DNA of 64,000 bases from contig JAQOOI010000018.1 of the NCBI GenBank assembly GCA_028554645.1, forward strand, positions 1,054,001-1,118,000. The letters are read 5' to 3'. The stretch comes from Omphalotus guepiniiformis (lineage: Eukaryota; Basidiomycota; Agaricomycetes; Agaricales; Omphalotaceae). Positions 1-64,000 of this stretch are shown here, piece by piece; the first letter of the stretch is position 1; each line of letters begins with the position of its first letter. The notes beneath the pieces were generated by a model, which was not told the DNA's origin, did no database searches, and saw only the letters and a list, made by a program, of their open reading frames with translations. A program made the position numbers and the translations under genes.

Positions 1-740
1 TTCCTCGCTGAACGATGCGGTGACAAGTGGGACAACTCCGAACCCTAGCGCATACAGACTTAACCCAATAGTTGCTTGAAAGTTTGTACAATTCAAATCT
101 CTAGTCATTGATTCAAAGCCTGAGTTGTAAATGCTACCTGTTGAAGCTGTTAAGACGCGTCAATGTCAGTTACTACAACCGTTTGAAACAAGGAAGATAT
201 TCACAGGCAATTAATGTAGCGAAGCATGATAAACAAGTTATAGCCCATTTTTTAGATCGAGGAAAGTCGATTGGGTTGCGCTCGTCGCCTTTCTCGAATT
301 GGATATATACGTGAATGCGTAGATACGTGAGGTCAAAGAATTACCTGCAAAAAGGCACTCACATATATGATTTCCTCATTCACAACAGTCTCCTCATCCT
401 TCCCACTCTTTTCCTCATCCTCACTCTTGTGGTGTCCATGAACAAGCCTACTAATCTGCCTCCCTAGTCCCTCATCAAGTTCTTCTGCTCTCGGTCTCTC
501 CTTCGAATCCAAACTCAACCTCGGGTCAAGGCTAGGCTCTCGAACATCCTCAAGTGACGTGATCAGTACCGTACCCTCAGGTCCTTCTTTATGCGGCGCA
601 GATGACGACGTCCTATCAGCTTCAAGATGGACCTCGAGCTTTTCCGAACCGACGTTCCCTCCCCTACCATCCCCGTTTCCTCGTGTAAAATCACCATCAC
701 GTACTCTTTCCTCGATTTCTTCTCGGATCGCCATCGACAT
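1..740 (-). CDS. MFS transporter (DHA1-like), 5' part, cut by window edge; possibly decayed
   Basis: This is the N-terminal part of a major facilitator transporter, an integral membrane efflux or uptake permease. Exon 1 is 740-363 (ATG at 740, acidic cytosolic leader ending EEIIY before GTGAGT). The second coding block is about 310-205 (IQFEKGDERNPIDFPRSKKW, then the first membrane segment). Exon 3 is 137-1 (IYNSGFESMTRDLNC, second membrane segment GLSLYALGFGVVPLV). Both the protein and intron 2 match the plus-strand gene at 8584-11789, so the two genes are inverted paralogues. One oddity is that the intron 1 acceptor AG used by the paralogue reads CTCACG here, and no usable in-frame AG lies before the second block. 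The copy may therefore be a pseudogene or be spliced differently. The remaining exons lie outside the window. The family call is firm; substrate and functionality are unknown. Confidence 0.75.
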
Positions 741-2457
741 CGGTATGGTCGTCGCACGTCACAGGGGTCGTCAATCAGAGGAATACACTGGGCTTTCCGG
801 GCTCCCGTAGGCTACCGAGGGGACTGACGAGGAGGGCGTTCGAGTGATTTCAACTTTGCCTGAACCTTTAAGTATCAGTGTTAGAAAGTGACTCGATACT
901 TTATAACAATGGATAAAAAATACCCCATACCCAGGTACCCCAGTTGATGATTGACATCCATCAAGTGCTTACTGTACTTACGCTGTGAAGCGACCTCCGA
1001 AGGATGAAGTTTGAAGCGCCAAGTACACGAAAGTGCGTGTATTCGCTCGCCACGTGACAGGGCTTCATACTTCCAGCCTAGCGGGAAACTTTTGAAGGAA
1101 CTCCGAGTCCGTTTAATCTGACTCATTCCAGGACCATCTCAATTGACTGCGCTGAGAGGAGATGCGTGTATACTTCCAATCGTACCATACTATCCTTCTT
1201 TATGTTATGTACACGCACGTATCGTACCACAAGTACGAATTCAAAAAAAAAATTGACTCAGCCTGGTCGTCGAAGGTCTTTACATCTTCGGTTAGGTTAA
1301 GTCGGTACTTTCAATTGATCAGAGTTCTTTGCGACCTTTGCGACGTGTTCCTAGGCTCAGCTCAAGCCTCAGGCTGCATGCAGCATACATTGCAATATAT
1401 ATAATTACATACTTACAGTCCCGGATCGTGACTTGCGTAGCCCAAATCTCCTGGTGGACATTCCGGAGAGACCGAGCGGTGAGCAGCGCAGGTAAAAGTT
1501 CGAATACTATCATAATCATTCCATACTTACACGGTTCACGGTTAAACTAGTCAAAAACAAGTCGAACCGAGAGGGGTACCCTGCTGTGTACGGTAAGCAC
1601 GGAGTATGTATTCTCAATTTATTTCGGAAAGATTGTAAAGAGAACCAGAACGACTGGTGGGGTACATTCAAATAAACATTCGGGGGAGCTATCAAAGTGT
1701 ATGTACGTAGCTACAATACACTGACATATTGCAATGCCCGGAAAGTGTATGTACTAAGACTCGCAGCCGTTGAACGTGTGACCGATTTCGGACCCAGTAA
1801 GTAACTACTATACCTACTTCAATTAGTCACCTAATACTACTACGAGTGGCTTCATTATACATCGTGATATGTACCATGATAGCCTACATCTCCAACCAGT
1901 GTGCGACAGAAAGTAAGTAGACGTCTAATCAATTACAACGATTCCGCTTGAATTCCGAAGAGATACCAGGAGATACCCTGAGTCACCCGAGGTCTCAAAA
2001 CTCGGCTCAGTTTGGCCTATAGAAATCATCATAATTACAATCGGTGACCATCCACCAATCCGACTCAAGCCCAAGCGCTGAAGTGCACAGTAACGCCATT
2101 GAACGTCACTGCAGGCCTCAGGGCAGATATCAATGAGCTCGAGCCAGTACTTTAATAAGTAACACATTACATACCGTACATAAATACGGTAGGTATGATT
2201 GTTCAGGAATTCATTGCGAATGACTCTAATTTACATCGCCAGACTCGCGCGATGGAGGAGGGGCTCTCGTTGAAAAGCACTTACACTTAAACAAATCAAG
2301 TAACACCAGAAGCCCGCTCTACATCTTACATCAACCTGTACAATTCCCACTATCGTAGCGACCCCATCCCCACCTCATGCCCCCTCACATCTGCCTTCTT
2401 AGGCCTAAACTGGGAGTCCTTTACGGGTTTATTGTACTTCTACCCACAAATAAATGT
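741..2457. other. intergenic, no gene seen
   Basis: About 1.7 kb without a convincing gene: open frames are all under 85 codons, show no domain-like sequence, and are interrupted on both strands. It holds AT-rich stretches and short direct repeats of little weight. It probably contains the divergent promoter of the MFS copy at its left end. Confidence 0.5.
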
Positions 2458-2558
2458 GCCTCTTTGGCGTAGTGGTATGCGCGTCGCACTTGTAGCTTAC
2501 GCAAGTATTACGTAATGTGAATATGCGAAGGTCACTCGTTCGATCCGGGTAAGAGGCA
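2458..2558 (+). tRNA. tRNA-Thr(UGU) with intron
   Basis: The acceptor stem is perfect (GCCTCTT with AAGAGGC, discriminator A at 2558). The D arm GCGT/GCGC encloses an AGTGGTAT loop. The anticodon stem is TCGCA/TGCGA with loop CTTGTA..A, giving anticodon TGT (threonine). An intron of roughly 28 nt sits directly 3' of position 37, the canonical nuclear tRNA intron site. The T arm is ACTCG-TTCGATC-CGGGT. CCA is not encoded, as expected for a eukaryote. Confidence 0.9.
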
Positions 2559-2966
2559 TCTTGAGTTGGTGTAATTTTAGCTATATTTTTTACGTTCTGT
2601 GCTGCGGTCTGCGCTGTACATGTACACAAGAAACACACCTAAATCAAAATAGACTTTTGCCTCCATACACATACAATAAGTGACAACAAAAGCAACGACG
2701 AGTTATTGCAATCCCATTTCCATTCCGATTCCGAGTGCTAGATGTATGTAAAAAAACTTAAAAGATAGTGATGTGTAGGGAGGACATCTAACCTATGTAC
2801 CTACGAATAATGTATGTATATACGTATATACTTATGAATATATCTATATCTAAAATAATAAAAAAGCCAGAAATATAATACAATCCGCAAATGAAATACC
2901 CTTCCGCGTCTACACCAAGTACATACATACTTCTTCACGAGAACCATACTTCTTCTTCTTCCTTCT

Positions 2967-5512
2967 TCATGAAAACCCAACCCCGGGGCCAAACTTCCTC
3001 TCCCTAGCTTTAGCCCTAGCTCTCTCCATAGACTCTCTAACCTCCGGACTCTCCCACTCATTCTCATCTTCATACCCCACTGCTGCTTTCCTGGGTGTCG
3101 TCACACCAGAACCAGGTGTAACCCCAATCGAGAACTGTCCACGTCTAGGTGATGCAGACGATGGCACCGATCCAGACCCCGACCCCAAAGTACCCTCATA
3201 ATAAGGAGGTGGAACAATAGCATTAACCCCCCTTAAACTCCTCCTCGAAGCAGTAGATCCAGACCTCGACAAACTACTCCCTCCTCCTCCTCCTCCAACT
3301 TCCCTGCTCCTCGACCCAGACCTCGACCCCGCCCTCGACCCCGCTCTCGCTCCCCTCTCACCCTCCTCCTGATCCTGATCAACCCAAGCACCACTCCCAT
3401 CATCAACCTCATCCTCCTCAACCTCACTCATAACAACAACCTCCCTCCCCAACGCCTTCTTCCCTTCCGCAATAAGCATAGCCAATTTATCCCCTATCCA
3501 ATCCATCTGATCTTCAACCTCTTCGACTTCTTCCCCTTCATTTGGCTCCGCAGGAACACACAACGTATCCTTATCCCTTACCCCCGTCCCCGTCGACTCG
3601 AAATCAAACGCAGGTTGCGTCGGCGGGAACACCCCCACAGACCCAGACCCAGACGCTTGAGGCCCAAACGACGAAATCGAATGCGTCTTATGATGATACC
3701 CACCACGTACCCTAGGCGGTCTCTTCCTACCCACCGAACCAGGCGATACACCAGCATGTACAGCACGAGGAACTCTTCTTCCTCTTGGCGTAGGCGGAAT
3801 CACATTCACATTCGGCGCTGCTACTGACGCTGGTGCTGGTGCGGGTGCTGATCGTGGGTCAGAGGAAGAATAAGGTGGTGGTGGAGGTGAAGATGGTGTC
3901 GTATCCGTGATAATCTGCGTTTGGATTTTGTCTGGTTCTTTACCGCGATCTCTCCATCTGTGAAATACGAATTAGGGTGTGAGCACCGAGGGTGGTTATG
4001 ATAGAATTCAAATGGAGGTTTTACGTACAGTCTATAGACAGTCAACCCAACTGCAGTTCCAATCAAAGCAGCATGAAGTGCCGTAGAGACAATCGAACCA
4101 GCGAGACCTCGTCGGCGTTTCGCAGGTGGTTGAGCAGGATCTTGAGCGTGGGCGTTTGCGGTTGCGTTTGTGTTTGGTGGGTCTACATGGATAAGATGGA
4201 TTCGGAGGATGAGACGCATACGCGGTGATAGAAGAAGAAGAGAAGAGATGGAGATGGAAACGGAAAAACAACGAGAAAAAGAGAACGAGAACGAGAATGG
4301 AAACGGCAGAAACAGAAAAACAAGATGAAGTGGAACAAGAAAGAGTATAACCAGTATAACCACAATGTGGTGCGAGCGATATAAAGCCCAAGAACGCAAC
4401 AACGTTAACATGGCGAGGTGAGCGCACGCTCAAAACAAAGATTGAGAAATGAGAAATAAAGCATGTAAAACGCGTTATTCTCATATCCTATCATCGATAA
4501 TCAACCATTGCCAACCCAGCCCCAGCCTCATGAACCCAACGAGGCACCGGCACCCCTCGCCAAAGAAAAAAAAGTCGAAAAACACGCCAAAGACACATGT
4601 TAAACAATCAGATAGTCACTCACCAAACGACATGCTACCACTCTGATACCCAGTCCCAGTCCCAGTTCCATCAACACGCCGCGCACCAAGTCCACCCAAA
4701 TCCATATCCCTATCAAACTCAGGTTCCCAACCTCTCTTGCGTGAAACCCGCTGCTGCTGCTGCTGCTGCTGTGGTTGTCCTTGTCGTAGTCCTAGTCGTT
4801 GTCGTTGTAGACTCGGGGAAAGTCCTCTCAAATTCCGATTCGGATTAGTCAGTGAGGAAGGAAACCCAGTGCCACTAGCGCCAGTGCTAAAACTAGAACT
4901 GGCACTAGTAGCAGCACAAAGATTCAAAACGTCAGCGTCATCCTCAAACCCAGCCAAATCCCTCGATCGTGCACCGCGTATATCCCCATCCCCATCCCCA
5001 TAACCAAAGTCCCCCACCTCAGGCGACCCAGCACTCGAACGCGGATGCAGCATCGGAGGAGAAGAAAAAGGATTCGAAAGACCCGGAACGCTCAACTTAA
5101 ACGTAAACGGGAACGGCATCCTCTCTTTCGCTTTCGATATCCTCGTAGTCGTCGAAGTAAGGTAAGAAAATGTAGCGTAGTACGCGTACGAGAATAAAAG
5201 TCCGAGTCCGAATCCGAGGCCAAGTCCACGTTCAAGCTCAAGTCTGATTCGTCTTTGTTCGGAATTGGAATTGTTGGCAAGTTTAGTTGCGCGTCTAGGC
5301 CCGGGCCGGTGATAAAGGGATTTACCGCCGAATAGCCTGCAGCTGAGGAGCCTGAGGACACGCTTTATTAGTCTACGCATGATTTGGACGACCCATGGTA
5401 GGGTGAGGAAGGAATTCGGAAAGTTGATGCTGGAGAGGATTTCACGGAGTCTCCGAAGTAGGTATACGAGACGCCCTGGTGGTTGGGATGGGTTGGGATG
5501 GTAGTAGGGCAT
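2967..5512 (-). CDS. low-complexity membrane-associated protein, unknown function
   Basis: I do not recognise this gene. Three exons give a continuous 677-residue frame: 5512-4624, 4182-4029 and 3957-2967, with donors GTGAGT and GTACGT and phases that match exactly. The N-terminal exon has basic leucine-rich stretches and a possible membrane segment near residues 90-115 (GLGLGFGLGLLFSYAYYATF). A glutamine run follows near residue 255. Exon 2 encodes a basic KRRRG patch followed by a second possible membrane helix (IVSTALHAALIGTAVGLTVY). The long last exon is rich in Pro, Ser, Gly and Asp/Glu, with SRSGSRS-type repeats, and looks disordered. The 441-bp first intron is long for this genome and could hide another exon. 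The region 4183-4411 is also open in this frame, so a shorter separate gene starting at 4411 is an alternative. Confidence 0.55.
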
Positions 5513-5720
5513 GGGTACCGGAGAAGGGTGAGGTGGGGGTTCATGTGTATGTGAGTCCTACATGCGTACAGAAGGAGGGGGTTTTCTTTACTATTAGTAT
5601 GAATCTAAGTTATGGAGTTGCTTGTTCGCAACCGCTCTTCTCTTCCGCAGGGGCGTTTATCTAGGCGCCTGGCTTCAAACGCATGAAATATATATCGTAT
5701 GAGATAAATCGATAGATATG

Positions 5721-5793
5721 TCCCTCTTAGCTCAGTTGGTAGAGCGCGTCACTAGTAATGACGAGGTCAGTCGTTCAAGTCGGCTAGAGGGAA
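5721..5793 (+). tRNA. tRNA-Thr(AGU)
   Basis: Acceptor stem TCCCTCT/AGAGGGA with discriminator A, D arm GCTC..GAGC with AGTTGGTA in the loop, anticodon stem CGTCA/TGACG with loop CTAGTAA (anticodon AGT, threonine), and T arm AGTCG-TTCAAGT-CGGCT. There is no intron. It is the second threonine tRNA within 3.3 kb, and its acceptor stem differs from the first. Confidence 0.93.
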
Positions 5794-6107
5794 CTCGAGC
5801 GTAGTTTGAAAATTCGATTTTTGTTCTTTATTTCTATACATGTAAATACTATAGTATGAATCCCGACTCCTCAGCCTAATATTCATGACATTCTGCACAA
5901 ATGAATTGCTTTAAAAGCACAGGCTGGGATATCATTTGCACACAGGGCGGCAGTAGTTGCTAGTACATACGCGTCTTAGCCCACGGAATTTTCAATTCCA
6001 GAATCACGCGCTTGACCCAGTCCTCTCATTATCTACTCAGCCTCCGAGTCTGTCAGTATCACTGTAAAGTCAAAATTGGGCTCTCTCTCGAATCCCGAAT
6101 CTAATAG
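5794..6107. other. intergenic, no gene seen
   Basis: Short spacer between tRNA-Thr(AGU) and the flavin-reductase-like gene. It presumably contains the promoter of the latter; no clear TATA box is visible. Confidence 0.4.
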
Positions 6108-7262
6108 ATGATACGCAAATGTCATAAATCAAGAACATTCACATTCTTCCATACCCAAACCCAAACTCAAACTCTTCCACATTATGGTTATGGCCTATAT
6201 GCCTCCCATATCCGCATCCGCACCCACATCCGCACTCCAGCGCTAGCTTCAGCGGTCGCTCTAGGCTCGACTCGGAGGTTGTCTACGACGAGGAAACTTT
6301 GCTTCTGTGCGGATTCCAACGACTCGGACGCGAAGCTCGATGTTGATGTTGATGTTAAACATCGTTTGAGGGCTTTGTTGCGCGAGACTGCGCAGAGTGT
6401 TGCTGTTGTTACTGCTGTTTGGGAGGAAGATTCGGATTCGGGGGATGGGAGGGGTTTGATGAAAAGTACGAATGCTAGTACTACGGATACGGATACAACA
6501 ACAACGACAGGAAGAAGAACATCGCATCCGCAACCTCAACCTCATTACCACGGCGCAACACTTTCCTCATTCACTTCGATATCTATGGATCCGTATCCGC
6601 TTGTTGCGTTTTCGTTGAGGATTCCATCGAGGATGGCGGTTTGTTTGAAGGATAAAATCTTTTCGTCGCAGTCGCAAACCCAACCCCATTCACATCCTCC
6701 AGAGTCCGATTCACGTCCTCCAGAGTCCCACCCACACATGATAATAAACCTCCTCTCATCCACTCAATCAAAAACAGCAAAGATATTCTCCCGCGCAGAT
6801 CTTTACCCTAATCCTTTTGGAGTCGCGTCGGCATATTCGTCCTCATCCTCATCCTCACCCTCGTCCTCACCCTCATCCGAGTCGGAGTCGGAGTCGGAGT
6901 CGGGGTCGCGTGTGAGATACCGCTTGACAAAACCCCCCAGTGTTTCCGAAGGAGGGAAATACGGGGGTATACCAGTCCTTGAAAATTGCTTAGGTGCGAT
7001 TGGATGTCGACTTGTTGTTCCGCCTATACGGTTAGATGAGTTAGGTGGTACTGGTGGGGATGGCATACTCGAGGGGGCCGACGGAGGTGGAGGTGGGGAC
7101 ACACTCGCAACGCCGACGCCGAAGTCAGAGTTATTCATCGCGAGGGTGGTTTCGGTTGAGAGTTTGGATTTGGATGAGAGGACGTTACCGCTTTTGTATT
7201 GGAGGAGGGGGTATGTTACTTGTCAGACTCAGACTCAGGATGAGGGTGGAGATGGGCAATGA
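6108..7262 (+). CDS. flavin reductase-like domain protein (FMN-binding split barrel)
   Basis: Single-exon gene of 384 residues. After a basic, Ser/Thr-rich N-terminus without acidic residues, which could be a mitochondrial presequence, the flavin-reductase-like fold is recognisable. The segments seen are RLRALLRETAQSVAVVTAVW (about residues 85-105), HGATLSSFTSISMDPYPLVA (about 148-167), SLRIPSRMAVCLKD, then MIINLLSSTQSKTAKIFSR and a late ENCLGAIGCRLV strand. This order is typical of proteins that bind FMN and reduce it or use it as an oxidoreductase cofactor. Between the conserved blocks lie family-atypical low-complexity inserts: a Thr run, PPESDS/PPESHP repeats, and a Ser/Glu run encoded by TCCTCA- and GAGTCG-type repeats near 6838-6905. 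The ATG at 6108 is the first in frame. The fold assignment is good; the exact reaction is not known. Confidence 0.75.
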   Translation: MIRKCHKSRTFTFFHTQTQTQTLPHYGYGLYASHIRIRTHIRTPALASAVALGSTRRLSTTRKLCFCADSNDSDAKLDVDVDVKHRLRALLRETAQSVAVVTAVWEEDSDSGDGRGLMKSTNASTTDTDTTTTTGRRTSHPQPQPHYHGATLSSFTSISMDPYPLVAFSLRIPSRMAVCLKDKIFSSQSQTQPHSHPPESDSRPPESHPHMIINLLSSTQSKTAKIFSRADLYPNPFGVASAYSSSSSSSPSSSPSSESESESESGSRVRYRLTKPPSVSEGGKYGGIPVLENCLGAIGCRLVVPPIRLDELGGTGGDGILEGADGGGGGDTLATPTPKSELFIARVVSVESLDLDERTLPLLYWRRGYVTCQTQTQDEGGDGQ

Positions 7263-8583
7263 GCATAGGCCGTGATGCAATCGTACTTGGGGAGTCATCG
7301 AGTCCATCGACTGTGTACAATGCCATCCATTTCCTCAACCTCAACCGCCGCTCCACACTGCATACAACTTGCTCTACCGCCGGTCATTTCTATCTCCCGG
7401 AATCACCTTGCAAGTACTAAGTATAGACATACAGTGGAGTCACTCGTCTCCCAATAGAGGCTTGCCAACTCAGAGCCTCTTCTCTTCTCTCCGTTGTCAA
7501 TGACTCGGAATTGAATGGAACTGACCCTAACAGTCAAAGCTGTTCTTCTGGTTCAAAGTTGAAGCGGAATTCAATGGGTTCTATTGATTCTATTGATTCT
7601 GAATGGGTACCGAATTACTCAGTGTTTGAGGCCTGAGGGCTGCGGGCTTGAATACACACTCCCCGGTTTCCAAGTTTTTATTTATAGATGGAGGTATGGT
7701 AAGTACGACTCGACCGGGATTTCGAGTTTGCGAGTTCTTTTTTCTAAGTTCTCGGTGCTGGAAGCCTTCAAGTAGTATTTCTTAGTGCGAGTCGCGTCAC
7801 TGTTTTATTCCAAGTGGAGTCGCTGTCGCTGTCACTCATTCGTCAACGTATGCAGGGTACATACTGTACCCACTCGCAGGAAATCCCCCCAGTCAGCAGT
7901 ATTAGTGATGGTCACTGATCCGCCGGGAGTTTACAATACAATACATACAAGTACTTACAGCAGACCTTCAAATTCGATGAATTGAATTGATTAGTTGAAA
8001 ATAAACACACCTGAAATATCCGAAGCCAAAGGATGTAGTAAGATCGTTGTTGGGCTCTCTGATATTGCGCAATGTGCATACATCCACGGGTATGTAACCT
8101 CACCTCACCCGAGAAATTCTATCCTGTTCAGGTTCTTAGCTTTCCCAGAATCACTGAGAATCAGCACGTTGACAGTCTCCTGCTAGTGCTTGATTACGTA
8201 CGGTCCATACTTACTCGCATCACGCGGAGAGCGCCCACCGCTTCATTCTTGACCCTCACCCCCGCCAATGACGTCCTTCAAGTCAGCTATGTAGGTACCC
8301 TACGAGCACTGCGTGGGGAATTAAGATGGGCGTACTGTAGACACTGACAGTATGCGTATGTATTGGAGGGTATATTTAATCCCATCTTTGATACTTATAT
8401 ATATAGTGATAGGTTACGACTTACAAGTGATATTAGTGCCCCCCCACCTCCAGTGCCTCCGAGACTCGAGTCTACTGGTATCTCAGTCTATCTCTAGACT
8501 CCCGTATTACCCACTGCCAGCTACGCGTTACGCACGAATCTTGGAAAAGCTCAACAGGGGAGGACCCTGGTTCAATTGACGCG
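7263..8583. other. intergenic, no gene seen
   Basis: About 1.3 kb with only short, unsupported open frames. It carries the 3' end of the flavin-reductase-like gene and the promoter of the MFS transporter gene. No repeat or RNA gene was recognised. Confidence 0.45.
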
Positions 8584-11500
8584 ATGTCGATGCCAGAAGA
8601 ATTCGAGCTTGGAGAGCGAGAGCGAGAGCCCGAGCGCGACGATACCGGTACCGTGACACGGGGTACTACCGCAGACCCAAATACAAACCCAAACCCAAAC
8701 CGTGGATCCGGTAATGCAGCCCATACGGACCAGCAGAAACGCTCAGAGAAAGAAAAAGGCAAAGAAAAAGGCTACGTAGAAGTCCAAATCGACACTGCGT
8801 CTCCGAGTCACAACTTGAACTTGAACTACAAAGAAGGACCCGAAGGAACGATCTTGATCACTTCCGTTGAAGATGTTCGTGAACCTAGTCTTGATCCTAG
8901 GTTGAGTTTGGATTCGAAGGGGAGTCGGGGTCGGGGTCGGAGACCGAGGGCGGAGGATCTTGATGGTGGGTTGGGGTTGGGGAGGCGGATTAGTAGGATT
9001 GTTCATGGGAGGAGAAGTGGTGAAGGGAAGGATGAAGAAGATGTAGGTGGTAATGATGAAGAGATTGTTTATGTGAGTGCGATTTTTTGCTGCTTGCGTT
9101 GCGCCGGCGAGTTTTATGACTCAAGGATTCACGCGTTTGGTATTATATCCAATTCGAAGAAAACGATAGACGGAATCCGATTAATTTTCCTCGTTCTAAG
9201 AAATGGGCAATAACACTTTTATCTTGCTTCTCTACCCTAATCGCATGTACGTACTCCCTCCCCCCCTTCCCTTCCCCCCCTTCCCAATTCCCCCACTTCC
9301 AAGTCCAGGTCCACGCATCATCCCAACTGACCAACCATCACCGTTCCCTTTCTTCCAACCACATCCTCAACAGGAAGCATCTACAACTCCGGCTTCGAAT
9401 CAATGACACGCGATCTAAACTGTACAACCTTCCAAGCAACAATCGGTCTAAGTCTATACGCCCTAGGATTTGGAATCGTTCCACTTGTAACTGCGTCGTT
9501 TAGTGAAGAAGTAGGGAGACAACCTTTGTATGTTGTTTCGGCTACGGGGGTTTTGTTGATGTATGTGATGATTGCTTTGTGAGTACATTTTCTAGTTTTT
9601 CGAGTTTTTCGAGTTTTCGAGTCGGGCCCGGGTCCTTGTTGTTGTTGTTGTTTTTTTTTTTGGGGCGCGGCGCGGTACTAACACGTTCCACACGAATAAA
9701 GAGCACATAATATCCAAACTGTACTCATCGGGAGGTTCCTTCAAGGAAGCTTTGGATCGACTTGGGCTACGATGGTCGGTGGGACGATATCTGATATATG
9801 GGTACCTGCGGAGTGAGTTACATATACATCCTTCTCACATCCTCCTTCTTCTACGGTCCACGATAATTCAAATTTCTGACGCCGTGTATACCCCCCCGCA
9901 GACGTGGTTTACCAATGTCTATATTCACACTTGCTGCGATAGGAGGGACAGGGTTAGGACCTGTATATGCTGGTTGGATTGAGATGAATCCGAGGTTGGA
10001 GTGGAGGTGGATTGAGTGGATTGAGATGATGTATGTCTCATCCCTCCCCTCCTTCTTTTCCTCCTTGGGTCAAACAGCTAACTAACTAAGCTTTTTGTTT
10101 CGTGTTGTGGTGGTTGTCGTTGTAACAGGATATGCGCACTATACCTCCTCCTCCTCCCATTCATAATGCGCGAAACAAGATCTTCGATTCTCCTAACTAA
10201 ACTCGCGAAGAGGATTAGGAAGGAAACGGGTGATAAGAGGTATCGGGCGAGGGTTGAGGATGAACGTACGAATGTGTTGAGGTTGATTTATGTTGCTTGT
10301 ACGAGGCCTATACGTGAGTTACTATTTCTGTTCTATTCCGTATTTCCGTATCCCCGTATCCAATCGAGTGTATGGGTATGGGTATGGTACGGTATGGGCA
10401 TGGGCTGATTGGTGTTTATGAGGTGGATAGATTTATTGCTTACTGAACCGGTGGTGGCTAGTTTCAGTGTACGTCCCCCGGCAGTGGTGTTGTTTCTTTC
10501 CCGGACTCATTTGGTTCACTGGCATTTAGTTATGGGTAGGGTTCGCGTGGGGAATATTATATTGTATGATCGAGTACGTCTTGTCCTGCTTTTCTCAAGT
10601 TGCGAGGGACCTCACCTTAGTATGGTAATGGCTGATATCCTAACAACCGTGAACTACACAGGTCTATAGCGGACGTGTTCGCCGAAGTACATGGTTTCAA
10701 TGTCGGTCAAATCGGGACTGTGTTTTTGGCTATGGTGTATGTCTCTCACTCCCCCTCGGTGTTTACCCCACATCCATCTTGTGACTAAGAAATCTAATGA
10801 TGCATGCTCTGTTGTATAGTATCGGCTCACTTATAGGATTCGGAACGAATTTTATACAAGAGTATCTATACCAGTACGTCCCTTTACTCCTTCTTTTCGT
10901 CGAAAAACTTTACTTATAGTAATACACGTCGCGTCGCATTGCGCATTGCGTAACCCAGAAAATACTACCCAACCCGTGGACCCGAAGCACGTCTATACTT
11001 TGCATGTGCAGCTGGGATTTTATTCCCAGTTGGGATGTTTTTATATGCGTGGTCGACGTTTGAGTTTGTTCCTTGGATTGTGCTTGCTATTGGGATTGGT
11101 GTATGTGTTTTTTTTCTTTTTTTTCTTCTTTTTTTCGTTTTTCTTCGTTCTTTTTTGGTTCCCTGAGCCGCGGGGTTGCTAAGTAAAGGGAGAACTTGAA
11201 TGCTGACGACTGAGGTGGTTTTTGTGATTTAGGTCTTCGTATACGCGGTGTTCATTATATACCTCGCTGTGTTTTCTTATCTAGCTGATTGGTATGTGGG
11301 ATATCGGACTTCCTATTTCCGTGTACGTACGTACGTACTCACCCTGGGGTTCTTTCTTTCCATGAAGTTACGGTCCATTCGCTTCGTCTGCTCTAGCTGG
11401 TCAAAGTCTATGTCGTGCGTATCTTTCTCTTCCTCTTCCCTACCCCCTTTTCCCTATCCTCTTCCCTACCCCCAAGTCATACTTACCCGTGGACCCGTGA

Positions 11501-11789
11501 ACGAACCAGGTAACGTCTCAGCAACCGCATTCCCGCTATTCACACAACAGATGTTTCAAAGACTTTCATTCAAATGGGCTAATACCCTCTTTGGGTGTAT
11601 TGCGTGTGTTATGATGCCTATTCCTTTCGTGAGTTCTTAAGATCCTTTCATTCTTGTTTTACCTTGGTGGGTTTGGGGTGTGTGCATGGTGTTGATAGGG
11701 GTGTGTAGGTGTTGTTCTTTTATGGACCGACTATACGTGCTAGAAGCAAGTTTTCGAGGATTGTTATGCAGAATCAGCAGCAGAAGTAA
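8584..11789 (+). CDS. MFS transporter, DHA1-like multidrug/polyamine type, 15 exons
   Basis: I can assemble a 632-residue, twelve-helix permease from 15 exons: 8584-9072, 9126-9250, 9378-9578, 9702-9812, 9902-10030, 10129-10313, 10431-10468, 10530-10573, 10662-10736, 10820-10873, 10959-11100, 11233-11291, 11368-11414, 11510-11628 and 11709-11789. All phases are compatible and the stop is TAA. Family hallmarks in order are NPINFPRSKKW before helix 1, GRFLQGSFGSTWATMVGGT, RGLPMSIFTLAAIGGTGLGP (motif C-like), LLLTEPVV, LWVGFAWGILY, RGPEARLYFACAAGILFPVG, and the C-terminal block FPLFTQQMFQRL. The long acidic leader of about 160 residues is low complexity. The exon 2/3 junction is uncertain: the donor used by the inverted paralogue would create TGA here, so I use the donor 4 nt downstream. 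The substrate is unknown; the family moves drugs, polyamines or siderophore-like compounds across membranes. Confidence 0.85.
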
Positions 11790-13506
11790 GGTTGGGTGGG
11801 GATACGTAGAAGGATGAACCAGGATTTTAGATGTGTGAGTTTTTGTTCTCGTTTCGTCTTTGGTTTGAGGGAAGTTGTGGAAAGAATGCTAAGGAGCTGT
11901 GCTTAGATCCTATACTCTACTTTATGCCGTAGTGACTGAGCGGCCACCAGGGCGATAAATATAATGTTGAGGGCTGTGAGGGGCACACGCACTCAGAACC
12001 AGAGCAAGGAAACCGAGAGCCAAAAAAGCCCAACACTGGGGTTGATAGACTAAAGAAGACACAAACGAAGCTCGTAACTACGTAACAACACATAGTGGCT
12101 ATGCAGTAACGTGATGGCCGGAACGACCGGGACGGCCATAACCGTTACAAGGGCTTGGAAGTATGTTACATACTAATGCTTTTCGGTCATACGATATTCT
12201 TTTGTAGTTTACTCTCTACGCACAAAATACGAAGTCGATTGAAACCCTGAGAACAGACGTAGTGTCTCTAGCAGCGAGTACTGAGTAAAGAGGTGAGCCT
12301 GTGAGGATTTCTCATGGTGTTCCCTTGGCGCATGGCATTGGGCTCGGGCAGGCACAAGCGCCGGCGGTAACTATTACTGTACAGCCACTTTATGATCACC
12401 TCTCTGATTTCCCTTGATTTCCACGCTCACTGTTCCGCCGCTCGAAGCGAAAGCAACTCCTGAAGGCTCCTGAAAATTTTCAATCTTTCCACGCTCGTGT
12501 CTATGTGTTGTGGATAGCAGGCAGCGGCTAATTGCTGTAGTGAGATGCATTCTGATTCATGGGGAAAGCGGTATGTACATGGGCTGAACATCCTTGGATT
12601 TTCTTAGCATCTGACGGGGGATCAAGGGGATCAAACACGCACTGGGAAGGCACTACACACTTAGGCTATCTGAGGATGGTCGTTCCGATGTTTAGTTCAT
12701 GCTTCGAAACAAAAAGAGAGGGCTATCATTGATCATGGTATCTTTATGTTTGGGCCGGGCTGGGACCGTGGCCAGTTTTGGCGCAGGATAATGCAGGTTT
12801 TTGTTGGGTTTTGGGAGAGTCAGGAGATTCGCGGGTGAGAGGCTGAGAGAGAGGGCATATCCGCATTTCCGTGTTCAATGTTGTCGTGGGCTGGCAACGA
12901 TCACCCGAAATCAACGTTAACGCTGAGGTTGCTCGGTGTCCTCGGTGGGGGCTTCCTGATCTTCTTGTTTAACGGAGCAGTCCGTCTGACCTGGTCATTC
13001 GCTGTTTACCCAAAACTGCAGTGGATGATACGTGGCCCGCAGGCTGCAAGGGGTACAATCCTTAGAATGGTAATTCACCAGCATTTCCCTTGGAGGAAAT
13101 ACCGAAAGTTATTTGAAAAGGCTTAGGATATCCAGGACAGCAAAGGACAGCAATTTAATTGCTTGGCCCATCATTGATTGAAAGGCGAGTCTCTTAAACA
13201 AATTTAAAACGTTACCGATGAGAGCTGATGCCTAATGAAGGTTATTTCCCGGAGGATCCATACAGCGCCCATCTATGCCCATCTATACTTCGCCGAGTGT
13301 TCGACAAGCATTGAAGCTACATGCGCGGCGGATGAGTATATGCACAGCCATGAAAGTGCTATCTAATATTTATACTGCAGTTCCCCTCATTTCTTTTCTC
13401 TCTATCCCCCTACCTCGGTGCCGGTCGCCTTTCAAGCAGGTCTTGTCCAACGGTCAATTTTTCGTGAACTTCTATTCTCTTTCCACCGTAGATTTTCTTT
13501 ATCAAG
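11790..13506. other. intergenic with a dispersed-repeat fragment
   Basis: Between the MFS and GH16 genes. The only structured item is the repeat at 12541-12665 (separate entry). An 82-codon open frame at 12878-13126 has a hydrophobic stretch but no recognisable family and is not called. The sequence just before 13507 is the likely GH16 promoter. Confidence 0.5.
12541..12665 (+). repeat. dispersed repeat fragment, uninterrupted relative of the site at 15490-18690
   Basis: The stretch TTCATGGGGAAAGCGG-TATGTACATGGGCTGAACATCC and onward to GGAAGGCACTACA is closely similar to sequence flanking the solo LTR (TTCATGGGGCAAGCAG at its left, TAGTATGTACATGTGCTGAA at its right). It therefore looks like a paralogue of the pre-insertion site. 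The nature of the repeat itself is unknown. Confidence 0.65.
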
Positions 13507-14804
13507 ATGTTCTCCAAAGTTCAAGCTTCCACCTTCCTTGTCGCTTCTCTCCCTCTCCTCGCGAATGCTCTTCCTTTGACGTTCCGTAACGCTACTTTGT
13601 TGGGAACGCGTGCGGACAAGGTGTGGAAACTGCAGGATCAATACGCAGGCGACAACTTCTTTGAGTATGTGAAAATACTTGTTTTTCGTTCGTGATCTAG
13701 TCTTGATTCGAAGTTTGTTACAGTGGCTTTGGGTTTTTCACCGGGAATGACCCCACCAACGGATTGGTCGATTACGTGGACCAAGATACGGCTACTAAAG
13801 AAGGTCTCGCGAAAGTCACAAACGGCGTCGCCGTCATTGCCGCAGACGCTACTACGCAATTAAGGTCTGGCGAGAATCGCAAATCGTACGTTTATTTGTT
13901 TTGTCCATGGCGTAGAATATTTTATTTATACTTTGGTACAACAGTGTTAGGATCTCCTCCAAGAAGACCTACAACGGTGGTCTTTTCATCGCCGATTTTG
14001 CGGCCATGCCAGTGGGTTGTGGGACTTGGCCCGCTTATTGGTGAGTACCTTCGTGAAGATATATCTGTCTTTGACTAACAAAGTTTTAGGCTGGTCGGAC
14101 CAAACTGGCCGTCTGGAGGTAAGTCAACTCTGAGTATCTTCTCCATGCACAACACTCACTAATACGGCCCTCCACAGGCGAGATCGACGTGATCGAAGGC
14201 GTGCATGAATCCACTGTCAACCAGATTGCCATGCACACCAGCGAGGGGTGCTCTATCGACAACTCTAAAGCATCCCAAATAACCGGTACTTTAGGTAACC
14301 CCACTTGCACAAGCGGCGCCACCGGCAACGCTGGGTGTCAGACAACGGATTCGTCACCCAAGTCGTTTGGCGAGCCTTTCAACGCAGCTGGTGGGGGTAC
14401 GATGGCTGTCTATTGGGATCACGAAAGTGATCTTGGTATTCGCGTGTGGTTTTGGTCTAAAGGGAGCGTACCGGATGATGTCACCAAAGGCCAGCCCAAC
14501 GTTGCGACGTGGGGCAAGCCCACATCGTGGCTGGCGGACGGAAGTTCGTGCGATGTGAAGTCGCATTTCCATGATATGAGCATAATTATCAATCTTACAT
14601 TTTGTGGGGATTGGGCTGGGAATTCGTACAACAGGAATCCGGACAACACTACAAGTCAATGCCCGAGAACTTGTGCGGATGCGGTTGCTGATCCTAGCAA
14701 TTACAAAGGTGTGTCTTTTTATGGTTTCTGTGGTTTGTATCGGTTATTGAATAGTGGAAACAGAGGCTCAGTGGAAAGTCAACTATATTCACGTTTATAA
14801 TTGA
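13507..14804 (+). CDS. secreted GH16 family endo-beta-glucanase (laminarinase-like)
   Basis: Six exons (13507-13664, 13724-13885, 13945-14040, 14090-14118, 14178-14708, 14764-14804) give 338 residues with exact phase agreement. The N-terminus is a signal peptide (MFSKVQASTFLVASLPLLANA), so the enzyme is secreted or wall-bound. Conserved GH16 features are FFDGFGFFTGNDPTNG followed by VDYVD, NGGLFIADFAAMPVGCGTWPAYW, WPSGGEIDVIEGV with the catalytic E-x-D-x-x-E arrangement at the exon 4/5 junction, HTSEGC, a Cys-rich middle region, and the C-terminal AQWKVNYIHVYN strand. Such enzymes hydrolyse or remodel beta-1,3(4)-glucans of fungal cell walls. Only short introns are present and nothing is truncated. 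The exact linkage specificity cannot be read from sequence. Confidence 0.92.
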
Positions 14805-15513
14805 TGGGGTAGTATACTCGATTGAAAATGACATTTCTCTTTCGTGCATACGAATATAAATAAGATTCAATTTGGGTTTTGTGATGGTTAACGTTGATCT
14901 CTTGAACGTTCCCAGCTGTCGCGCAGCCAATGTAAGAACACGTTCGGCGAAGAGACCCATGCTAGCAGGCTTCCCATAGTCTACATCTCTAATACCAGTT
15001 CAACTTCAAATCCGACTTCATGTTCGGAGACATGTCCAAGCCCGGGTCAGAGTCAGTCGTCCTCGTCAGCAGAGTCTGACTAGCTTTCACTCCGTACACT
15101 TGCGGGGGATTGTACTCCGGCAATAGACATTCGTGCCTGTTTTTTAAAAGATGAACTCAACGACAAATTCAGCCTAAACACAATAGAGACGAACCGTAGG
15201 CCGTATTCTGAATGTTCGTCCCATTGAGAGATAGACATGATTTGTTCTGGTCGAATGGGAAGTTCTGGAACAAAATATGGTTAATTGCTTATCTACCCAT
15301 TGTTGGCTGAAGTTGTAGCCCATTTATGGACTGAGACTCCTTCGGGAGCTCTTGCAATTGTTTTGTGATTCGAGTTGCGTGGCAGTCAAGCAATTCAAGG
15401 CGGTAACACAGAACAATGTAAATTTCATGCAGCGCACGAAGGAGGAACCATGACAATTCATTCTCAAAACATGAAATACTGTAGTGGGATGTAAGTGTTC
15501 ATGGGGCAAGCAG
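14805..15513. other. intergenic up to the solo LTR
   Basis: No gene is supported; open frames are short and unstructured. The last bases, GCAG at 15510-15513, form the left copy of a 4-bp target duplication repeated at 18603-18606. Confidence 0.5.
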
Positions 15514-18500
15514 TGATGTGCTTGGTATGGGGTATGAATGAGAAGTAGTGCTAACTGACTCGAATGAATCTACCCAGCACTCAAAACACACACACAACAC
15601 ACAAAGACTTTTAAGTTCGTGGGGTTTGGGGGACTAACAAACTCTGTGAAGCAAGTAAGGTTTTTGTAAGAGGAGCTCAGAGAAACAGTCAAAACCGATG
15701 TGACACAGATGAATCTATGCTATACACCACGCACACAAACTAACACGTAACTTAACAAATCACCACGATCAGTGACTACAAACAATACAACAACCAGACG
15801 ATTGTTGGAAGATGCCAGACAACCTCTCACTTAGTGGAGTTGGTTATAGGAGGATTTCAGAACTGCCAGATGACGAGTTCAACGAGTGACCAGACGATCT
15901 ACTCTTATTCACACTACACACACAGGCTCCACGGTGTTGCGTCAAAAAGCCTTTCAGTACTGAAATCTATCAGATTGAAGTAAAAATGGAATGTTCAAGC
16001 ATTGGAAACTGAACATAAAGGACTAGAGTCACCCCAGACTGCTAGTTAAGACATGAAACATACTTGTACCCACAATGCCTAAGTGTAGTGTTTGCTACAG
16101 TACTAAATCTGGTGCTAAGCAACTGTGACCAATGGGTTATACAAAGAGATACTAGTTATGCCTCTCCAGATGTGTTGGAATTCCAATGTTCCATACCAGA
16201 TTGAGTTGGTCAGACCCACCCTCTAATAACTAGAGACTCTACCAAGTGTTGTTGACTGTAATCCAAGGGGTTGATGGATTTTCACTTCAATTGAACAACT
16301 ATCTAAGTCCTTTGGACTGATCAAAAGTTCCAGCTGGTCTTGCTAACTAAGTTGGCACTACAAGATTGAATGCTGAGAATATGGGCAATCTTGAAGATTG
16401 TATTACCAGAGAAATATTGTACATTGAGTACTATGTGAACATAATGTCACTAAGATGAAATGCCAATCTGTGTAATAATGGAAGGAGATTCAAAGTTACA
16501 TCTGCACAAATGAGTTAGACACTCAATACTCATGATGAAAGGAGTTAGATACTGAAAATGAGTATCTCTCTGGATCTGAGTATCTCGCTGAAATTCAGTA
16601 ACCCTCTGAACTTGATGAAAGACAAAGGCACTCTAATTGGAGGTCTTAGACGAAACTATGGGATAGAATACTGTCCTAGGAGAAGCTGAGAGCTATCCTA
16701 AACAAGAAATATAACCTGAGTACAAATCTGACCAAAAAGAGATGTATAGGGGTAAAACTTGAAATAAACAGTTACTGTACCTTACTGTGGCTGATAGAAA
16801 CGATGAAGCATGGTCTAGATAAGCTCTAGAGCTTCTACACAACTCCTAATGCTGCCCTAGTAGAGGAGAATGTGCCAATTTTGGAGAAACTTATAGGGGA
16901 CCAGATTTGCAATGCACTGAGGAGAATGTCACCTGTCAGGATACTGGTTGCTATTTACATGTTCTGGACCATTATTTAGATACCCTGGGTACGCCCTAAC
17001 ACACCTAGAACGCGGACAAAGCGATATATTTCTGTTTTTATACCAATCTATACCCAAAGTTCCTACTTTTTGACTATCTAACTGGAAAATTACCTAGAAA
17101 ACTACCTAAAAATAATCCAATCTCTGCTCAATTGATACTTACTTACTTTTGACTCATTTACTGTTCAGATTACTCTTTTAATTTCGAGATATATGTTTGA
17201 TTTTATGATTTAGTATATATAGCTTACAGAGTATCTATTTAGATTTTCTTAAGCAAGTACTGCCCAAAGCTACAAGCCAAAAGCAGGAAACCCTTCTTAG
17301 ACAAAATATAGCCTGGCTCTTTAGAGTTCAGTTCGAGAAATATCCAGTTGTGAAAACTTCTGTAAAGTCCCTTGTGGCAGATAAATTGAAAGAGATACTG
17401 AATCTTTGCTGAAACTGCTGTTCTGTCTGTGCTGAATCTGCCTGCTGAAACTGTCTGTGCTGCATCTGAAACTGTTCCCTGCATTGTCTGACCATTGGAT
17501 CAAGTTTAACACCAAGAATTGATTGTCCTGAATCCCTCCTGAACCCTGAAAACCATCCTTACCTTCTGTCTGAATTTTGTGTTTTGAGATACCCTCTGCC
17601 ATTTTTCACCCAGATTGAGATAAAGACATCTGTAACCCTGCAGATTCGAAGTTCAATTGTTGCGTCTAACTGTGCGGAATCTCTGACAACGCCAGTCACA
17701 CCTCACCCTACATCATTTTTGATTTGAGTTGGATTGTGCTCATTTGAGTATCTCTCTCGTTCATTTCATAGTCACTACAGCGGTACCAGATGATTCCGCT
17801 TGTACACACTTTAGACACACTGACTTATAAACAAACGTGACAGTTAACACTTTAAAACTTCTAAACACTCGGTGGGACTTAAGCTTTTCCACACACAAAT
17901 GCTATTAGCTCTATGGGGGGGCTCGGGAACCTGTTCTTCCTTGCCCAGGTTCTATTTCTTATATACGGTATTTCTATTTACATAGTACAAACAAATGTCG
18001 CAATACTTGATGGTTATGAGTGATATAATGCATATGGTACACCACGTAAGGTAGGGATGAAGTATAGTACGCGGGAACAGAGTATCTTATATCAGGTTAT
18101 AATCTTGCCGCGTTTAGAAAGTATTGCAGTAGTTCACTAACACTGTATCCCCTTACGTGTTCTACTTCCGCGTCGTCGGAAGTACTTCTTGTCACATCGT
18201 ACGTCTAGACCCTTCTGTGGCTCAACAGTGGTCATTAGATATGACTAGTGCACGGAGCTACTGCTACCTGGTTTCTAAGTCTGGCCCTCTGAGTAGTGCC
18301 GCGGTACTTCGTTACCTACACATTGGCTTATACAGTATTGGGGCCATCAAGTTATACACGTCGGACCTTAAAACAAGTGCCGCGACACTTTACTTGAGTG
18401 CATACTTAGGTAATACATACACTGAGAAGACCTATTTAGTGCCATTCTACAGTCTTGTATACCTTTGTACACATATACTGGTGGTTGAATGTGCGTAATA

Positions 18501-18602
18501 CACCGCAGAACTTAGGACTATACAGTGTACTTAGTAGGTTTGTACTGGAGTGATCAATCCCGCGAGGCCAAAAATGGTAGTGGTATTCCTGTGGCTGTAT
18601 CA
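15514..18602 (-). repeat. old solo LTR of family A, interrupted by an LTR of family C
   Basis: The two parts 15514-15934 and 17780-18602 match the LTRs of element A (23185-24423 and 36304-37532) over their full length, starting TGATGTGCTTGG and ending GTATCA in plus coordinates. No internal element sequence remains, so this is a solo LTR formed by LTR-LTR recombination. It is flanked by GCAG at 15510-15513 and 18603-18606, a 4-bp target duplication. It differs from the intact LTRs mostly by CpG to TpG/CpA changes. An antisense-to-element open frame of 113 codons at 18157-18498 is retained, as in the other LTR copies, but has no recognisable domain. Strand is given by comparison with element A. 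Confidence 0.88.
15935..17779 (+). repeat. solo LTR of family C nested in the solo LTR of family A
   Basis: This 1845-bp unit runs TGTTGCGTCAAAAAGCC ... CATAGTCACTACA. It is the reverse complement, with scattered changes, of the LTR of element C at 37533-39376. It lies inside the family A LTR at the sequence CTCC-GCGG-TACC. The flanks are ACGG on the left and GCGG on the right, a 4-bp duplication with one base changed. It contains only LTR sequence. A Gln/Ser-rich open frame of 93 codons at 17321-17602 (minus) is shared with the other LTR but has no known domain. Confidence 0.88.
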
Positions 18603-18822
18603 GCAGTAGTATGTACATGTGCTGAACATCCTTGGATTTTCTTAGCATCTTACAGGGGATCAAAAAGGCACTAGGAAGGCACTACATGCTGTAGTGACAT
18701 GTAGGGAAGCAACGTAACACGTAACGGTAGCTTCGTTGCGTTGCCTAAGGGAAAACGTTACTCTTAATACCCTTAAAAAAGTGAATAGAGGCATAAATTT
18801 GAGGTTCTACTATGTGAAGGTT

Positions 18823-20400
18823 CTACACGAGCTCATTTTGAGGTAATCTACCAGTCTGTGACCACATATTACCATCATCATTATATGCCCAAATGTTCTC
18901 GCCCTCCTGCCTTGAAACAAGTCTTTCTGCCACATGCACAATCATGGAATTGAAAGTAGCAGTGATTACCTCCATCAGAGGTACATCAATATTATCTTCT
19001 GCAAATGCATCTAGTCCAGCTTCATCATGTACACTTGACACCTCACCAAATACAGCTCCACAGCAAGCCTGAATTTTGTCAAACAACACTTTATCATTGC
19101 GGAGATATTCTTGGAGTGCTCCCTGAGTCTGCCTACTGGTGAGACACTCAGCAGAGAGATCATAAGTTTTCGCTTTGCATCCACCCCAAGCCTATATGAA
19201 GTTGTGTTAAATGATGTTGCAATTTGAGATGGAAGCTAAGTACTCACCTTCTGTATTAAGTCTCGACCATCTGGCCCATTCATGAACTCGTAGGCTTCCA
19301 CTAGTCCAGCAACTGATGCATCTCAAAGCTTTGGGAGTGAGGTGGTGACCTTGAAATCTGATAAAGGCAGACCATCTGCAAGATGCTCTTGATGGCATCA
19401 AGCCATCCAATCAAAGAGAGTTTGTTTGAGTAAATGTTTAATAGGTCGCTGCAAACCAATGTCTGCTGGCTGGAACTTTCCAGTACAGTTGGCCGGGACA
19501 AAAATAAGAATAATGTTTGGATGATCATTGAAAATGAAGTCTCGAAAATCCTGCCCAGTGTGCACAGGATATGAATCGATGAACAAAATTGACATCTGAT
19601 TCTCATCGAGTATTAGATCTGCCTCAATAACACCCTTGATATAGGGAACCAGGATTTCATCAACCCATTCCTTCATTGTTTTGAGAGTGCTAAAGTGACT
19701 TCAAGGGCTGGTCTCACTCTTGGCACAGGTGAAATGAAAACCATTATCTTTAGCTTCCTTTATTCCAGCAGCTGTCACTGAAGATGTTGAAGCCAGAGAT
19801 TTACCACCCCAGACTTGCTGGAATAGAAGAATACTCCCTGAAGCTGAGCTCACAACACAAAGGGTGAAGGCACGCTTCTCGTCTTTGGCAACAATGTCAA
19901 CTTGTTTACGCCAGTGGTATCCCAAGTCCAAGAGCTGTTTCGTAAGACATACATGCCAACTTGGTCAATGTTAATGACAAGTTTAGGGGGAACATGATGC
20001 CACTTCATTGCATAAGTGAGGCAGGAGAATGTATGTTCACAAAGATCATCTGCATTGGAAGGAAGATGTGCAGCAGCTCTGGTGCCAGACTGTGGTGTCC
20101 AATTCATGACACTCGCAAAAAAAGTCACAAACAAATCTCTCTGAACATTGAAAATGCTTTGTGAGAATTTCCGGGTTCTCCTTCTGGATTACTGCCAACA
20201 TGACAGAGTGAGCAATTGGAACATTGACAACAAGACCGGATTCCAAGAAGGGTTGTCTTGATCTCTTCAACAACTTCTGGGAACTTGGTTAAGGCCCCAG
20301 AATGCCCACTACCCTGCAAGGTATGACAGTTGTCAATTGCCTTCAATGTACGGTCATTCCATCTCTTTTCTCCAGGCTGTATATCAGCTGAGAAGTGCAG
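18823..20400 (-). pseudogene. degenerate pogo/DDE-superfamily transposase
   Basis: The minus strand carries a typical Agaricomycete DDE endonuclease in broken pieces. In order these are RWNDRTLKAIDNCHTLQGSG and onward near 20380-20290, the CENP-B-like helical part ILTKHFQCSERFVCDFF near 20170, NIDQVGMYVL near 19965, FQQVWGGKSL near 19820, ILFIDSYPVHTG near 19570, FVPANCTGKFQPADIGLQR near 19470, and a C-terminal block ending NELV at 18823. The three catalytic aspartates are still visible (NIDQ, FIDSYPVHTG, PADIGLQR). The frame changes several times and there is an in-frame TGA at 19703-19701, so no active enzyme can be made. Terminal inverted repeats were not identified. The element would have moved DNA by cut and paste when intact. 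Confidence 0.8.
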
Positions 20401-21230
20401 AGGCGTGTCAGAGGCTACTCCTATGCACTCTGAGGTTCCAATTGACCCTACATCTGCTGCAGCGGAACCCCCGTCAACCCAGCTCCTATGTCTCCTATCA
20501 GCCCTGCACCCATCCCTGAGCCAGCCATCCCTCTCAATATTGAGTCAAGTGAGCAAACGGATATTGCAGCAGATTCTGAAGCCAGCAGTCCCACTGTCAC
20601 TGCCTGATACCACTCCAACTCCAACTCCTGATTACGTTCCAACTCCAAATGTGCCTGCCGTCCCGTCTGCCGAGTTGAGTGAGCAAACAGACATTGCAGC
20701 AAATTCTGAAGCCAGCAGTCCCATCGTGACTCCTGATACCACTCTGACTCTGACTCTCAATTACGTTTCAACTCCAAATGTTGAAACTCCGAATTCTCCT
20801 TTGCCATCTACTGACAATGTGGATAATAACGATAATATTCGCTCTCTTCAGCCTGATTTTATTGATGAGAGCAATATCAATCCAACCCTTTGCAGTTGCA
20901 CCGTCGCTCCTGCTCCTTTCAACTCCACTCACAAAAATACAACAATCATTACCTCATCAGAAGCCACTGCCCCAGTCAAGAAGTCCACAGCTTGAAAGTG
21001 CATGTCCCCTACTGAGAAGGAAAACATCCCTCCCTCGAACGCAGCTGCTGAGCCGATGGGACACCGTCACATATGAGCTCCAGTTTGTGAGGCTCTTACT
21101 CTTGCTGAACACAAGAAATTGAACCAAGGTTCTGGGTCAGGCCAAGCGGAAGTGAAGAAGCACAAGGGTATGGGAAAGCACACATGAGACGAAGCTGGCA
21201 GAACTGCCACTCAGCCTAAGTCTAAACATG
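20395..21230 (+). pseudogene. degenerate Pro/Thr/Ser-rich open frame of unknown origin
   Basis: A divergent neighbour of the DDE transposase. The plus frame is open to 20995 (TPTPTPDYVPTPNVPAVPSA-type sequence), then continues past in-frame stops into PTEKENIPPS and LTLAEHKKLNQGSGSG. A tandem duplication of about 130 bp is visible (units starting at 20548 and 20678). I do not recognise a domain. It may be the second, non-catalytic gene of the DDE element or low-complexity sequence brought in with it. Confidence 0.35.
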
Positions 21231-21930
21231 AAAGCCTAGGAGTTGCACTCAACTCTCTTGTTGATTTTATCTCACTCTATTTACTGAGTATTTGCGCGTC
21301 AATTTTTGTTAGTATAATATTGTACATGAAAATATAATGTGATTTCTTGCCCATAAAAAGTAAATGAAATATTGAGCCAAATATGGGTTGAATACATGTA
21401 TAGTGTACATGAGTGTGAATATATGTAGTAAATACAAAGGGAGCAAAGCACAGGGTGCAGGGGTGCAGGGTGCAGGAGTGCGAAGGCTGGAGGGAGCTAA
21501 CAGAAAAGAGGTCATGTGAAGAGGCCACGTGCGACAATCAGCAGGGCCAGTTCTCTTTTTTCTGGATTTCATATATTTTGCTGGATATGTCAGGGCCAAC
21601 AAACGAGCAGTGTCTACAAAATTAGAAGCCCTGTCCATTGGAAAAAAAAAGGGAAGCAGAAGCAGATTTTTTGATCAATCACAAATAAACTGAGAAAAAA
21701 AGAAGCTGGTGACTGACATTTGATGCATCTATCAATGGCAACTGTCACAATTGCAGCGCAAACCAAACCTACCCATAAGTGATCAAAGCTATAGAGGTGG
21801 GCTGATATACTCCTATCAGAGACGATAGAGGGTGATGTATCACTATATACATTGCTATTACAATGCTATTGATATATCATTATTACAGCTCCAGCTCCTT
21901 TCTATTCACTTGGGCACACTCGGTGGCACA
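21231..21930. other. non-coding stretch inside the repeat cluster
   Basis: AT-rich sequence between two broken elements, with a small GGTGCAGG-type tandem near 21455-21480 and no supportable gene. Confidence 0.4.
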
Positions 21931-23184
21931 TCACAATATGAAAGGATTGTTGTTTGTGTGGTACTCTTTCCAAAAACCATTCTGGTAGTCTGGCAGCAGA
22001 TTGTATAGTTGACAGAATTCTGTTAAATATCTGAGAACCAATGAGGTAAGAATTCCCAGTAGACAACTCTCTAGAACAACCAGGCGATAGCTGTCAAGAT
22101 CTACTGCACGCCGGCTCTTCTTCAGTATACCAATCATCACTGAGCAAAGCCAGATTGATGTAGAATCACGACATCAAATGCATTCATTGCAAAGAAAGAC
22201 AAGTTCCTCGTTAGGGATAGCTATGGCATCAGCATATGTAACTTTGTCACTGCCTCTGGCACATTGTAGTTTGTGAAGGAGTTCTGCCTTTATCTCGCCT
22301 ACATCATCTTCAGTCCACAGTTGGGTAAATAACAGTGTTATAGTGTGATCAATGGTTATATCTGGTATCAGTGCCTGTAGCGCTTCTTGCATTGCAAACT
22401 GAGTAGCACTAAAGCAGGAGGGAAGAGGGCCAGGCGGCTTTAGGCAGGCCTCGAATGTAAATGCTAGTTGCTCTGCATTGACCGTTAGTGGTGGCTGCTT
22501 AGGATCATTGAGCTTTCGTAGAACCTTCCAGAAGACTCCTTCAGTAGGTGCGTTCACAAGCTGCTCTTTCATTCTGTGTTTCAGACGTCAAAGACAGTCA
22601 CGACCTCTGTGAGCAGTGGAACTTGAAGGAGGCTGATGAGGCTGCTGTGACTGAACAGTGCTTCACTCTCTAATTGGTTTGTCTTTCGAATCATCTTGAA
22701 TGTTACACAACACCTTTGGAATATCGAGACACTTGTACTGGCAGATAGAGGCATTGCATTATTCACTAGATGATCCAAATTTACTGCCTCAGACCTATGC
22801 TCATTGAGACCCTTCATAGCCAGCTTGCAAGCTTCAAGTATGTGACCATTCAGAGTCTTCCCTGGGTAGATGAAGTGAATAGGTGCTGGCCGGTCTCTAA
22901 TCAAAGAGTGGATCCATCGTAGAATGTCACCGTTTTTGCAGTGCCACGCACAGGCCAAGTTCTTGTGAGCATAGAAACATGTGGCACGGATGCAGTACTG
23001 AGACTTTGTTAGAATGTGTAGAGTTTTTTCTGCGGGAGTCGTTGTAAGAGCCAGACCAAGTGCGTAGAGGTCAGCCCTATCAGCTGACTGTGAACCATAG
23101 ACTTTTGAGCGGAGAATGTGAGGAGAGTTAGGGCCACAATATACACCGACTGCTGCACATGCACTTGGCTTTCCCGTGTTCCGG
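21931..23184 (-). pseudogene. RNase H plus reverse transcriptase fragment (non-LTR-type), broken
   Basis: Reading leftward from 23184, the first part is an RNase H fold (GVYCGPNSPHILRSKVYGSQ, then ADRADLYALGLAL, and IHSLIRDRPAPIHFIYPG). The second part is the start of a reverse transcriptase (EGVFWKVLRKLNDPKQPP, ARGSDKVTYADAIAIPNEEL, GILKKSRRAVDLDSYRLVVL, LLPDYQNGFWKEYHTNNNPF). This RNase H-then-RT order is familiar from Agaricomycete retroelement proteins. It is inactive: there is a stop and frame change near 22577, another frame break near 22157, the YxDD part of the RT is missing at the left, and element A has inserted into the RNase H domain at 23185. The other half should lie beyond element C, outside the window. 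Confidence 0.75.
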
Positions 23185-24423
23185 TGATGTGCTTGGTATG
23201 GGGTATGAATGAGAAGAAGTGCTAACTAACTCGAATGAATCTATCAAGCACTCAAAACACACACACAACACACAAAGACTTTTAAGTTCGTGGGGTTTGG
23301 GGGACTAACAAACTCTGTGAAGCGAATAAGGTTGTTGTAAGAGGAACGCGGAGACACAGTCAAAACCAACGCGGCACAGATAACTCTATGCTACACACCA
23401 CTCAAACGAACTAACGCGTAACTTTAACAAATCACCGCGACCAGTGACTACAAACGATACAACAACCAGACGATTGTTGGGAGATGCCAGACGACTTCTC
23501 ACTTAGTGGAGTTGGGTATAGGAGGATTTCAGAACTGCCAGACGACGAGTTCAACGAGTGACCAGACGATCCACTCTTATTCGCACTACACACACAGGCT
23601 CCGCGGTACCAGACGATCCCGCTTGTAAACACTTAGGCACACTGACTTATGAACTAACGCGACGGTTAACACTTTAAAACTTCTAATCACTCAGAGGGAC
23701 TTAAGCTTTTCCACACACAAATGCTATTAGCTCTATGGGGGGCTCGGGAACCTGTCCTTCCTTGCCCAGGTTCTATTTCTTATATACAGTATCTCTATTT
23801 ACATAGTACAAACAAATGTCGCGATACTTGACAGTTATGAGATATATGGTGCATATGGTGCACCGCGTAAGGTAGGGATGAAGTATAGTACGCGGTAACA
23901 GGGTATCCTATATCGGGTTATAATCTTGCCGCTTTTAGAAAGTATCGCGGTAGTTCGCTAACGCTGTGTCTCCTTACGTGTTCTACTTCCGCGTCGTCGG
24001 AAGTACTTCGTGTTACATCGTACGTCTAGACCCTTCTGTGGCTCAACAGTGGTCATTAGATATGACTAGTGCACGGAGCTACTGCTACCTGGTTTCTAAG
24101 TCTGGCCTTCTGAGTAGTGCCGCGGTACCTCGTTACCTACGCGTTGGTTTATACAGTATTGGGGCCATCAAGTTATACACGTCGGACCTTAGAACAAGTG
24201 CCGCGACGCTTTACTTGAGTGCATACTTAGGTAATACCTACACTGAGAAGACCCATTTAGTGCCGTTCTACAGTCTTGTACACCTTTGTACACATATACT
24301 AGTGGTTGAATGTGCGTAATACACCGCGGAACTTAGGACTATACAGTGTACTTAGTAGGTTTGTACTGGAGTGATCAATCCCGCGAGGCCGAAAATGGTA
24401 GTGGTATTCCCGCGGTCGTATCA
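23185..24423 (-). repeat. element A 3' LTR
   Basis: 1239 bp, TGATACGACCGCGGG ... AAGCACATCA on the coding strand, directly repeated at 36304-37532. It contains many CGCG cores (CACCGCG, TACGCGG, GCCGCGGTACC and others). An open frame of 117 codons at 23966-24319, antisense to the element, is present in both LTRs and nearly complete in the old solo LTR. No domain is recognised in it. Confidence 0.93.
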
Positions 24424-24437
24424 TCTCCCCCTGACTA
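24424..24437 (-). other. element A polypurine tract
   Basis: Coding-strand TAGTCAGGGGGAGA immediately before the 3' LTR start TGATACG; it is the expected primer site for plus-strand DNA synthesis. Confidence 0.8.
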
Positions 24438-24804
24438 AAATATCGACTGTCCCAGTCGCTGGGGTCCTACTCAGGGTCTATCCCGGAAAGGCGCATCAAC
24501 CTCCCTTTTCTGGATATCACAAACTTCTTTCTGACTCATGTAGCGCTCTCCCTCCTTCTTGTCACATCACATGCCATCACGTTACCTTATTGGTAAATCG
24601 CCGCGTCTCTTCATTCCTCATCGTCCGGTTACGTTAGTTCCCGGACATACCGGTTATTCAGTTAATGGATTGCCATCGCTTCTTTGTCAAAGCTGTATGT
24701 CGTACCCTGAATAAGTGTGTAATACATCAAACTTTTGCTCTCGCGTCTTCTAGGAATGGAACTTGATACTGGCACCATTCTGAGGACCCCATCGCCGCGA
24801 GGTG

Positions 24805-24811
24805 TATATAA
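24805..24811 (+). promoter_or_regulatory. TATA box of antisense gene X1 (element A)
   Basis: TATATAA lies 64 nt before the X1 start codon on the plus strand. It supports independent antisense transcription of X1 rather than read-through from the LTR. Confidence 0.5.
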
Positions 24812-24868
24812 CCTTCAGCGCCCGGGTGTCGAACTTCAACTTTTTGCTCCCTCTTTCATCACTGGTTT

Positions 24869-27146
24869 ATGCCTATCAAGGCTGAACCCCTTGACTATAA
24901 CTCTTTAATAGTAAGTGACGCGGTACTTTTTGCGTGTCTTCTTTGCTTAGCTCCGTTTGATAGGCTTTTTCTCCTACTGCTTCTGAGGCCGCCTTTATTA
25001 TGCCTTCTTCTCAACCCTCGACTTCACGCGTACACAAACGAAGACGACGCGACGCTTCGCCTCGACCCTCTTCTACTTTGCCTTCCGTCCCGGACAGCTC
25101 ACAGCGGTCTATATCCGCCGCGGAGCTTATCTTGCTTGAACAGATCCGTACCGGGCAACTTTCCGTTCAACCTTCCGCGGTACTTCCCATTCCTTCGAAC
25201 ATTCCCGAGGCTTTAGCACCCGTACGCCGTCGTCGAGAGCGCCGTGATAAGGCTTTGTCTGTTCTCAAGAAACGTCGTGCTCGTCATCCTAGTCAATCTG
25301 CTCTGGTTAGTTCCGCGTTCGTTTTATCTGTTGTATTTAACTAACTTGCGGTAGCTTACTCCCGTTACCGCTGAGGATCAGGCGAAATTCGCCGATGACT
25401 TTTTGGCGTTCCGTGACGAGACCTATTCGCTCCCTCCCGCGACTCCTGTGCCTACTGCCGTTACAACTCGTCCGCGGCCTCCTCGTACTTTGTCTGACTT
25501 GGAGCGCCAACCCTGGCCCACACGTCTAGTAAGTACTCCTTTGTTCCTTGTCTACTAACTCTTCTTCTCATTCTTATCCTTAGTTTGACGACGAGGCGGT
25601 CGAGTCTTCCAACGAGGGCTCTCCTCCTGCTGCCAAGCGTCGCCGTGGCCCTTTGCGCAAACGAGTAGAGAGTGATTCTGAGGCTTCCGCGGAGCCTGAT
25701 AACTCCGTTGGTATTGTGGCTGCTGTATCCTCAGTGACGCGAGACTTGCCTCCCACAGCGCCAACTCCTCGCTTCGTGAGTAATTCCTGTTATTCCAACT
25801 AGTTTTACTCACTCTACTTCCCAGTCTTTTTCTCGTTCTCCCCCTCCTGTGGACTTATCGCAAGGGTTCACTGTTACTGCCGCGGAACCTTCGGTTCCTA
25901 CGAACCTTATTCCTGTCACTCCTACACGGTCCCCACTGGTGGAATCTGGTCCCGCGCCTCTCACTCCTTCTGGTGTCCCAGCCGCATTTTCTCCTCTGAC
26001 TAGTACCGTACCCGTTCCTCCTGCTGTACCTGTGCTACCTTCAACTTCCGCGGTTCCTTCTTCTGTGGCAGGACCCTCGACTTTCGTGGAGCCTCCTGCT
26101 ACTACTCAGGTTGGAACCAAGGTGAGTTCCTTCCCTGTTTAAGCTGCTTCGTTGCTTATTTCTTTTTCAGGGCAAAAGAAAAGCTTCGCGGAAGTCTAAA
26201 CTAGCGACAAAAACTACCGCGTCAACTATTCAAGAGGCCGACCGCTTTCGTACTCCCTCTCCTCGCCCAGGCGACCTCGAAACTAGACGTCGGTTCCTTC
26301 GTGAAGTCGAGGGTTACCCCCAATATTGGTACGAGAAAGTTTTCCCCGCCGCGGAGCACTTTGGTGCCTTTATTCCTCACAACCTTCATCCCATCGAGAA
26401 GGGGGACAAAGCCACCGCGGTGCCTACTACCGTAGGTGGCTCTTACGAAGGAGGGGTCCGCTGGTATACGGCTAACAACATCCCCGCAAATGGTTTCATT
26501 AACTATGACCTACCGGGTATGGTACCTCCGCTGATGACAAGTCACATTCGCCTTCGCCAGATTGTGGCTTCTTCCGTGAACCTGGTAAGTTCTTCGATAC
26601 TTTTTCTTCTTACTTCTCTGATTACTTCTTAGCCCTCCATTCGCTGTGGGTCGTGCATTATTCACGGCAAGCCTTGCGTCTTCGTCAAGGCCGGGGAGTC
26701 ATGTAACGAGTGTCTTAGCAAGAAGGACTCCGCGTGCACCTTTCGTTATGGGATTCGCAAGATCGCGTTGGAGGATGAAGCTTTTCACAACCGCGGACTC
26801 TTTTCTGCGCGCCGTATGTCTTCTCCCTTACTACTTTCCCTTTTCTCTGATCTTTCCTTTAGATGCTATGTCTCTGCAACTTGAAGCGTCAATGCTTACT
26901 GACCGCTTGAATGAACAAGTTGCCGCGATGCACGGTATTCAGAAAATGGCTCAAGCCAAGATCGACGAACTCGCGGATGTTTTAGTACAGGGTTACTATA
27001 ACTTCGGTCGCGACTATTTGACGCAGGTCCGCCTTAGTGGTGACCTTGCTCAAATGATTGTGGATGAGAAGATCCTGCCCGCCATCGAGGCTGGGCAGCT
27101 CAAATCAATCAACGCGGCATCCGAACATCAGGCATATCAGAAATAG
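24869..27146 (+). CDS. antisense accessory protein X1 of element A, Zn2Cys6-like
   Basis: Unknown family. Eight exons (24869-24910, 24964-25305, 25355-25528, 25584-25775, 25825-26121, 26171-26584, 26633-26813, 26863-27146) with 49-55-bp GT-AG introns give 641 residues in perfect phase. The first 390 residues are disordered: basic VHKRRRRDASP, AAKRRRGPLRKR, then Pro/Ser/Thr-rich. After a more structured segment (RRRFLREVEGYPQYWYEKVF) comes the six-cysteine cluster at about residues 492-522, C-x2-C-x6-C-x8-C-x2-C-x7-C. This fits the spacing of fungal Zn2Cys6 DNA-binding domains, although these usually sit at the N-terminus. A helical, probably coiled-coil tail follows. The gene is opposite to gag-pol and nearest the 3' LTR, the same place as in elements B and C. 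I infer a nuclear DNA-binding role; this is not shown. Confidence 0.72.
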
Positions 27147-27634
27147 TGGTCCCTGCCTTCTCTGTTCATTTTCTTGCTCTGGTTCCGCGGAAGTAAAAGC
27201 TCTTAGTCTCGTAGTGTTTGTAGTATCGCGGAGCTTGTTTTTTTTCTTTATTTTATTACTTGGAAATGTTATTAGCTTTGTCTCGAGTGATTTTAAACTG
27301 TGTGACATTTTCCTTGTTCTATAAAATCGAAAATATTCAATCAAGAAATTCTACGCGGCACTTTTCCCAAATTCCCGCGATTCTACGCGGTACTAAACTG
27401 TACGCGGTGCTTTCTATTCCTACGACCCTTCCCCATCTTTGAAATCACAACTGTCCCCAGTTGTTCAGAACACTCGCGACGCTTGGTAAAGTACCATATG
27501 TTCCACCGCGTCAACTTTGAAGGACGGTGCGCGGAATTAGAATTCTACGCGGACAAGTTTCCTTCTGGTCCAGACTGCCCTGGCCAGTTATAAAAGGACC
27601 TCCAAACACTAAGTTCTTCCTATCTGAATCACTT
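27147..27634 (+). other. spacer between X1 and X2 of element A, dense in CGCG motifs
   Basis: About 490 bp without a gene. It holds an unusually tight series of CGCG cores between about 27350 and 27555 (CTACGCGGCAC, CTACGCGGTAC, GTACGCGGTGC, ACCGCGTCAAC, CTACGCGGAC and others). A TATA box for X2 (TATAAAAG) is at 27589-27596, 39 nt before its ATG. Confidence 0.6.
27589..27596 (+). promoter_or_regulatory. TATA box of antisense gene X2 (element A)
   Basis: TATAAAAG upstream of the ATG at 27635 on the plus strand; a similar TATA box precedes X2 in elements B and C. Confidence 0.55.
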
Positions 27635-29074
27635 ATGTCTACTGATACTTCTTCTGTTGACGTCCAGTTTCTCGTGGAAGAGGTAGCACCTCTTTACAAG
27701 TCGTTTAGCGAGCGTCGAGTCAAACGTGGTGCCGACGATGCTAATCGCGTCGCGATGTCGTGTGCACAAAAACTCGCAAGTTTTCTAATGTTCTGCCTTC
27801 TGTTCCTGCGCCTTACTTCACTCTTTTTAGCTCGAGCTCTGGAAAGCTCACCCTGATGCCGCGTTGGCTAACGCTGACATTCGTACTTTCACTCTGTTCT
27901 TCTTTGAACAACTGCCGCGGGACCCAGTTACCGCGAAGTATACACCAACTCATCATTTACTTGGTCCGTACCGCGGTAAATGTGTTCAGTTTGGTAAACC
28001 CAAGGAGGTTCCCAAAGTCGCCGCGGCTGCTCCTGTTCCAACTGCTGTAACCCCAGTGCCCGTCAAAGGCAAAGGTCGCGTTCGTACTAGCCGCCGCGTA
28101 AGTAATCAGTTCTTTTTCTTGAATAACCACTGGTACTAAAACTTTTTCCTAGATTCGCAAGCGTATTGCATCCCAAGCTCGTATTGATAGTAGTGACGAG
28201 GAGGTTGACGACGACGCGGCGGGTAGCGATATTGCTATGGGTGACGATGAATCCCCCTCTATTGCAGATTCCACTACTAATACCACGGTAGGTCGCCACC
28301 CTACCCCGAGCCAGCTTGCTCTGTTGCTAAAACTATGTACCTCGCTTCAGACTCTCGACCTCGCAGCAGTTGAAGAAGTTACCCGCGTTGCCCCCTTTAC
28401 TCCAAAGGTTGAGCCTAGCGTCGCGGCAGTTAAAAGGGTACGACCACCATTCCTTCTCCCAATGTTATTCTGACTTAACGCTCCTTTCATAGCCTCACGC
28501 GTCGACTAATCACCTCGTAAGATATCTCCACTTTTCTGAGATACCACGCATGCTTATTACTTCACGGCAATACCTTAAGGCAGTTGCCGCGGTGGATAAG
28601 AGTACCATCAATCCTCCTGCCAAGAAAGCTAAGATGGAGGTGGTTAGTGTCGCGGCAGCTCCTCCTACTTGGGCGCACAACTTCTCTATGCTCGATCCAC
28701 CTCTGGCACCCCCTAGTACGTGTCACGTTTTCATACTGCCGCTAGCGACTTTTCAACTAACCTATCTTTTGGTAGACCCTGTCTCCACTTTCTCTAACTC
28801 GGTTGTGCAGTCACTCGTTGATCGTGCCAATCTCGCGGTGCTCGAACCCGTTAGTGGGCCTACTGATCGTAGCCTCACCATGCTGGAGTTCGAGACTCGC
28901 TCTAAACTTATCGCGGTCAACCATCAGATCAGTCTCCAGCTCCAAATGCGGGATTTGCTGATGAAGAGCTACCAGAGCATCGCGTCGCAGCAGAAGGAGC
29001 TGGTTAATAAAACTAACGTTCCCCTTATCGATATGACTGGCGACGAAGATATGCCCTCCGTGACTGATACTTGA
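27635..29074 (+). CDS. antisense accessory protein X2 of element A
   Basis: Unknown family. Five exons (27635-27775, 27831-28097, 28153-28437, 28493-28715, 28776-29074) give about 404 residues. The first intron appears to use a GC-AG donor (CTC-GCAAGT), because no GT donor keeps the frame. Features are an acidic DSSDEEVDDDAAGSD stretch, basic RTSRRIRKRI and PPAKKAKMEV patches, and a helical C-terminal part (LMKSYQSIASQQKEL) ending in an acidic tail. Position, orientation, acidic middle and helical C-terminus parallel X2 of elements B and C, but direct sequence similarity is weak, so the homology is inferred. It ends 220 bp from the end of pol, in a convergent arrangement. Within exon 4 a further small intron (28517-28579) is possible. 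Confidence 0.65.
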
Positions 29075-29294
29075 ACTGCTTCTGGAACTTTTCTTGTGCT
29101 TCCGCGACACTTTTTAATCTTCTTGTCGTGAATAGAGGTACCGCGTAACTTTCCGTTTCCCTTCCGCACTTGTATTCAACTATCGCGTAAACTTATTTAT
29201 TTCCAATTTGTCGCGTATATTTCAACATAACACGTACAGATCATACACTCGTTTTTATAATAAAACTGCCATGTGGCCCTATCTTTTGAGTGAT

Positions 29295-32200
29295 TTACTG
29301 AAAGATCTTCGGCTTCGATATCCAGTGCTTCGCGTCGTATACTGAAACGTCCGCGTGAATTTCACCATCTAGGTCTGCTTGATCGTGTTCTACGGATAAA
29401 TCTTCTTCTTCTTCTTCTAGACCTTGTTCAATTCTCAACAAGCCATCTTCTGACAAACCAATCAACTCACTTAGGTTCTCAGGGAGTTCAATGTGCGACC
29501 TTGGCCAATATGGAATTACGCGGAAGGCTCCGATTTTATTCTGGAACACCGCACCATTTAGGTCTGCCACAATGTAACTGCCACCTGTGGTACGCCTGAG
29601 TACTACCATAGGTCCTAAATAGCGCGGCTTCGTTTTAGAGTTCAAAGATTTTTCAATCTGAGTATTCCTAACTAATACCAAACTACCTGGCTTAAACGCG
29701 TAGTCTTTAATAACATACTTATACTCTTTTTCGAACTTCAACAACCGTGACCTTTTCTCGCGTGTTACGCGTTCCCGCAATTCAACTACGTGCTTCGCGT
29801 GCTTAGCCAATGCTTTCGCCCGTAGTCCAATTAGTTCCGCGTCACTTATGAAATGATCAGGATATTCTACAAGCCATGTTGCCTCAACGATATCAAAAGG
29901 TAGCGAGGGGTGCGCACCAGTTACTGCGAAGAATGGGGAGCACCCAAATCTCTTTCTTATGGTACACCTATCAGCCCACATTACTAAGTAGAAATAGTAA
30001 AACCATTTTGAATCGTCACCTCCCGCGGCCTTTATGAGACTGTGTCGCACATCATAATGCGCGTGTTCCACGATACCGTTGGCTTGGGAGTTATAAGGTG
30101 ATATGCGAATACCGCGCACGCCATATTTCTTCTCTAACCATTCCAACGCCTTTAGAAAAGGTCCGCCATTATCTGTTACTATCTCTATAAGACAGCCCCA
30201 GCGGCATATAATTTCTTCCCACAACCACTGCCCAATCGCTCTTGCGGACTCTGCTTTCAACGGTCTTCCTTCCATCCAGCCGGTTAACGCGCACCTACCA
30301 TGTACAATCAGCTTGTAGCCATTCGACGCCGGCATATACATGGTGTCAGCGTGAATTTTCTGAAAGATTGACGGTGTCTTCGTCTCGGTAGGAGGAATCC
30401 TGATCTTTGTCTTTTGTCTTACTTGGCACGTATGACAGGTCTTCACATACTCATAGATGTCTTTCTCCATTTCAGGCCACCAAAAGCGTTCCATAAGTAA
30501 GGATTTAGTAGCGAAGAAGCCGCGGTGCCCCAGACTATCATGACAAGCATGGATCATGGCGACGCGACGCGACTTCTCAACTACCAGCTTATGTTTTGCC
30601 TCAATTCCACGTCGATAGAGTTTTCCGTCTTGTATAAAGAAGTTCCGCGCTAACCTTAAAAAGTTCTTGAAGCGTTTGTTATTCTCATAGCCTACAGGCC
30701 TCTTAGAAGTGTCTGTTAGCCATTTGAAAACCTCCGCGACTGTTTTATCTTGGTTTATCGCTCCCTTCGATCGCTTAGACTCATCATACTCTGTTTCGTC
30801 AATATGCTCTGGTGGCTCCTCGAGTTCTGGTACTTCACTAGCCAAGTTCGCGGCTACAAACTGTTTTACTTCTGGTATGTCGCGGAACTCTCGTTCTTGC
30901 TTATAAGCACGCGTCAATTCTTCCTTAAAGTCGTCTACCGACGCGGCTAAACCAGTCATATAATTACTTTTCCATTCCTCTTTCTCATCAACTAATACTT
31001 GCGCGTAACCATGCTTAGAGTCAATCTTATCTACAAACTCCTCTAATTTATAGGGTTCTTGAACTTCACCATCTTCAGGATTGTCATACTCATCGTCTCC
31101 TACTTGCTTATCCCGCCGTGATAGTCCATCAGGTCCGTGAACCTTGCCTGGTACGTGCTTCAGTTTAAAATGAAACATCATGATCGACTCTATCCACCTA
31201 TTTATCGCGGCGTTTGGCATTTGATCAGGATGCTCTAACATGCCTTTAATGTACTTCGCGTCAGTTTCGATTATAAGGTTGCGAATACCAAACAACCAAT
31301 ACTGGCACGCTCGTAACGCGCGATACAAACCAAACAACTCCCGTTTCGGCTGTGAAAACCTAGCTTCGCGATCACTTAGTGTAATCGAACCGAATCTGGA
31401 GTAGAACCTTCGTCGCGGATTCTCTGGATCCACTTGACAAATATAGAACCCAACCGCTTTCCACGACGTATCTACTGCCAATATAACAGGGTCTTCCACA
31501 TCATACTTTAGTGGTCGTAATGCCTTGCTATTCTTTACTGCCTCTTTCAACTTTGCCAACGCGTCACTTTGCTCTTGTCGCCATTCGAACGGAATATCTT
31601 TACGCGTAAATCGGGTTAAAGGCTCCGCGATCTTTGCATAGTCTTTGACGAACATTCTTACTAGTCCCGCGGTGCCTAAGAATGGTCTTATATCCTTCTC
31701 TTCTAGGATATTCTCAGGTCCACCCCAGTTGGTAATAGTTTTCGCTCGTTCCGGGTCGATCTCTCTTCCTTCTCGTGTACACCTATGTCCGACCACGGTA
31801 ATCTCGCTTTTACACAATACAGCTTTGGGGCCTGAGAAAGTCCCACCACAGTACTTCATTCTTTGAATGACTCTATTCATATTGGTGAAATGTTCCCAAA
31901 TAAACCTCCGTATCCCATCATTACCAGGAATGGTCTCGTACGTACCATCTTCACTTTGATAAGTCGTTTCAGGACCGCGTACAGGAACATCATCGATGTA
32001 TGGTTGCGTAAACTCCGGGATCTCTTCTTGTAATATGTGTGTTACATCATCGTGGAAGATTGGTACTGAATTCGTCCATCCCATCGGTAGTGTTACTAAC
32101 CTCAGGGCTCCAAAGGGAGTCTGGAATGTAGTTAAGTCTCGCGATGCTATTGCCAACTCTCTTTCATCATAGCCAACATATAAATCTAGAATTCCTCCAC

Positions 32201-33260
32201 AAGCTCTACCACAGAATTTCTCCGCGAGCTCTTCAGTAGCAGGCGGTATACCAGAATGTGCTATTGTTACCGCGTTCAACGGTTCCAAACTATGTACTAG
32301 TCGAATACTCTTTCCGTCTTTCTTTAACACCGCGAACCACTTCGATCGGTAAGACGAGTTCGATGGTTCGTAAACTCCCGCGTCAATCTTTCGTCTAACT
32401 GCCGCGCATACTTCATTAAAAATACCAGGGGGAATAGGAATGTTCCTCTCAACCCAAGGTGTATGAGGTATCACGGGCATCTCTACTGAAGGAAAGAAAT
32501 CTGTTCTGAATCTTCCGCGTTCACTGTCGTCCCACGCGAACCCTTTCTCTTGCTGCATCATCATATGATGCATCAACTTCCGTTCTTCTGGCCAAAGGAA
32601 TTCTTCCTTATGTATCTCGTCTATTATCTCTTTACGTTCCTGAGTATACCTACCAGTCGGCGTGAATTCTGGAGGATTAGGCGAAAGCTGCGGCATATCA
32701 GCCAATGGATCTCCTTTAATCTCTCTTATGATTCTAAACTTCGATGGTAAATCTCCTAGAACAGGGCGTGTTTTCAACGCGACAGGTTTGTATTTCTTCC
32801 CTGCCAAGATACTAATTGGTTCGTAACGTTCCTTCCACAGCCGCGACGCGTGCCTCCTCACTTGATCTTTCATATCAGGGGATACATCAAGCATCGCGAT
32901 GCTCCTTACATCAAACAGGGGAATTTGCTGTAACTCTTCTACGCCGTCTTCTAGCTCTACTTCTTGCACCGTGAAATTTGCTTGAGAGTACGCGGCAGGA
33001 TTTTGCGCTCCATACACCGAACTCAAATAGGATCTCAATACGGGTCTCGTCGTTTCTTTATCACTTTTTAGATCAATATACTTTTCCGCGGCAGATAAGT
33101 ATAGATCGCGTAACTCTCGCTTCTCAAACTTTGATTTTTGCTCTTCGTTTATATCTGCAAATACTACATCACTTATGCCAATGGGAATACCTTCGTCATT
33201 TAATTCAAAAACCACCGCGGCTTCTCCTTGATCTGGGATCAATTCCTCGAAGCTGCTGAA
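29295..33260 (-). CDS. pol: element A pol: reverse transcriptase, RNase H, integrase
   Basis: An open frame of about 1321 residues from the predicted -1 frameshift point at 33260; it has no upstream ATG, consistent with expression by frameshifting. An N-terminal segment of about 270 residues precedes the RT, which has FFPSVEMPVIPHTPWVERNI, LVHSLEPLNAVTIAHSGIPP, LVTLPMGWTNSVP and the catalytic YIDD. RNase H follows with AVDTSWKAVGFYICQ, KRELFGLYRAL, IETDAKYIKGM and HGPDGLSRRD. The integrase has the HHCC zinc site (HACHDSLGH ... CHTCQ) and the D-D-E core in HADTMYMP, VTDNGGPF and NGIVEHAH, then a GPY/F-like C-terminal domain (PRYLGPMVVLRRTTGGSYIV). No chromodomain was seen. It copies the element RNA and integrates the DNA. 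All catalytic residues are present, so it is probably functional. Confidence 0.95.
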   Translation of the reverse strand, partial: FSSFEELIPDQGEAAVVFELNDEGIPIGISDVVFADINEEQKSKFEKRELRDLYLSAAEKYIDLKSDKETTRPVLRSYLSSVYGAQNPAAYSQANFTVQEVELEDGVEELQQIPLFDVRSIAMLDVSPDMKDQVRRHASRLWKERYEPISILAGKKYKPVALKTRPVLGDLPSKFRIIREIKGDPLADMPQLSPNPPEFTPTGRYTQERKEIIDEIHKEEFLWPEERKLMHHMMMQQEKGFAWDDSERGRFRTDFFPSVEMPVIPHTPWVERNIPIPPGIFNEVCAAVRRKIDAGVYEPSNSSYRSKWFAVLKKDGKSIRLVHSLEPLNAVTIAHSGIPPATEELAEKFCGRACGGILDLYVGYDERELAIASRDLTTFQTPFGALRLVTLPMGWTNSVPIFHDDVTHILQEEIPEFTQPYIDDVPVRGPETTYQSEDGTYETIPGNDGIRRFIWEHFTNMNRVIQRMKYCGGTFSGPKAVLCKSEITVVGHRCTREGREIDPERAKTITNWGGPENILEEKDIRPFLGTAGLVRMFVKDYAKIAEPLTRFTRKDIPFEWRQEQSDALAKLKEAVKNSKALRPLKYDVEDPVILAVDTSWKAVGFYICQVDPENPRRRFYSRFGSITLSDREARFSQPKRELFGLYRALRACQYWLFGIRNLIIETDAKYIKGMLEHPDQMPNAAINRWIESIMMFHFKLKHVPGKVHGPDGLSRRDKQVGDDEYDNPEDGEVQEPYKLEEFVDKIDSKHGYAQVLVDEKEEWKSNYMTGLAASVDDFKEELTRAYKQEREFRDIPEVKQFVAANLASEVPELEEPPEHIDETEYDESKRSKGAINQDKTVAEVFKWLTDTSKRPVGYENNKRFKNFLRLARNFFIQDGKLYRRGIEAKHKLVVEKSRRVAMIHACHDSLGHRGFFATKSLLMERFWWPEMEKDIYEYVKTCHTCQVRQKTKIRIPPTETKTPSIFQKIHADTMYMPASNGYKLIVHGRCALTGWMEGRPLKAESARAIGQWLWEEIICRWGCLIEIVTDNGGPFLKALEWLEKKYGVRGIRISPYNSQANGIVEHAHYDVRHSLIKAAGGDDSKWFYYFYLVMWADRCTIRKRFGCSPFFAVTGAHPSLPFDIVEATWLVEYPDHFISDAELIGLRAKALAKHAKHVVELRERVTREKRSRLLKFEKEYKYVIKDYAFKPGSLVLVRNTQIEKSLNSKTKPRYLGPMVVLRRTTGGSYIVADLNGAVFQNKIGAFRVIPYWPRSHIELPENLSELIGLSEDGLLRIEQGLEEEEEDLSVEHDQADLDGEIHADVSVYDAKHWISKPKIFQ

Positions 33261-34444
33261 AAACCCTGAGTCTGTTCCTTGTCTTTGCTTATAGGTACAG
33301 AACCTTTCCCTCTCTCATAGGTAGGTACAACAGCTCGCTTCTTAGTGTTAGGGTCCTGAATAACGAGGTCCTGCGTTCCATCTGCATGATTATCCACTAA
33401 ACTCTCCGTGATCGTGTCAAAAGGCCGTCCCAGTAGCAATTCATATGCGGGGTCTCGAATTACATGTACTTGTAAGTACACGGTGATTCCGCCTAGTAAG
33501 AATGGTACATTACGCGCCAATCCCAAAGACTTCTCAACACCCTTGTTAGCCGATTGCATAAAGATTACTATGTCCGGGTCCCACGATAAACCTGCTTCGC
33601 GAGCTCTTTTCTCCGATGTAGAGATAATCTGTGAACCCGAGTCTAGTAGACTTTCGATCTTCGCGGTACCATTTACCAAAGGATACACGCATCGAAGCGA
33701 CTCTGAATCTCTTGCCACGTAGATCTGAATTGGGTTATCTTTGCTTCCCAGGCTTTCCACGTACTGTTCAACTGGATCGCTAATCACAACCGCTCCTGCT
33801 GGAAGATCTCCTTCCGCCTGTTTCAGAACAAAAACTTCCGCAGTGACATTAAGGTCAGCTAACGCGACTGTATTTGCTGTTACGTGAACCTCTCCTACAT
33901 TTTCCTCGCTAAAAGGTAATAGGGGGCTTTTGGCTAGGATCTCTCTCAAACCTCCCGCGGTCTCTTCAGGCTTCAATTTGACTCTTGACTTGATCGTTCC
34001 TCTGAGTGAAATTTCTGATTCCACTACTGTTTCTTCCGCGTCAGGATGTTTAGTTAACGGAATAACAGGAGACTCCGCGGCCTTCTCATTCCTTGTCTTC
34101 CAAATTATCCCCCTCGGGTTCTCTAACCGCTCTTTCTGAGCTTTCAGTTTCTCTTGCTCAGTTGGCGAATACGACACATCAGGTACGTTCGCGTAAGGAA
34201 CCTCTGGTACGCGGCTCTTCTTCACTACTGTAGGTAGCGGAGGCATCTCGACACCATCGAATCTCAAACGTTTTTCCCTCTTGACCAACTCCTTATACTT
34301 ATCTTTCTCTAGGCTCGCGTCCTTCTCAGGTTCCGCGTCCTTTTCTTTCCACAACCGTCGTTCATTACCCTTGTTTTCAGTATCATTCTCAGGTGCCGCG
34401 GCCCTAACAGGATTTTTCTCTTTTGTAGGGGCCTGGCTTTCCAT
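33239..34444 (-). CDS. element A aspartic protease (retropepsin-like) polyprotein segment
   Basis: Frame of 401 residues with an ATG 8 nt after the gag stop; the frame is also open upstream into gag. The N-terminal 230 residues are charged and probably disordered. The protease domain has the active-site motif LLDSGSQIIS (about residue 265) and the flap/ILGR equivalent ELLLGRPFDTI. It would cleave Gag and Pol. The frame ends 19 nt after the heptamer GGGTTTT (33266-33260), where a -1 shift leads exactly into pol. A second heptamer before the gag stop suggests this protein is also joined to Gag by frameshifting. The alternative is reinitiation at the ATG. Confidence 0.88.
   Translation of the reverse strand: MESQAPTKEKNPVRAAAPENDTENKGNERRLWKEKDAEPEKDASLEKDKYKELVKREKRLRFDGVEMPPLPTVVKKSRVPEVPYANVPDVSYSPTEQEKLKAQKERLENPRGIIWKTRNEKAAESPVIPLTKHPDAEETVVESEISLRGTIKSRVKLKPEETAGGLREILAKSPLLPFSEENVGEVHVTANTVALADLNVTAEVFVLKQAEGDLPAGAVVISDPVEQYVESLGSKDNPIQIYVARDSESLRCVYPLVNGTAKIESLLDSGSQIISTSEKRAREAGLSWDPDIVIFMQSANKGVEKSLGLARNVPFLLGGITVYLQVHVIRDPAYELLLGRPFDTITESLVDNHADGTQDLVIQDPNTKKRAVVPTYERGKGSVPISKDKEQTQGFSAASRN
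33260..33266 (-). promoter_or_regulatory. -1 frameshift heptamer between protease and pol (element A)
   Basis: G-GGT-TTT in the protease reading frame, a canonical X-XXY-YYZ slippery site. The zero-frame stop follows at 33241-33239, and the -1 frame is pol. Confidence 0.65.
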
Positions 34445-34452
34445 CCTCGAAC

Positions 34453-36216
34453 TTACCGAAAACCCTCCTCGAACCTTCCTTTCTCATTGTTACTAACTGC
34501 CACGTTACTTATTGAATCTCTTGCCGACCCTCGAATATAGGCCGCGCTGAGATTGGATTCTAACACCCTTTCTTGAGCACGCTTCGCCTCTTCATATTCT
34601 TGCCAAACTCTAGTGTACTGTTTATTGTACGACTCGACCTCCTCTAGTTGCATCTGTAGTACCTCAACCTGAGAAGCTTGTACTTTCTTTTCAGACAGTC
34701 TTCGGTCCACAAAGTCTTTCTGAGGAGGCCCATTTGGAGCTTTCTGTGCTACTGGCTCTCCATCTGGCATACAAGTGATCCCTTCTTTCAAAATGATCTT
34801 TCCATCATCTACGTACTGCTTGCGTACCATACATTGCCCTGCCATATGTCCGTTTAAGCCACAGAACCAACACGTCGCGGCTCGAAAGTAGTCGGGACGG
34901 TTGTCATTCAACGCGGTTCTCCCGTAGTCCCGCGGCGCCATATAGGGTATACGTTCTGGATGCCTGGTACCGCTACTCGTTCCAGGTGCCGCGAGCTTTA
35001 ATTGCTCTAGCAGTTTACCCATCATTTCTTCTTCTCTCGCGGCTCTCTGGGTAAGGTTCTTTGTTTGAATCGTGATTAGATCTTTCAATTCCGCCACCCA
35101 TCCTTCCGTTTGCTCATGCTTCACTTTTTCTACTTTCTTTCCTCTATCTTCCTTCGCGGACCTTACGTTCCCAAGACTAATTACTTCCTCAACCTGAGAT
35201 CTCGCGTTAAATTCTGCCTCGTCCAGAATCTCTTCTGCTGTATAGGCATCATCTCTCGGTCTAGCCTCTGCAGGTGGGTTCGCACGCTTTTGTAACTTCA
35301 AAGTCAACGTGATGGATCTCCAAAATTCATCTTCAAACATTCCGCGGAGGACTCTGACAATTTCTCTGTTAGTATACAACGCGGTCGTAGTGTAGTGCTT
35401 AAGGAACGGCCTTAGGGTATTCCTCATTCTTAATACATCTTCGAGATCTTCCATCGTTATATTCTTATACTTCTTCGCGGCTCTTTCGAATTTTGCGAAG
35501 GAGAAAGTTCCCTCGTCCGATCCTCCATCATAACTCTTCAAAATCTCGTCGCGGAACTCGATAAACGTCCCTTCCTCTTTCTCGTACGTAGGCAACGCCT
35601 TCCATTGTTCTCTTATAGTTGCGGGTAGGTAACGCAACGCGACTGATTTCTTATCCGCTTCTTCCTCTATTTTGAAATCTTGGATAATATCCTCAATCTC
35701 CCCCAGATAGTCTCTGACGTCGTCTACATCATGATCGCGACGCAAATCTGGTGCTCCACGTTCTCTTCTCCTCGGAATCTTATCCATAGCCGGCATTTTT
35801 ATGATATTTTCTTGAATTATAGGTAAAATAGGTGCAGAGTTCGGTGAAATATGTAAATCAAATAGAAGTGTGTGGACTTCGGATAGTTCCTCGTCCGAAT
35901 GAGAATGTCTATCAATAGTTGGTGGGACTACTGAGTTTCGACGCGACGGTGGGTCTGGCCTAGGAAATTGAATTGAAGTACCTTCTCCGTAATCAGATAG
36001 TTCTTCGTCAAAGTTCCGCGACTGTCTAATACTCGAATCTTCCGCGTCAACTACGTTAATCAATTCTCGGGGTTGAGCAACAACTTCAGGATGTGACTTC
36101 CTGTAGCTACTAACTCTTTTGATTGCCTTTGCACGTGCTAACGACTCTCTGGTATTCTCTACCGTTGAAGGCCGTGAACTTCGCCTAGACGTTTTGTCTG
36201 ATTGTTGGTTAGACAA
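34453..36216 (-). CDS. gag: element A Gag
   Basis: Open frame of 587 codons. The C-terminal half holds the nucleic-acid-binding zinc knuckle CWFCGLNGHMAGQC (C-x2-C-x4-H-x4-C). The middle resembles Ty3-type capsid sequence (YLGEIEDIIQDFKIEEE, LPATIREQWKAL). Gag forms the virus-like particle that packages element RNA. The first in-frame ATG is at 35796, yet the frame is open for 420 nt upstream and encodes Arg/Ser-rich sequence. Element B has the same situation, so initiation at a non-AUG codon or splicing from the leader is possible. The range given is the whole open frame. The stop at 34455-34453 is preceded by the heptamer GGGTTTT at 34465-34459. Confidence 0.88.
   Translation of the reverse strand: MSNQQSDKTSRRSSRPSTVENTRESLARAKAIKRVSSYRKSHPEVVAQPRELINVVDAEDSSIRQSRNFDEELSDYGEGTSIQFPRPDPPSRRNSVVPPTIDRHSHSDEELSEVHTLLFDLHISPNSAPILPIIQENIIKMPAMDKIPRRRERGAPDLRRDHDVDDVRDYLGEIEDIIQDFKIEEEADKKSVALRYLPATIREQWKALPTYEKEEGTFIEFRDEILKSYDGGSDEGTFSFAKFERAAKKYKNITMEDLEDVLRMRNTLRPFLKHYTTTALYTNREIVRVLRGMFEDEFWRSITLTLKLQKRANPPAEARPRDDAYTAEEILDEAEFNARSQVEEVISLGNVRSAKEDRGKKVEKVKHEQTEGWVAELKDLITIQTKNLTQRAAREEEMMGKLLEQLKLAAPGTSSGTRHPERIPYMAPRDYGRTALNDNRPDYFRAATCWFCGLNGHMAGQCMVRKQYVDDGKIILKEGITCMPDGEPVAQKAPNGPPQKDFVDRRLSEKKVQASQVEVLQMQLEEVESYNKQYTRVWQEYEEAKRAQERVLESNLSAAYIRGSARDSISNVAVSNNEKGRFEEGFR
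34459..34465 (-). promoter_or_regulatory. -1 frameshift heptamer between gag and protease (element A)
   Basis: G-GGT-TTT in the gag frame, two codons before the gag stop. Slipping back one base continues in the open protease frame through its ATG. Confidence 0.55.
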
Positions 36217-36281
36217 CCGCGACTATAACTCTTCGGTCTCGTACGAAACCTAAAACACTTTACTTAGTTTATTAATCAGAA

Positions 36282-36303
36282 ACCCCTCGCGGTGGGCTCC
36301 AGA
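36282..36303 (-). other. element A primer binding site
   Basis: TCTGGAGCCCACCGCGAGGG(GT), directly after the 5' LTR on the coding strand. The same 22 bases follow the 5' LTR of element B. The priming tRNA would end in GGTGGGCTCCA; I cannot name it. Confidence 0.75.
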
Positions 36304-37532
36304 TGATGTGCTTGGTATGGGGTATGAATGAGAAGAAGTGCTAACTAACTCGAATGAATCTATCAAGCACTCAAAACACACACACAACACACAAAGACTT
36401 TTAAGTTCGTGGGGTTTGGGGGACTAACAAACTCTGTGAAGCGAATAAGGTTGTTGTAAGAGGAACGCGGAGACACAGTCAAAACCAACGCGGCACAGAT
36501 AACTCTATGCTACACACCACTCAAACGAACTAACGCGTAACTTTAACAAATCACCGCGACCAGTGACTACAAACGATACAACAACCAGACGATTGTTGGG
36601 AGATGCCAGACGACTTCTCACTTAGTGGAGTTGGGTATAGGAGGATTTCAGAACTGCCAGACGACGAGTTCAACGAGTGACCAGACGATCCACTCTTATT
36701 CGCACTACACACACAGGCTCTGCGGTACCAGACGATCCCGCTTGTAAACACTTAGGCACACTGACTTATGAACTAACGCGACGGTTAACACTTTAAAACT
36801 TCTAATCACTCAGAGGGACTTAAGCTTTTCCACACACAAATGCTATTAGCTCTATGGGGGGCTCGGGAACCTGTCCTTCCTTGCCCAGGTTCTATTTCTT
36901 ATATACAGTATCTCTATTTACATAGTACAAACAAATGTCGCGATACTTGACAGTTATGAGATATATGGTGCATATGGTGCACCGCGTAAGGTAGGGATGA
37001 AGTATAGTACGCGGTAGCAGGGTATCCTATATCGGGTTATAATCTTGCCGCTTTTAGAAAGTATCGCGGTAGTTCGCTAACGCTGTGTCTCCTTACGTGT
37101 TCTACTTCCGCGTCGTCGGAAGTACTTCGTGTTACATCGTACGTCTAGACCCTTCTGTGGCTCAACAGTGGTCATTAGATATGACTAGTGCACGGAGCTA
37201 CTGCTACCTGGTTTCTAAGTCTGGCCTTCTGAGTAGTGCCGCGGTACCTCGTTACCTACGCGTTGGTTTATACAGTATTGGGGCCATCAAGTTATACACG
37301 TCGGACCTTAGAACAAGTGCCGCGACGCTTTACTTGAGTGCATACTTAGGTAATACCTACACTGAGAAGACCCATTTAGTGCCGTTCTACAGTCTTGTAC
37401 ACCTTTGTACACATATACTAGTGGTTGAATGTGCGTAATACACCGCGGAACTTAGGACTATACAGTGTACTTAGTAGGTTTGTACTGGAGTGATCAATCC
37501 CGCGAGGCCGAAAATGGTAGTGGTATTCCCGC
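36304..37532 (-). repeat. element A 5' LTR, outermost 10 bp displaced by element C
   Basis: Nearly identical to 23185-24423; the differences seen are C/T in GGCTCTGCGG and A/G in GCGGTAGCAG. It stops at TTCCCGC, and the remaining GGTCGTATCA must lie on the far side of element C. Confidence 0.92.
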
Positions 37533-39376
37533 TGTAGTGACTATGAAATGAATGAGAGAGATACTCAAATGAGCACAATCCAACTCAAATCAAAATGATG
37601 TAGGGTGAGGTGTGACTGGCGTTGTCAGAGATTCCGCACAGTTAGACGCAACAATTGAACTTTGAATCTGCAGGGTTACAGATGTCTTTATCTCAATCTG
37701 GGTGAAAAATGGCAGAGGGTATCTCAAAACACAAGATTCAGACAGAAGGTAAGGGTGGTTTTCAGGGTTCAGGAGGGATTCAGGACAATCAATCTCGATG
37801 TTTAAACTCGATCCAATGGTCAGACAATGCAGGGAACAGTTTCAGATGCAGCACAGACAGTTTCAGCAGGCAGATTCAGCACAGACAGAACAGCAGTTTC
37901 AGCAAAGATTCAGTATCTCTTTCAATTTATCTGCCACAAGGGACTTTACAGAAGTTTTCACAACTGGATATTTCTCGAACTGAACTCTAAAGAGCCAGGC
38001 TATATTTCGTCTAAGAAGGTTTTCCTGCTTTGGCTTGTAGCTTTGGGCAGTACTTGCTTAAGAAAATCTAAATAGATACTCTGTAAGCTATATATACTAA
38101 ATCATAAAATCAAACATATATCTCGAAATTAAAAGAGTAATCTGAACAGTAAATGAGTCAAAAGTAAGTAAGTATCAATTGAGCAGAGATTGGATTCTTT
38201 TTAGGTAGTTTTCTAGGTAATTTTCCAGTTAGATAGTCAAAATGAAGGAACTTTGGGTATAGATTGGTATAAAAACAGAAATATATCGCTTTGTCCGCGT
38301 TCTAGGTGTGTTAGGGCGTACCCAGGGTATCTAAATAAAGGTCCAGATCCTGTAAATAGCAACCAGTATCCTGACAGGTGACATTCTCCTTAGTGCATTG
38401 CAAATCTGGTCCCCTATAAGTTTCTCCAAAATTGGCACATCCTCCTCTACTAGGGCAGCATTAGGAGTTGTGTAGAAGCTCTAGAGCTTATCTAGACCAT
38501 GCTTCATCGTTTCTATCAGCCACAGTAAGGTACAGTAACTGTTTATTTCAAGTTTTACCCCTATACATCTCTTTTTGGTCAGATTTGTACTCAGGTTATA
38601 TTTCTTGTTTAGGATAGCTCTCAGCTTCTCCTAGGACAGTATTCTATCCCATAGTTTCGTCTAAGACCTCCAATTAGAGTGCCTTTGTCTTTCATCAAGT
38701 TCAGAGGGTTACTGAATTTCAGAGAGATACTCAGATCCAGAGAGATACTCATTTTCAGTATCTAACTCCTTCCAGCATGAGTATTGAGTATCTAACTCAT
38801 TTGTGCAGATGTAACTTTTGAATCTACTTCCCTTATTACACAGATTGGCATTTCATCTCAGTGACATTATATCCACATAGTACTCAATGTACAATATTTC
38901 TCTGGTAATACAATCTTCAAGATTGCCCATATTCTCAGCATTCAATCTTATAGTGCCAACTTAGTTAGCAAGACCAGCTGGAACTTTTGATTAGTCCAAA
39001 GGACTTAGATAGTTGTTCAATTGAAGTGAAAATCCATCAACCCCTTGGATTACAGTCAACAACACTTGGTAGAGTCTCTAGTTATTAGAGGGTGGGTCTG
39101 ACCAACTCAATCTGGTATGGAACATTGGAATTCCAACACATCTGGAGAGGCATAACTAGTATCTCTTTGTATAACCCATTGGTCACAGTTGCTTAGTACC
39201 AGATTCAGTACTGTAGCAAACACTACACTTAGGCATTGTGAGTACAAGTATGTTTCATGTCTTAACTAGCAGTCTGGGGTGACTCTAGTCCTTTATGTTC
39301 AGTTTCCAATGCTTGAACATTCCATATTTACTTCAATCTGATAGATTTCAGTACTGAAAGGCTTTTTGACGCAACA
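37533..39376 (-). repeat. element C 3' LTR
   Basis: 1844 bp, TGTTGCGTCAAAAAGCC ... CATAGTCACTACA on the coding strand. It matches the inverted copy at 15935-17779 over its whole length. It contains several GAGATACTC and GTATCTAACT copies between 38725 and 38800. An open frame of 93 codons (37709-37990, plus) is shared by both copies, without a recognisable domain. Confidence 0.9.
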
Positions 39377-39388
39377 TCTCCCCCAAAG
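39377..39388 (-). other. element C polypurine tract
   Basis: Coding-strand CTTTGGGGGAGA directly before the LTR start TGTTGCG; almost identical to the tract of element B. Confidence 0.8.
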
Positions 39389-39680
39389 TAAAATAAGATC
39401 GTCCTCGATCGTACCAGATTGGCCAAAATCGAGTTAGATACAATTATTACTAGCAGATTGGTCATAGAAGCACATTTCGTACTGTTCAATATCACAATAT
39501 CACGTCTCACGGACTGCCTTCAGGCAAAACTTTTCTCGATTGATCGCCAGTCAATATATTTACATCGGCATGTGACGGCAATGTCAGACTTCGGCGAAAC
39601 CCGCAATCTACTTCTGTCGAAGTTTCGACTTAAACAGACAGTGATTCTCGTTTTCTCTTCACATCTCACTTCGTCCCCCG

Positions 39681-41914
39681 ATGGATGACTTTTCAAGGCA
39701 ATTGGCTTCCTCTATTACTCTCAGTAGGGAGCCTTCCGAGGTACCGGTAAGTCCTTTTTAATTCCTTTCTCTCACGCGCTGCTCTTCACAGTGTGTCACA
39801 TATATATTCGAGAACCGCTCTCAATTGACGGCCTCTTTCTTTTCTTTTCCCTCTCACAGCTCTCAGACATGAACGAAGAAGATTACAAGGCTCTTTCCGC
39901 CATCGTTTCAAGGCTAGGCGACTTGGACCGACGTCTACGGGACCAATCGTTCAAGGAGTTTGGAAAGGGTCTTAGGTTGAGGACCATTACATCCGCTTTC
40001 GACGACTTGAATCTCGCCTTGGTAGGCATCATTTCTTTTTATCTTCGTTATAGCTAACCTCATCTTTACAGACTCGCATCGCCTTAACATTTAATCGGTC
40101 CCAGCGAGCACATACACATCTCCCCGACTATTTTACCGGTTCTTTTCTTTCTGTATGCAATCTCGCTTTATGGCTTCATCAGGCCAAACCGACTTCATTT
40201 ATTGTGCCGCCCTGGGGGCTAAATCGCGCTAAACTTGATTCTTTCTGCCTCAAGTATACAGTAAGTATCTCTCAGACTGGTTTTCATTTCTTTCGCTAAC
40301 TCTTTACAGCTTCGCAATTTGTGGGAACCACTACCTCCATTTCCTAAGCTTAAGCAAACTCCGCAGCTCGAGGAAGACAACGACGACGATGAGATCTTAC
40401 TCCCGCCTCTCGCCACACTTGCTTCGTCCGCCAAGGTTGCTCGCGCTGAATCTTCGAAGGTTTCGGCACCGGTTTCAAAACCAAAGCCAAAGCCAAAGCC
40501 AAAGGCCAAGACTAGTGTAACGCCCTTACCGGGTCGTTCGGTATGTCTTTTCTTTTTGTTTGAAGAGGTCCTTCTTATTTTATCATTTTTAGATGAAACA
40601 CAAGATCTCCGACGTTGAAGCCACGGCCGAATCTACTGAGCTGACCGACGACGATGATACTGACTTCGAGTCCGAGAACTCTGAGCCTCCGGTCAAGAAG
40701 TCTCGCGTTTCTGAAGGTAAGAAGCCTGCAGCTGCAGCTTCAAAGGTACATTTCTCTTTTGTAGATTTATTTATTCTTTTCTCATCTTTTCTTACACAGG
40801 GCAAGGGTAAACAGGTGGTCAAGCCAAGACCAAAGATCCAGAAGACGCATGCGGTGGATCCCGTTGACGAAGCAGCGTCTCGAAAGACTCGATCTAAGGC
40901 GACTTCAATCATCGTTCCAGCCTCTAGCGACGAGGAAGAGGAGAAGAAGGAAGAGGAGAAAGCGGTCAAGACTGAGGGTGCTAAGGCCCCCGTCAATCTT
41001 AACGTCGACTTCGAGGCACCTCTATGGGCTTCTCGCGCTGACTTCTCTACCTCTTCTGTTTCTCTTGCTCCGGGCACTCGTTACGAGGCCCCAAATCTTC
41101 AAGTAAGTCTTGTCATTTCTTTTTATTTCATTTCCTTTTACTGACAATGTCTTTCCTTAGCGATCGGATGGACGAACACCTCAAAATCGTGCGAAGGAGG
41201 ACTTTGAAGCGATACCCGGTAAGTATCTCTTTTATTTCATTTTTCTAGTGTTTGTTTAACGGTTCTTTTACAGGCCGTGTTGTCTTTGGATGGCCTTATG
41301 GCCGTCCTGTTACTTTACAGCAACTCGTTTCAGTCAACCGCACATTCGATAGGGTGAGTATCTTTCTGACTCGAGATTAATACCCGCTAAATTTTCTTTT
41401 CGTCACTCTTTTTAGTTCTTCGGCGACTCCATTTGTGCTGCCTGCGTCGGCGGTACTCACACTGAAGGTAGAGAATGCCGTCCTCAGTTCAACAGCAAGA
41501 CTTTCGAATGGCGCTGCGCTACCTGCGCAAAGGACAACCATACCTGTAGCTGGTTGTACGGTTTGGAAGGCAGCGATCAGTTGCGATGCCTTTCATACAC
41601 ATTGGCTCGCAGCGGCAGTACAGGTAAGTATTCCTTTCATTTCTTTAGACATCTTTTATTAAAGGTTCTTCGTTTCTTAGTTGTCTCTCAGGAAGCTGAG
41701 CAGTTGCAGATTCTCATCGACACCTACGAGGACATGCAGAACAGCGTCTCCGCGCAGATGCGAGCGATGGAACGGGTACACCGGACGATTTTGCAGCGTC
41801 AAGATCATATCAAAGCTTCGTGTCGCGATCCTCGTCTCGTTTTACATCAGGTTCAGACTGGCGACCCGTCGTTCGACTATTCGGACGAACAGCTCAAACT
41901 ACTGGCTACCGCGC
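39681..41914 (+). pseudogene. antisense accessory gene X1 of element C, 5' portion (split by element B)
   Basis: Ten exons are visible: 39681-39746, 39860-40021, 40072-40260, 40310-40540, 40593-40745, 40800-41102, 41161-41218, 41274-41353, 41416-41623 and 41681-41914. The protein has an acidic/basic disordered middle with the AT-hook-like tract SKPKPKPKPKAK (also present in X1 of element B). A six-cysteine cluster lies at about residues 421-458, C-x2-C-x10-C-x12-C-x2-C-x6-C, followed by SW and a helical region (QILIDTYEDMQNSVSAQMRA). Element B breaks the last exon after ACCGCGC. The frame resumes exactly in phase at 57013, so the gene was intact before the insertion (657 residues). Read into the inserted LTR, it now stops at 41925, losing about the last 95 residues. 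The function is unknown; the Cys cluster suggests DNA binding. Confidence 0.75.
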
Positions 41915-43409
41915 TGTTGCGCTGAAAATGCATACACACCTGAAATACCTGAAATTAAACGATTTCTACTGTGAATATGATGGGAATAAAGGGCTAGACT
42001 ATGTCCCATAGTGCTAGCTAAAACATAGAACACGAATAGTTAAAGGCTCGAAGTGAAAGGACTACGATGTACGAGTATGCATCAAGACCTTATGGCTGAT
42101 ATGCCTCTAGACCTTCGGCGAAGTAACTACCTGCTGCGAGACTGTACAGTATGGTCAGACCCACCCTGCCTGGCAAAGAGCCCTTCGTCTGGAAGTCGCT
42201 ATTCAAGTATCTGTGTAATCCACGGGACTTAGGAAGGAAGAAACTACACACACACAGGCGTAATAGCCTCATGAGCCTCGATAATGTCGAAAGGACAAAG
42301 CTAGAGGTATCGCCGAGCCATCAAAATGGTTTGTTCGAACTTAGCCGACCTCCTAGAACCTGCAGATTGATGATATACTGGAGATAACGCTTTATGATCG
42401 GAAATATATGATCGACGATTCCGTTCCGAGATACTAGATGGTCAAAGCTATGAAAATGATCAGTCTCGATGACTGTATAATAACTTATTAGTAAAGTAAT
42501 GACAGAATTGACCTTCGAGCGCTGGATATTGGTATATCTACGAGGTGCTATGGGGTCTAGATGTCGAAATAGGAGAAAATACGGAAGCCCGACGGGATGA
42601 ATGACTAGAAACTGCCCTCGGCGCCCCTATAAGTACACTGTAAAACAGTTACGAAGATGAATAATAACGAAATGCATAGGAGTAGTTCGTTTAGAATGGC
42701 TCGAGCGCATGATAAGAAGGGTCTAGATGTACCAAAAAAACATCACTAAAACATAATACTTACACATATATACCCAAGAACTGCACATAATTACCCTCTA
42801 GACGTGCCTACTTACCCAACTCAGTCATATTGTTTCTGTTTATATCCATTTTATACTCGATGTTATCCCTCTGTTCCTTTTAATTACTCCACTCAGTTTT
42901 CTATCTATTTATGAAATACTTACAAGCAGTAGAGTACATATACTGTCATGTATAGGGTCGAGCGCCCCAGGTTACGACTGCCCGCCAAATTGGAGAACTT
43001 TACGTATCTTCTAGAGCGTTAAATCGCAGAAGGCCTCTTGATTGTGAACGTCAGGCCCCGGTTCTTCGAGCTGGTAGAGGCGGACTATTAGGAATTGCAG
43101 TGCTTTAATAGAGTGCTAAATATCTGAACATCTGTTGTGTTTGAACTGTCTGTCTGTCTGTCTGTCTGTCTGTGTCTGTCTGTCTGTGTCTGTCTGTCTG
43201 TGTCTGTCTGTTTGCTGTTTCTGGTACTCGTCGAAGGGTCTAGACGGTGATCTTACAGTTCAGTTAGTCTTTCCAACAGTCTAGCTCGACTTTAGTCAGT
43301 TTTCTGCGTGCGGAATCTTTGCCAACGCCAGACTACACTCGCTTTTACAAGGCAACCTTTGAGTTTAGACGAGTTCCTACGTCTTAGAGTGCTCATTACG
43401 CTGCTATTA
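41915..43409 (+). repeat. element B 5' LTR
   Basis: Direct repeat of 55513-57008, TGTTGCGCTGAAAATG ... ACGCTGCTATTA. It holds a TGTC microsatellite at about 43146-43212 and many TCGA and CTAG words. No large open frame is present. Confidence 0.95.
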
Positions 43410-43431
43410 TCTGGAGCCCACCGCGAGGGGT
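43410..43431 (+). other. element B primer binding site
   Basis: TCTGGAGCCCACCGCGAGGG(GT) directly follows the LTR; identical to the site in element A although the LTRs differ. Confidence 0.75.
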
Positions 43432-43730
43432 AGTTTCAGAAAACAATTATATCGAGTTTTACTCTTGAAAGACCTCTGTGTCTAAATATCGCTGTCTTTT
43501 GACCTCGGCGAATTGAATTGACGATTTGATTTGCCTCTCGAAGTGGAAATTGTACATTTGCATAACACTTCAAGGTATTCTACTTCGAATCCGAGTCTCT
43601 TGCAAAGATTAGTGACTCTAGCCGTCGTGGAAAACCTAGAACTACACGAAATTCCCGTGAGGCTGGACAAGAAGAATTAATATTCGAGTCTAGACCCCCT
43701 CGTCGTAGTAGAATCCCTGTTCGAAACAAC

Positions 43731-45398
43731 TTGCCTCTGTCTAGAGAGAGGTATAGAGGAACAAACGAAGTTATAGGAGATATAAGACTACCAAGTCCTG
43801 AGTTCTCTGATTTTACAAACATGCCTGATGAAGGAAATAATGCTACTGCTGGACCTGCTGGTCAAGGGCGAAACCCACAGCAGCAGAGACAACCAAATAA
43901 TGATGAGGCTGCGGCGAATCGAAATCCTGGAGGAAATCGGCCGCGCCGACCTCAACAAACTGAAGTAGTAGATGCATACTTACGAGAGCTACCTGCTGAG
44001 GTGCTCGCCGAAGTACAAAACGAGCAGTTACCGAAAGTCTCAAAGAAGGCACCCATATTTGATAGAGATCGTCCTGAGAAACTTGCAGGATGGCTCGAGG
44101 ACTTAGAGGAAATCTTTAGGACTTTAAATATCAGATCTGAGATGGCGAAGATCCATCTAGCCTTGAAATACATGACTTATGAGACGAGAAAGGAGCTAGC
44201 TACGCTTGATGCAGCTTCAGGAGATGATTGGGAAACATTTAGAGTTGCCTTGCTTGACTGCTATCCAGATTCTAGTGATAAGGACGGATATGGCTCGAAG
44301 CAGAGGCTCATGAGTGTAATTGAAAAGTACATGCTAGTGCCATCTGGTCAACTAGAGAAGCTTTTGGCCTTCTCGAGGGCGTATCAGATTGAAGCAAAGA
44401 AGTTAATGAGTGGACATGCTGTCATCTCGAACTTCGAGGCAGTACAAGGATATCTAGCTGCTCTAGAAGAACAGTTTAGAAAGAGAGTTATTCGAAAATT
44501 ATCAACTAATGGTACTGGAGAAGGGGTTCGTCGAAGAGATGATCCTTGGACTCTAGAGCAAGTTGTAAAAGCTGCAAAAGCTGTATGTGCTATTCCTCCT
44601 GAGGAATTATATGATGTAGGAGCGAGTTGGAGCCTACCAGGTGTCATAAACACTGGAGCTAGACCCCTCTCGAGCCGACCATCTATGACTGACAGGTTAA
44701 CTGCTATAAAGCAGGAAGAAGCACAGAATGAGTGGGAACGAAAGATTTCGTACACAGTAGATGATAACGAGACGAAAATTAAGACCATTCACCAGAAGCT
44801 AGACACTATGACGAACCAGAATCAAGAGATGATGAAGTCCTTGATAAGGATGGTACAAATGTCAAGTAGAAACACTGGAAATATGGGTCTAGCGTCTTCG
44901 ACGAATGTTGGTATGTCTTCTATGCCTAACAGAGGACTTCTGGACACGAGTAGAGTTATGCCTGCCCGTGATCTAGCTTGTTTCATGTGTGGAGGCAGAG
45001 GACATGGTTCACAAGACTGTCCAGCTCAACATCACTTTGTAAGTAAGGGATGGATGAAGCGAAATGCGAGGAATAGATGGGAACTAAAGGATGGTTCGCC
45101 ACTTCCTTGGATAAATGAAGGAGATAAAGAGACTAGAAAAGAAAAGATTGAGAAAATTGCAAAAGAGAAGGGATGGGATGTAGAAGTCCACCCAGATCAG
45201 TTCTTATATGAAGTAGAATCTATGCCAAATGCATACCAGGTGCAGCTGCACGAAGCTAGCCCCCTGGGAATGGAAAATAATGAAGTTGATACATTGGCTG
45301 TACAAGTACTTGAACAGCTAGAAAGGATGGGAGTTGAGTATAAGGCCTTGTCTGATGGACAAGTGTCTATAAACACTCCTGGAGGTTCGAAAAACTAA
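43731..45398 (+). CDS. gag: element B Gag
   Basis: Open frame of 555 codons ending TAA at 45396-45398. It has a capsid-like central part (GWLEDLEEIFRTLNIRSEM, LALKYMTYETRKELATLD) and the zinc knuckle CFMCGGRGHGSQDC (C-x2-C-x4-H-x4-C) near residue 420. The first ATG in frame is at 43821 (MPDEGNN), but the frame is open upstream to about 43566 with Arg/Ser-rich sequence, as in element A. Initiation is therefore uncertain. Gag assembles the particle and binds element RNA. Eight bases after its stop lies the protease ATG. The preceding GAAAAAC at 45389-45395 could serve as a -1 slippery site. Confidence 0.88.
   Translation: MPLSRERYRGTNEVIGDIRLPSPEFSDFTNMPDEGNNATAGPAGQGRNPQQQRQPNNDEAAANRNPGGNRPRRPQQTEVVDAYLRELPAEVLAEVQNEQLPKVSKKAPIFDRDRPEKLAGWLEDLEEIFRTLNIRSEMAKIHLALKYMTYETRKELATLDAASGDDWETFRVALLDCYPDSSDKDGYGSKQRLMSVIEKYMLVPSGQLEKLLAFSRAYQIEAKKLMSGHAVISNFEAVQGYLAALEEQFRKRVIRKLSTNGTGEGVRRRDDPWTLEQVVKAAKAVCAIPPEELYDVGASWSLPGVINTGARPLSSRPSMTDRLTAIKQEEAQNEWERKISYTVDDNETKIKTIHQKLDTMTNQNQEMMKSLIRMVQMSSRNTGNMGLASSTNVGMSSMPNRGLLDTSRVMPARDLACFMCGGRGHGSQDCPAQHHFVSKGWMKRNARNRWELKDGSPLPWINEGDKETRKEKIEKIAKEKGWDVEVHPDQFLYEVESMPNAYQVQLHEASPLGMENNEVDTLAVQVLEQLERMGVEYKALSDGQVSINTPGGSKN
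45389..45395 (+). promoter_or_regulatory. possible -1 frameshift heptamer between gag and protease (element B)
   Basis: G-AAA-AAC directly before the gag stop TAA. It is near-canonical (the A-site AAC to AAA slip is strong, the P-site pairing is imperfect). The -1 frame is open through the protease ATG at 45407. Confidence 0.4.
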
Positions 45399-45406
45399 TA
45401 CTTTCG

Positions 45407-46759
45407 ATGAAGGAGCTTAAACAGGTGCTAGTTGGTGCAAAGAAGTTACCTAGCCCTGTTCCCAGCAAAGCTCCGGAGGAAGATAATGCTGGAAAGACGT
45501 CTAGACGCCTCGAAGTGGTGCTAGAGCGTCCTAAGAACTTTAATCGACACTTGTATAAACCCATAAACATGACGGATGAGTCGTTGGAAACCCCTGAGCC
45601 CGAATTAGGCAAAGAGGCGCCCGCGCATAACGTCCCGGAAACGAAAAACTTAAATAAAAGACCATTTGATAACATAAAGCCTATTGAGAGACGAATCCAA
45701 CCACCAAAGGAGGGTCTAGAAACGTCCCCAGTGACCGCTAGAACACCTAGTGTGGATATAGAAGAGTCTCGAGGCTCGGCGAAGAAGAAAGTAACATTTG
45801 ATTTGCCTAAGGGACCTGAATACAAACTACAAAGTGGCGTGTACAGGCCTGGAGTTGCTGAAGAAGTTGCAACGAAGATATTAAAGAGTGAAATACCTAT
45901 AAGTATGGAAGAAGTAATTGCTATTTCCCCTACTTTGCAGAAAATATTGAATAGAAAGACTAAGAATAGTCGAGTATATAAGAGGCCTCTAAAGGCATTT
46001 GTACAAGAGATTAGAGACGAGGAAAACCCAGAAGACACTGATCTACCTGAGGATTCTATTTCTTTGCCATATGACACTCAAGTAGTGGATATTGATGATC
46101 TAGCATGGGGAGACTGCTTTGTACAGGTCCTCGAAGGCTCGAGCGGCTTGCAAACAGGATCTTTAGTCCATGTAGATGTTGTAGAACAATATCTCGAAGA
46201 TGTTCCGCCATCTGAACGAGGAAAGATTATCATTGTAGCCAGACCAAGTGATAGTCTGCGAGTTATCTTTCCTGATATTAATAAACAAGGGCCAGTCGAG
46301 TGTATACTTGACAGTGGGTCTCAAATAGTATCAATGGACACGGATATAGCAATGGGACTAGGTCTAGCCTGGGATCCAAAGACTGTTATCCATATGCAAA
46401 GTGCTAGTGGACAGCTAAGCCCAACCAGGGGTCTAGCTAGGAACGTACCGTTTACCTTTGGTGAAATAGTCGTTTATATGCAGATTCATGTGATGGATAA
46501 AGCTCCATATAAAGTTCTGTTGGGAAGACCCTTCGATGTTTTAACAGAAAGTAATATTAAGACAAATAAGGATGGAAGTCAAGAATTAACAATTCGAGAC
46601 CCTAATTCTGGCATGACCTGCACAATGGGAACATATGAACGAGGCAGAGGTATTGGACCGAAGCCTGAAGGAGAAGAAAAACTTACACCAGCTACCCAAA
46701 AAGCTGCAGAAGAGGAAAGAAGTCCACAAGATGGAAATTTTCAATCCTCGAAGATCTGA
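45407..46759 (+). CDS. element B aspartic protease (retropepsin-like) segment
   Basis: 450 residues. A long charged N-terminal part leads to the retropepsin core with CILDSGSQIVSMD (active site, about residue 302) and KVLLGRPFDVLTESN. It is closely similar to the protease of element A around VLLGRPFD and to the C-terminal MGTYERGRG block also seen in element C. It processes Gag and Pol. The frame ends at TGA 46757-46759, 16 nt after the heptamer AAATTTT (46735-46741), from which -1 reading enters pol. Confidence 0.9.
   Translation: MKELKQVLVGAKKLPSPVPSKAPEEDNAGKTSRRLEVVLERPKNFNRHLYKPINMTDESLETPEPELGKEAPAHNVPETKNLNKRPFDNIKPIERRIQPPKEGLETSPVTARTPSVDIEESRGSAKKKVTFDLPKGPEYKLQSGVYRPGVAEEVATKILKSEIPISMEEVIAISPTLQKILNRKTKNSRVYKRPLKAFVQEIRDEENPEDTDLPEDSISLPYDTQVVDIDDLAWGDCFVQVLEGSSGLQTGSLVHVDVVEQYLEDVPPSERGKIIIVARPSDSLRVIFPDINKQGPVECILDSGSQIVSMDTDIAMGLGLAWDPKTVIHMQSASGQLSPTRGLARNVPFTFGEIVVYMQIHVMDKAPYKVLLGRPFDVLTESNIKTNKDGSQELTIRDPNSGMTCTMGTYERGRGIGPKPEGEEKLTPATQKAAEEERSPQDGNFQSSKI
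46735..46741 (+). promoter_or_regulatory. -1 frameshift heptamer between protease and pol (element B)
   Basis: A-AAT-TTT in the protease frame, a canonical slippery site. The next codon in the -1 frame is TCA, followed by open pol sequence. The same heptamer is found at the same point in element C. Confidence 0.7.
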
Positions 46760-49700
46760 CAGGCCATCAGGGAGAGGTTGCTGTAAGTATTGGCCTAGGA
46801 AAAGATGGTAGATATGAAATAACTGGGTATAGACTGCCTGATGAGGAGACATTCTCTAATAATGAGAAGGCTGAGGCATATGTATATGCATCTCGAGCTA
46901 GCATTGAAGAGAGTGATCCCAAGGCTGCCCTTATGCTTAAAAGCTACATGAAGAAGGAAATAACCGAAGATAATTGCAAGGTATATTGTACTTGGCGTGA
47001 AGCTAGAGTACAGGATGAGAAAGTACCTTCGAGACCTGCGTATGAGGGTCTCGAGGCAGCTACTGTATTCAATACGGCTGCTCGAACTGAGAAAATGGTT
47101 CGGCGAATGCCAAACTTACACTGTAGGATCCTACCTCGTGGAAGTAAGGCTAGATTTCGAAAACCGTTTGCAGTATTCGGCAGTAAGTACAAACCTGTGG
47201 CAATAAAAGTGAAACCAGTAAAAACTACGCTTCCAGAAGAGTTCAGGATAGAAAGGCACATAACTGGTGACCCGCTAGAAGGGATGCCGACTTTGTCACC
47301 AAATCCACCAGACTTCACACCTGGAGAACGTTATAATGAAGAAAGAAAAGCTATTATTGAGAAGAATCATGATGAAGACTTCTTATGGCCTGAAGAAATG
47401 AAGCTAGTACATCACTTAATGAAGGTACAAGAGAAAGGTTTTGCATGGGAAGCTTCAGAAGGGGGAACTTTCAAGACAGAGTTCTTTCCACCTGTTAAAT
47501 TTCCTGTTATACCACATACTCCATGGGTCGAGAGGAATATACCTATTCCGCCCGGGATCTATGGAGATGTATGCAAAATAATTAAAGATAAGATTGATTC
47601 TGGGGTCTACGAACCCTCGAGCTCCTCTTATAGATCCAGATGGTTCTGTGTTTTGAAGAAAGATGGCAAAAGTTTACGGCTAGTACACAGTCTAGAACCG
47701 TTAAATAAGGTCACAATTCAACACTCAGGCATACCTCCTGCTACGGCTGATATAGCTAGAAGCTTTGCAGGCAGATCTTGTATTGGACTGCTAGATGTAT
47801 TTGTAGGCTATGATGAAAGGCTCGTAGATGAGGGATCGAGGGATTTGACGACGTTTCAAACTCCTTTTGGCCCTCACCGACTTGTAAAACTACCAATGGG
47901 TTGGACTAACTCAGTACCAATCTATCATGATGATATCACTTATATATTGAAAGAAGAAATTCCACACATAACGAGACCCTATATAGATGATGTTCCAGTG
48001 AAAGGACCGTCTACTAGATATGAGCTCGAAGGTGGAGGATACGAAACAATTCCTGAGAACAGTGGAATTAGAAGATTTGTATGGGAACACATGCAAAATA
48101 TGAATAGAATTGTTCAACGAATGAAACATGCTGGAGGAACCTTCTCAGGACCTAAAGCATTCATTTGCTGCGCAGAAGGAAATGTTGTGGGACATAGAGT
48201 CTCGTATGAGGGTGAATTACCTGAAGAAAAGATGGCTAAGACCATTTTGTCATGGGATGCAACTCAATGGACGAAGCGTACACACGTTAAATCATTCTTG
48301 GGGACTGCAGGACAACTCAGGATGTTCATTAAAGACTATGCAAAGAAGGCTAGACCCCTCACGAGGTTGACTAGTTCACAAGTTCCCTTTGAGATAGGAG
48401 AAAAAGAGTTAGAAGCCGTCGAGCTATTAAAAGAAGGCATTAGAAATGCTCCTGCATTGAAACCAATTGATTATTCGTTGTCTAGCGGCATTACTCTAGC
48501 AGTGGATACATCATGGATGGCTGTAGGATATTATTTATACCAAAGAGATCCTAAAGATCCTAAGAAGAAGTTTTATAACTACTTTGGATCTATAACATTA
48601 AATGAACGAGAAGCAAGGTTCTCACAGCCTAAGAGAGAGTTATATGGGCTCAAGCTCGCGCTAGCCCATACTTACTACCAAACTTATGGTTGTAGGGATC
48701 TAACTGTAGAAACGGATGCTAGCTACATAAAAGGGATGTTAGATAACCCAAGTAGTGGCCCAAATGCAACTATTAATCGTTGGATTGAAGAAATAAGAAA
48801 GTATCACTTTGAATTGGTACATATCAAGGGGTCTATACATGGACCTGATGGACTATCTAGACCACCACCGGGTAGTGAACCAACAGAGAGATTACCTGCT
48901 GAAGAGGAAGATTATCTAGATGAAGATGATGGGGAACCATTGCGGTTTCGTCAGGAAGATGAGAATGAGCAGGGCCCTTATGACTTTGAAGACTTTAAGC
49001 ATGAAATAGACTCTAGAGGTGGATACTTACAGGGTCTAGCCTTGTCAGTAGAAGACTTCGAAGATGATATTCAAGAATTAATTGAAGAAGAACGAAGATT
49101 CGCCTACTGGCGAGAACACATACTATTTGAACAAGGAAAGACTCTAGACCAGTTTGCACAGGTTCTAGTAGCTCCTGAATCGACAGAAGAATGGGAACAT
49201 GATCATCCTTATATGGAAGAACATAGAACTACCATAGGGATTGAGCTAGATCGACTGCTACCAAGAATAAAAGAGTTCTTAATGCATCCTGAATCGGATA
49301 TGCTGGATGAGATGGATGCTCGAGCTCGAAAGAAATTTCTTTCGAAGGCGTCTCGATACTTCGTCGACAAGAAAGGACGTATGTATCGAAGAAATGATGA
49401 AGTTGGTGGACAACATCAGCTAATAGTTGAGAAAGGACGCCGTATGTATATCCTGCATAGTGCTCATGATCATTTGGGACACAAAGGAATGTATGCTACG
49501 AAGGCTGTGATAGAAAAGAGGTTCTGGTGGCCAGAACTGGAGCGAGATGTCAACTGGTTCGTGAAAACGTGTCAGGCATGTCAAGATCGAGCTCTAGCGC
49601 TATTGAAAATACCACCTACCCTTACTCACACCCCTTCTCTGTTCCAGAAGGTACATGTGGATGTATTCAAAGTATCTCCGGCTAGTAATGGCTGTAAGAA

Positions 49701-50808
49701 CGTTGTACATGGCCGATGTGCTTTATCTTCTTGGTCAGAGGGACGAGCAATCAGAGATGAGACAGCTCGAGCCTTAGGCGAATGGTTCTTTGAAGATATA
49801 ATATGTAGATGGGGTTGCCCTCAAGAAGTGGTAACTGATAATGCTAGAAGCATGATTGCAATGTTGAAATGGCTGGAAGAGAAGTATGGGATTAAAGGGA
49901 TTCGTATCTCAGCCTATAATTCTCAAGCCAATGGAAAGATTGAAAGAGCACACTTTGATATCCGTCAAGCTTTAGTAAAAGCAACGGGAGGTGATCTTAA
50001 ACGTTGGTACTGGTTTCTCAAACATGTGCTTTGGGCAGACAGAGTAACAACTAGAAGAGGATTTGGATGTTCTCCTTACTTCTTAGTAACTGGAGCAGAA
50101 CCAATACTGCCTCTAGACCTTATAGAATCAACTTGGTTGGTAGAAGTACCAGATAGAGTCCTTACTTACGAAGAATTGATCGGCTACAGGGCTAGAGCCT
50201 TGGCAAAGCATAGAACTCATGTTATGGGCATGATTTCCAGGGTCGACGAAGAGAAAAGAAGAACTATGAAGAAGTTTGAACAAGATTATGAACATGTAAT
50301 AAAAGACTATGATTTCAAACCTGGAACTCTAGTACAAGTTCGAAACACTCAAATTGAGAAGAGCTTGGACAGGAAGATGTATCCAAGGTATAGAGGACCT
50401 ATGATTGTCATCAGACGAACTAAGGGTGGTGCCTACATTATTGCTGAAATGGATGGCTCGGTACTTAAAGAAAAGATTGCTGCCTTTCGCGTACTGCCGC
50501 ATTTTGCAAGATATGAGCCTATAGACCTACCTACGAACGTGCTAGACCTCATAGACCTTACTGCAGAACAGTTAGAACGTATGGTGAACGAAGATGAGGA
50601 TACTTACGACGAACAAAGTCGAGATTACATTTTTGACTCCATTCCGAACTTAAGAATGCCTCGAGATGAGGAATATGAAGATGATTCTGATGAAGAAGAT
50701 GATCATCCTTCTCCTGAGAGGGATTTAAGCGCAGAACCTGAAGAGATCACTGGAGTGCGGACTAGAAGCAATAAACAGTTTGTTCTATTGCGTCGAAGTG
50801 GTACTTAA
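46741..50808 (+). CDS. pol: element B pol: reverse transcriptase, RNase H, integrase
   Basis: Open frame of 1355 residues counted from the frameshift point; the first ATG, at 46933, is probably not the true start. The RT contains VIPHTPWVERNIPIPPG, LVHSLEPLNKVT, LVKLPMGWTNSVPIYHDD and catalytic YIDD (about residue 413). RNase H has LAVDTSWMAVGYYLYQ, KRELYGLKLAL, VETDASYIKGM and HGPDGLSRP. The integrase has the zinc site HSAHDHLGH ... CQAC and the triad in HVDVFKV, VTDNARSM and NGKIERAH, with a C-terminal GPMIVIRRTKGGAYII domain. An acidic tail closes the protein. All catalytic residues are intact. Similarity to pol of element C is high, to element A lower. The RNase H and integrase order marks it as Ty3-like rather than copia-like. 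Confidence 0.96.
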   Translation, partial: SILEDLTGHQGEVAVSIGLGKDGRYEITGYRLPDEETFSNNEKAEAYVYASRASIEESDPKAALMLKSYMKKEITEDNCKVYCTWREARVQDEKVPSRPAYEGLEAATVFNTAARTEKMVRRMPNLHCRILPRGSKARFRKPFAVFGSKYKPVAIKVKPVKTTLPEEFRIERHITGDPLEGMPTLSPNPPDFTPGERYNEERKAIIEKNHDEDFLWPEEMKLVHHLMKVQEKGFAWEASEGGTFKTEFFPPVKFPVIPHTPWVERNIPIPPGIYGDVCKIIKDKIDSGVYEPSSSSYRSRWFCVLKKDGKSLRLVHSLEPLNKVTIQHSGIPPATADIARSFAGRSCIGLLDVFVGYDERLVDEGSRDLTTFQTPFGPHRLVKLPMGWTNSVPIYHDDITYILKEEIPHITRPYIDDVPVKGPSTRYELEGGGYETIPENSGIRRFVWEHMQNMNRIVQRMKHAGGTFSGPKAFICCAEGNVVGHRVSYEGELPEEKMAKTILSWDATQWTKRTHVKSFLGTAGQLRMFIKDYAKKARPLTRLTSSQVPFEIGEKELEAVELLKEGIRNAPALKPIDYSLSSGITLAVDTSWMAVGYYLYQRDPKDPKKKFYNYFGSITLNEREARFSQPKRELYGLKLALAHTYYQTYGCRDLTVETDASYIKGMLDNPSSGPNATINRWIEEIRKYHFELVHIKGSIHGPDGLSRPPPGSEPTERLPAEEEDYLDEDDGEPLRFRQEDENEQGPYDFEDFKHEIDSRGGYLQGLALSVEDFEDDIQELIEEERRFAYWREHILFEQGKTLDQFAQVLVAPESTEEWEHDHPYMEEHRTTIGIELDRLLPRIKEFLMHPESDMLDEMDARARKKFLSKASRYFVDKKGRMYRRNDEVGGQHQLIVEKGRRMYILHSAHDHLGHKGMYATKAVIEKRFWWPELERDVNWFVKTCQACQDRALALLKIPPTLTHTPSLFQKVHVDVFKVSPASNGCKNVVHGRCALSSWSEGRAIRDETARALGEWFFEDIICRWGCPQEVVTDNARSMIAMLKWLEEKYGIKGIRISAYNSQANGKIERAHFDIRQALVKATGGDLKRWYWFLKHVLWADRVTTRRGFGCSPYFLVTGAEPILPLDLIESTWLVEVPDRVLTYEELIGYRARALAKHRTHVMGMISRVDEEKRRTMKKFEQDYEHVIKDYDFKPGTLVQVRNTQIEKSLDRKMYPRYRGPMIVIRRTKGGAYIIAEMDGSVLKEKIAAFRVLPHFARYEPIDLPTNVLDLIDLTAEQLERMVNEDEDTYDEQSRDYIFDSIPNLRMPRDEEYEDDSDEEDDHPSPERDLSAEPEEITGVRTRSNKQFVLLRRSGT

Positions 50809-50999
50809 TCGATATTCTGAAGGCTCGAAGTAATGACAGTAATAAGAAACTCAAAAGAGTTATATGTACGAGGGTATAGGAACTATATCATGAGTTGGGA
50901 GTGTAAAGTAGGTTGGAGACTCTGAATATAGGGTCTAGCGCCTATTCTCACAACAATTCAGTTAGAAAGAACTAGATTACGGAGATCGACGAAACTTAC

Positions 51000-52324
51000 T
51001 TAGGCACTGCTAGAGTTGGTAGCTGTGGTATCAGCTGAGCTAGACCCAGCCTCCTCCATGGTAGCATCTTGAGGGGTCTCCGAAGATGAAGAATCAGCGG
51101 TTTGCTTGTCCTCGACTGAGAGACGACTAAATTGCTCTCGTTGAATGTTGTCCATCTGTTTAACAACGAACTGGTATTGATTGGCATGGAAATGTACAGC
51201 ATGCTGAAGAGTGACTTGTTCGGTACGAAGGAAATTGAGAACTGAGCGTAAAGCTTCGACGCTAAGCTTGGGCAGTTCGAGATATGGAGTGAGCGCGATA
51301 TGACGGAAAGTTGTAGCGATGGCGGCTTCTCGTAGGGTCTTATCCTCTGGTCAATATGATCAGTAGGGTCGAGACAGGGAGAACCCATGCTTACTTACCC
51401 TCAATATCCTCACGAAGATCGGAAATGGGTTGCTCGAGGCGAATGCGCTTGCCATTGGCAGCTGCAATGTTATCCTGAGCAACTGATAAGTAATACATGG
51501 CCTTGAGGTAGGAACGAGAACGTACATCCATTCCAGGTACATCGCCGAGGGCCAATGAAAGAGTAGAAGAACGATTCGCGACGTCCTGAACGTTCGGCGA
51601 AGTTATAATATGATGGATAAGAAGACACCGCACTTACCCTGACCTTCTTGTTGAACTTGAGGCCAGGTGGAAGGCTTAATTCTTGAGAAGGGGCATGCAT
51701 GGATGCAGAAAGACCCAATGCGGCTGCGAGTCCGGCTTTATAGTCCTAAACTTAGGTCAAGTCGGAGTCTCGACCTAAGAAATATGGATACTTACTGGAG
51801 TAGAAGCAATCCGACCTCCGACGAACTCGATCTCATCATCATCATCATCGTCTTCGATGATAAGAGGAGATTTAACGTTCTGTGAAGAGTATAGAATGAA
51901 GCTTGTAAAGATTAATGAGGAAAGAGGAGAGTTACCTTGCGCTTGCGAGTGGGCTGTCGAAGCACCTCGAGCTTGGCAAAGAACTCCTCGAGCCCATTTA
52001 GATGGTAGGGACGATTTACCCCATCAATCTCTGTAATAGCTATCACAGTGTTGAGTCCTTTCTGGAAGGTATCAAAGGCGATATCATCCTTGGCCACCAC
52101 TTTGGCATTCAAAGGCTTTGACTATGAAGAAATATGAGCTCGACGAAGCCTGAAGAATATAATAAACAAACCATATGATCGGCTAGAGCCGTCACGACTG
52201 GTCCTAGAAGCTTGGGACTGGCTTTGGGGAAGGCTTGAACGGCTTGAGCGGCAGTAATGGCCTCTTGAGTCTCCTTTAACCATTGATCCCTCTCGGGCCA
52301 GGTCTTGTTGGATCCTCGAGCCAT
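51000..52324 (-). CDS. antisense accessory protein X2 of element B
   Basis: Unknown family. Six exons (52324-52172, 52121-51936, 51879-51796, 51745-51638, 51585-51399, 51346-51000) give 354 residues in exact phase. It starts MARGSNKTWPERDQWLKETQ; the KTWPER signature is shared with X2 of element C. The first exon is 153 nt and the acidic exon (IIEDDDDDDEIEFVGG) 84 nt in both, so the intron positions are conserved. The acidic stretch is followed by LGLSASMHAPSQE, also shared, and by a helical C-terminal domain (LSVEALRSVLNFLRTEQVTL). A TATA box (TATAAAGG, 52435-52428) lies about 104 nt before the ATG. The gene is convergent with pol, with 191 bp between the two stops. The function is unknown; conservation between two diverged families argues for selection. 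Confidence 0.8.
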
Positions 52325-52427
52325 GTGACGATGAAATATGAACGAGAAGAAGACGAAAGTAAGGTCGAGAATGCAGGTTGAAGGTCTTAAAGTGTACTGA
52401 TAACTTGGACCCACCTTCGGCGACCCT

Positions 52428-52435
52428 CCTTTATA
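52428..52435 (-). promoter_or_regulatory. TATA box of antisense gene X2 (element B)
   Basis: TATAAAGG on the minus strand about 104 nt before the X2 ATG, nearly the same distance as in element C (103 nt). Confidence 0.55.
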
Positions 52436-52536
52436 CTTTTCTGACTGAAAGCGGAACTCCTGGTCCCTTCGACGAAGTAACATGCCCGACTGATTAAGGC
52501 ACCCTGGACTTAACTAAGGACTAGCCGAGATATGCA

Positions 52537-52573
52537 GCGGGGACGCTGAACTTCTTTTGGTTTGGGGGAGAGG
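52537..52573 (+). other. internal copy of the polypurine-tract module upstream of X2 (element B)
   Basis: CGGGGACG followed by TTGGTTTGGGGGAGA, closely similar to the sequence at 55481-55512 that forms the true polypurine tract before the 3' LTR. It lies between X1 and X2. It could be a duplicated promoter block of the antisense genes or a central polypurine tract. Confidence 0.5.
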
Positions 52574-53083
52574 AGTCCATCTAGGACATAGAATTTTGAA
52601 ATTTCTAAAGATTTCATAAAAACGAAACTTAAGTGTTTTAGATTTCAATAAATCAACATCTAAGATTGGTTGAAACGAACAAATAAGTGCCTGAGGCACA
52701 GAAGTGATAAGTAAGGGCACGAGACTTATAAATAAAGGGGTCTAGTTACTACTTATTACCTTCGAGCTGGGATTTCTCTAAGTCGAGTCCATACTTACAG
52801 CCTCGACGAAGGCAATCTTAAAGATATTAAATTAAATTTGAACTTAACAATGGATTCACACATAAAGAAAGAACATGAAAGCTTTTATTTGGCACTAAGG
52901 CCACGAGATTTCTATGTACATGGTACAAGAAATGAAAAACAAAGATATTTGGGCCTCTATGAAGAGAACCCTTGCTAGATATAATGATTTTGGAGCTCTA
53001 TAAAGAGACTCCCTGCTGCGATGTAATGAAAATATTATTTAAAGTCCGAAGACTGTAGGCTACGCCTCGACGAAGATCCCGAG
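52574..53083. other. spacer between X1 and X2 of element B
   Basis: About 510 bp between the 3' end of X1 and the promoter of X2, AT-rich, with no supported gene. Confidence 0.45.
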
Positions 53084-55004
53084 TCACCTCTCCGGACTAT
53101 CCTCTGCCAGGATCCGACCAACGCTTTCCTCCTCCACCGGGGAACGGGCGGTGTTGAGTGTCGTAATGGTAGGGAGGGAGGATGGAAAGGAAGAACCAGC
53201 CGACGCAGGTACCCGGGAAGATGAAGCATTCGCCGAAGAGCAAAGAGGCACGAGAGCCGAGGTTACCATGCGCTCGATGGTGCTGCGAGTGTCGGATTTA
53301 GAGAAGTCGAGGGGAAGGCGCGACGAACTCGGTTGGATCTGAAAACCAGTCTCCGTTTTCACCAAGCTCGAGTCTCGATCCAAAACCGACATGTCCCAGC
53401 CCAAGCCCGCGCCTATCATCTTCAAATCTTCGATTTCGTCCTTGAATGAAGGGTCGTTACGATGAAGAATGTTGAAAAGAAGGGTAGGATCGGTGACTGA
53501 ACCACGAAGGTGCTCCTGGTCCCGCTCGATGGACTCGCGAAGCTTGTTGGCGTTGTCGGCGAGGTCCAAGACGCTGCGGCGAAGTTGGTCGTATACAGAG
53601 ATCTTCTCGACGAGACCAATAACTTCTGCGCCGAGGTCTGAATAAGGAGGAAATGAGAAAAGATGTTAAATAAAAAGAAATAAATGATTAAACTTACTAT
53701 GAGAACCTTGACGAGCCAACCCGTAGATCGTATTTCGCATCTCGAGGGCACGAGCCGGCGTCAGGGTCCATGAACAAGGTTGCCTGCTTTTGAAGCAGAC
53801 GGCGCATTTGTAGGAGGTGCTCTGTATTTCGGGCGGGACACACTTCTCTGCTGCGTGAGCTGCGGTACATCGCGTACATGGCAAGCTGCCAGTGAGCTAT
53901 AAAAGATAAATGAAAGAGTAATAAAATAAATAAGAAAGAGACTTACTGCGTCGATGGTTCGAGTTGCATGGAGCAAGTCGGCAAGGTTGAAGACCGTGTC
54001 GCTAGCAGGATGTGTGAAGAGGCCGGCCTCGGAGACCTGATGAGAAGGACCAGCCCTCGCTGATGAAGCAGGAGCAGGGGTCGGCGACCTTTCGCTAGCA
54101 ACAGGAGATGGCTCTTTGGGAGTCGGGGCCTTTGCCTTAGGCTTGGGCTTCGGTTTGGGCTTCACTGCGCGAACGGGTGGACCAGTCTTGAGTGTTTTGG
54201 AAGGAGTGGACGCGCGAGGCTTCTTAAAAGAGAAGAGATCCATGTCGTCGTCGTCTTCTAGCAGCTCGAGCGCTCGCTTTTTCGAAGTCAGAACAGGCTA
54301 GAATATGAAAGGATATAAGAAAGAAATTTGAAGGGAATAGGAAGAAGAAAACGAACCTCAGGCTTGACTTGGACGGACTCGTCGTCAGACTCGAGGACCT
54401 CATCCTCTGAGTTGCTAAGAACGGTATCGTCGTCGCCACAATCGTCGCCGAGGATGGTATCGAAGTCGTGAAACTAGGAAATTATATTGAATAAGATTAA
54501 AAAGATTACGGTGGAATAAGGACTTACAGGCTCGAGACTATGTTTCTCCTGTTGATCGTCCTTCGAGATATACCAACCAGTCTTGTGAAGAGATGGGAGT
54601 CGAGATTCGAGGGGGTTGCAAAGTCGCACTAAAGCTAGCCACACCGGGCGCACATGCGGACAGAAATCCTCGATGTCGAAGTCGACGTGCTCAAAGAGAG
54701 TATCCTAGAAGAGAAAATGTAAGAATGAAAGATTAAAACTATAAGAAATACAACATACCATGAAGGGAGTGGCACTTTCCACGGCCTTGGTCATTTCTGA
54801 GACCTTGGGGGGATTCTTTCGTGGTTTATCAAAGTAACGACGATAGACGTCGACAATACATGCGATGACTTCATTGGCTTGTTCGTGAGGGTTGATCTGC
54901 GCGGTCTTTCGACCGGCTCGAGTTTTCTTGGCCACTGCCGAAATTTGAGAAGAAGAGGCTGCTTTGCCCTTCCCTTTGGAAGCTTTGCCGGTAGTTCGCG
55001 CCAT
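53084..55004 (-). CDS. antisense accessory protein X1 of element B, Zn2Cys6-like
   Basis: Unknown family. Six exons (55004-54759, 54704-54528, 54473-54357, 54297-53947, 53896-53698, 53637-53084) encode 547 residues. A basic start (MARTTGKASKGKGK) leads into an ordered segment (FCPHVRPVWLALVRLCNPLE), an acidic stretch (DDCGDDDTVLSNSEDE), and the AT-hook-like tract KPKPKPKPKAK shared with X1 of element C. The six-cysteine cluster follows at about residues 304-338, C-x2-C-x8-C-x11-C-x2-C-x6-C, ending in SW as in element C. The next helical part includes DQLRRSVLDLADNANKL and GLGWDMSVLDRDSSLV, matching GWDINLVSRASYIA in element C. The gene is opposite to gag-pol and starts about 0.5 kb inside the 3' LTR. 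DNA binding is inferred from the Cys pattern only. Confidence 0.78.
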
Positions 55005-55512
55005 TAGAAGAAAAGAAAAGAACAAGTATGTATAGAGAAAAACAGAAGGCTAGAGCCACTCTGAGTGAAAAATAGAGAGAAAGGAAGAATGGGCGTGAAA
55101 AAGTTGAAGTCCGTTTACTTATGGAACGACTCACCTGACCACGTTCCCACGGCGCACGGACCAGTGAAAGGCTGAGAGATGCGTGAAAAGAAAGAATAGA
55201 GAAGCAAGAAACTGAATAAGAAATGTGAAAGAGGAAAAGAGACGGAAAGTCACTTGCCTGAAAAGAACCTACGGCAATTGCCGAAGGCAAACAACTGGCC
55301 GAGAGTATTTTGGTCGGAGTTTGAAGTTTGATGATCGGCATAGACCGGCAAAAAGCAATGAACAGTGTACCACTGCTTCGGCGAACTCTGAGATGTGTGT
55401 GAATAAGTATTATATAATCAACAGGCTGTCTGCGAAGCTTTAGAATGTATCTTTGGGTGTATGACTGACCGATCACCAGACCGGGGACGGTCTAGATTTG
55501 GTTTGGGGGAGA
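55005..55512 (-). promoter_or_regulatory. leader and promoter region of X1 plus polypurine tract (element B)
   Basis: About 500 bp between the X1 start and the 3' LTR. The last 12 bases (55501-55512, GTTTGGGGGAGA on the plus strand) are the polypurine tract of element B. CGGGGACGG at 55482-55490 recurs in the internal copy near 52540. No clear TATA box is seen before X1. Confidence 0.55.
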
Positions 55513-57008
55513 TGTTGCGCTGAAAATGCATACACACCTGAAATACCTGAAATTAAACGATTTCTACTGTGAATATGATGGGAATAAAGGGCTAGACTAT
55601 GTCCCATAGTGCTAGCTAAAACATAGAACACGAATAGTTAAAGGCTCGAAGTGAAAGGACTACGATGTACGAGTATGCATCAAGACCTTATGGCTGATAT
55701 GCCTCTAGACCTTCGGCGAAGTAACTACCTGCTGCGAGACTGTACAGTATGGTCAGACCCACCCTGCCTGGCAAAGAGCCCTTCGTCTGGAAGTCGCTAT
55801 TCAAGTATCTGTGTAATCCACGGGACTTAGGAAGGAAGAAAACTACACACACACAGGCGTAATAGCCTCATGAGCCTCGATAATGTCGAAAGGACAAAGC
55901 TAGAGGTATCACCGAGCCATCAAAATGGTTTGTTCGAACTTAGCCGACCTCCTAGAACCTGCAGATTGATGATATACTGGAGATAACGCTTTATGATCGG
56001 AAATATATGATCGACGATTCCGTTCCGAGATACTAGATGGTCAAAGCTATGAAAATGATCAGTCTCGATGACTGTATAATAACTTATTAGTAAAGTAATG
56101 ACAGAATTGACCTTCGAGCGCTGGATATTGGTATATCTACGAGGTGCTATGGGGTCTAGATGTCGAAATAGGAGAAAATACGGAAGCCCGACGGGATGAA
56201 TGACTAGAAACTGCCCTCGGCGCCCCTATAAGTACACTGTAAAACAGTTACGAAGATGAATAATAACGAAATGCATAGGAGTAGTTCGTTTAGAATGGCT
56301 CGAGCGCATGATAAGAAGGGTCTAGATGTACCAAAAAAACATCACTAAAACATAATACTTACACATATATACCCAAGAACTGCACATAATTACCCTCTAG
56401 ACGTGCCTACTTACCCAACTCAGTCATATTGTTTCTGTTTATATCCATTTTATACTCGATGTTATCCCTCTGTTCCTTTTAATTACTCCACTCAGTTTTC
56501 TATCTATTTATGAAATACTTACAAGCAGTAGAGTACATATACTGTCATGTATAGGGTCGAGCGCCCCAGGTTACGACTGCCCGCCAAATTGGAGAACTTT
56601 ACGTATCTTCTAGAGCGTTAAATCGCAGAAGGCCTCTTGATTGTGAACGTCAGGCCCCGGTTCTTCGAGCTGGTAGAGGCGGACTATTAGGAATTGCAGT
56701 GCTTTAATAGAGTGCTAAATATCTGAACATCTGTTGTGTTTGAACTGTCTGTCTGTCTGTCTGTCTGTCTGTGTCTGTCTGTCTGTGTCTGTCTGTCTGT
56801 GTCTGTCTGTTTGCTGTTTCTGGTACTCGTCGAAGGGTCTAGACGGTGATCTTACAGTTCAGTTAGTCTTTCCAACAGTCTAGCTCGACTTTAGTCAGTT
56901 TTCTGCGTGCGGAATCTTTGCCAACGCCAGACTACACTCGCTTTTACAAGGCAACCTTTGAGTTTAGACGAGTTCCTACGTCTTAGAGTGCTCATTACGC
57001 TGCTATTA
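55513..57008 (+). repeat. element B 3' LTR
   Basis: Matches 41915-43409 with one extra A in GAAGAAAACTAC and GTATCACCG in place of GTATCGCCG. It is followed by the target duplication GCGC at 57009-57012. Confidence 0.95.
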
Positions 57009-57012
57009 GCGC

Positions 57013-57302
57013 TTGGATGGGACATCAACCTGGTGTCTCGAGCAAGCTATATCGCTAGGAACGAATCTGGTCGTTTCGTCGTGGTGGATCCAGAGGTCGA
57101 GCCGCAGCCCAGTCCTTCCAATATCCGTTCCACTCCCGTTGCTACAGTCATCGACGAATCGCCTCAGGCGGTCGGTGCCTCGCAAGTCACGGTTGAAGAG
57201 GATGAGGACAAGGAGGACGAGTTGGAGGAAGAGACAGCCGGGAAAGTCCTGGTGCCAGAAAGCAGTCCACTAGCTGGGAGGGACGATCCCCTCTCAGAGT
57301 GA
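57013..57302 (+). pseudogene. 3' end of X1 of element C, separated by element B
   Basis: The sequence TTGGATGGGACATCAAC continues the X1 reading frame interrupted at 41914. It encodes GWDINLVSRASYIARNESGR, an acidic tail and a TGA stop at 57300-57302. The same GLGWDxxxL block ends X1 of element B. Without its first part and promoter it should not be expressed as X1. Confidence 0.8.
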
Positions 57303-58144
57303 CTTTCAAGGCTCGGGTGCACGCATAGTTCGTACCCCTTTTTCCCTTTACTTTCTCCATCTCTCAGTCCCAATCTCACAGATCTGTCGCTTTCTTCGCT
57401 TGGCTGGGACCTGCCGTATTCGTTCGCATCTCGTCGCGGGTGACCTTGGTGTTCAACACACCAGGTTGCCCAAATATATAAAAATTTTATACATCGCTTT
57501 TTCTGTAGATACTCCCTTTACTTATTTTATAGTAGTATAGGTCGAAGTATCTCTTATTATAGTCCTGAGCTTCTATGCTCAAAAATACATATTTCATTTT
57601 TCTTGGCATGAATCTGGTGTGAAACATAAGAAGTCATATTGAGAGTCTCCTTCAAGTTGAGTATCTAACTCGATTCTAGAGGGAAACAATTCTTTAAATG
57701 ACTTAAGCCCACAATTTTCAATAAGTATCGTTTCTTTTTGAGGATACATTGAATTTAATAAGTCCTTTCTGTCAAGGTTGAGAGCTCTCGGTTACTCGGC
57801 AATGCTATTCGGCTAAGTCCTCTGCGGTCAAAGCTGTCTAGATCTCCAGATTTGAGATATTTGAAATTTCAAAAATTCAAAATTTTTTGGCCTTGTAAAC
57901 TTTGTGTGCTCTCTCCCCCCAAGTAAAATTAACTTCAACGTCCCCGTTGATCAATCTGCTACGCTGGCTAGGCCTCATTGTGCCTGTTTGAACAGCATAG
58001 GAGTAATGACCAACTTGCAGATTTAGACGGGGTAGACCAGATATAAAAGGTGCAGCGCAGATTCAGAACGACTCAGCACCATCTATCACTTGGTTCTACA
58101 ACCCTTCCACTTTTATCATTTCTCTATCTCTACATTTTACAGTT
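57303..58144 (+). other. spacer between X1 and X2 of element C with polypurine-like module
   Basis: Contains an internal copy of the polypurine-tract module on the plus strand (TCTCCCCCCAAGTAAAATT at 57912-57930 and CGTCCCCG at 57939-57946, compare 39377-39407). It also has a GTATCTAACT motif at 57661 and a TATA box (TATAAAAG, 58042-58049) 103 nt before the X2 start. No gene is seen. Confidence 0.55.
58042..58049 (+). promoter_or_regulatory. TATA box of antisense gene X2 (element C)
   Basis: TATAAAAG 103 nt before the ATG at 58145, matching the spacing found in element B. Confidence 0.55.
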
Positions 58145-59546
58145 ATGGCCCCTAAAGGTCCCAAGACTTGGCCTGAGCGTCCTGAGTGGGTTGCCACAAC
58201 GCAGCGATATCTTTCTCGAGCTACTGGAGCCATGGAGGCCAAAGATGCGGATACTGAACTGCTTGGGATGCTTATTACAGCCCTTGCTAGTCATCTTGTA
58301 AATGTTCAATCTTTGATTCCAGGTCCAGTCTCTAACTTGATTTCTTAATACAGAAGAAGTCTCTGCCTGCATATGCAGTTGCTAAGTCCGAGGAAGCGTT
58401 CACTTTGTTCGACAAAGGTGTCAATCTGGTCGCAGATGCAGTCAAGAAGTTCCCATCTGTAGGTGAACCTGACACTTTCTCCGCCATTAAAGCTTTCCGG
58501 GACGACTTGGCAAAGCGCAGAGAGACTCTTAGTGGGTCTAAGAAGCGCAAAGTACGTTTTTATTGACCATCCCTCTCATTTCGAGTATCTAACTGCCTAT
58601 CGGTGTGTAGCCAGCTAAAACTCCCGAACTTATTGAGGATGACGATGATGACGATGAAGAGATTGAGGTCATTACTGGTGACGGAGACGTTACTGTAAGT
58701 ATCTAACTCCTTGGTTACTGAGTATCTAACTCAAATCCCAACATGGTCTTTCTTTTCTCAGATGGCAGATGGACCTTCCCTTGGGCTTTCTGCGTCGATC
58801 CACGCTCCCAATAAGGATAACAAGGACTCTAGCAAGGACAAAACCAAAGGTTCTCCTACTACTACCACAGTTCAGAAGTCTTCCAAGGAAAAAGTAGTAA
58901 TTACTTCTCCAAGGGTAAGCAGATTTATGTTCAGAACTGTTCATTCGTTTCTCTTGACTGATGTACCTTGGTAACTTTTCAGGCTACCTCAGTTGGACCC
59001 AAAGATGTAAGTTTTTAGTTCCATCTGGAGATATTCATGCAGTTTTATGTACTGACTATAAATGTTCATGTAGAATGAACCTATTCCTGAGCCCCACAAG
59101 GTGATTGTCATGAAGAAGCCTCGGATTGAGAACCCAATCGTCAACCTTAGAGAGGAGACAGACCGTGAGTAGTCACCCAATCTGCGGCTTTTTCGAGTAT
59201 CTAACTCAATTATCCTGCAGATGAGCGCAAACTCCGGGAGAGTGGAGAAGAGATTGTGACTCGTATCACTGCTCTGTTCCCTTTCATGGACTTGGACCAC
59301 TTCTCTCCTGAGGTTCTTCAATCAATTTCCAACTTCTTGAAGACAGAACTCAGTGTTCATCAACATGCCATTCAGTATCATCATTCTCAGTACAGATTTG
59401 CCTACAAGGAGTTTTCCCGTCTGGAATTGCTCCGAAGACAGAAGGAGAAGGCTTACAGGGCCAACCAGAGTCCCTTGGAGTCTGGTCCAGGTACTGCTGA
59501 TGATCCAGCTCCTTTCCATGCATTTCCATCTGCAGACATTCTCTGA
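58145..59546 (+). CDS. antisense accessory protein X2 of element C
   Basis: Unknown family, clear homologue of X2 in element B. Seven exons (58145-58297, 58354-58551, 58611-58694, 58762-58914, 58983-59006, 59074-59164, 59221-59546) give 342 residues. It begins MAPKGPKTWPERPEW (compare KTWPERDQW). The acidic exon carries LIEDDDDDDEEIEV, then LGLSASIHAPNKD (compare LGLSASMHAPSQE), a Lys/Ser-rich linker, and the helical C-terminus LSPEVLQSISNFLKTELSVH. Exon 1 (153 nt) and the acidic exon (84 nt) have the same lengths as in element B. GTATCTAACT motifs lie in introns 2, 3 (two copies) and 6. It converges on pol, with 202 bp between the stops. The function is unknown; the protein is probably nuclear from its basic and acidic patches, which is inference. 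Confidence 0.8.
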
Positions 59547-59748
59547 CTTTAATGTTACATCTGGACATCTCAGTATCATTTATGGGCAGTTTACATGGTA
59601 TTGGTACACCGTATAGGACATCTTCAGACACCCTTTATGTTTATCTTAGTAGTGCATACTACTGTTACCCACTTTTTACTTTCATCTGCAACTAGGTAGT
59701 CACTTTTTCAGTGTCTATCTCGTACTTTGTTCAAATATAGTGTGTTTA

Positions 59749-62700
59749 TCATTTATTTTGTGAAGATTGGGACCTAGTCTGGACTGGAGCGTCCCAATCT
59801 GGTTCTTCTTCATCTGCATCGTTTGCAGATTGTAGTTCTTCATCACTGGACTCATCAAGATCTTCATCTTCAGCAGGAATTCTCAGTTGAGGAATACTGT
59901 CAAAGATGTAATCTCTCTCAAGTTCAGGGTCTAACTCAAAGTTATCATTGACCATCTCTTCTAGTTGTTCACTAGTTAGGTCTATAAGTTCATGAATGTT
60001 CTCAGGCAGTTCAATTGGTTCATATCTAGCTACATGGGGTAGTACTCTGAAGGCAGCAACCTTTTCTCTGAGTACTGTGCCATCCATCTGGGCCACAATG
60101 TAGGATCCCCCTTTGGTTCTCCTTATTACAATCATGGGTCCCAGGTATCTAGGATACATTTTTCTGTCCAAGTTCTTCTCAACTTGTGTATTTCTGACTT
60201 GTATAAGTGTACCAGGTTTGAAATCAAAGTCTCTGATAACATTTCTGTATTCTTCTTCATATTGTCTAAGAGTCTCTTTCTTGGTTGTATCAATTCTAGA
60301 TATCATTTCCTGCACATGGGTTCTATGCTTAGCTAGAGCTTGAGCTCTGTAGCCAATAAGTTCCTCATATGTCAAGATTCTATCTGGAAGTTTTACTAAC
60401 CATGTAGATTCAACAATATCCAAGGGTAGGATAGGTTCAGCTCCAGTAACAAGGAAGTATGGTGAACATCCAAGTCCTTTTCTAGCTGTAATTCTATCTG
60501 CCCAGAAGACATGTTTGAGGAACCACCACCATCTCTTTAGATCTCCACCTGTAGCTTTTGCCAAGGCAGTTCTAATGTCAAAGTGGGCTCTCTCAATCTT
60601 GCCATTTGCTTGGGAATTGTAAGGAGATATAGTAATTCCTTTAATTCCATATTTATCTTCTAGCCATTTAAGCATAGCTCGCATCTGGGGTGCATTATCA
60701 GTTACTACTTCATCAGGACATCCCCATCTGCATATAATATCATCAAAGAACCATTCTCCCAATGATCTAGCATTGTCAGATCTTAAGGCTCTTCCTTCAG
60801 ACCAGGATGAGAGTGCACATCTGCCATGTACAACATCCTTGCAACCATTACTTGGAGGTGATACTTTGAACACATCTACATGAATCTTCTGAAACAGGGA
60901 GGGAGTGTGTGTAAGAGTAGGAGGAATCTTCAACAATTCTAATTTTCGGTTCTGGCAGATTTGGCAGGATTTGACAAACCAATTGACATCTCCATTCAAA
61001 TCTGGCCACCAAAAACGCTTCTCTATGAGAGCTTTTGTTGCAAACATTCCTTTATGTCCCAGATGGTCATGAGCAGCATGCATCATGTACATCCTTTTCT
61101 CTTTAGGCATAACCAGTCTATGCTGGCCTCCTGTATCATCATTCCTTCTATAGAGTCTCCCATCTCTGTCTACAAAGAACTTTACAGCCCTGGAAATGAA
61201 CTTTTTCATAGCAGTCTCACCTAGGTGAGCTAGAGGCTGATTGCCCTGCAGGTACCAATCTTTGATTAGGTCGAGTTGTTCATCCAGTTCCTTTGTAGAT
61301 GCAGATCTGTGATCCTCTCTATATGGGTGTTCATGTTTCCATTCAGTACCTCCTTCAGGTATAACCAAGGTCTGTGCAAACTGCAACATCGAGTTAGATA
61401 CTGGATGTTGAATTGCTAACAGCTCTCTAATGGAATTCAAGTGACGTTCTTCTTCAAGAGCTTCTTGCAAATCGTCTTCAAAGTCGTCTATTGACTTTGC
61501 AACTTCCTGCAAGTAACCACCTCGAGTATCTATTTCATCTTTAAAGGCTTCAAAATCAAAGGGTACCTCAGATTCACCATCTCCCATTCTGAATTTCACC
61601 GGCAGACCATCATCTTCATCAACAAATGAATCCGGATCTCTAGATGCCGCTCTTTCAGTTGGTATGGTTCCTCTAGGTGGTCTAGATAGTCCATCTGGTC
61701 CCTTATGTTCAGTGCCCTTGATGTGTACCAAGGTGAAGTGGAACTTCCTTATTTCTTCAATCCATCTGTTTATAGTTGCATTGGGACCACTACTGGGTTT
61801 GTCAAGCATTCCTTTAATATAGCTTGCATCTGTTTCCACAGTAAGATCCCTACATCCATATGTCTGGTAGTATGTTTGTTGTAAGGCCAACATCAAGCCA
61901 TATAGTTCTCTCTTGGGTTGAGAAAACCTTGCTTCTCTCTCATTTAAGGTAATAGAACCCATCCAATTGTAGAACTTTTTCTTTGAATCTGCAGGGTCTC
62001 TCTGATATAGTTGGAAACCTACTGCCATCCAGGAAGTATCTACTGAAAGGGTGATTCCAGTACTTAAATCATAGTCAATAGGACGGAGTGCTGGAGCATT
62101 CCTAATCCCATCTTTAATCATTTCTACAGCTTCCAATTCTGCAGGACCCATTTGAAAAGGTACATCTCCAGTTAAGATTGTCAAAGGTTTTGCTTTCTTG
62201 GCATAATCCTTTATGAACATCCTCATCTGACCAGCAGTGCCCAAAAATGACCGGATATCTTTCTTCTCAGACCATTTTGATGCATCACAAGTCAGGACAA
62301 CTTCAGCTAGCCTTTCCACTGGCTTTTCTCCTTCATAACTGACATGATGTCCAACAACATCACCTTCAGCTACACAGATGAAAGCTTTGGTCCCTGCAAA
62401 GGTACCACCAGCATGTTTCATTCTTTGCACAATTCTGTTCATATTCTGCAGATGCTCCCACACAAACCTTCTGATGCCAGAATTTTCAGGGATAGTTTCA
62501 TAACCTCCATCTGCAGTTTCATATCTGCTGACAGGCCCTTTTACTGGTACATCATCAATGTAAGGTTTAGTTACATGTGGAATTTCATCTCTGAAGATAT
62601 ATGTAACATCATCATGATAGATAGGGACAGAGTTTGTCCAACCCATAGGTAACTTCACTAATCTATGTGGGCCAAAAGGTGTTTGGAAGGTGGTAAGATC

Positions 62701-63849
62701 TCTTGAACTTTCATCAACCAGCCTCTCATCATACCCAACAAAGATATCCAGTAAACCCAAACATGCTCTTCCAGAGAAGCTTCTAGCTATATCTGCAGTT
62801 GCAGGAGGAATCCCTGAATGTTGAATAGTCACTTTATTGAGTGGTTCTAAACTATGGACCAATCTTAAGCTTTTCCCATCTTTCTTTAAGACACAGAACC
62901 ATCTGGATCTATAGGATGAACTAGAAGGCTCATATACACCAGCATCTATTTTGTCCTTAATCATTTTACACACTTGATCATAGATCCCTGGAGGTATAGG
63001 GATATTCCTTTCTACCCAAGGAGTGTGTGGTAACACTGGAAACTTTACTGGAGGAAAGAACTCTGTATTAAAGGTTCCTCCTTCAGATGCTTCCCATGCA
63101 AATGCTTTTTCTTGGACTTTCATAAGATGGTGTACAAGTTTCATTTCTTCAGGCCATAAGAAACCTTCATTATGATTCTTGTCTACAATTTCTTTTCTTT
63201 CTTGAGAGTACCTCTCACCAGGAGTGAAATCTGGAGGATGAGTAGGTAACTCAGGCATATCTTTTAACGGATCTCCAATTATTTTTCTTTCAATCCGGAA
63301 CTCCGCAGGTAAGGTAGCTTTAACAGGTTTGACCTTAATAGCAACTGGTTTGTACTTTCTAGAAGCCAAAACAGTCACCAATCTGGCCATTTTGTTGCCA
63401 TTCTTATCTCTACTCCATCTGGGTCTTGAAGATTGGACAGGTTTAGGTTCCCTTTTGACCTTTTTACCCTTATTCATCCTCTTTTCAGTTCCAGATGCGG
63501 GTTCCAAAGTGTGATTAAGTACCGTGCAAGTATCTAAGTCTGAATTCTGAGTATCTAAGTGCTCTTTTGAATTCAAATTTAAATTTTCTCGCCAGGTACA
63601 GAACACTTGTTTCTTTTCTGAGTCTACAGACCGATTTAAATACGATCTAACCGAATCTGCAGCCGCCATATCGTTTTCTCTTATGATGGATTCAGCTGCA
63701 AACACAAATGCCTCAGCCTTTTCAGGTTCTGAAAACAATTCATTGTCTGGCAGCTTATATCCAGCAATTGTGGCATTGCCATCTTCATCCATTTCAATAC
63801 AAACAGCTACCTCTCCCTGATCTCTTATCAGTTCATTGAGGTCCGATGA
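59749..63849 (-). CDS. pol: element C pol: reverse transcriptase, RNase H, integrase
   Basis: Open frame of 1366 residues from the predicted frameshift point; the first ATG in frame is at 63792. The N-terminal extension includes KYKPVAIKVKPVKATLPAEF. The RT has VLPHTPWVERNIPIPPGIYD, LVHSLEPLNKVT, LPMGWTNSVPIYHDD and catalytic YIDD. RNase H has LSVDTSWMAVGFQLYQ, KRELYGLMLAL, VETDASYIKGM and GPDGLSRPP. The integrase has HAAHDHLGH ... CQIC and the D-D-E residues in HVDVFKV, VTDNAPQM and NGKIERAH, then GPMIVIRRTKGGSYIV. It is very similar to pol of element B, with an intact active site throughout. It is interrupted neither by element B nor by stops. The acidic C-terminus ends QTRSQSSQNK. Confidence 0.95.
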   Translation of the reverse strand, partial: SSDLNELIRDQGEVAVCIEMDEDGNATIAGYKLPDNELFSEPEKAEAFVFAAESIIRENDMAAADSVRSYLNRSVDSEKKQVFCTWRENLNLNSKEHLDTQNSDLDTCTVLNHTLEPASGTEKRMNKGKKVKREPKPVQSSRPRWSRDKNGNKMARLVTVLASRKYKPVAIKVKPVKATLPAEFRIERKIIGDPLKDMPELPTHPPDFTPGERYSQERKEIVDKNHNEGFLWPEEMKLVHHLMKVQEKAFAWEASEGGTFNTEFFPPVKFPVLPHTPWVERNIPIPPGIYDQVCKMIKDKIDAGVYEPSSSSYRSRWFCVLKKDGKSLRLVHSLEPLNKVTIQHSGIPPATADIARSFSGRACLGLLDIFVGYDERLVDESSRDLTTFQTPFGPHRLVKLPMGWTNSVPIYHDDVTYIFRDEIPHVTKPYIDDVPVKGPVSRYETADGGYETIPENSGIRRFVWEHLQNMNRIVQRMKHAGGTFAGTKAFICVAEGDVVGHHVSYEGEKPVERLAEVVLTCDASKWSEKKDIRSFLGTAGQMRMFIKDYAKKAKPLTILTGDVPFQMGPAELEAVEMIKDGIRNAPALRPIDYDLSTGITLSVDTSWMAVGFQLYQRDPADSKKKFYNWMGSITLNEREARFSQPKRELYGLMLALQQTYYQTYGCRDLTVETDASYIKGMLDKPSSGPNATINRWIEEIRKFHFTLVHIKGTEHKGPDGLSRPPRGTIPTERAASRDPDSFVDEDDGLPVKFRMGDGESEVPFDFEAFKDEIDTRGGYLQEVAKSIDDFEDDLQEALEEERHLNSIRELLAIQHPVSNSMLQFAQTLVIPEGGTEWKHEHPYREDHRSASTKELDEQLDLIKDWYLQGNQPLAHLGETAMKKFISRAVKFFVDRDGRLYRRNDDTGGQHRLVMPKEKRMYMMHAAHDHLGHKGMFATKALIEKRFWWPDLNGDVNWFVKSCQICQNRKLELLKIPPTLTHTPSLFQKIHVDVFKVSPPSNGCKDVVHGRCALSSWSEGRALRSDNARSLGEWFFDDIICRWGCPDEVVTDNAPQMRAMLKWLEDKYGIKGITISPYNSQANGKIERAHFDIRTALAKATGGDLKRWWWFLKHVFWADRITARKGLGCSPYFLVTGAEPILPLDIVESTWLVKLPDRILTYEELIGYRAQALAKHRTHVQEMISRIDTTKKETLRQYEEEYRNVIRDFDFKPGTLIQVRNTQVEKNLDRKMYPRYLGPMIVIRRTKGGSYIVAQMDGTVLREKVAAFRVLPHVARYEPIELPENIHELIDLTSEQLEEMVNDNFELDPELERDYIFDSIPQLRIPAEDEDLDESSDEELQSANDADEEEPDWDAPVQTRSQSSQNK

Positions 63850-64000
63850 AAATTTTGAGAGTCTCCCTCATTTTTCACAGGGACACTCGCAGATTTCTGT
63901 GTTTCTGGGACAAGCTTTGGTTCACCAGGAATAGGTTTAACCTTAATTCCTCTACCTCTGTCATATGTTCCCATTGTACACTTCATTCCACTGTTTGGAT
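63828..64000 (-). CDS. element C protease segment, C-terminal end only (cut by window edge)
   Basis: The last 57 codons of the protease frame are visible: PNSGMKCTMGTYDRGRGI matches the same region of element B (PNSGMTCTMGTYERGRGI). The stop TGA is at 63830-63828. The frame contains the heptamer AAATTTT at 63855-63849, from which -1 reading continues in pol. The active site lies outside the window. Confidence 0.8.
   Translation of the reverse strand, partial: PNSGMKCTMGTYDRGRGIKVKPIPGEPKLVPETQKSASVPVKNEGDSQNFHRTSMN
63849..63855 (-). promoter_or_regulatory. -1 frameshift heptamer between protease and pol (element C)
   Basis: A-AAT-TTT in the protease frame, identical to element B, with TCA as the first codon in the -1 frame. 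Confidence 0.7.

Follow-up and report, generated by a model that had tools for sequence, protein, structure and literature searches.

Three retrotransposon families of the fungus Omphalotus guepiniiformis (A, B and C), Ty3-like in some of their features, each have a pair of spliced genes, X1 and X2, on the strand opposite to gag-pol, and in family A the X1 gene, which is under purifying selection, moves as a cassette between element backbones that are paved with a short motif of their own. We propose, with a probability of roughly 0.5, that X1 is an element-encoded zinc-cluster DNA-binding protein which would read the motif of its own family and thereby help the element to escape silencing.

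The DNA analysed (the window) is a stretch of 64 kb from assembly GCA_028554645.1, contig JAQOOI010000018.1, positions 1,054,001-1,118,000 of the forward strand, and its features are collected in Table 1. Ty3-like features are the LTR pairs of A and B and the RNase H and H2C2 integrase finger found in all three pols; RVT_1 and rve gave no match in these pols at E 0.01, and the Pfam protease match was above the cut-off in B and below it in A. Element A lies in minus orientation in the window. No second LTR of C was found within the 64 kb, and X1C, which starts at 39681, is split by the inserted element B.

Table 1. Features of elements A, B and C in the window (positions counted from its first nucleotide)
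Feature	Position	Strand	Description
3' LTR of A	23185..24423	-	99.8% repeat of 36304-37532; TG...CA ends
X1A	24869..27146	+	gene model: 8 exons, 641 aa, Zn2Cys6-like
Cys cluster of X1A, C-x2-C-x6-C-x8-C-x2-C-x7-C	26645..26737	+	six-frame pattern scan
Exchanged cassette of A (X1, X1-X2 intergenic, X2 exon 1 and intron 1)	24870..27820		sliding identity, breakpoints against L070
X2A	27635..29074	+	gene model: 5 exons, 404 aa; alternative 7 exons, 362 aa
pol of A	29295..33242	-	RNase H, H2C2 integrase finger
Aspartyl-protease-like ORF of A	33239..34444	-	below Pfam cut-off
gag-like ORF of A	34453..36216	-	by position
5' LTR of A	36304..37532	-	apparently broken by element C close to its end
CGCGG paving of A	23185..37532		148 strand-hits, 10.3 per kb
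Probable 3' LTR of C	37533..39376	-	98% to inverted copy at 15935-17783
X1C, portion preceding B insertion	39681..41916	+	Cys cluster 41434-41547
5' LTR of B	41915..43409	+	99.87% repeat; boundary approximate
gag-like ORF of B	43731..45398	+	by position
Aspartyl-protease ORF of B	45407..46759	+	also matches DUF4100
pol of B	46933..50808	+	RNase H, H2C2 integrase finger
X2B	51000..52324	-	6 exons, 354 aa
X1B	53084..55004	-	6 exons, 547 aa; Cys cluster at 53774-53878; copy L073 carries an exchanged form
3' LTR of B	55513..57008	+	boundary approximate
X1C, portion following B insertion	57003..57302	+	tail resumes at about 57003
X2C	58145..59546	+	7 exons, 342 aa; homologous to X2B
pol of C	59749..63792	-	RNase H, H2C2 integrase finger

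Gene models confirmed the original prediction of a spliced antisense gene pair lying after pol and ahead of the 3' LTR in each of A, B and C, and agreed with it in coordinates, order and orientation, so that all three are of the additional-ORF type in which an extra coding region opposes gag-pol and separates pol from the 3' LTR. Introns in these models are of 48-68 nt, with one exception of 113 nt in X1C; the 7-exon version of X2A has two further introns than the 5-exon version (the 362-aa version was used in homology and Pfam queries, and the 404-aa version in codon counts). TATA-type boxes lie upstream of X2A (-46), X2B (-111), X2C (-103) and X1A (-64); X1B and X1C had none within 160 nt. 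The X2 genes of B and C are homologous, as had been supposed (E 5e-40), and so are their X1 genes (E 4e-15, in an alignment spanning the Cys cluster and helical part), although the GLGWD said to be common to both reads ALGWD in C. The module supposed to be common to three families is thus common to B and C by sequence, but to A only by position, order and the Cys pattern of X1; homology of X1 or X2 of A to those of B and C was not detectable (hhalign probability 0.6% and 0.3%, with very small alignments). The pattern C-x2-C-x5..11-C-x5..14-C-x2-C-x5..9-C occurs exactly 3 times in the six frames of the window, once in every X1, and A therefore shares this feature of X1 with B and C. Among the 17 sources listed, window included, it is present in all 7 X1-type genes (those of A, B and C and of loci L069, L070, L073 and L075) and nowhere outside such genes.

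Fungal Zn2Cys6 transcription factors have the spacing C-x2-C-x6-C-x5..12-C-x2-C-x6..8-C, which is matched by X1A and by the L075 gene, whereas X1B and X1C deviate through longer first loops. Against Pfam Zn_clus (PF00172) the X1A region scored 9.5 bits (E 1.4), short of the cut-off of 21, and no match was listed at E 1 for X1B or X1C. Structure prediction for the X1A zinc exon alone was unusable (pLDDT 51), while the C-terminus of X2 was predicted to be helical (pLDDT 74).

The dN/dS comparison suggested with the original prediction showed purifying selection on X1 (omega 0.126, bootstrap 0.091-0.165, A against L024) and on X2 (omega 0.127, bootstrap 0.048-0.234, A against L069), the automatic exon choices for L069, L023, L024 and L026 including doubtful stretches. 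Omega for X1 was 0.13-0.18 overall and below 1 in every part of the gene, so that an arms race is not evident at the codon level. Conservation within X1 is highest in the zinc exon, where 85-100% of residues are kept in family A; synonymous and nonsynonymous differences in this exon number 23 : 0 between A and L024 and 32 : 13 between A and L069. The X1 reading frame is intact in 12 of the 13 near-identical type-1 A loci (L010-L022; L011 is the copy in the window), and a 2-nt frameshift is present in X1 in 3 of 6 type-2 A loci (4 of 7 records). Truncated L071 and decayed L072 were left out of the X1 allele comparisons, codon figures for X2B against L073 are invalid owing to an ill-spliced model and an internal stop shifting the alignment, and those for L073 X1 are approximate because it has one in-frame stop.

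It is highly improbable, and was already disfavoured, that X1 and X2 were captured from the host and have a function for it, as their multi-exon structure with normal fungal introns might suggest: their position and order are constant across three families, none of X1A, X1B, X1C, X2A, X2B and X2C matched a Pfam family at cut-off, and no clear stand-alone host homologue, which the original prediction had named as contrary evidence, was seen among the genome matches listed (read by eye). In these listed matches X1 and X2 mostly adjoin each other; X2A was matched without X1 at C8:208254, C53:105905, C16:1066157 and C18:255060, X1 without X2 at C36, C78:260618, C53:212536, C16:169743, C12:547257 and C74:976296, and X1B tails stood alone at C35 and C31. 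The C12 match is truncated, the C18 copy is decayed and the similarity of C36 to A ends beyond X1. A protein-database search likewise gave no relative for the conserved half of X1A or for X1B (whose low-complexity tracts probably swamp its query words), a negative which is weak because the records listed are mostly unnamed and may be single-frame calls, from which spliced genes may be missing. The control query, pol, found 1442 relatives among 7991 scored, the named ones among the best 120 of the 1442 being in Lentinula, Armillaria, Moniliophthora and Mycena, so the database covers agaric elements. Nothing meaningful was found in the PDB for the X1A half or the X1B Cys exon, and viral and prokaryote contigs contained no related loci.

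Between A and L070, identity is ~99% or more in the LTR, X2 past exon 1, pol and the protease gene (PR), but 40-73% in X1, introns included; over 23185-34947 the X1 cassette is the sole differing stretch, and its flanks are about 99-100% identical. Between the two, dS is about 2.0 (near saturation) in X1 compared to 0.017 in X2, and the LTRs of L069 and L070 are 98.6% and 99.6% identical to that of A. Fast evolution of X1 in place was rejected, since introns and synonymous sites have diverged too and the borders are sharp. Several X1 types coexist in one genome (X1 types were counted by eye, among the matches listed). A literature search, in which few subscription journals were covered, found no counterpart to this exchange. 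It is quite possible that the exchange is neutral, arising by template switching when RNAs of related families are packaged together, followed by multiplication of the recombinants and without selection on variety; conserved flanks offer ready switch points, L017 is a clear recombinant, with an A-type X1 and the L070-type X2 exon 1 and intron, and omega gives no sign of positive selection. Such switching fits less well with a difference between A and L070 that is limited to the X1 cassette, with the same exchange pattern in X1 of family B, though in a single inactivated copy (L073), and with the middle of X1 being the most variable portion in family C.

CGCGG is found at 10.3 per kb in A compared to 0.3 in B and 1.0 in host DNA (the first 15.5 kb of the window, taken as host as a whole rather than gene by gene), and as 30 of the 148 strand-hits are palindromic CCGCGG counted twice, these represent about 118 places. 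The motif is dispersed across A, also in gag, PR and pol; of 11 regions, 10 have 8-23 per kb and one has 4.4, and the strand balance is 66:63 (eight regions). Shuffles of synonymous codons, which preserve protein and codon usage, gave 6.9 in pol compared to 32 observed (z 9.9) and 2.8 in gag compared to 15 (z 7.2), with 0 of 500 reaching the observed count in either case, and permuted versions of the word are rarer (2-23, compared to 57 for CGCGG). GC or codon bias as the sole cause was rejected by these shuffles and permutations, and an RNA packaging signal was rejected because both strands are alike. X1 has 28 sites in A and 30 in L070, only 10 of them at the same place, so that density is kept while positions turn over, and density in X1 is 12-13 per kb whatever the X1 type.

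This constancy bears on whether X1 could be a self-limiting repressor acting on its own family's DNA, its exchanged forms being immunity groups that escape resident copies. We consider this unlikely; it would account for gene-sized exchange between nearly identical backbones and for several X1 types within one genome, but LTR and motif stay the same across X1 types, so no phage-kind repressor-operator switch is seen, and the zinc exon is the part of X1 that is most conserved.

CGCGG, CCGGA and CTAGAC are each largely confined to their own family, and paving with an own motif is decisive in A and weaker in B and C. The top 6-letter word in pol of B is TGAGAA, followed by GGTCTA, AGACCC and GCTAGA, the motif signal being modest in B coding DNA; CTAGAC was not clearly enriched in B spacers (3; reached in 15 of 400 simulations), and CTCGAG occurs six times in X1B and not in L073 X1 (palindromes counted on both strands). 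In pol of C, ATCTGC was significant against synonymous shuffles and the C word AGTATC was not (38 of 500 reached it); outside C, AGTATC reaches 2.4 per kb in the LTR of A and 2.0 per kb in L003. Family L001 has no motif. The same literature search, again with few subscription journals covered, found no whole-element motif paving described in titles or abstract openings. The reader of the paving might be a host factor or a different product of the element (integrase, nucleocapsid), or the paving might be a mutational by-product, with the job of X1 unrelated to it, but this seems rather improbable to us. CGCGT (96) and CGCGA (87) are raised in A as well as CGCGG (148); the core might then be just CGCG, and this would cover ACGCGT-like sites of the kind bound by host cell-cycle factors in yeast, and the L004/L006 family, with a moderate motif (ACTTCT), has no Cys cluster or X1-like gene in the 5.2 kb examined (L076). 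Against such a reader or by-product stand the likeness of both strands, contrary to a packaging signal, the synonymous shuffles and the letter orders, and a general mutational bias would not yield family-specific motifs in the same nucleus.

A fourth family, L075, entered the analysis solely as a motif-test control. It is paved with CCGGA (CGCGG in its element part is at 3.2 per kb) and has, within the paved portion, a two-exon gene antisense to RT, its place relative to the pol end and LTR being presumed. A TATAAAAG box precedes the gene by about 75 nt; Zn_clus scored 21.5 bits in this gene, narrowly above the Pfam cut-off of 21.

In the reading that we prefer, X1 would be made from an antisense promoter adjoining the 3' LTR, would recognise a short family-specific motif that has accumulated over the whole element (LTRs, spacers and silent codon positions), and would mark and open the chromatin of its own family, allowing gag-pol transcription to escape silencing, with X2 as a smaller partner gene. 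In family A the motif, its density and the zinc exon would be kept, and the remainder of X1 would come in alternative forms of great age, moved between backbones by recombination, the variable part probably being exchanged because it meets a variable host partner. We infer the DNA binding, the motif bound, the anti-silencing and the reason for the exchange from sequence, and the original suggestion that the genes serve the element itself is favoured by reading-frame integrity and motif paving, their function being a predicted one. More tentatively, the antisense zinc-cluster gene and its address motif (more than 100 per element, silent codons included) may form an independently evolved self-recognition code, whose variable part circulates as ancient interchangeable forms, like mating-type or immunity alleles.

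Zn2Cys6 factors often read CGG triplets. The CGG triplet is contained in both CGCGG and CCGGA. HBZ of HTLV-1, a nuclear regulator, is also encoded by an antisense gene close to the 3' LTR, but it is a bZIP protein, and none of the X1 and X2 proteins scanned gave a match to bZIP or any other Pfam family at the cut-off. HBZ is named in an account of the Retand lineage of plant Ty3 elements (PMC11963269), in which antisense TRP28 ORFs occupy the same place as X1 and X2, between pol and the 3' LTR; the antisense coding region is reported in 97% of clusters, DNA binding is suggested for it, and about half of the elements have tandem repeat arrays (PMC11963269, PMC7264820). Here, in contrast, the TRP28 domain is absent from X1 and X2 of A, B and C at the Pfam cut-off, the genes are spliced, the LTR-proximal gene has a zinc-cluster pattern, X1 is exchanged between copies and a family motif paves the element instead of tandem arrays. 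VANDAL DNA transposons of Arabidopsis encode VANC anti-silencing proteins, for which binding and demethylation are reported as demonstrated (PMC5735166, PMC10398659), and resemble the present elements in having an element-encoded protein with conserved and variable parts and a short motif that is highly enriched in the cognate family, rare elsewhere and different between families. Their motifs, however, are described as lying mainly in non-coding tandem arrays, whereas those here are dispersed over the whole element, including gag and pol, and are candidate binding sites. The original statement that no such fungal retroelement was known had to be trimmed, since Boty of Botrytis, likewise a fungal LTR element, is cited as carrying brtn, a further gene in antisense orientation (Zhao et al. 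2011, via PMC7264820 and PMC8365987); these accounts name a single gene, compared to X1 and X2 here, and Boty is set beside them by description only. No fungal antisense zinc-cluster gene of a retroelement was described in the titles and abstract openings of the literature searched, which included few subscription journals.

Antisense genes between pol and the 3' LTR are, from the accounts cited, already known in plant Retand and fungal Boty elements, and what appears to be added here, judging by the literature searched, is the exchange and the paving. How transposons discriminate self from genome is little known outside VANDALs, and this one genome shows a candidate protein together with a possible address motif, its four families being natural replicates. 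The exchange of X1 would be one of few instances in which an accessory gene is kept in several ancient forms within one retrotransposon family.

The original prediction that three Ty3-like families in this window (A, B and C) carry two antisense genes, X1 nearest the 3' LTR and X2 next to pol, gave coordinates that agree with our exon models of A and B and, once the insertion of B is allowed for, with those of C. Introns in these models were short, with mostly good consensus sequences (two additional introns are possible in the X2 of A), and TATA boxes were found upstream of the X1 of A and of X2 in all three families. The claim of a common module held only in part: X1 of B and C are homologous, as are their X2 genes, but X1 and X2 of A have no detectable homology to those of B or C. 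A six-frame scan for a loose six-cysteine pattern, with results from 17 sources, found it confined to X1-type genes, with three in the window (A, B and C) and one each in the loci L069 and L070 (family A), L073 (family B) and L075 (a fourth family).

Purifying selection, expected of genes that serve the element, was seen for both: omega was 0.126 (bootstrap 0.091-0.165) for X1 of A against the family A locus L024 (239 synonymous and 135 nonsynonymous differences) and 0.127 (0.048-0.234) for X2 of A against L069. In the L024 comparison the X1 core (residues 386-487) had an omega of 0.024 and the zinc exon 23 synonymous to 0 nonsynonymous differences; against L070, where dS was approximately 2.0 and so near saturation, omega was 0.18 and the zinc exon ratio 32.5 : 13.5. 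No part of X1 had an omega above 1, and X1 was intact in 12 of the 13 A-type loci L010-L022, a count which includes the window's own copy.

Alignment of A to L069 and L070, with identity taken per 150-nt window, gave 98.7-100% identity to L070 in the LTR and leader, 39.5-72.7% in windows spanning 24985-27384 and 96.7-100% from 27835 onward (save one 16-nt end stub), with 99.87% over another 3000 nt from pol, PR and gag. The borders fall at 24.82-24.87 kb and 27.82 kb, and the exchanged segment is therefore X1, the intergenic stretch and exon 1 and intron 1 of X2. Counting X1 types by eye from match tables for the 42.5 Mb genome, among the matches listed there were at least 13 loci with an A-like X1 (95-96% to the query), at least six of a 56% type, at least five of a 53% type and three further loci at 49-53%. 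In the 11 listed loci whose X1 is of the 56% or 53% type, one of two long conserved X2 stretches matched the query at 94-96% and the other at 98-99%, no different from the values for A's own copy (95% and 99%, respectively). Two more loci, L023 and L024 (the same copies as L027 and L029), had X1 exons at 78-88% nucleotide identity, X2 exon 2 at 97-98% and LTRs at 98%, and L017 is a recombinant with an A-type X1 and an X2 exon 1 and intron of L070 type. The tandem elements L069 and L070 may have one LTR in common. A literature search did not find whole-gene exchange between near-identical retrotransposon copies.

The B copy L073, in which X1 and X2 each have a single stop, was 94.7-100% identical per window across the LTR (from 56560), X2 (from 52810) and pol, and 50.7-68.1% across the X1 span 54910-53111. 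For C, among the matches listed, other copies were 74-90% identical over X1 residues 216-388, as against 95-99% in most cases for the X1 tail; X2 of the main group was likewise 95-99% identical, and a separate subfamily had 77-80% for X2 and 63-69% for the X1 tail.

The words found to be over-represented differed from family to family. CGCGG occurs 148 times in A, counting both strands (10.3 per kb); its density was 1.0 per kb in the 15.5 kb treated as host DNA, and B and C had 0.3 and 0.4. It was present in 11 of 11 A regions counted and balanced between strands (66 sense, 63 antisense in eight regions). CTAGAC reached 2.6 per kb in B (host 0.2), and ATCTGC and AGTATC 2.7 per kb each in C (host 0.4 and 0.5). 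In 500 rounds of synonymous-codon shuffling, leaving protein and codon usage unchanged, no round reached the CGCGG count observed in pol of A (32, shuffled 6.9) or gag of A (15, shuffled 2.8), and GCG accounted for some 50% of alanine codons in pol of A (42/85) compared to 4/72 in pol of B and 3/82 in pol of C. Among 5- and 6-letter words with at least six occurrences, best z-scores were 10.1 and 8.4 in pol of A, 4.1-6.7 in pol of B and C and in L002, L003, L007, L004 and L006, 3.2 and 4.6 in L001 (a family without a motif) and 3.7 and 4.3 in a single ORF of the window that was treated as host; the evidence for paving, the dispersed over-representation of a family word along the whole element, is thus decisive for A and moderate for the other families, and in pol of B the highest-scoring words differ from the family motif. 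A literature search did not find any retrotransposon that carries its family's motif at silent sites in codons. All CGCGG sites in the LTR, X2 (from exon 2) and compared part of pol are common to A and L070. In the exchanged X1 region CGCGG density outlasts sequence divergence, since A has 28 sites and L070 has 30 with only 10 in common; this pattern was not repeated in B, where the CTCGAG sites of the B X1 are absent from that of L073.

L002, L003, L007 and L008, taken from an RT search as controls for the motif test, were paved with CCGGA at 6.9-13.2 per kb. L075, a 3' region of this fourth family adjoining the RT match at C74:927146, holds a two-exon antisense gene of 477 amino acids with a Zn2Cys6 cluster, which narrowly passed the Pfam cut-off (21.5 against 21; 26.9 when the domain is taken by itself). 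A TATAAAAG box is also present, and CCGGA paving spans the gene and ends at about 2.5 kb. CGG lies within the motif of both families with canonical cysteine spacing, and B and C, in which the first loop is longer, have motifs that lack it; that spacing goes with CGG is, at four families, a lead only. A six-frame pattern scan of L076, from the L004/L006 family, found no cysteine cluster.

The three elements of the window, which lies on contig C18, appear nested, with A in minus orientation, C within the end of the A 5' LTR and B within the X1 gene of C, where there seems to be a CGCTG target duplication. Pol ORFs of A, B and C had no Pfam match to RVT_1 or rve at E 0.01 and did match RNase H and H2C2, and would represent a divergent pol lineage; named relatives among the protein-database matches listed came from Lentinula edodes, Armillaria ostoyae, Moniliophthora perniciosa and Mycena chlorophos, which makes an agaric host probable. 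Because the B protease ORF matches DUF4100, this domain is suggested to be a component of such elements.

Coordinates of features in the window and at other loci of the genome
Feature	Location	Observation
A-type LTR	15511-18602	92-93% to A; split by C-type LTR; solo in appearance
C-type LTR	15935-17783	98% to 37529-39376, inverted; solo in appearance
A LTRs	23185-24423; 36304-37532	CCAGACGA five times in each, none in other A regions counted
CTGT microsatellite	43146-43210; 56745-56809	Common to both B LTRs
B protease ORF	45407-46759	Pfam DUF4100, E 1.5e-7
L010	C14:246671-250354	A copy without 5' end of X1; DNA there no longer A-like
L069 and L070	C74:731500-753300	Tandem A-family elements; different X1 types; 3' LTR starts ~12.6 kb apart
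L075 open frame	2501-5301 of L075	Past paved part; resembles DDE transposase (by eye)
L076	C48:29300-34500, minus strand	Antisense open frame of 197 aa (plus positions ~3-593) adjoining L004/L006-family pol; CGCGG-rich DNA resembling A LTR from ~4.5 kb

As the LTR and motif are constant across X1 types in A, the choice of DNA target probably does not lie in the variable part of X1, and our guess is that this part meets a host partner. The simplest account uniting the genes, the exchange and the paving would be that an element-encoded zinc-cluster protein reads an address spread across its own family's DNA. Paving of the whole length rather than the promoter suggests an action on chromatin and not control of transcription start, and for this reason, and by analogy with VANC (PMC5735166), anti-silencing would be the likeliest purpose of X1.
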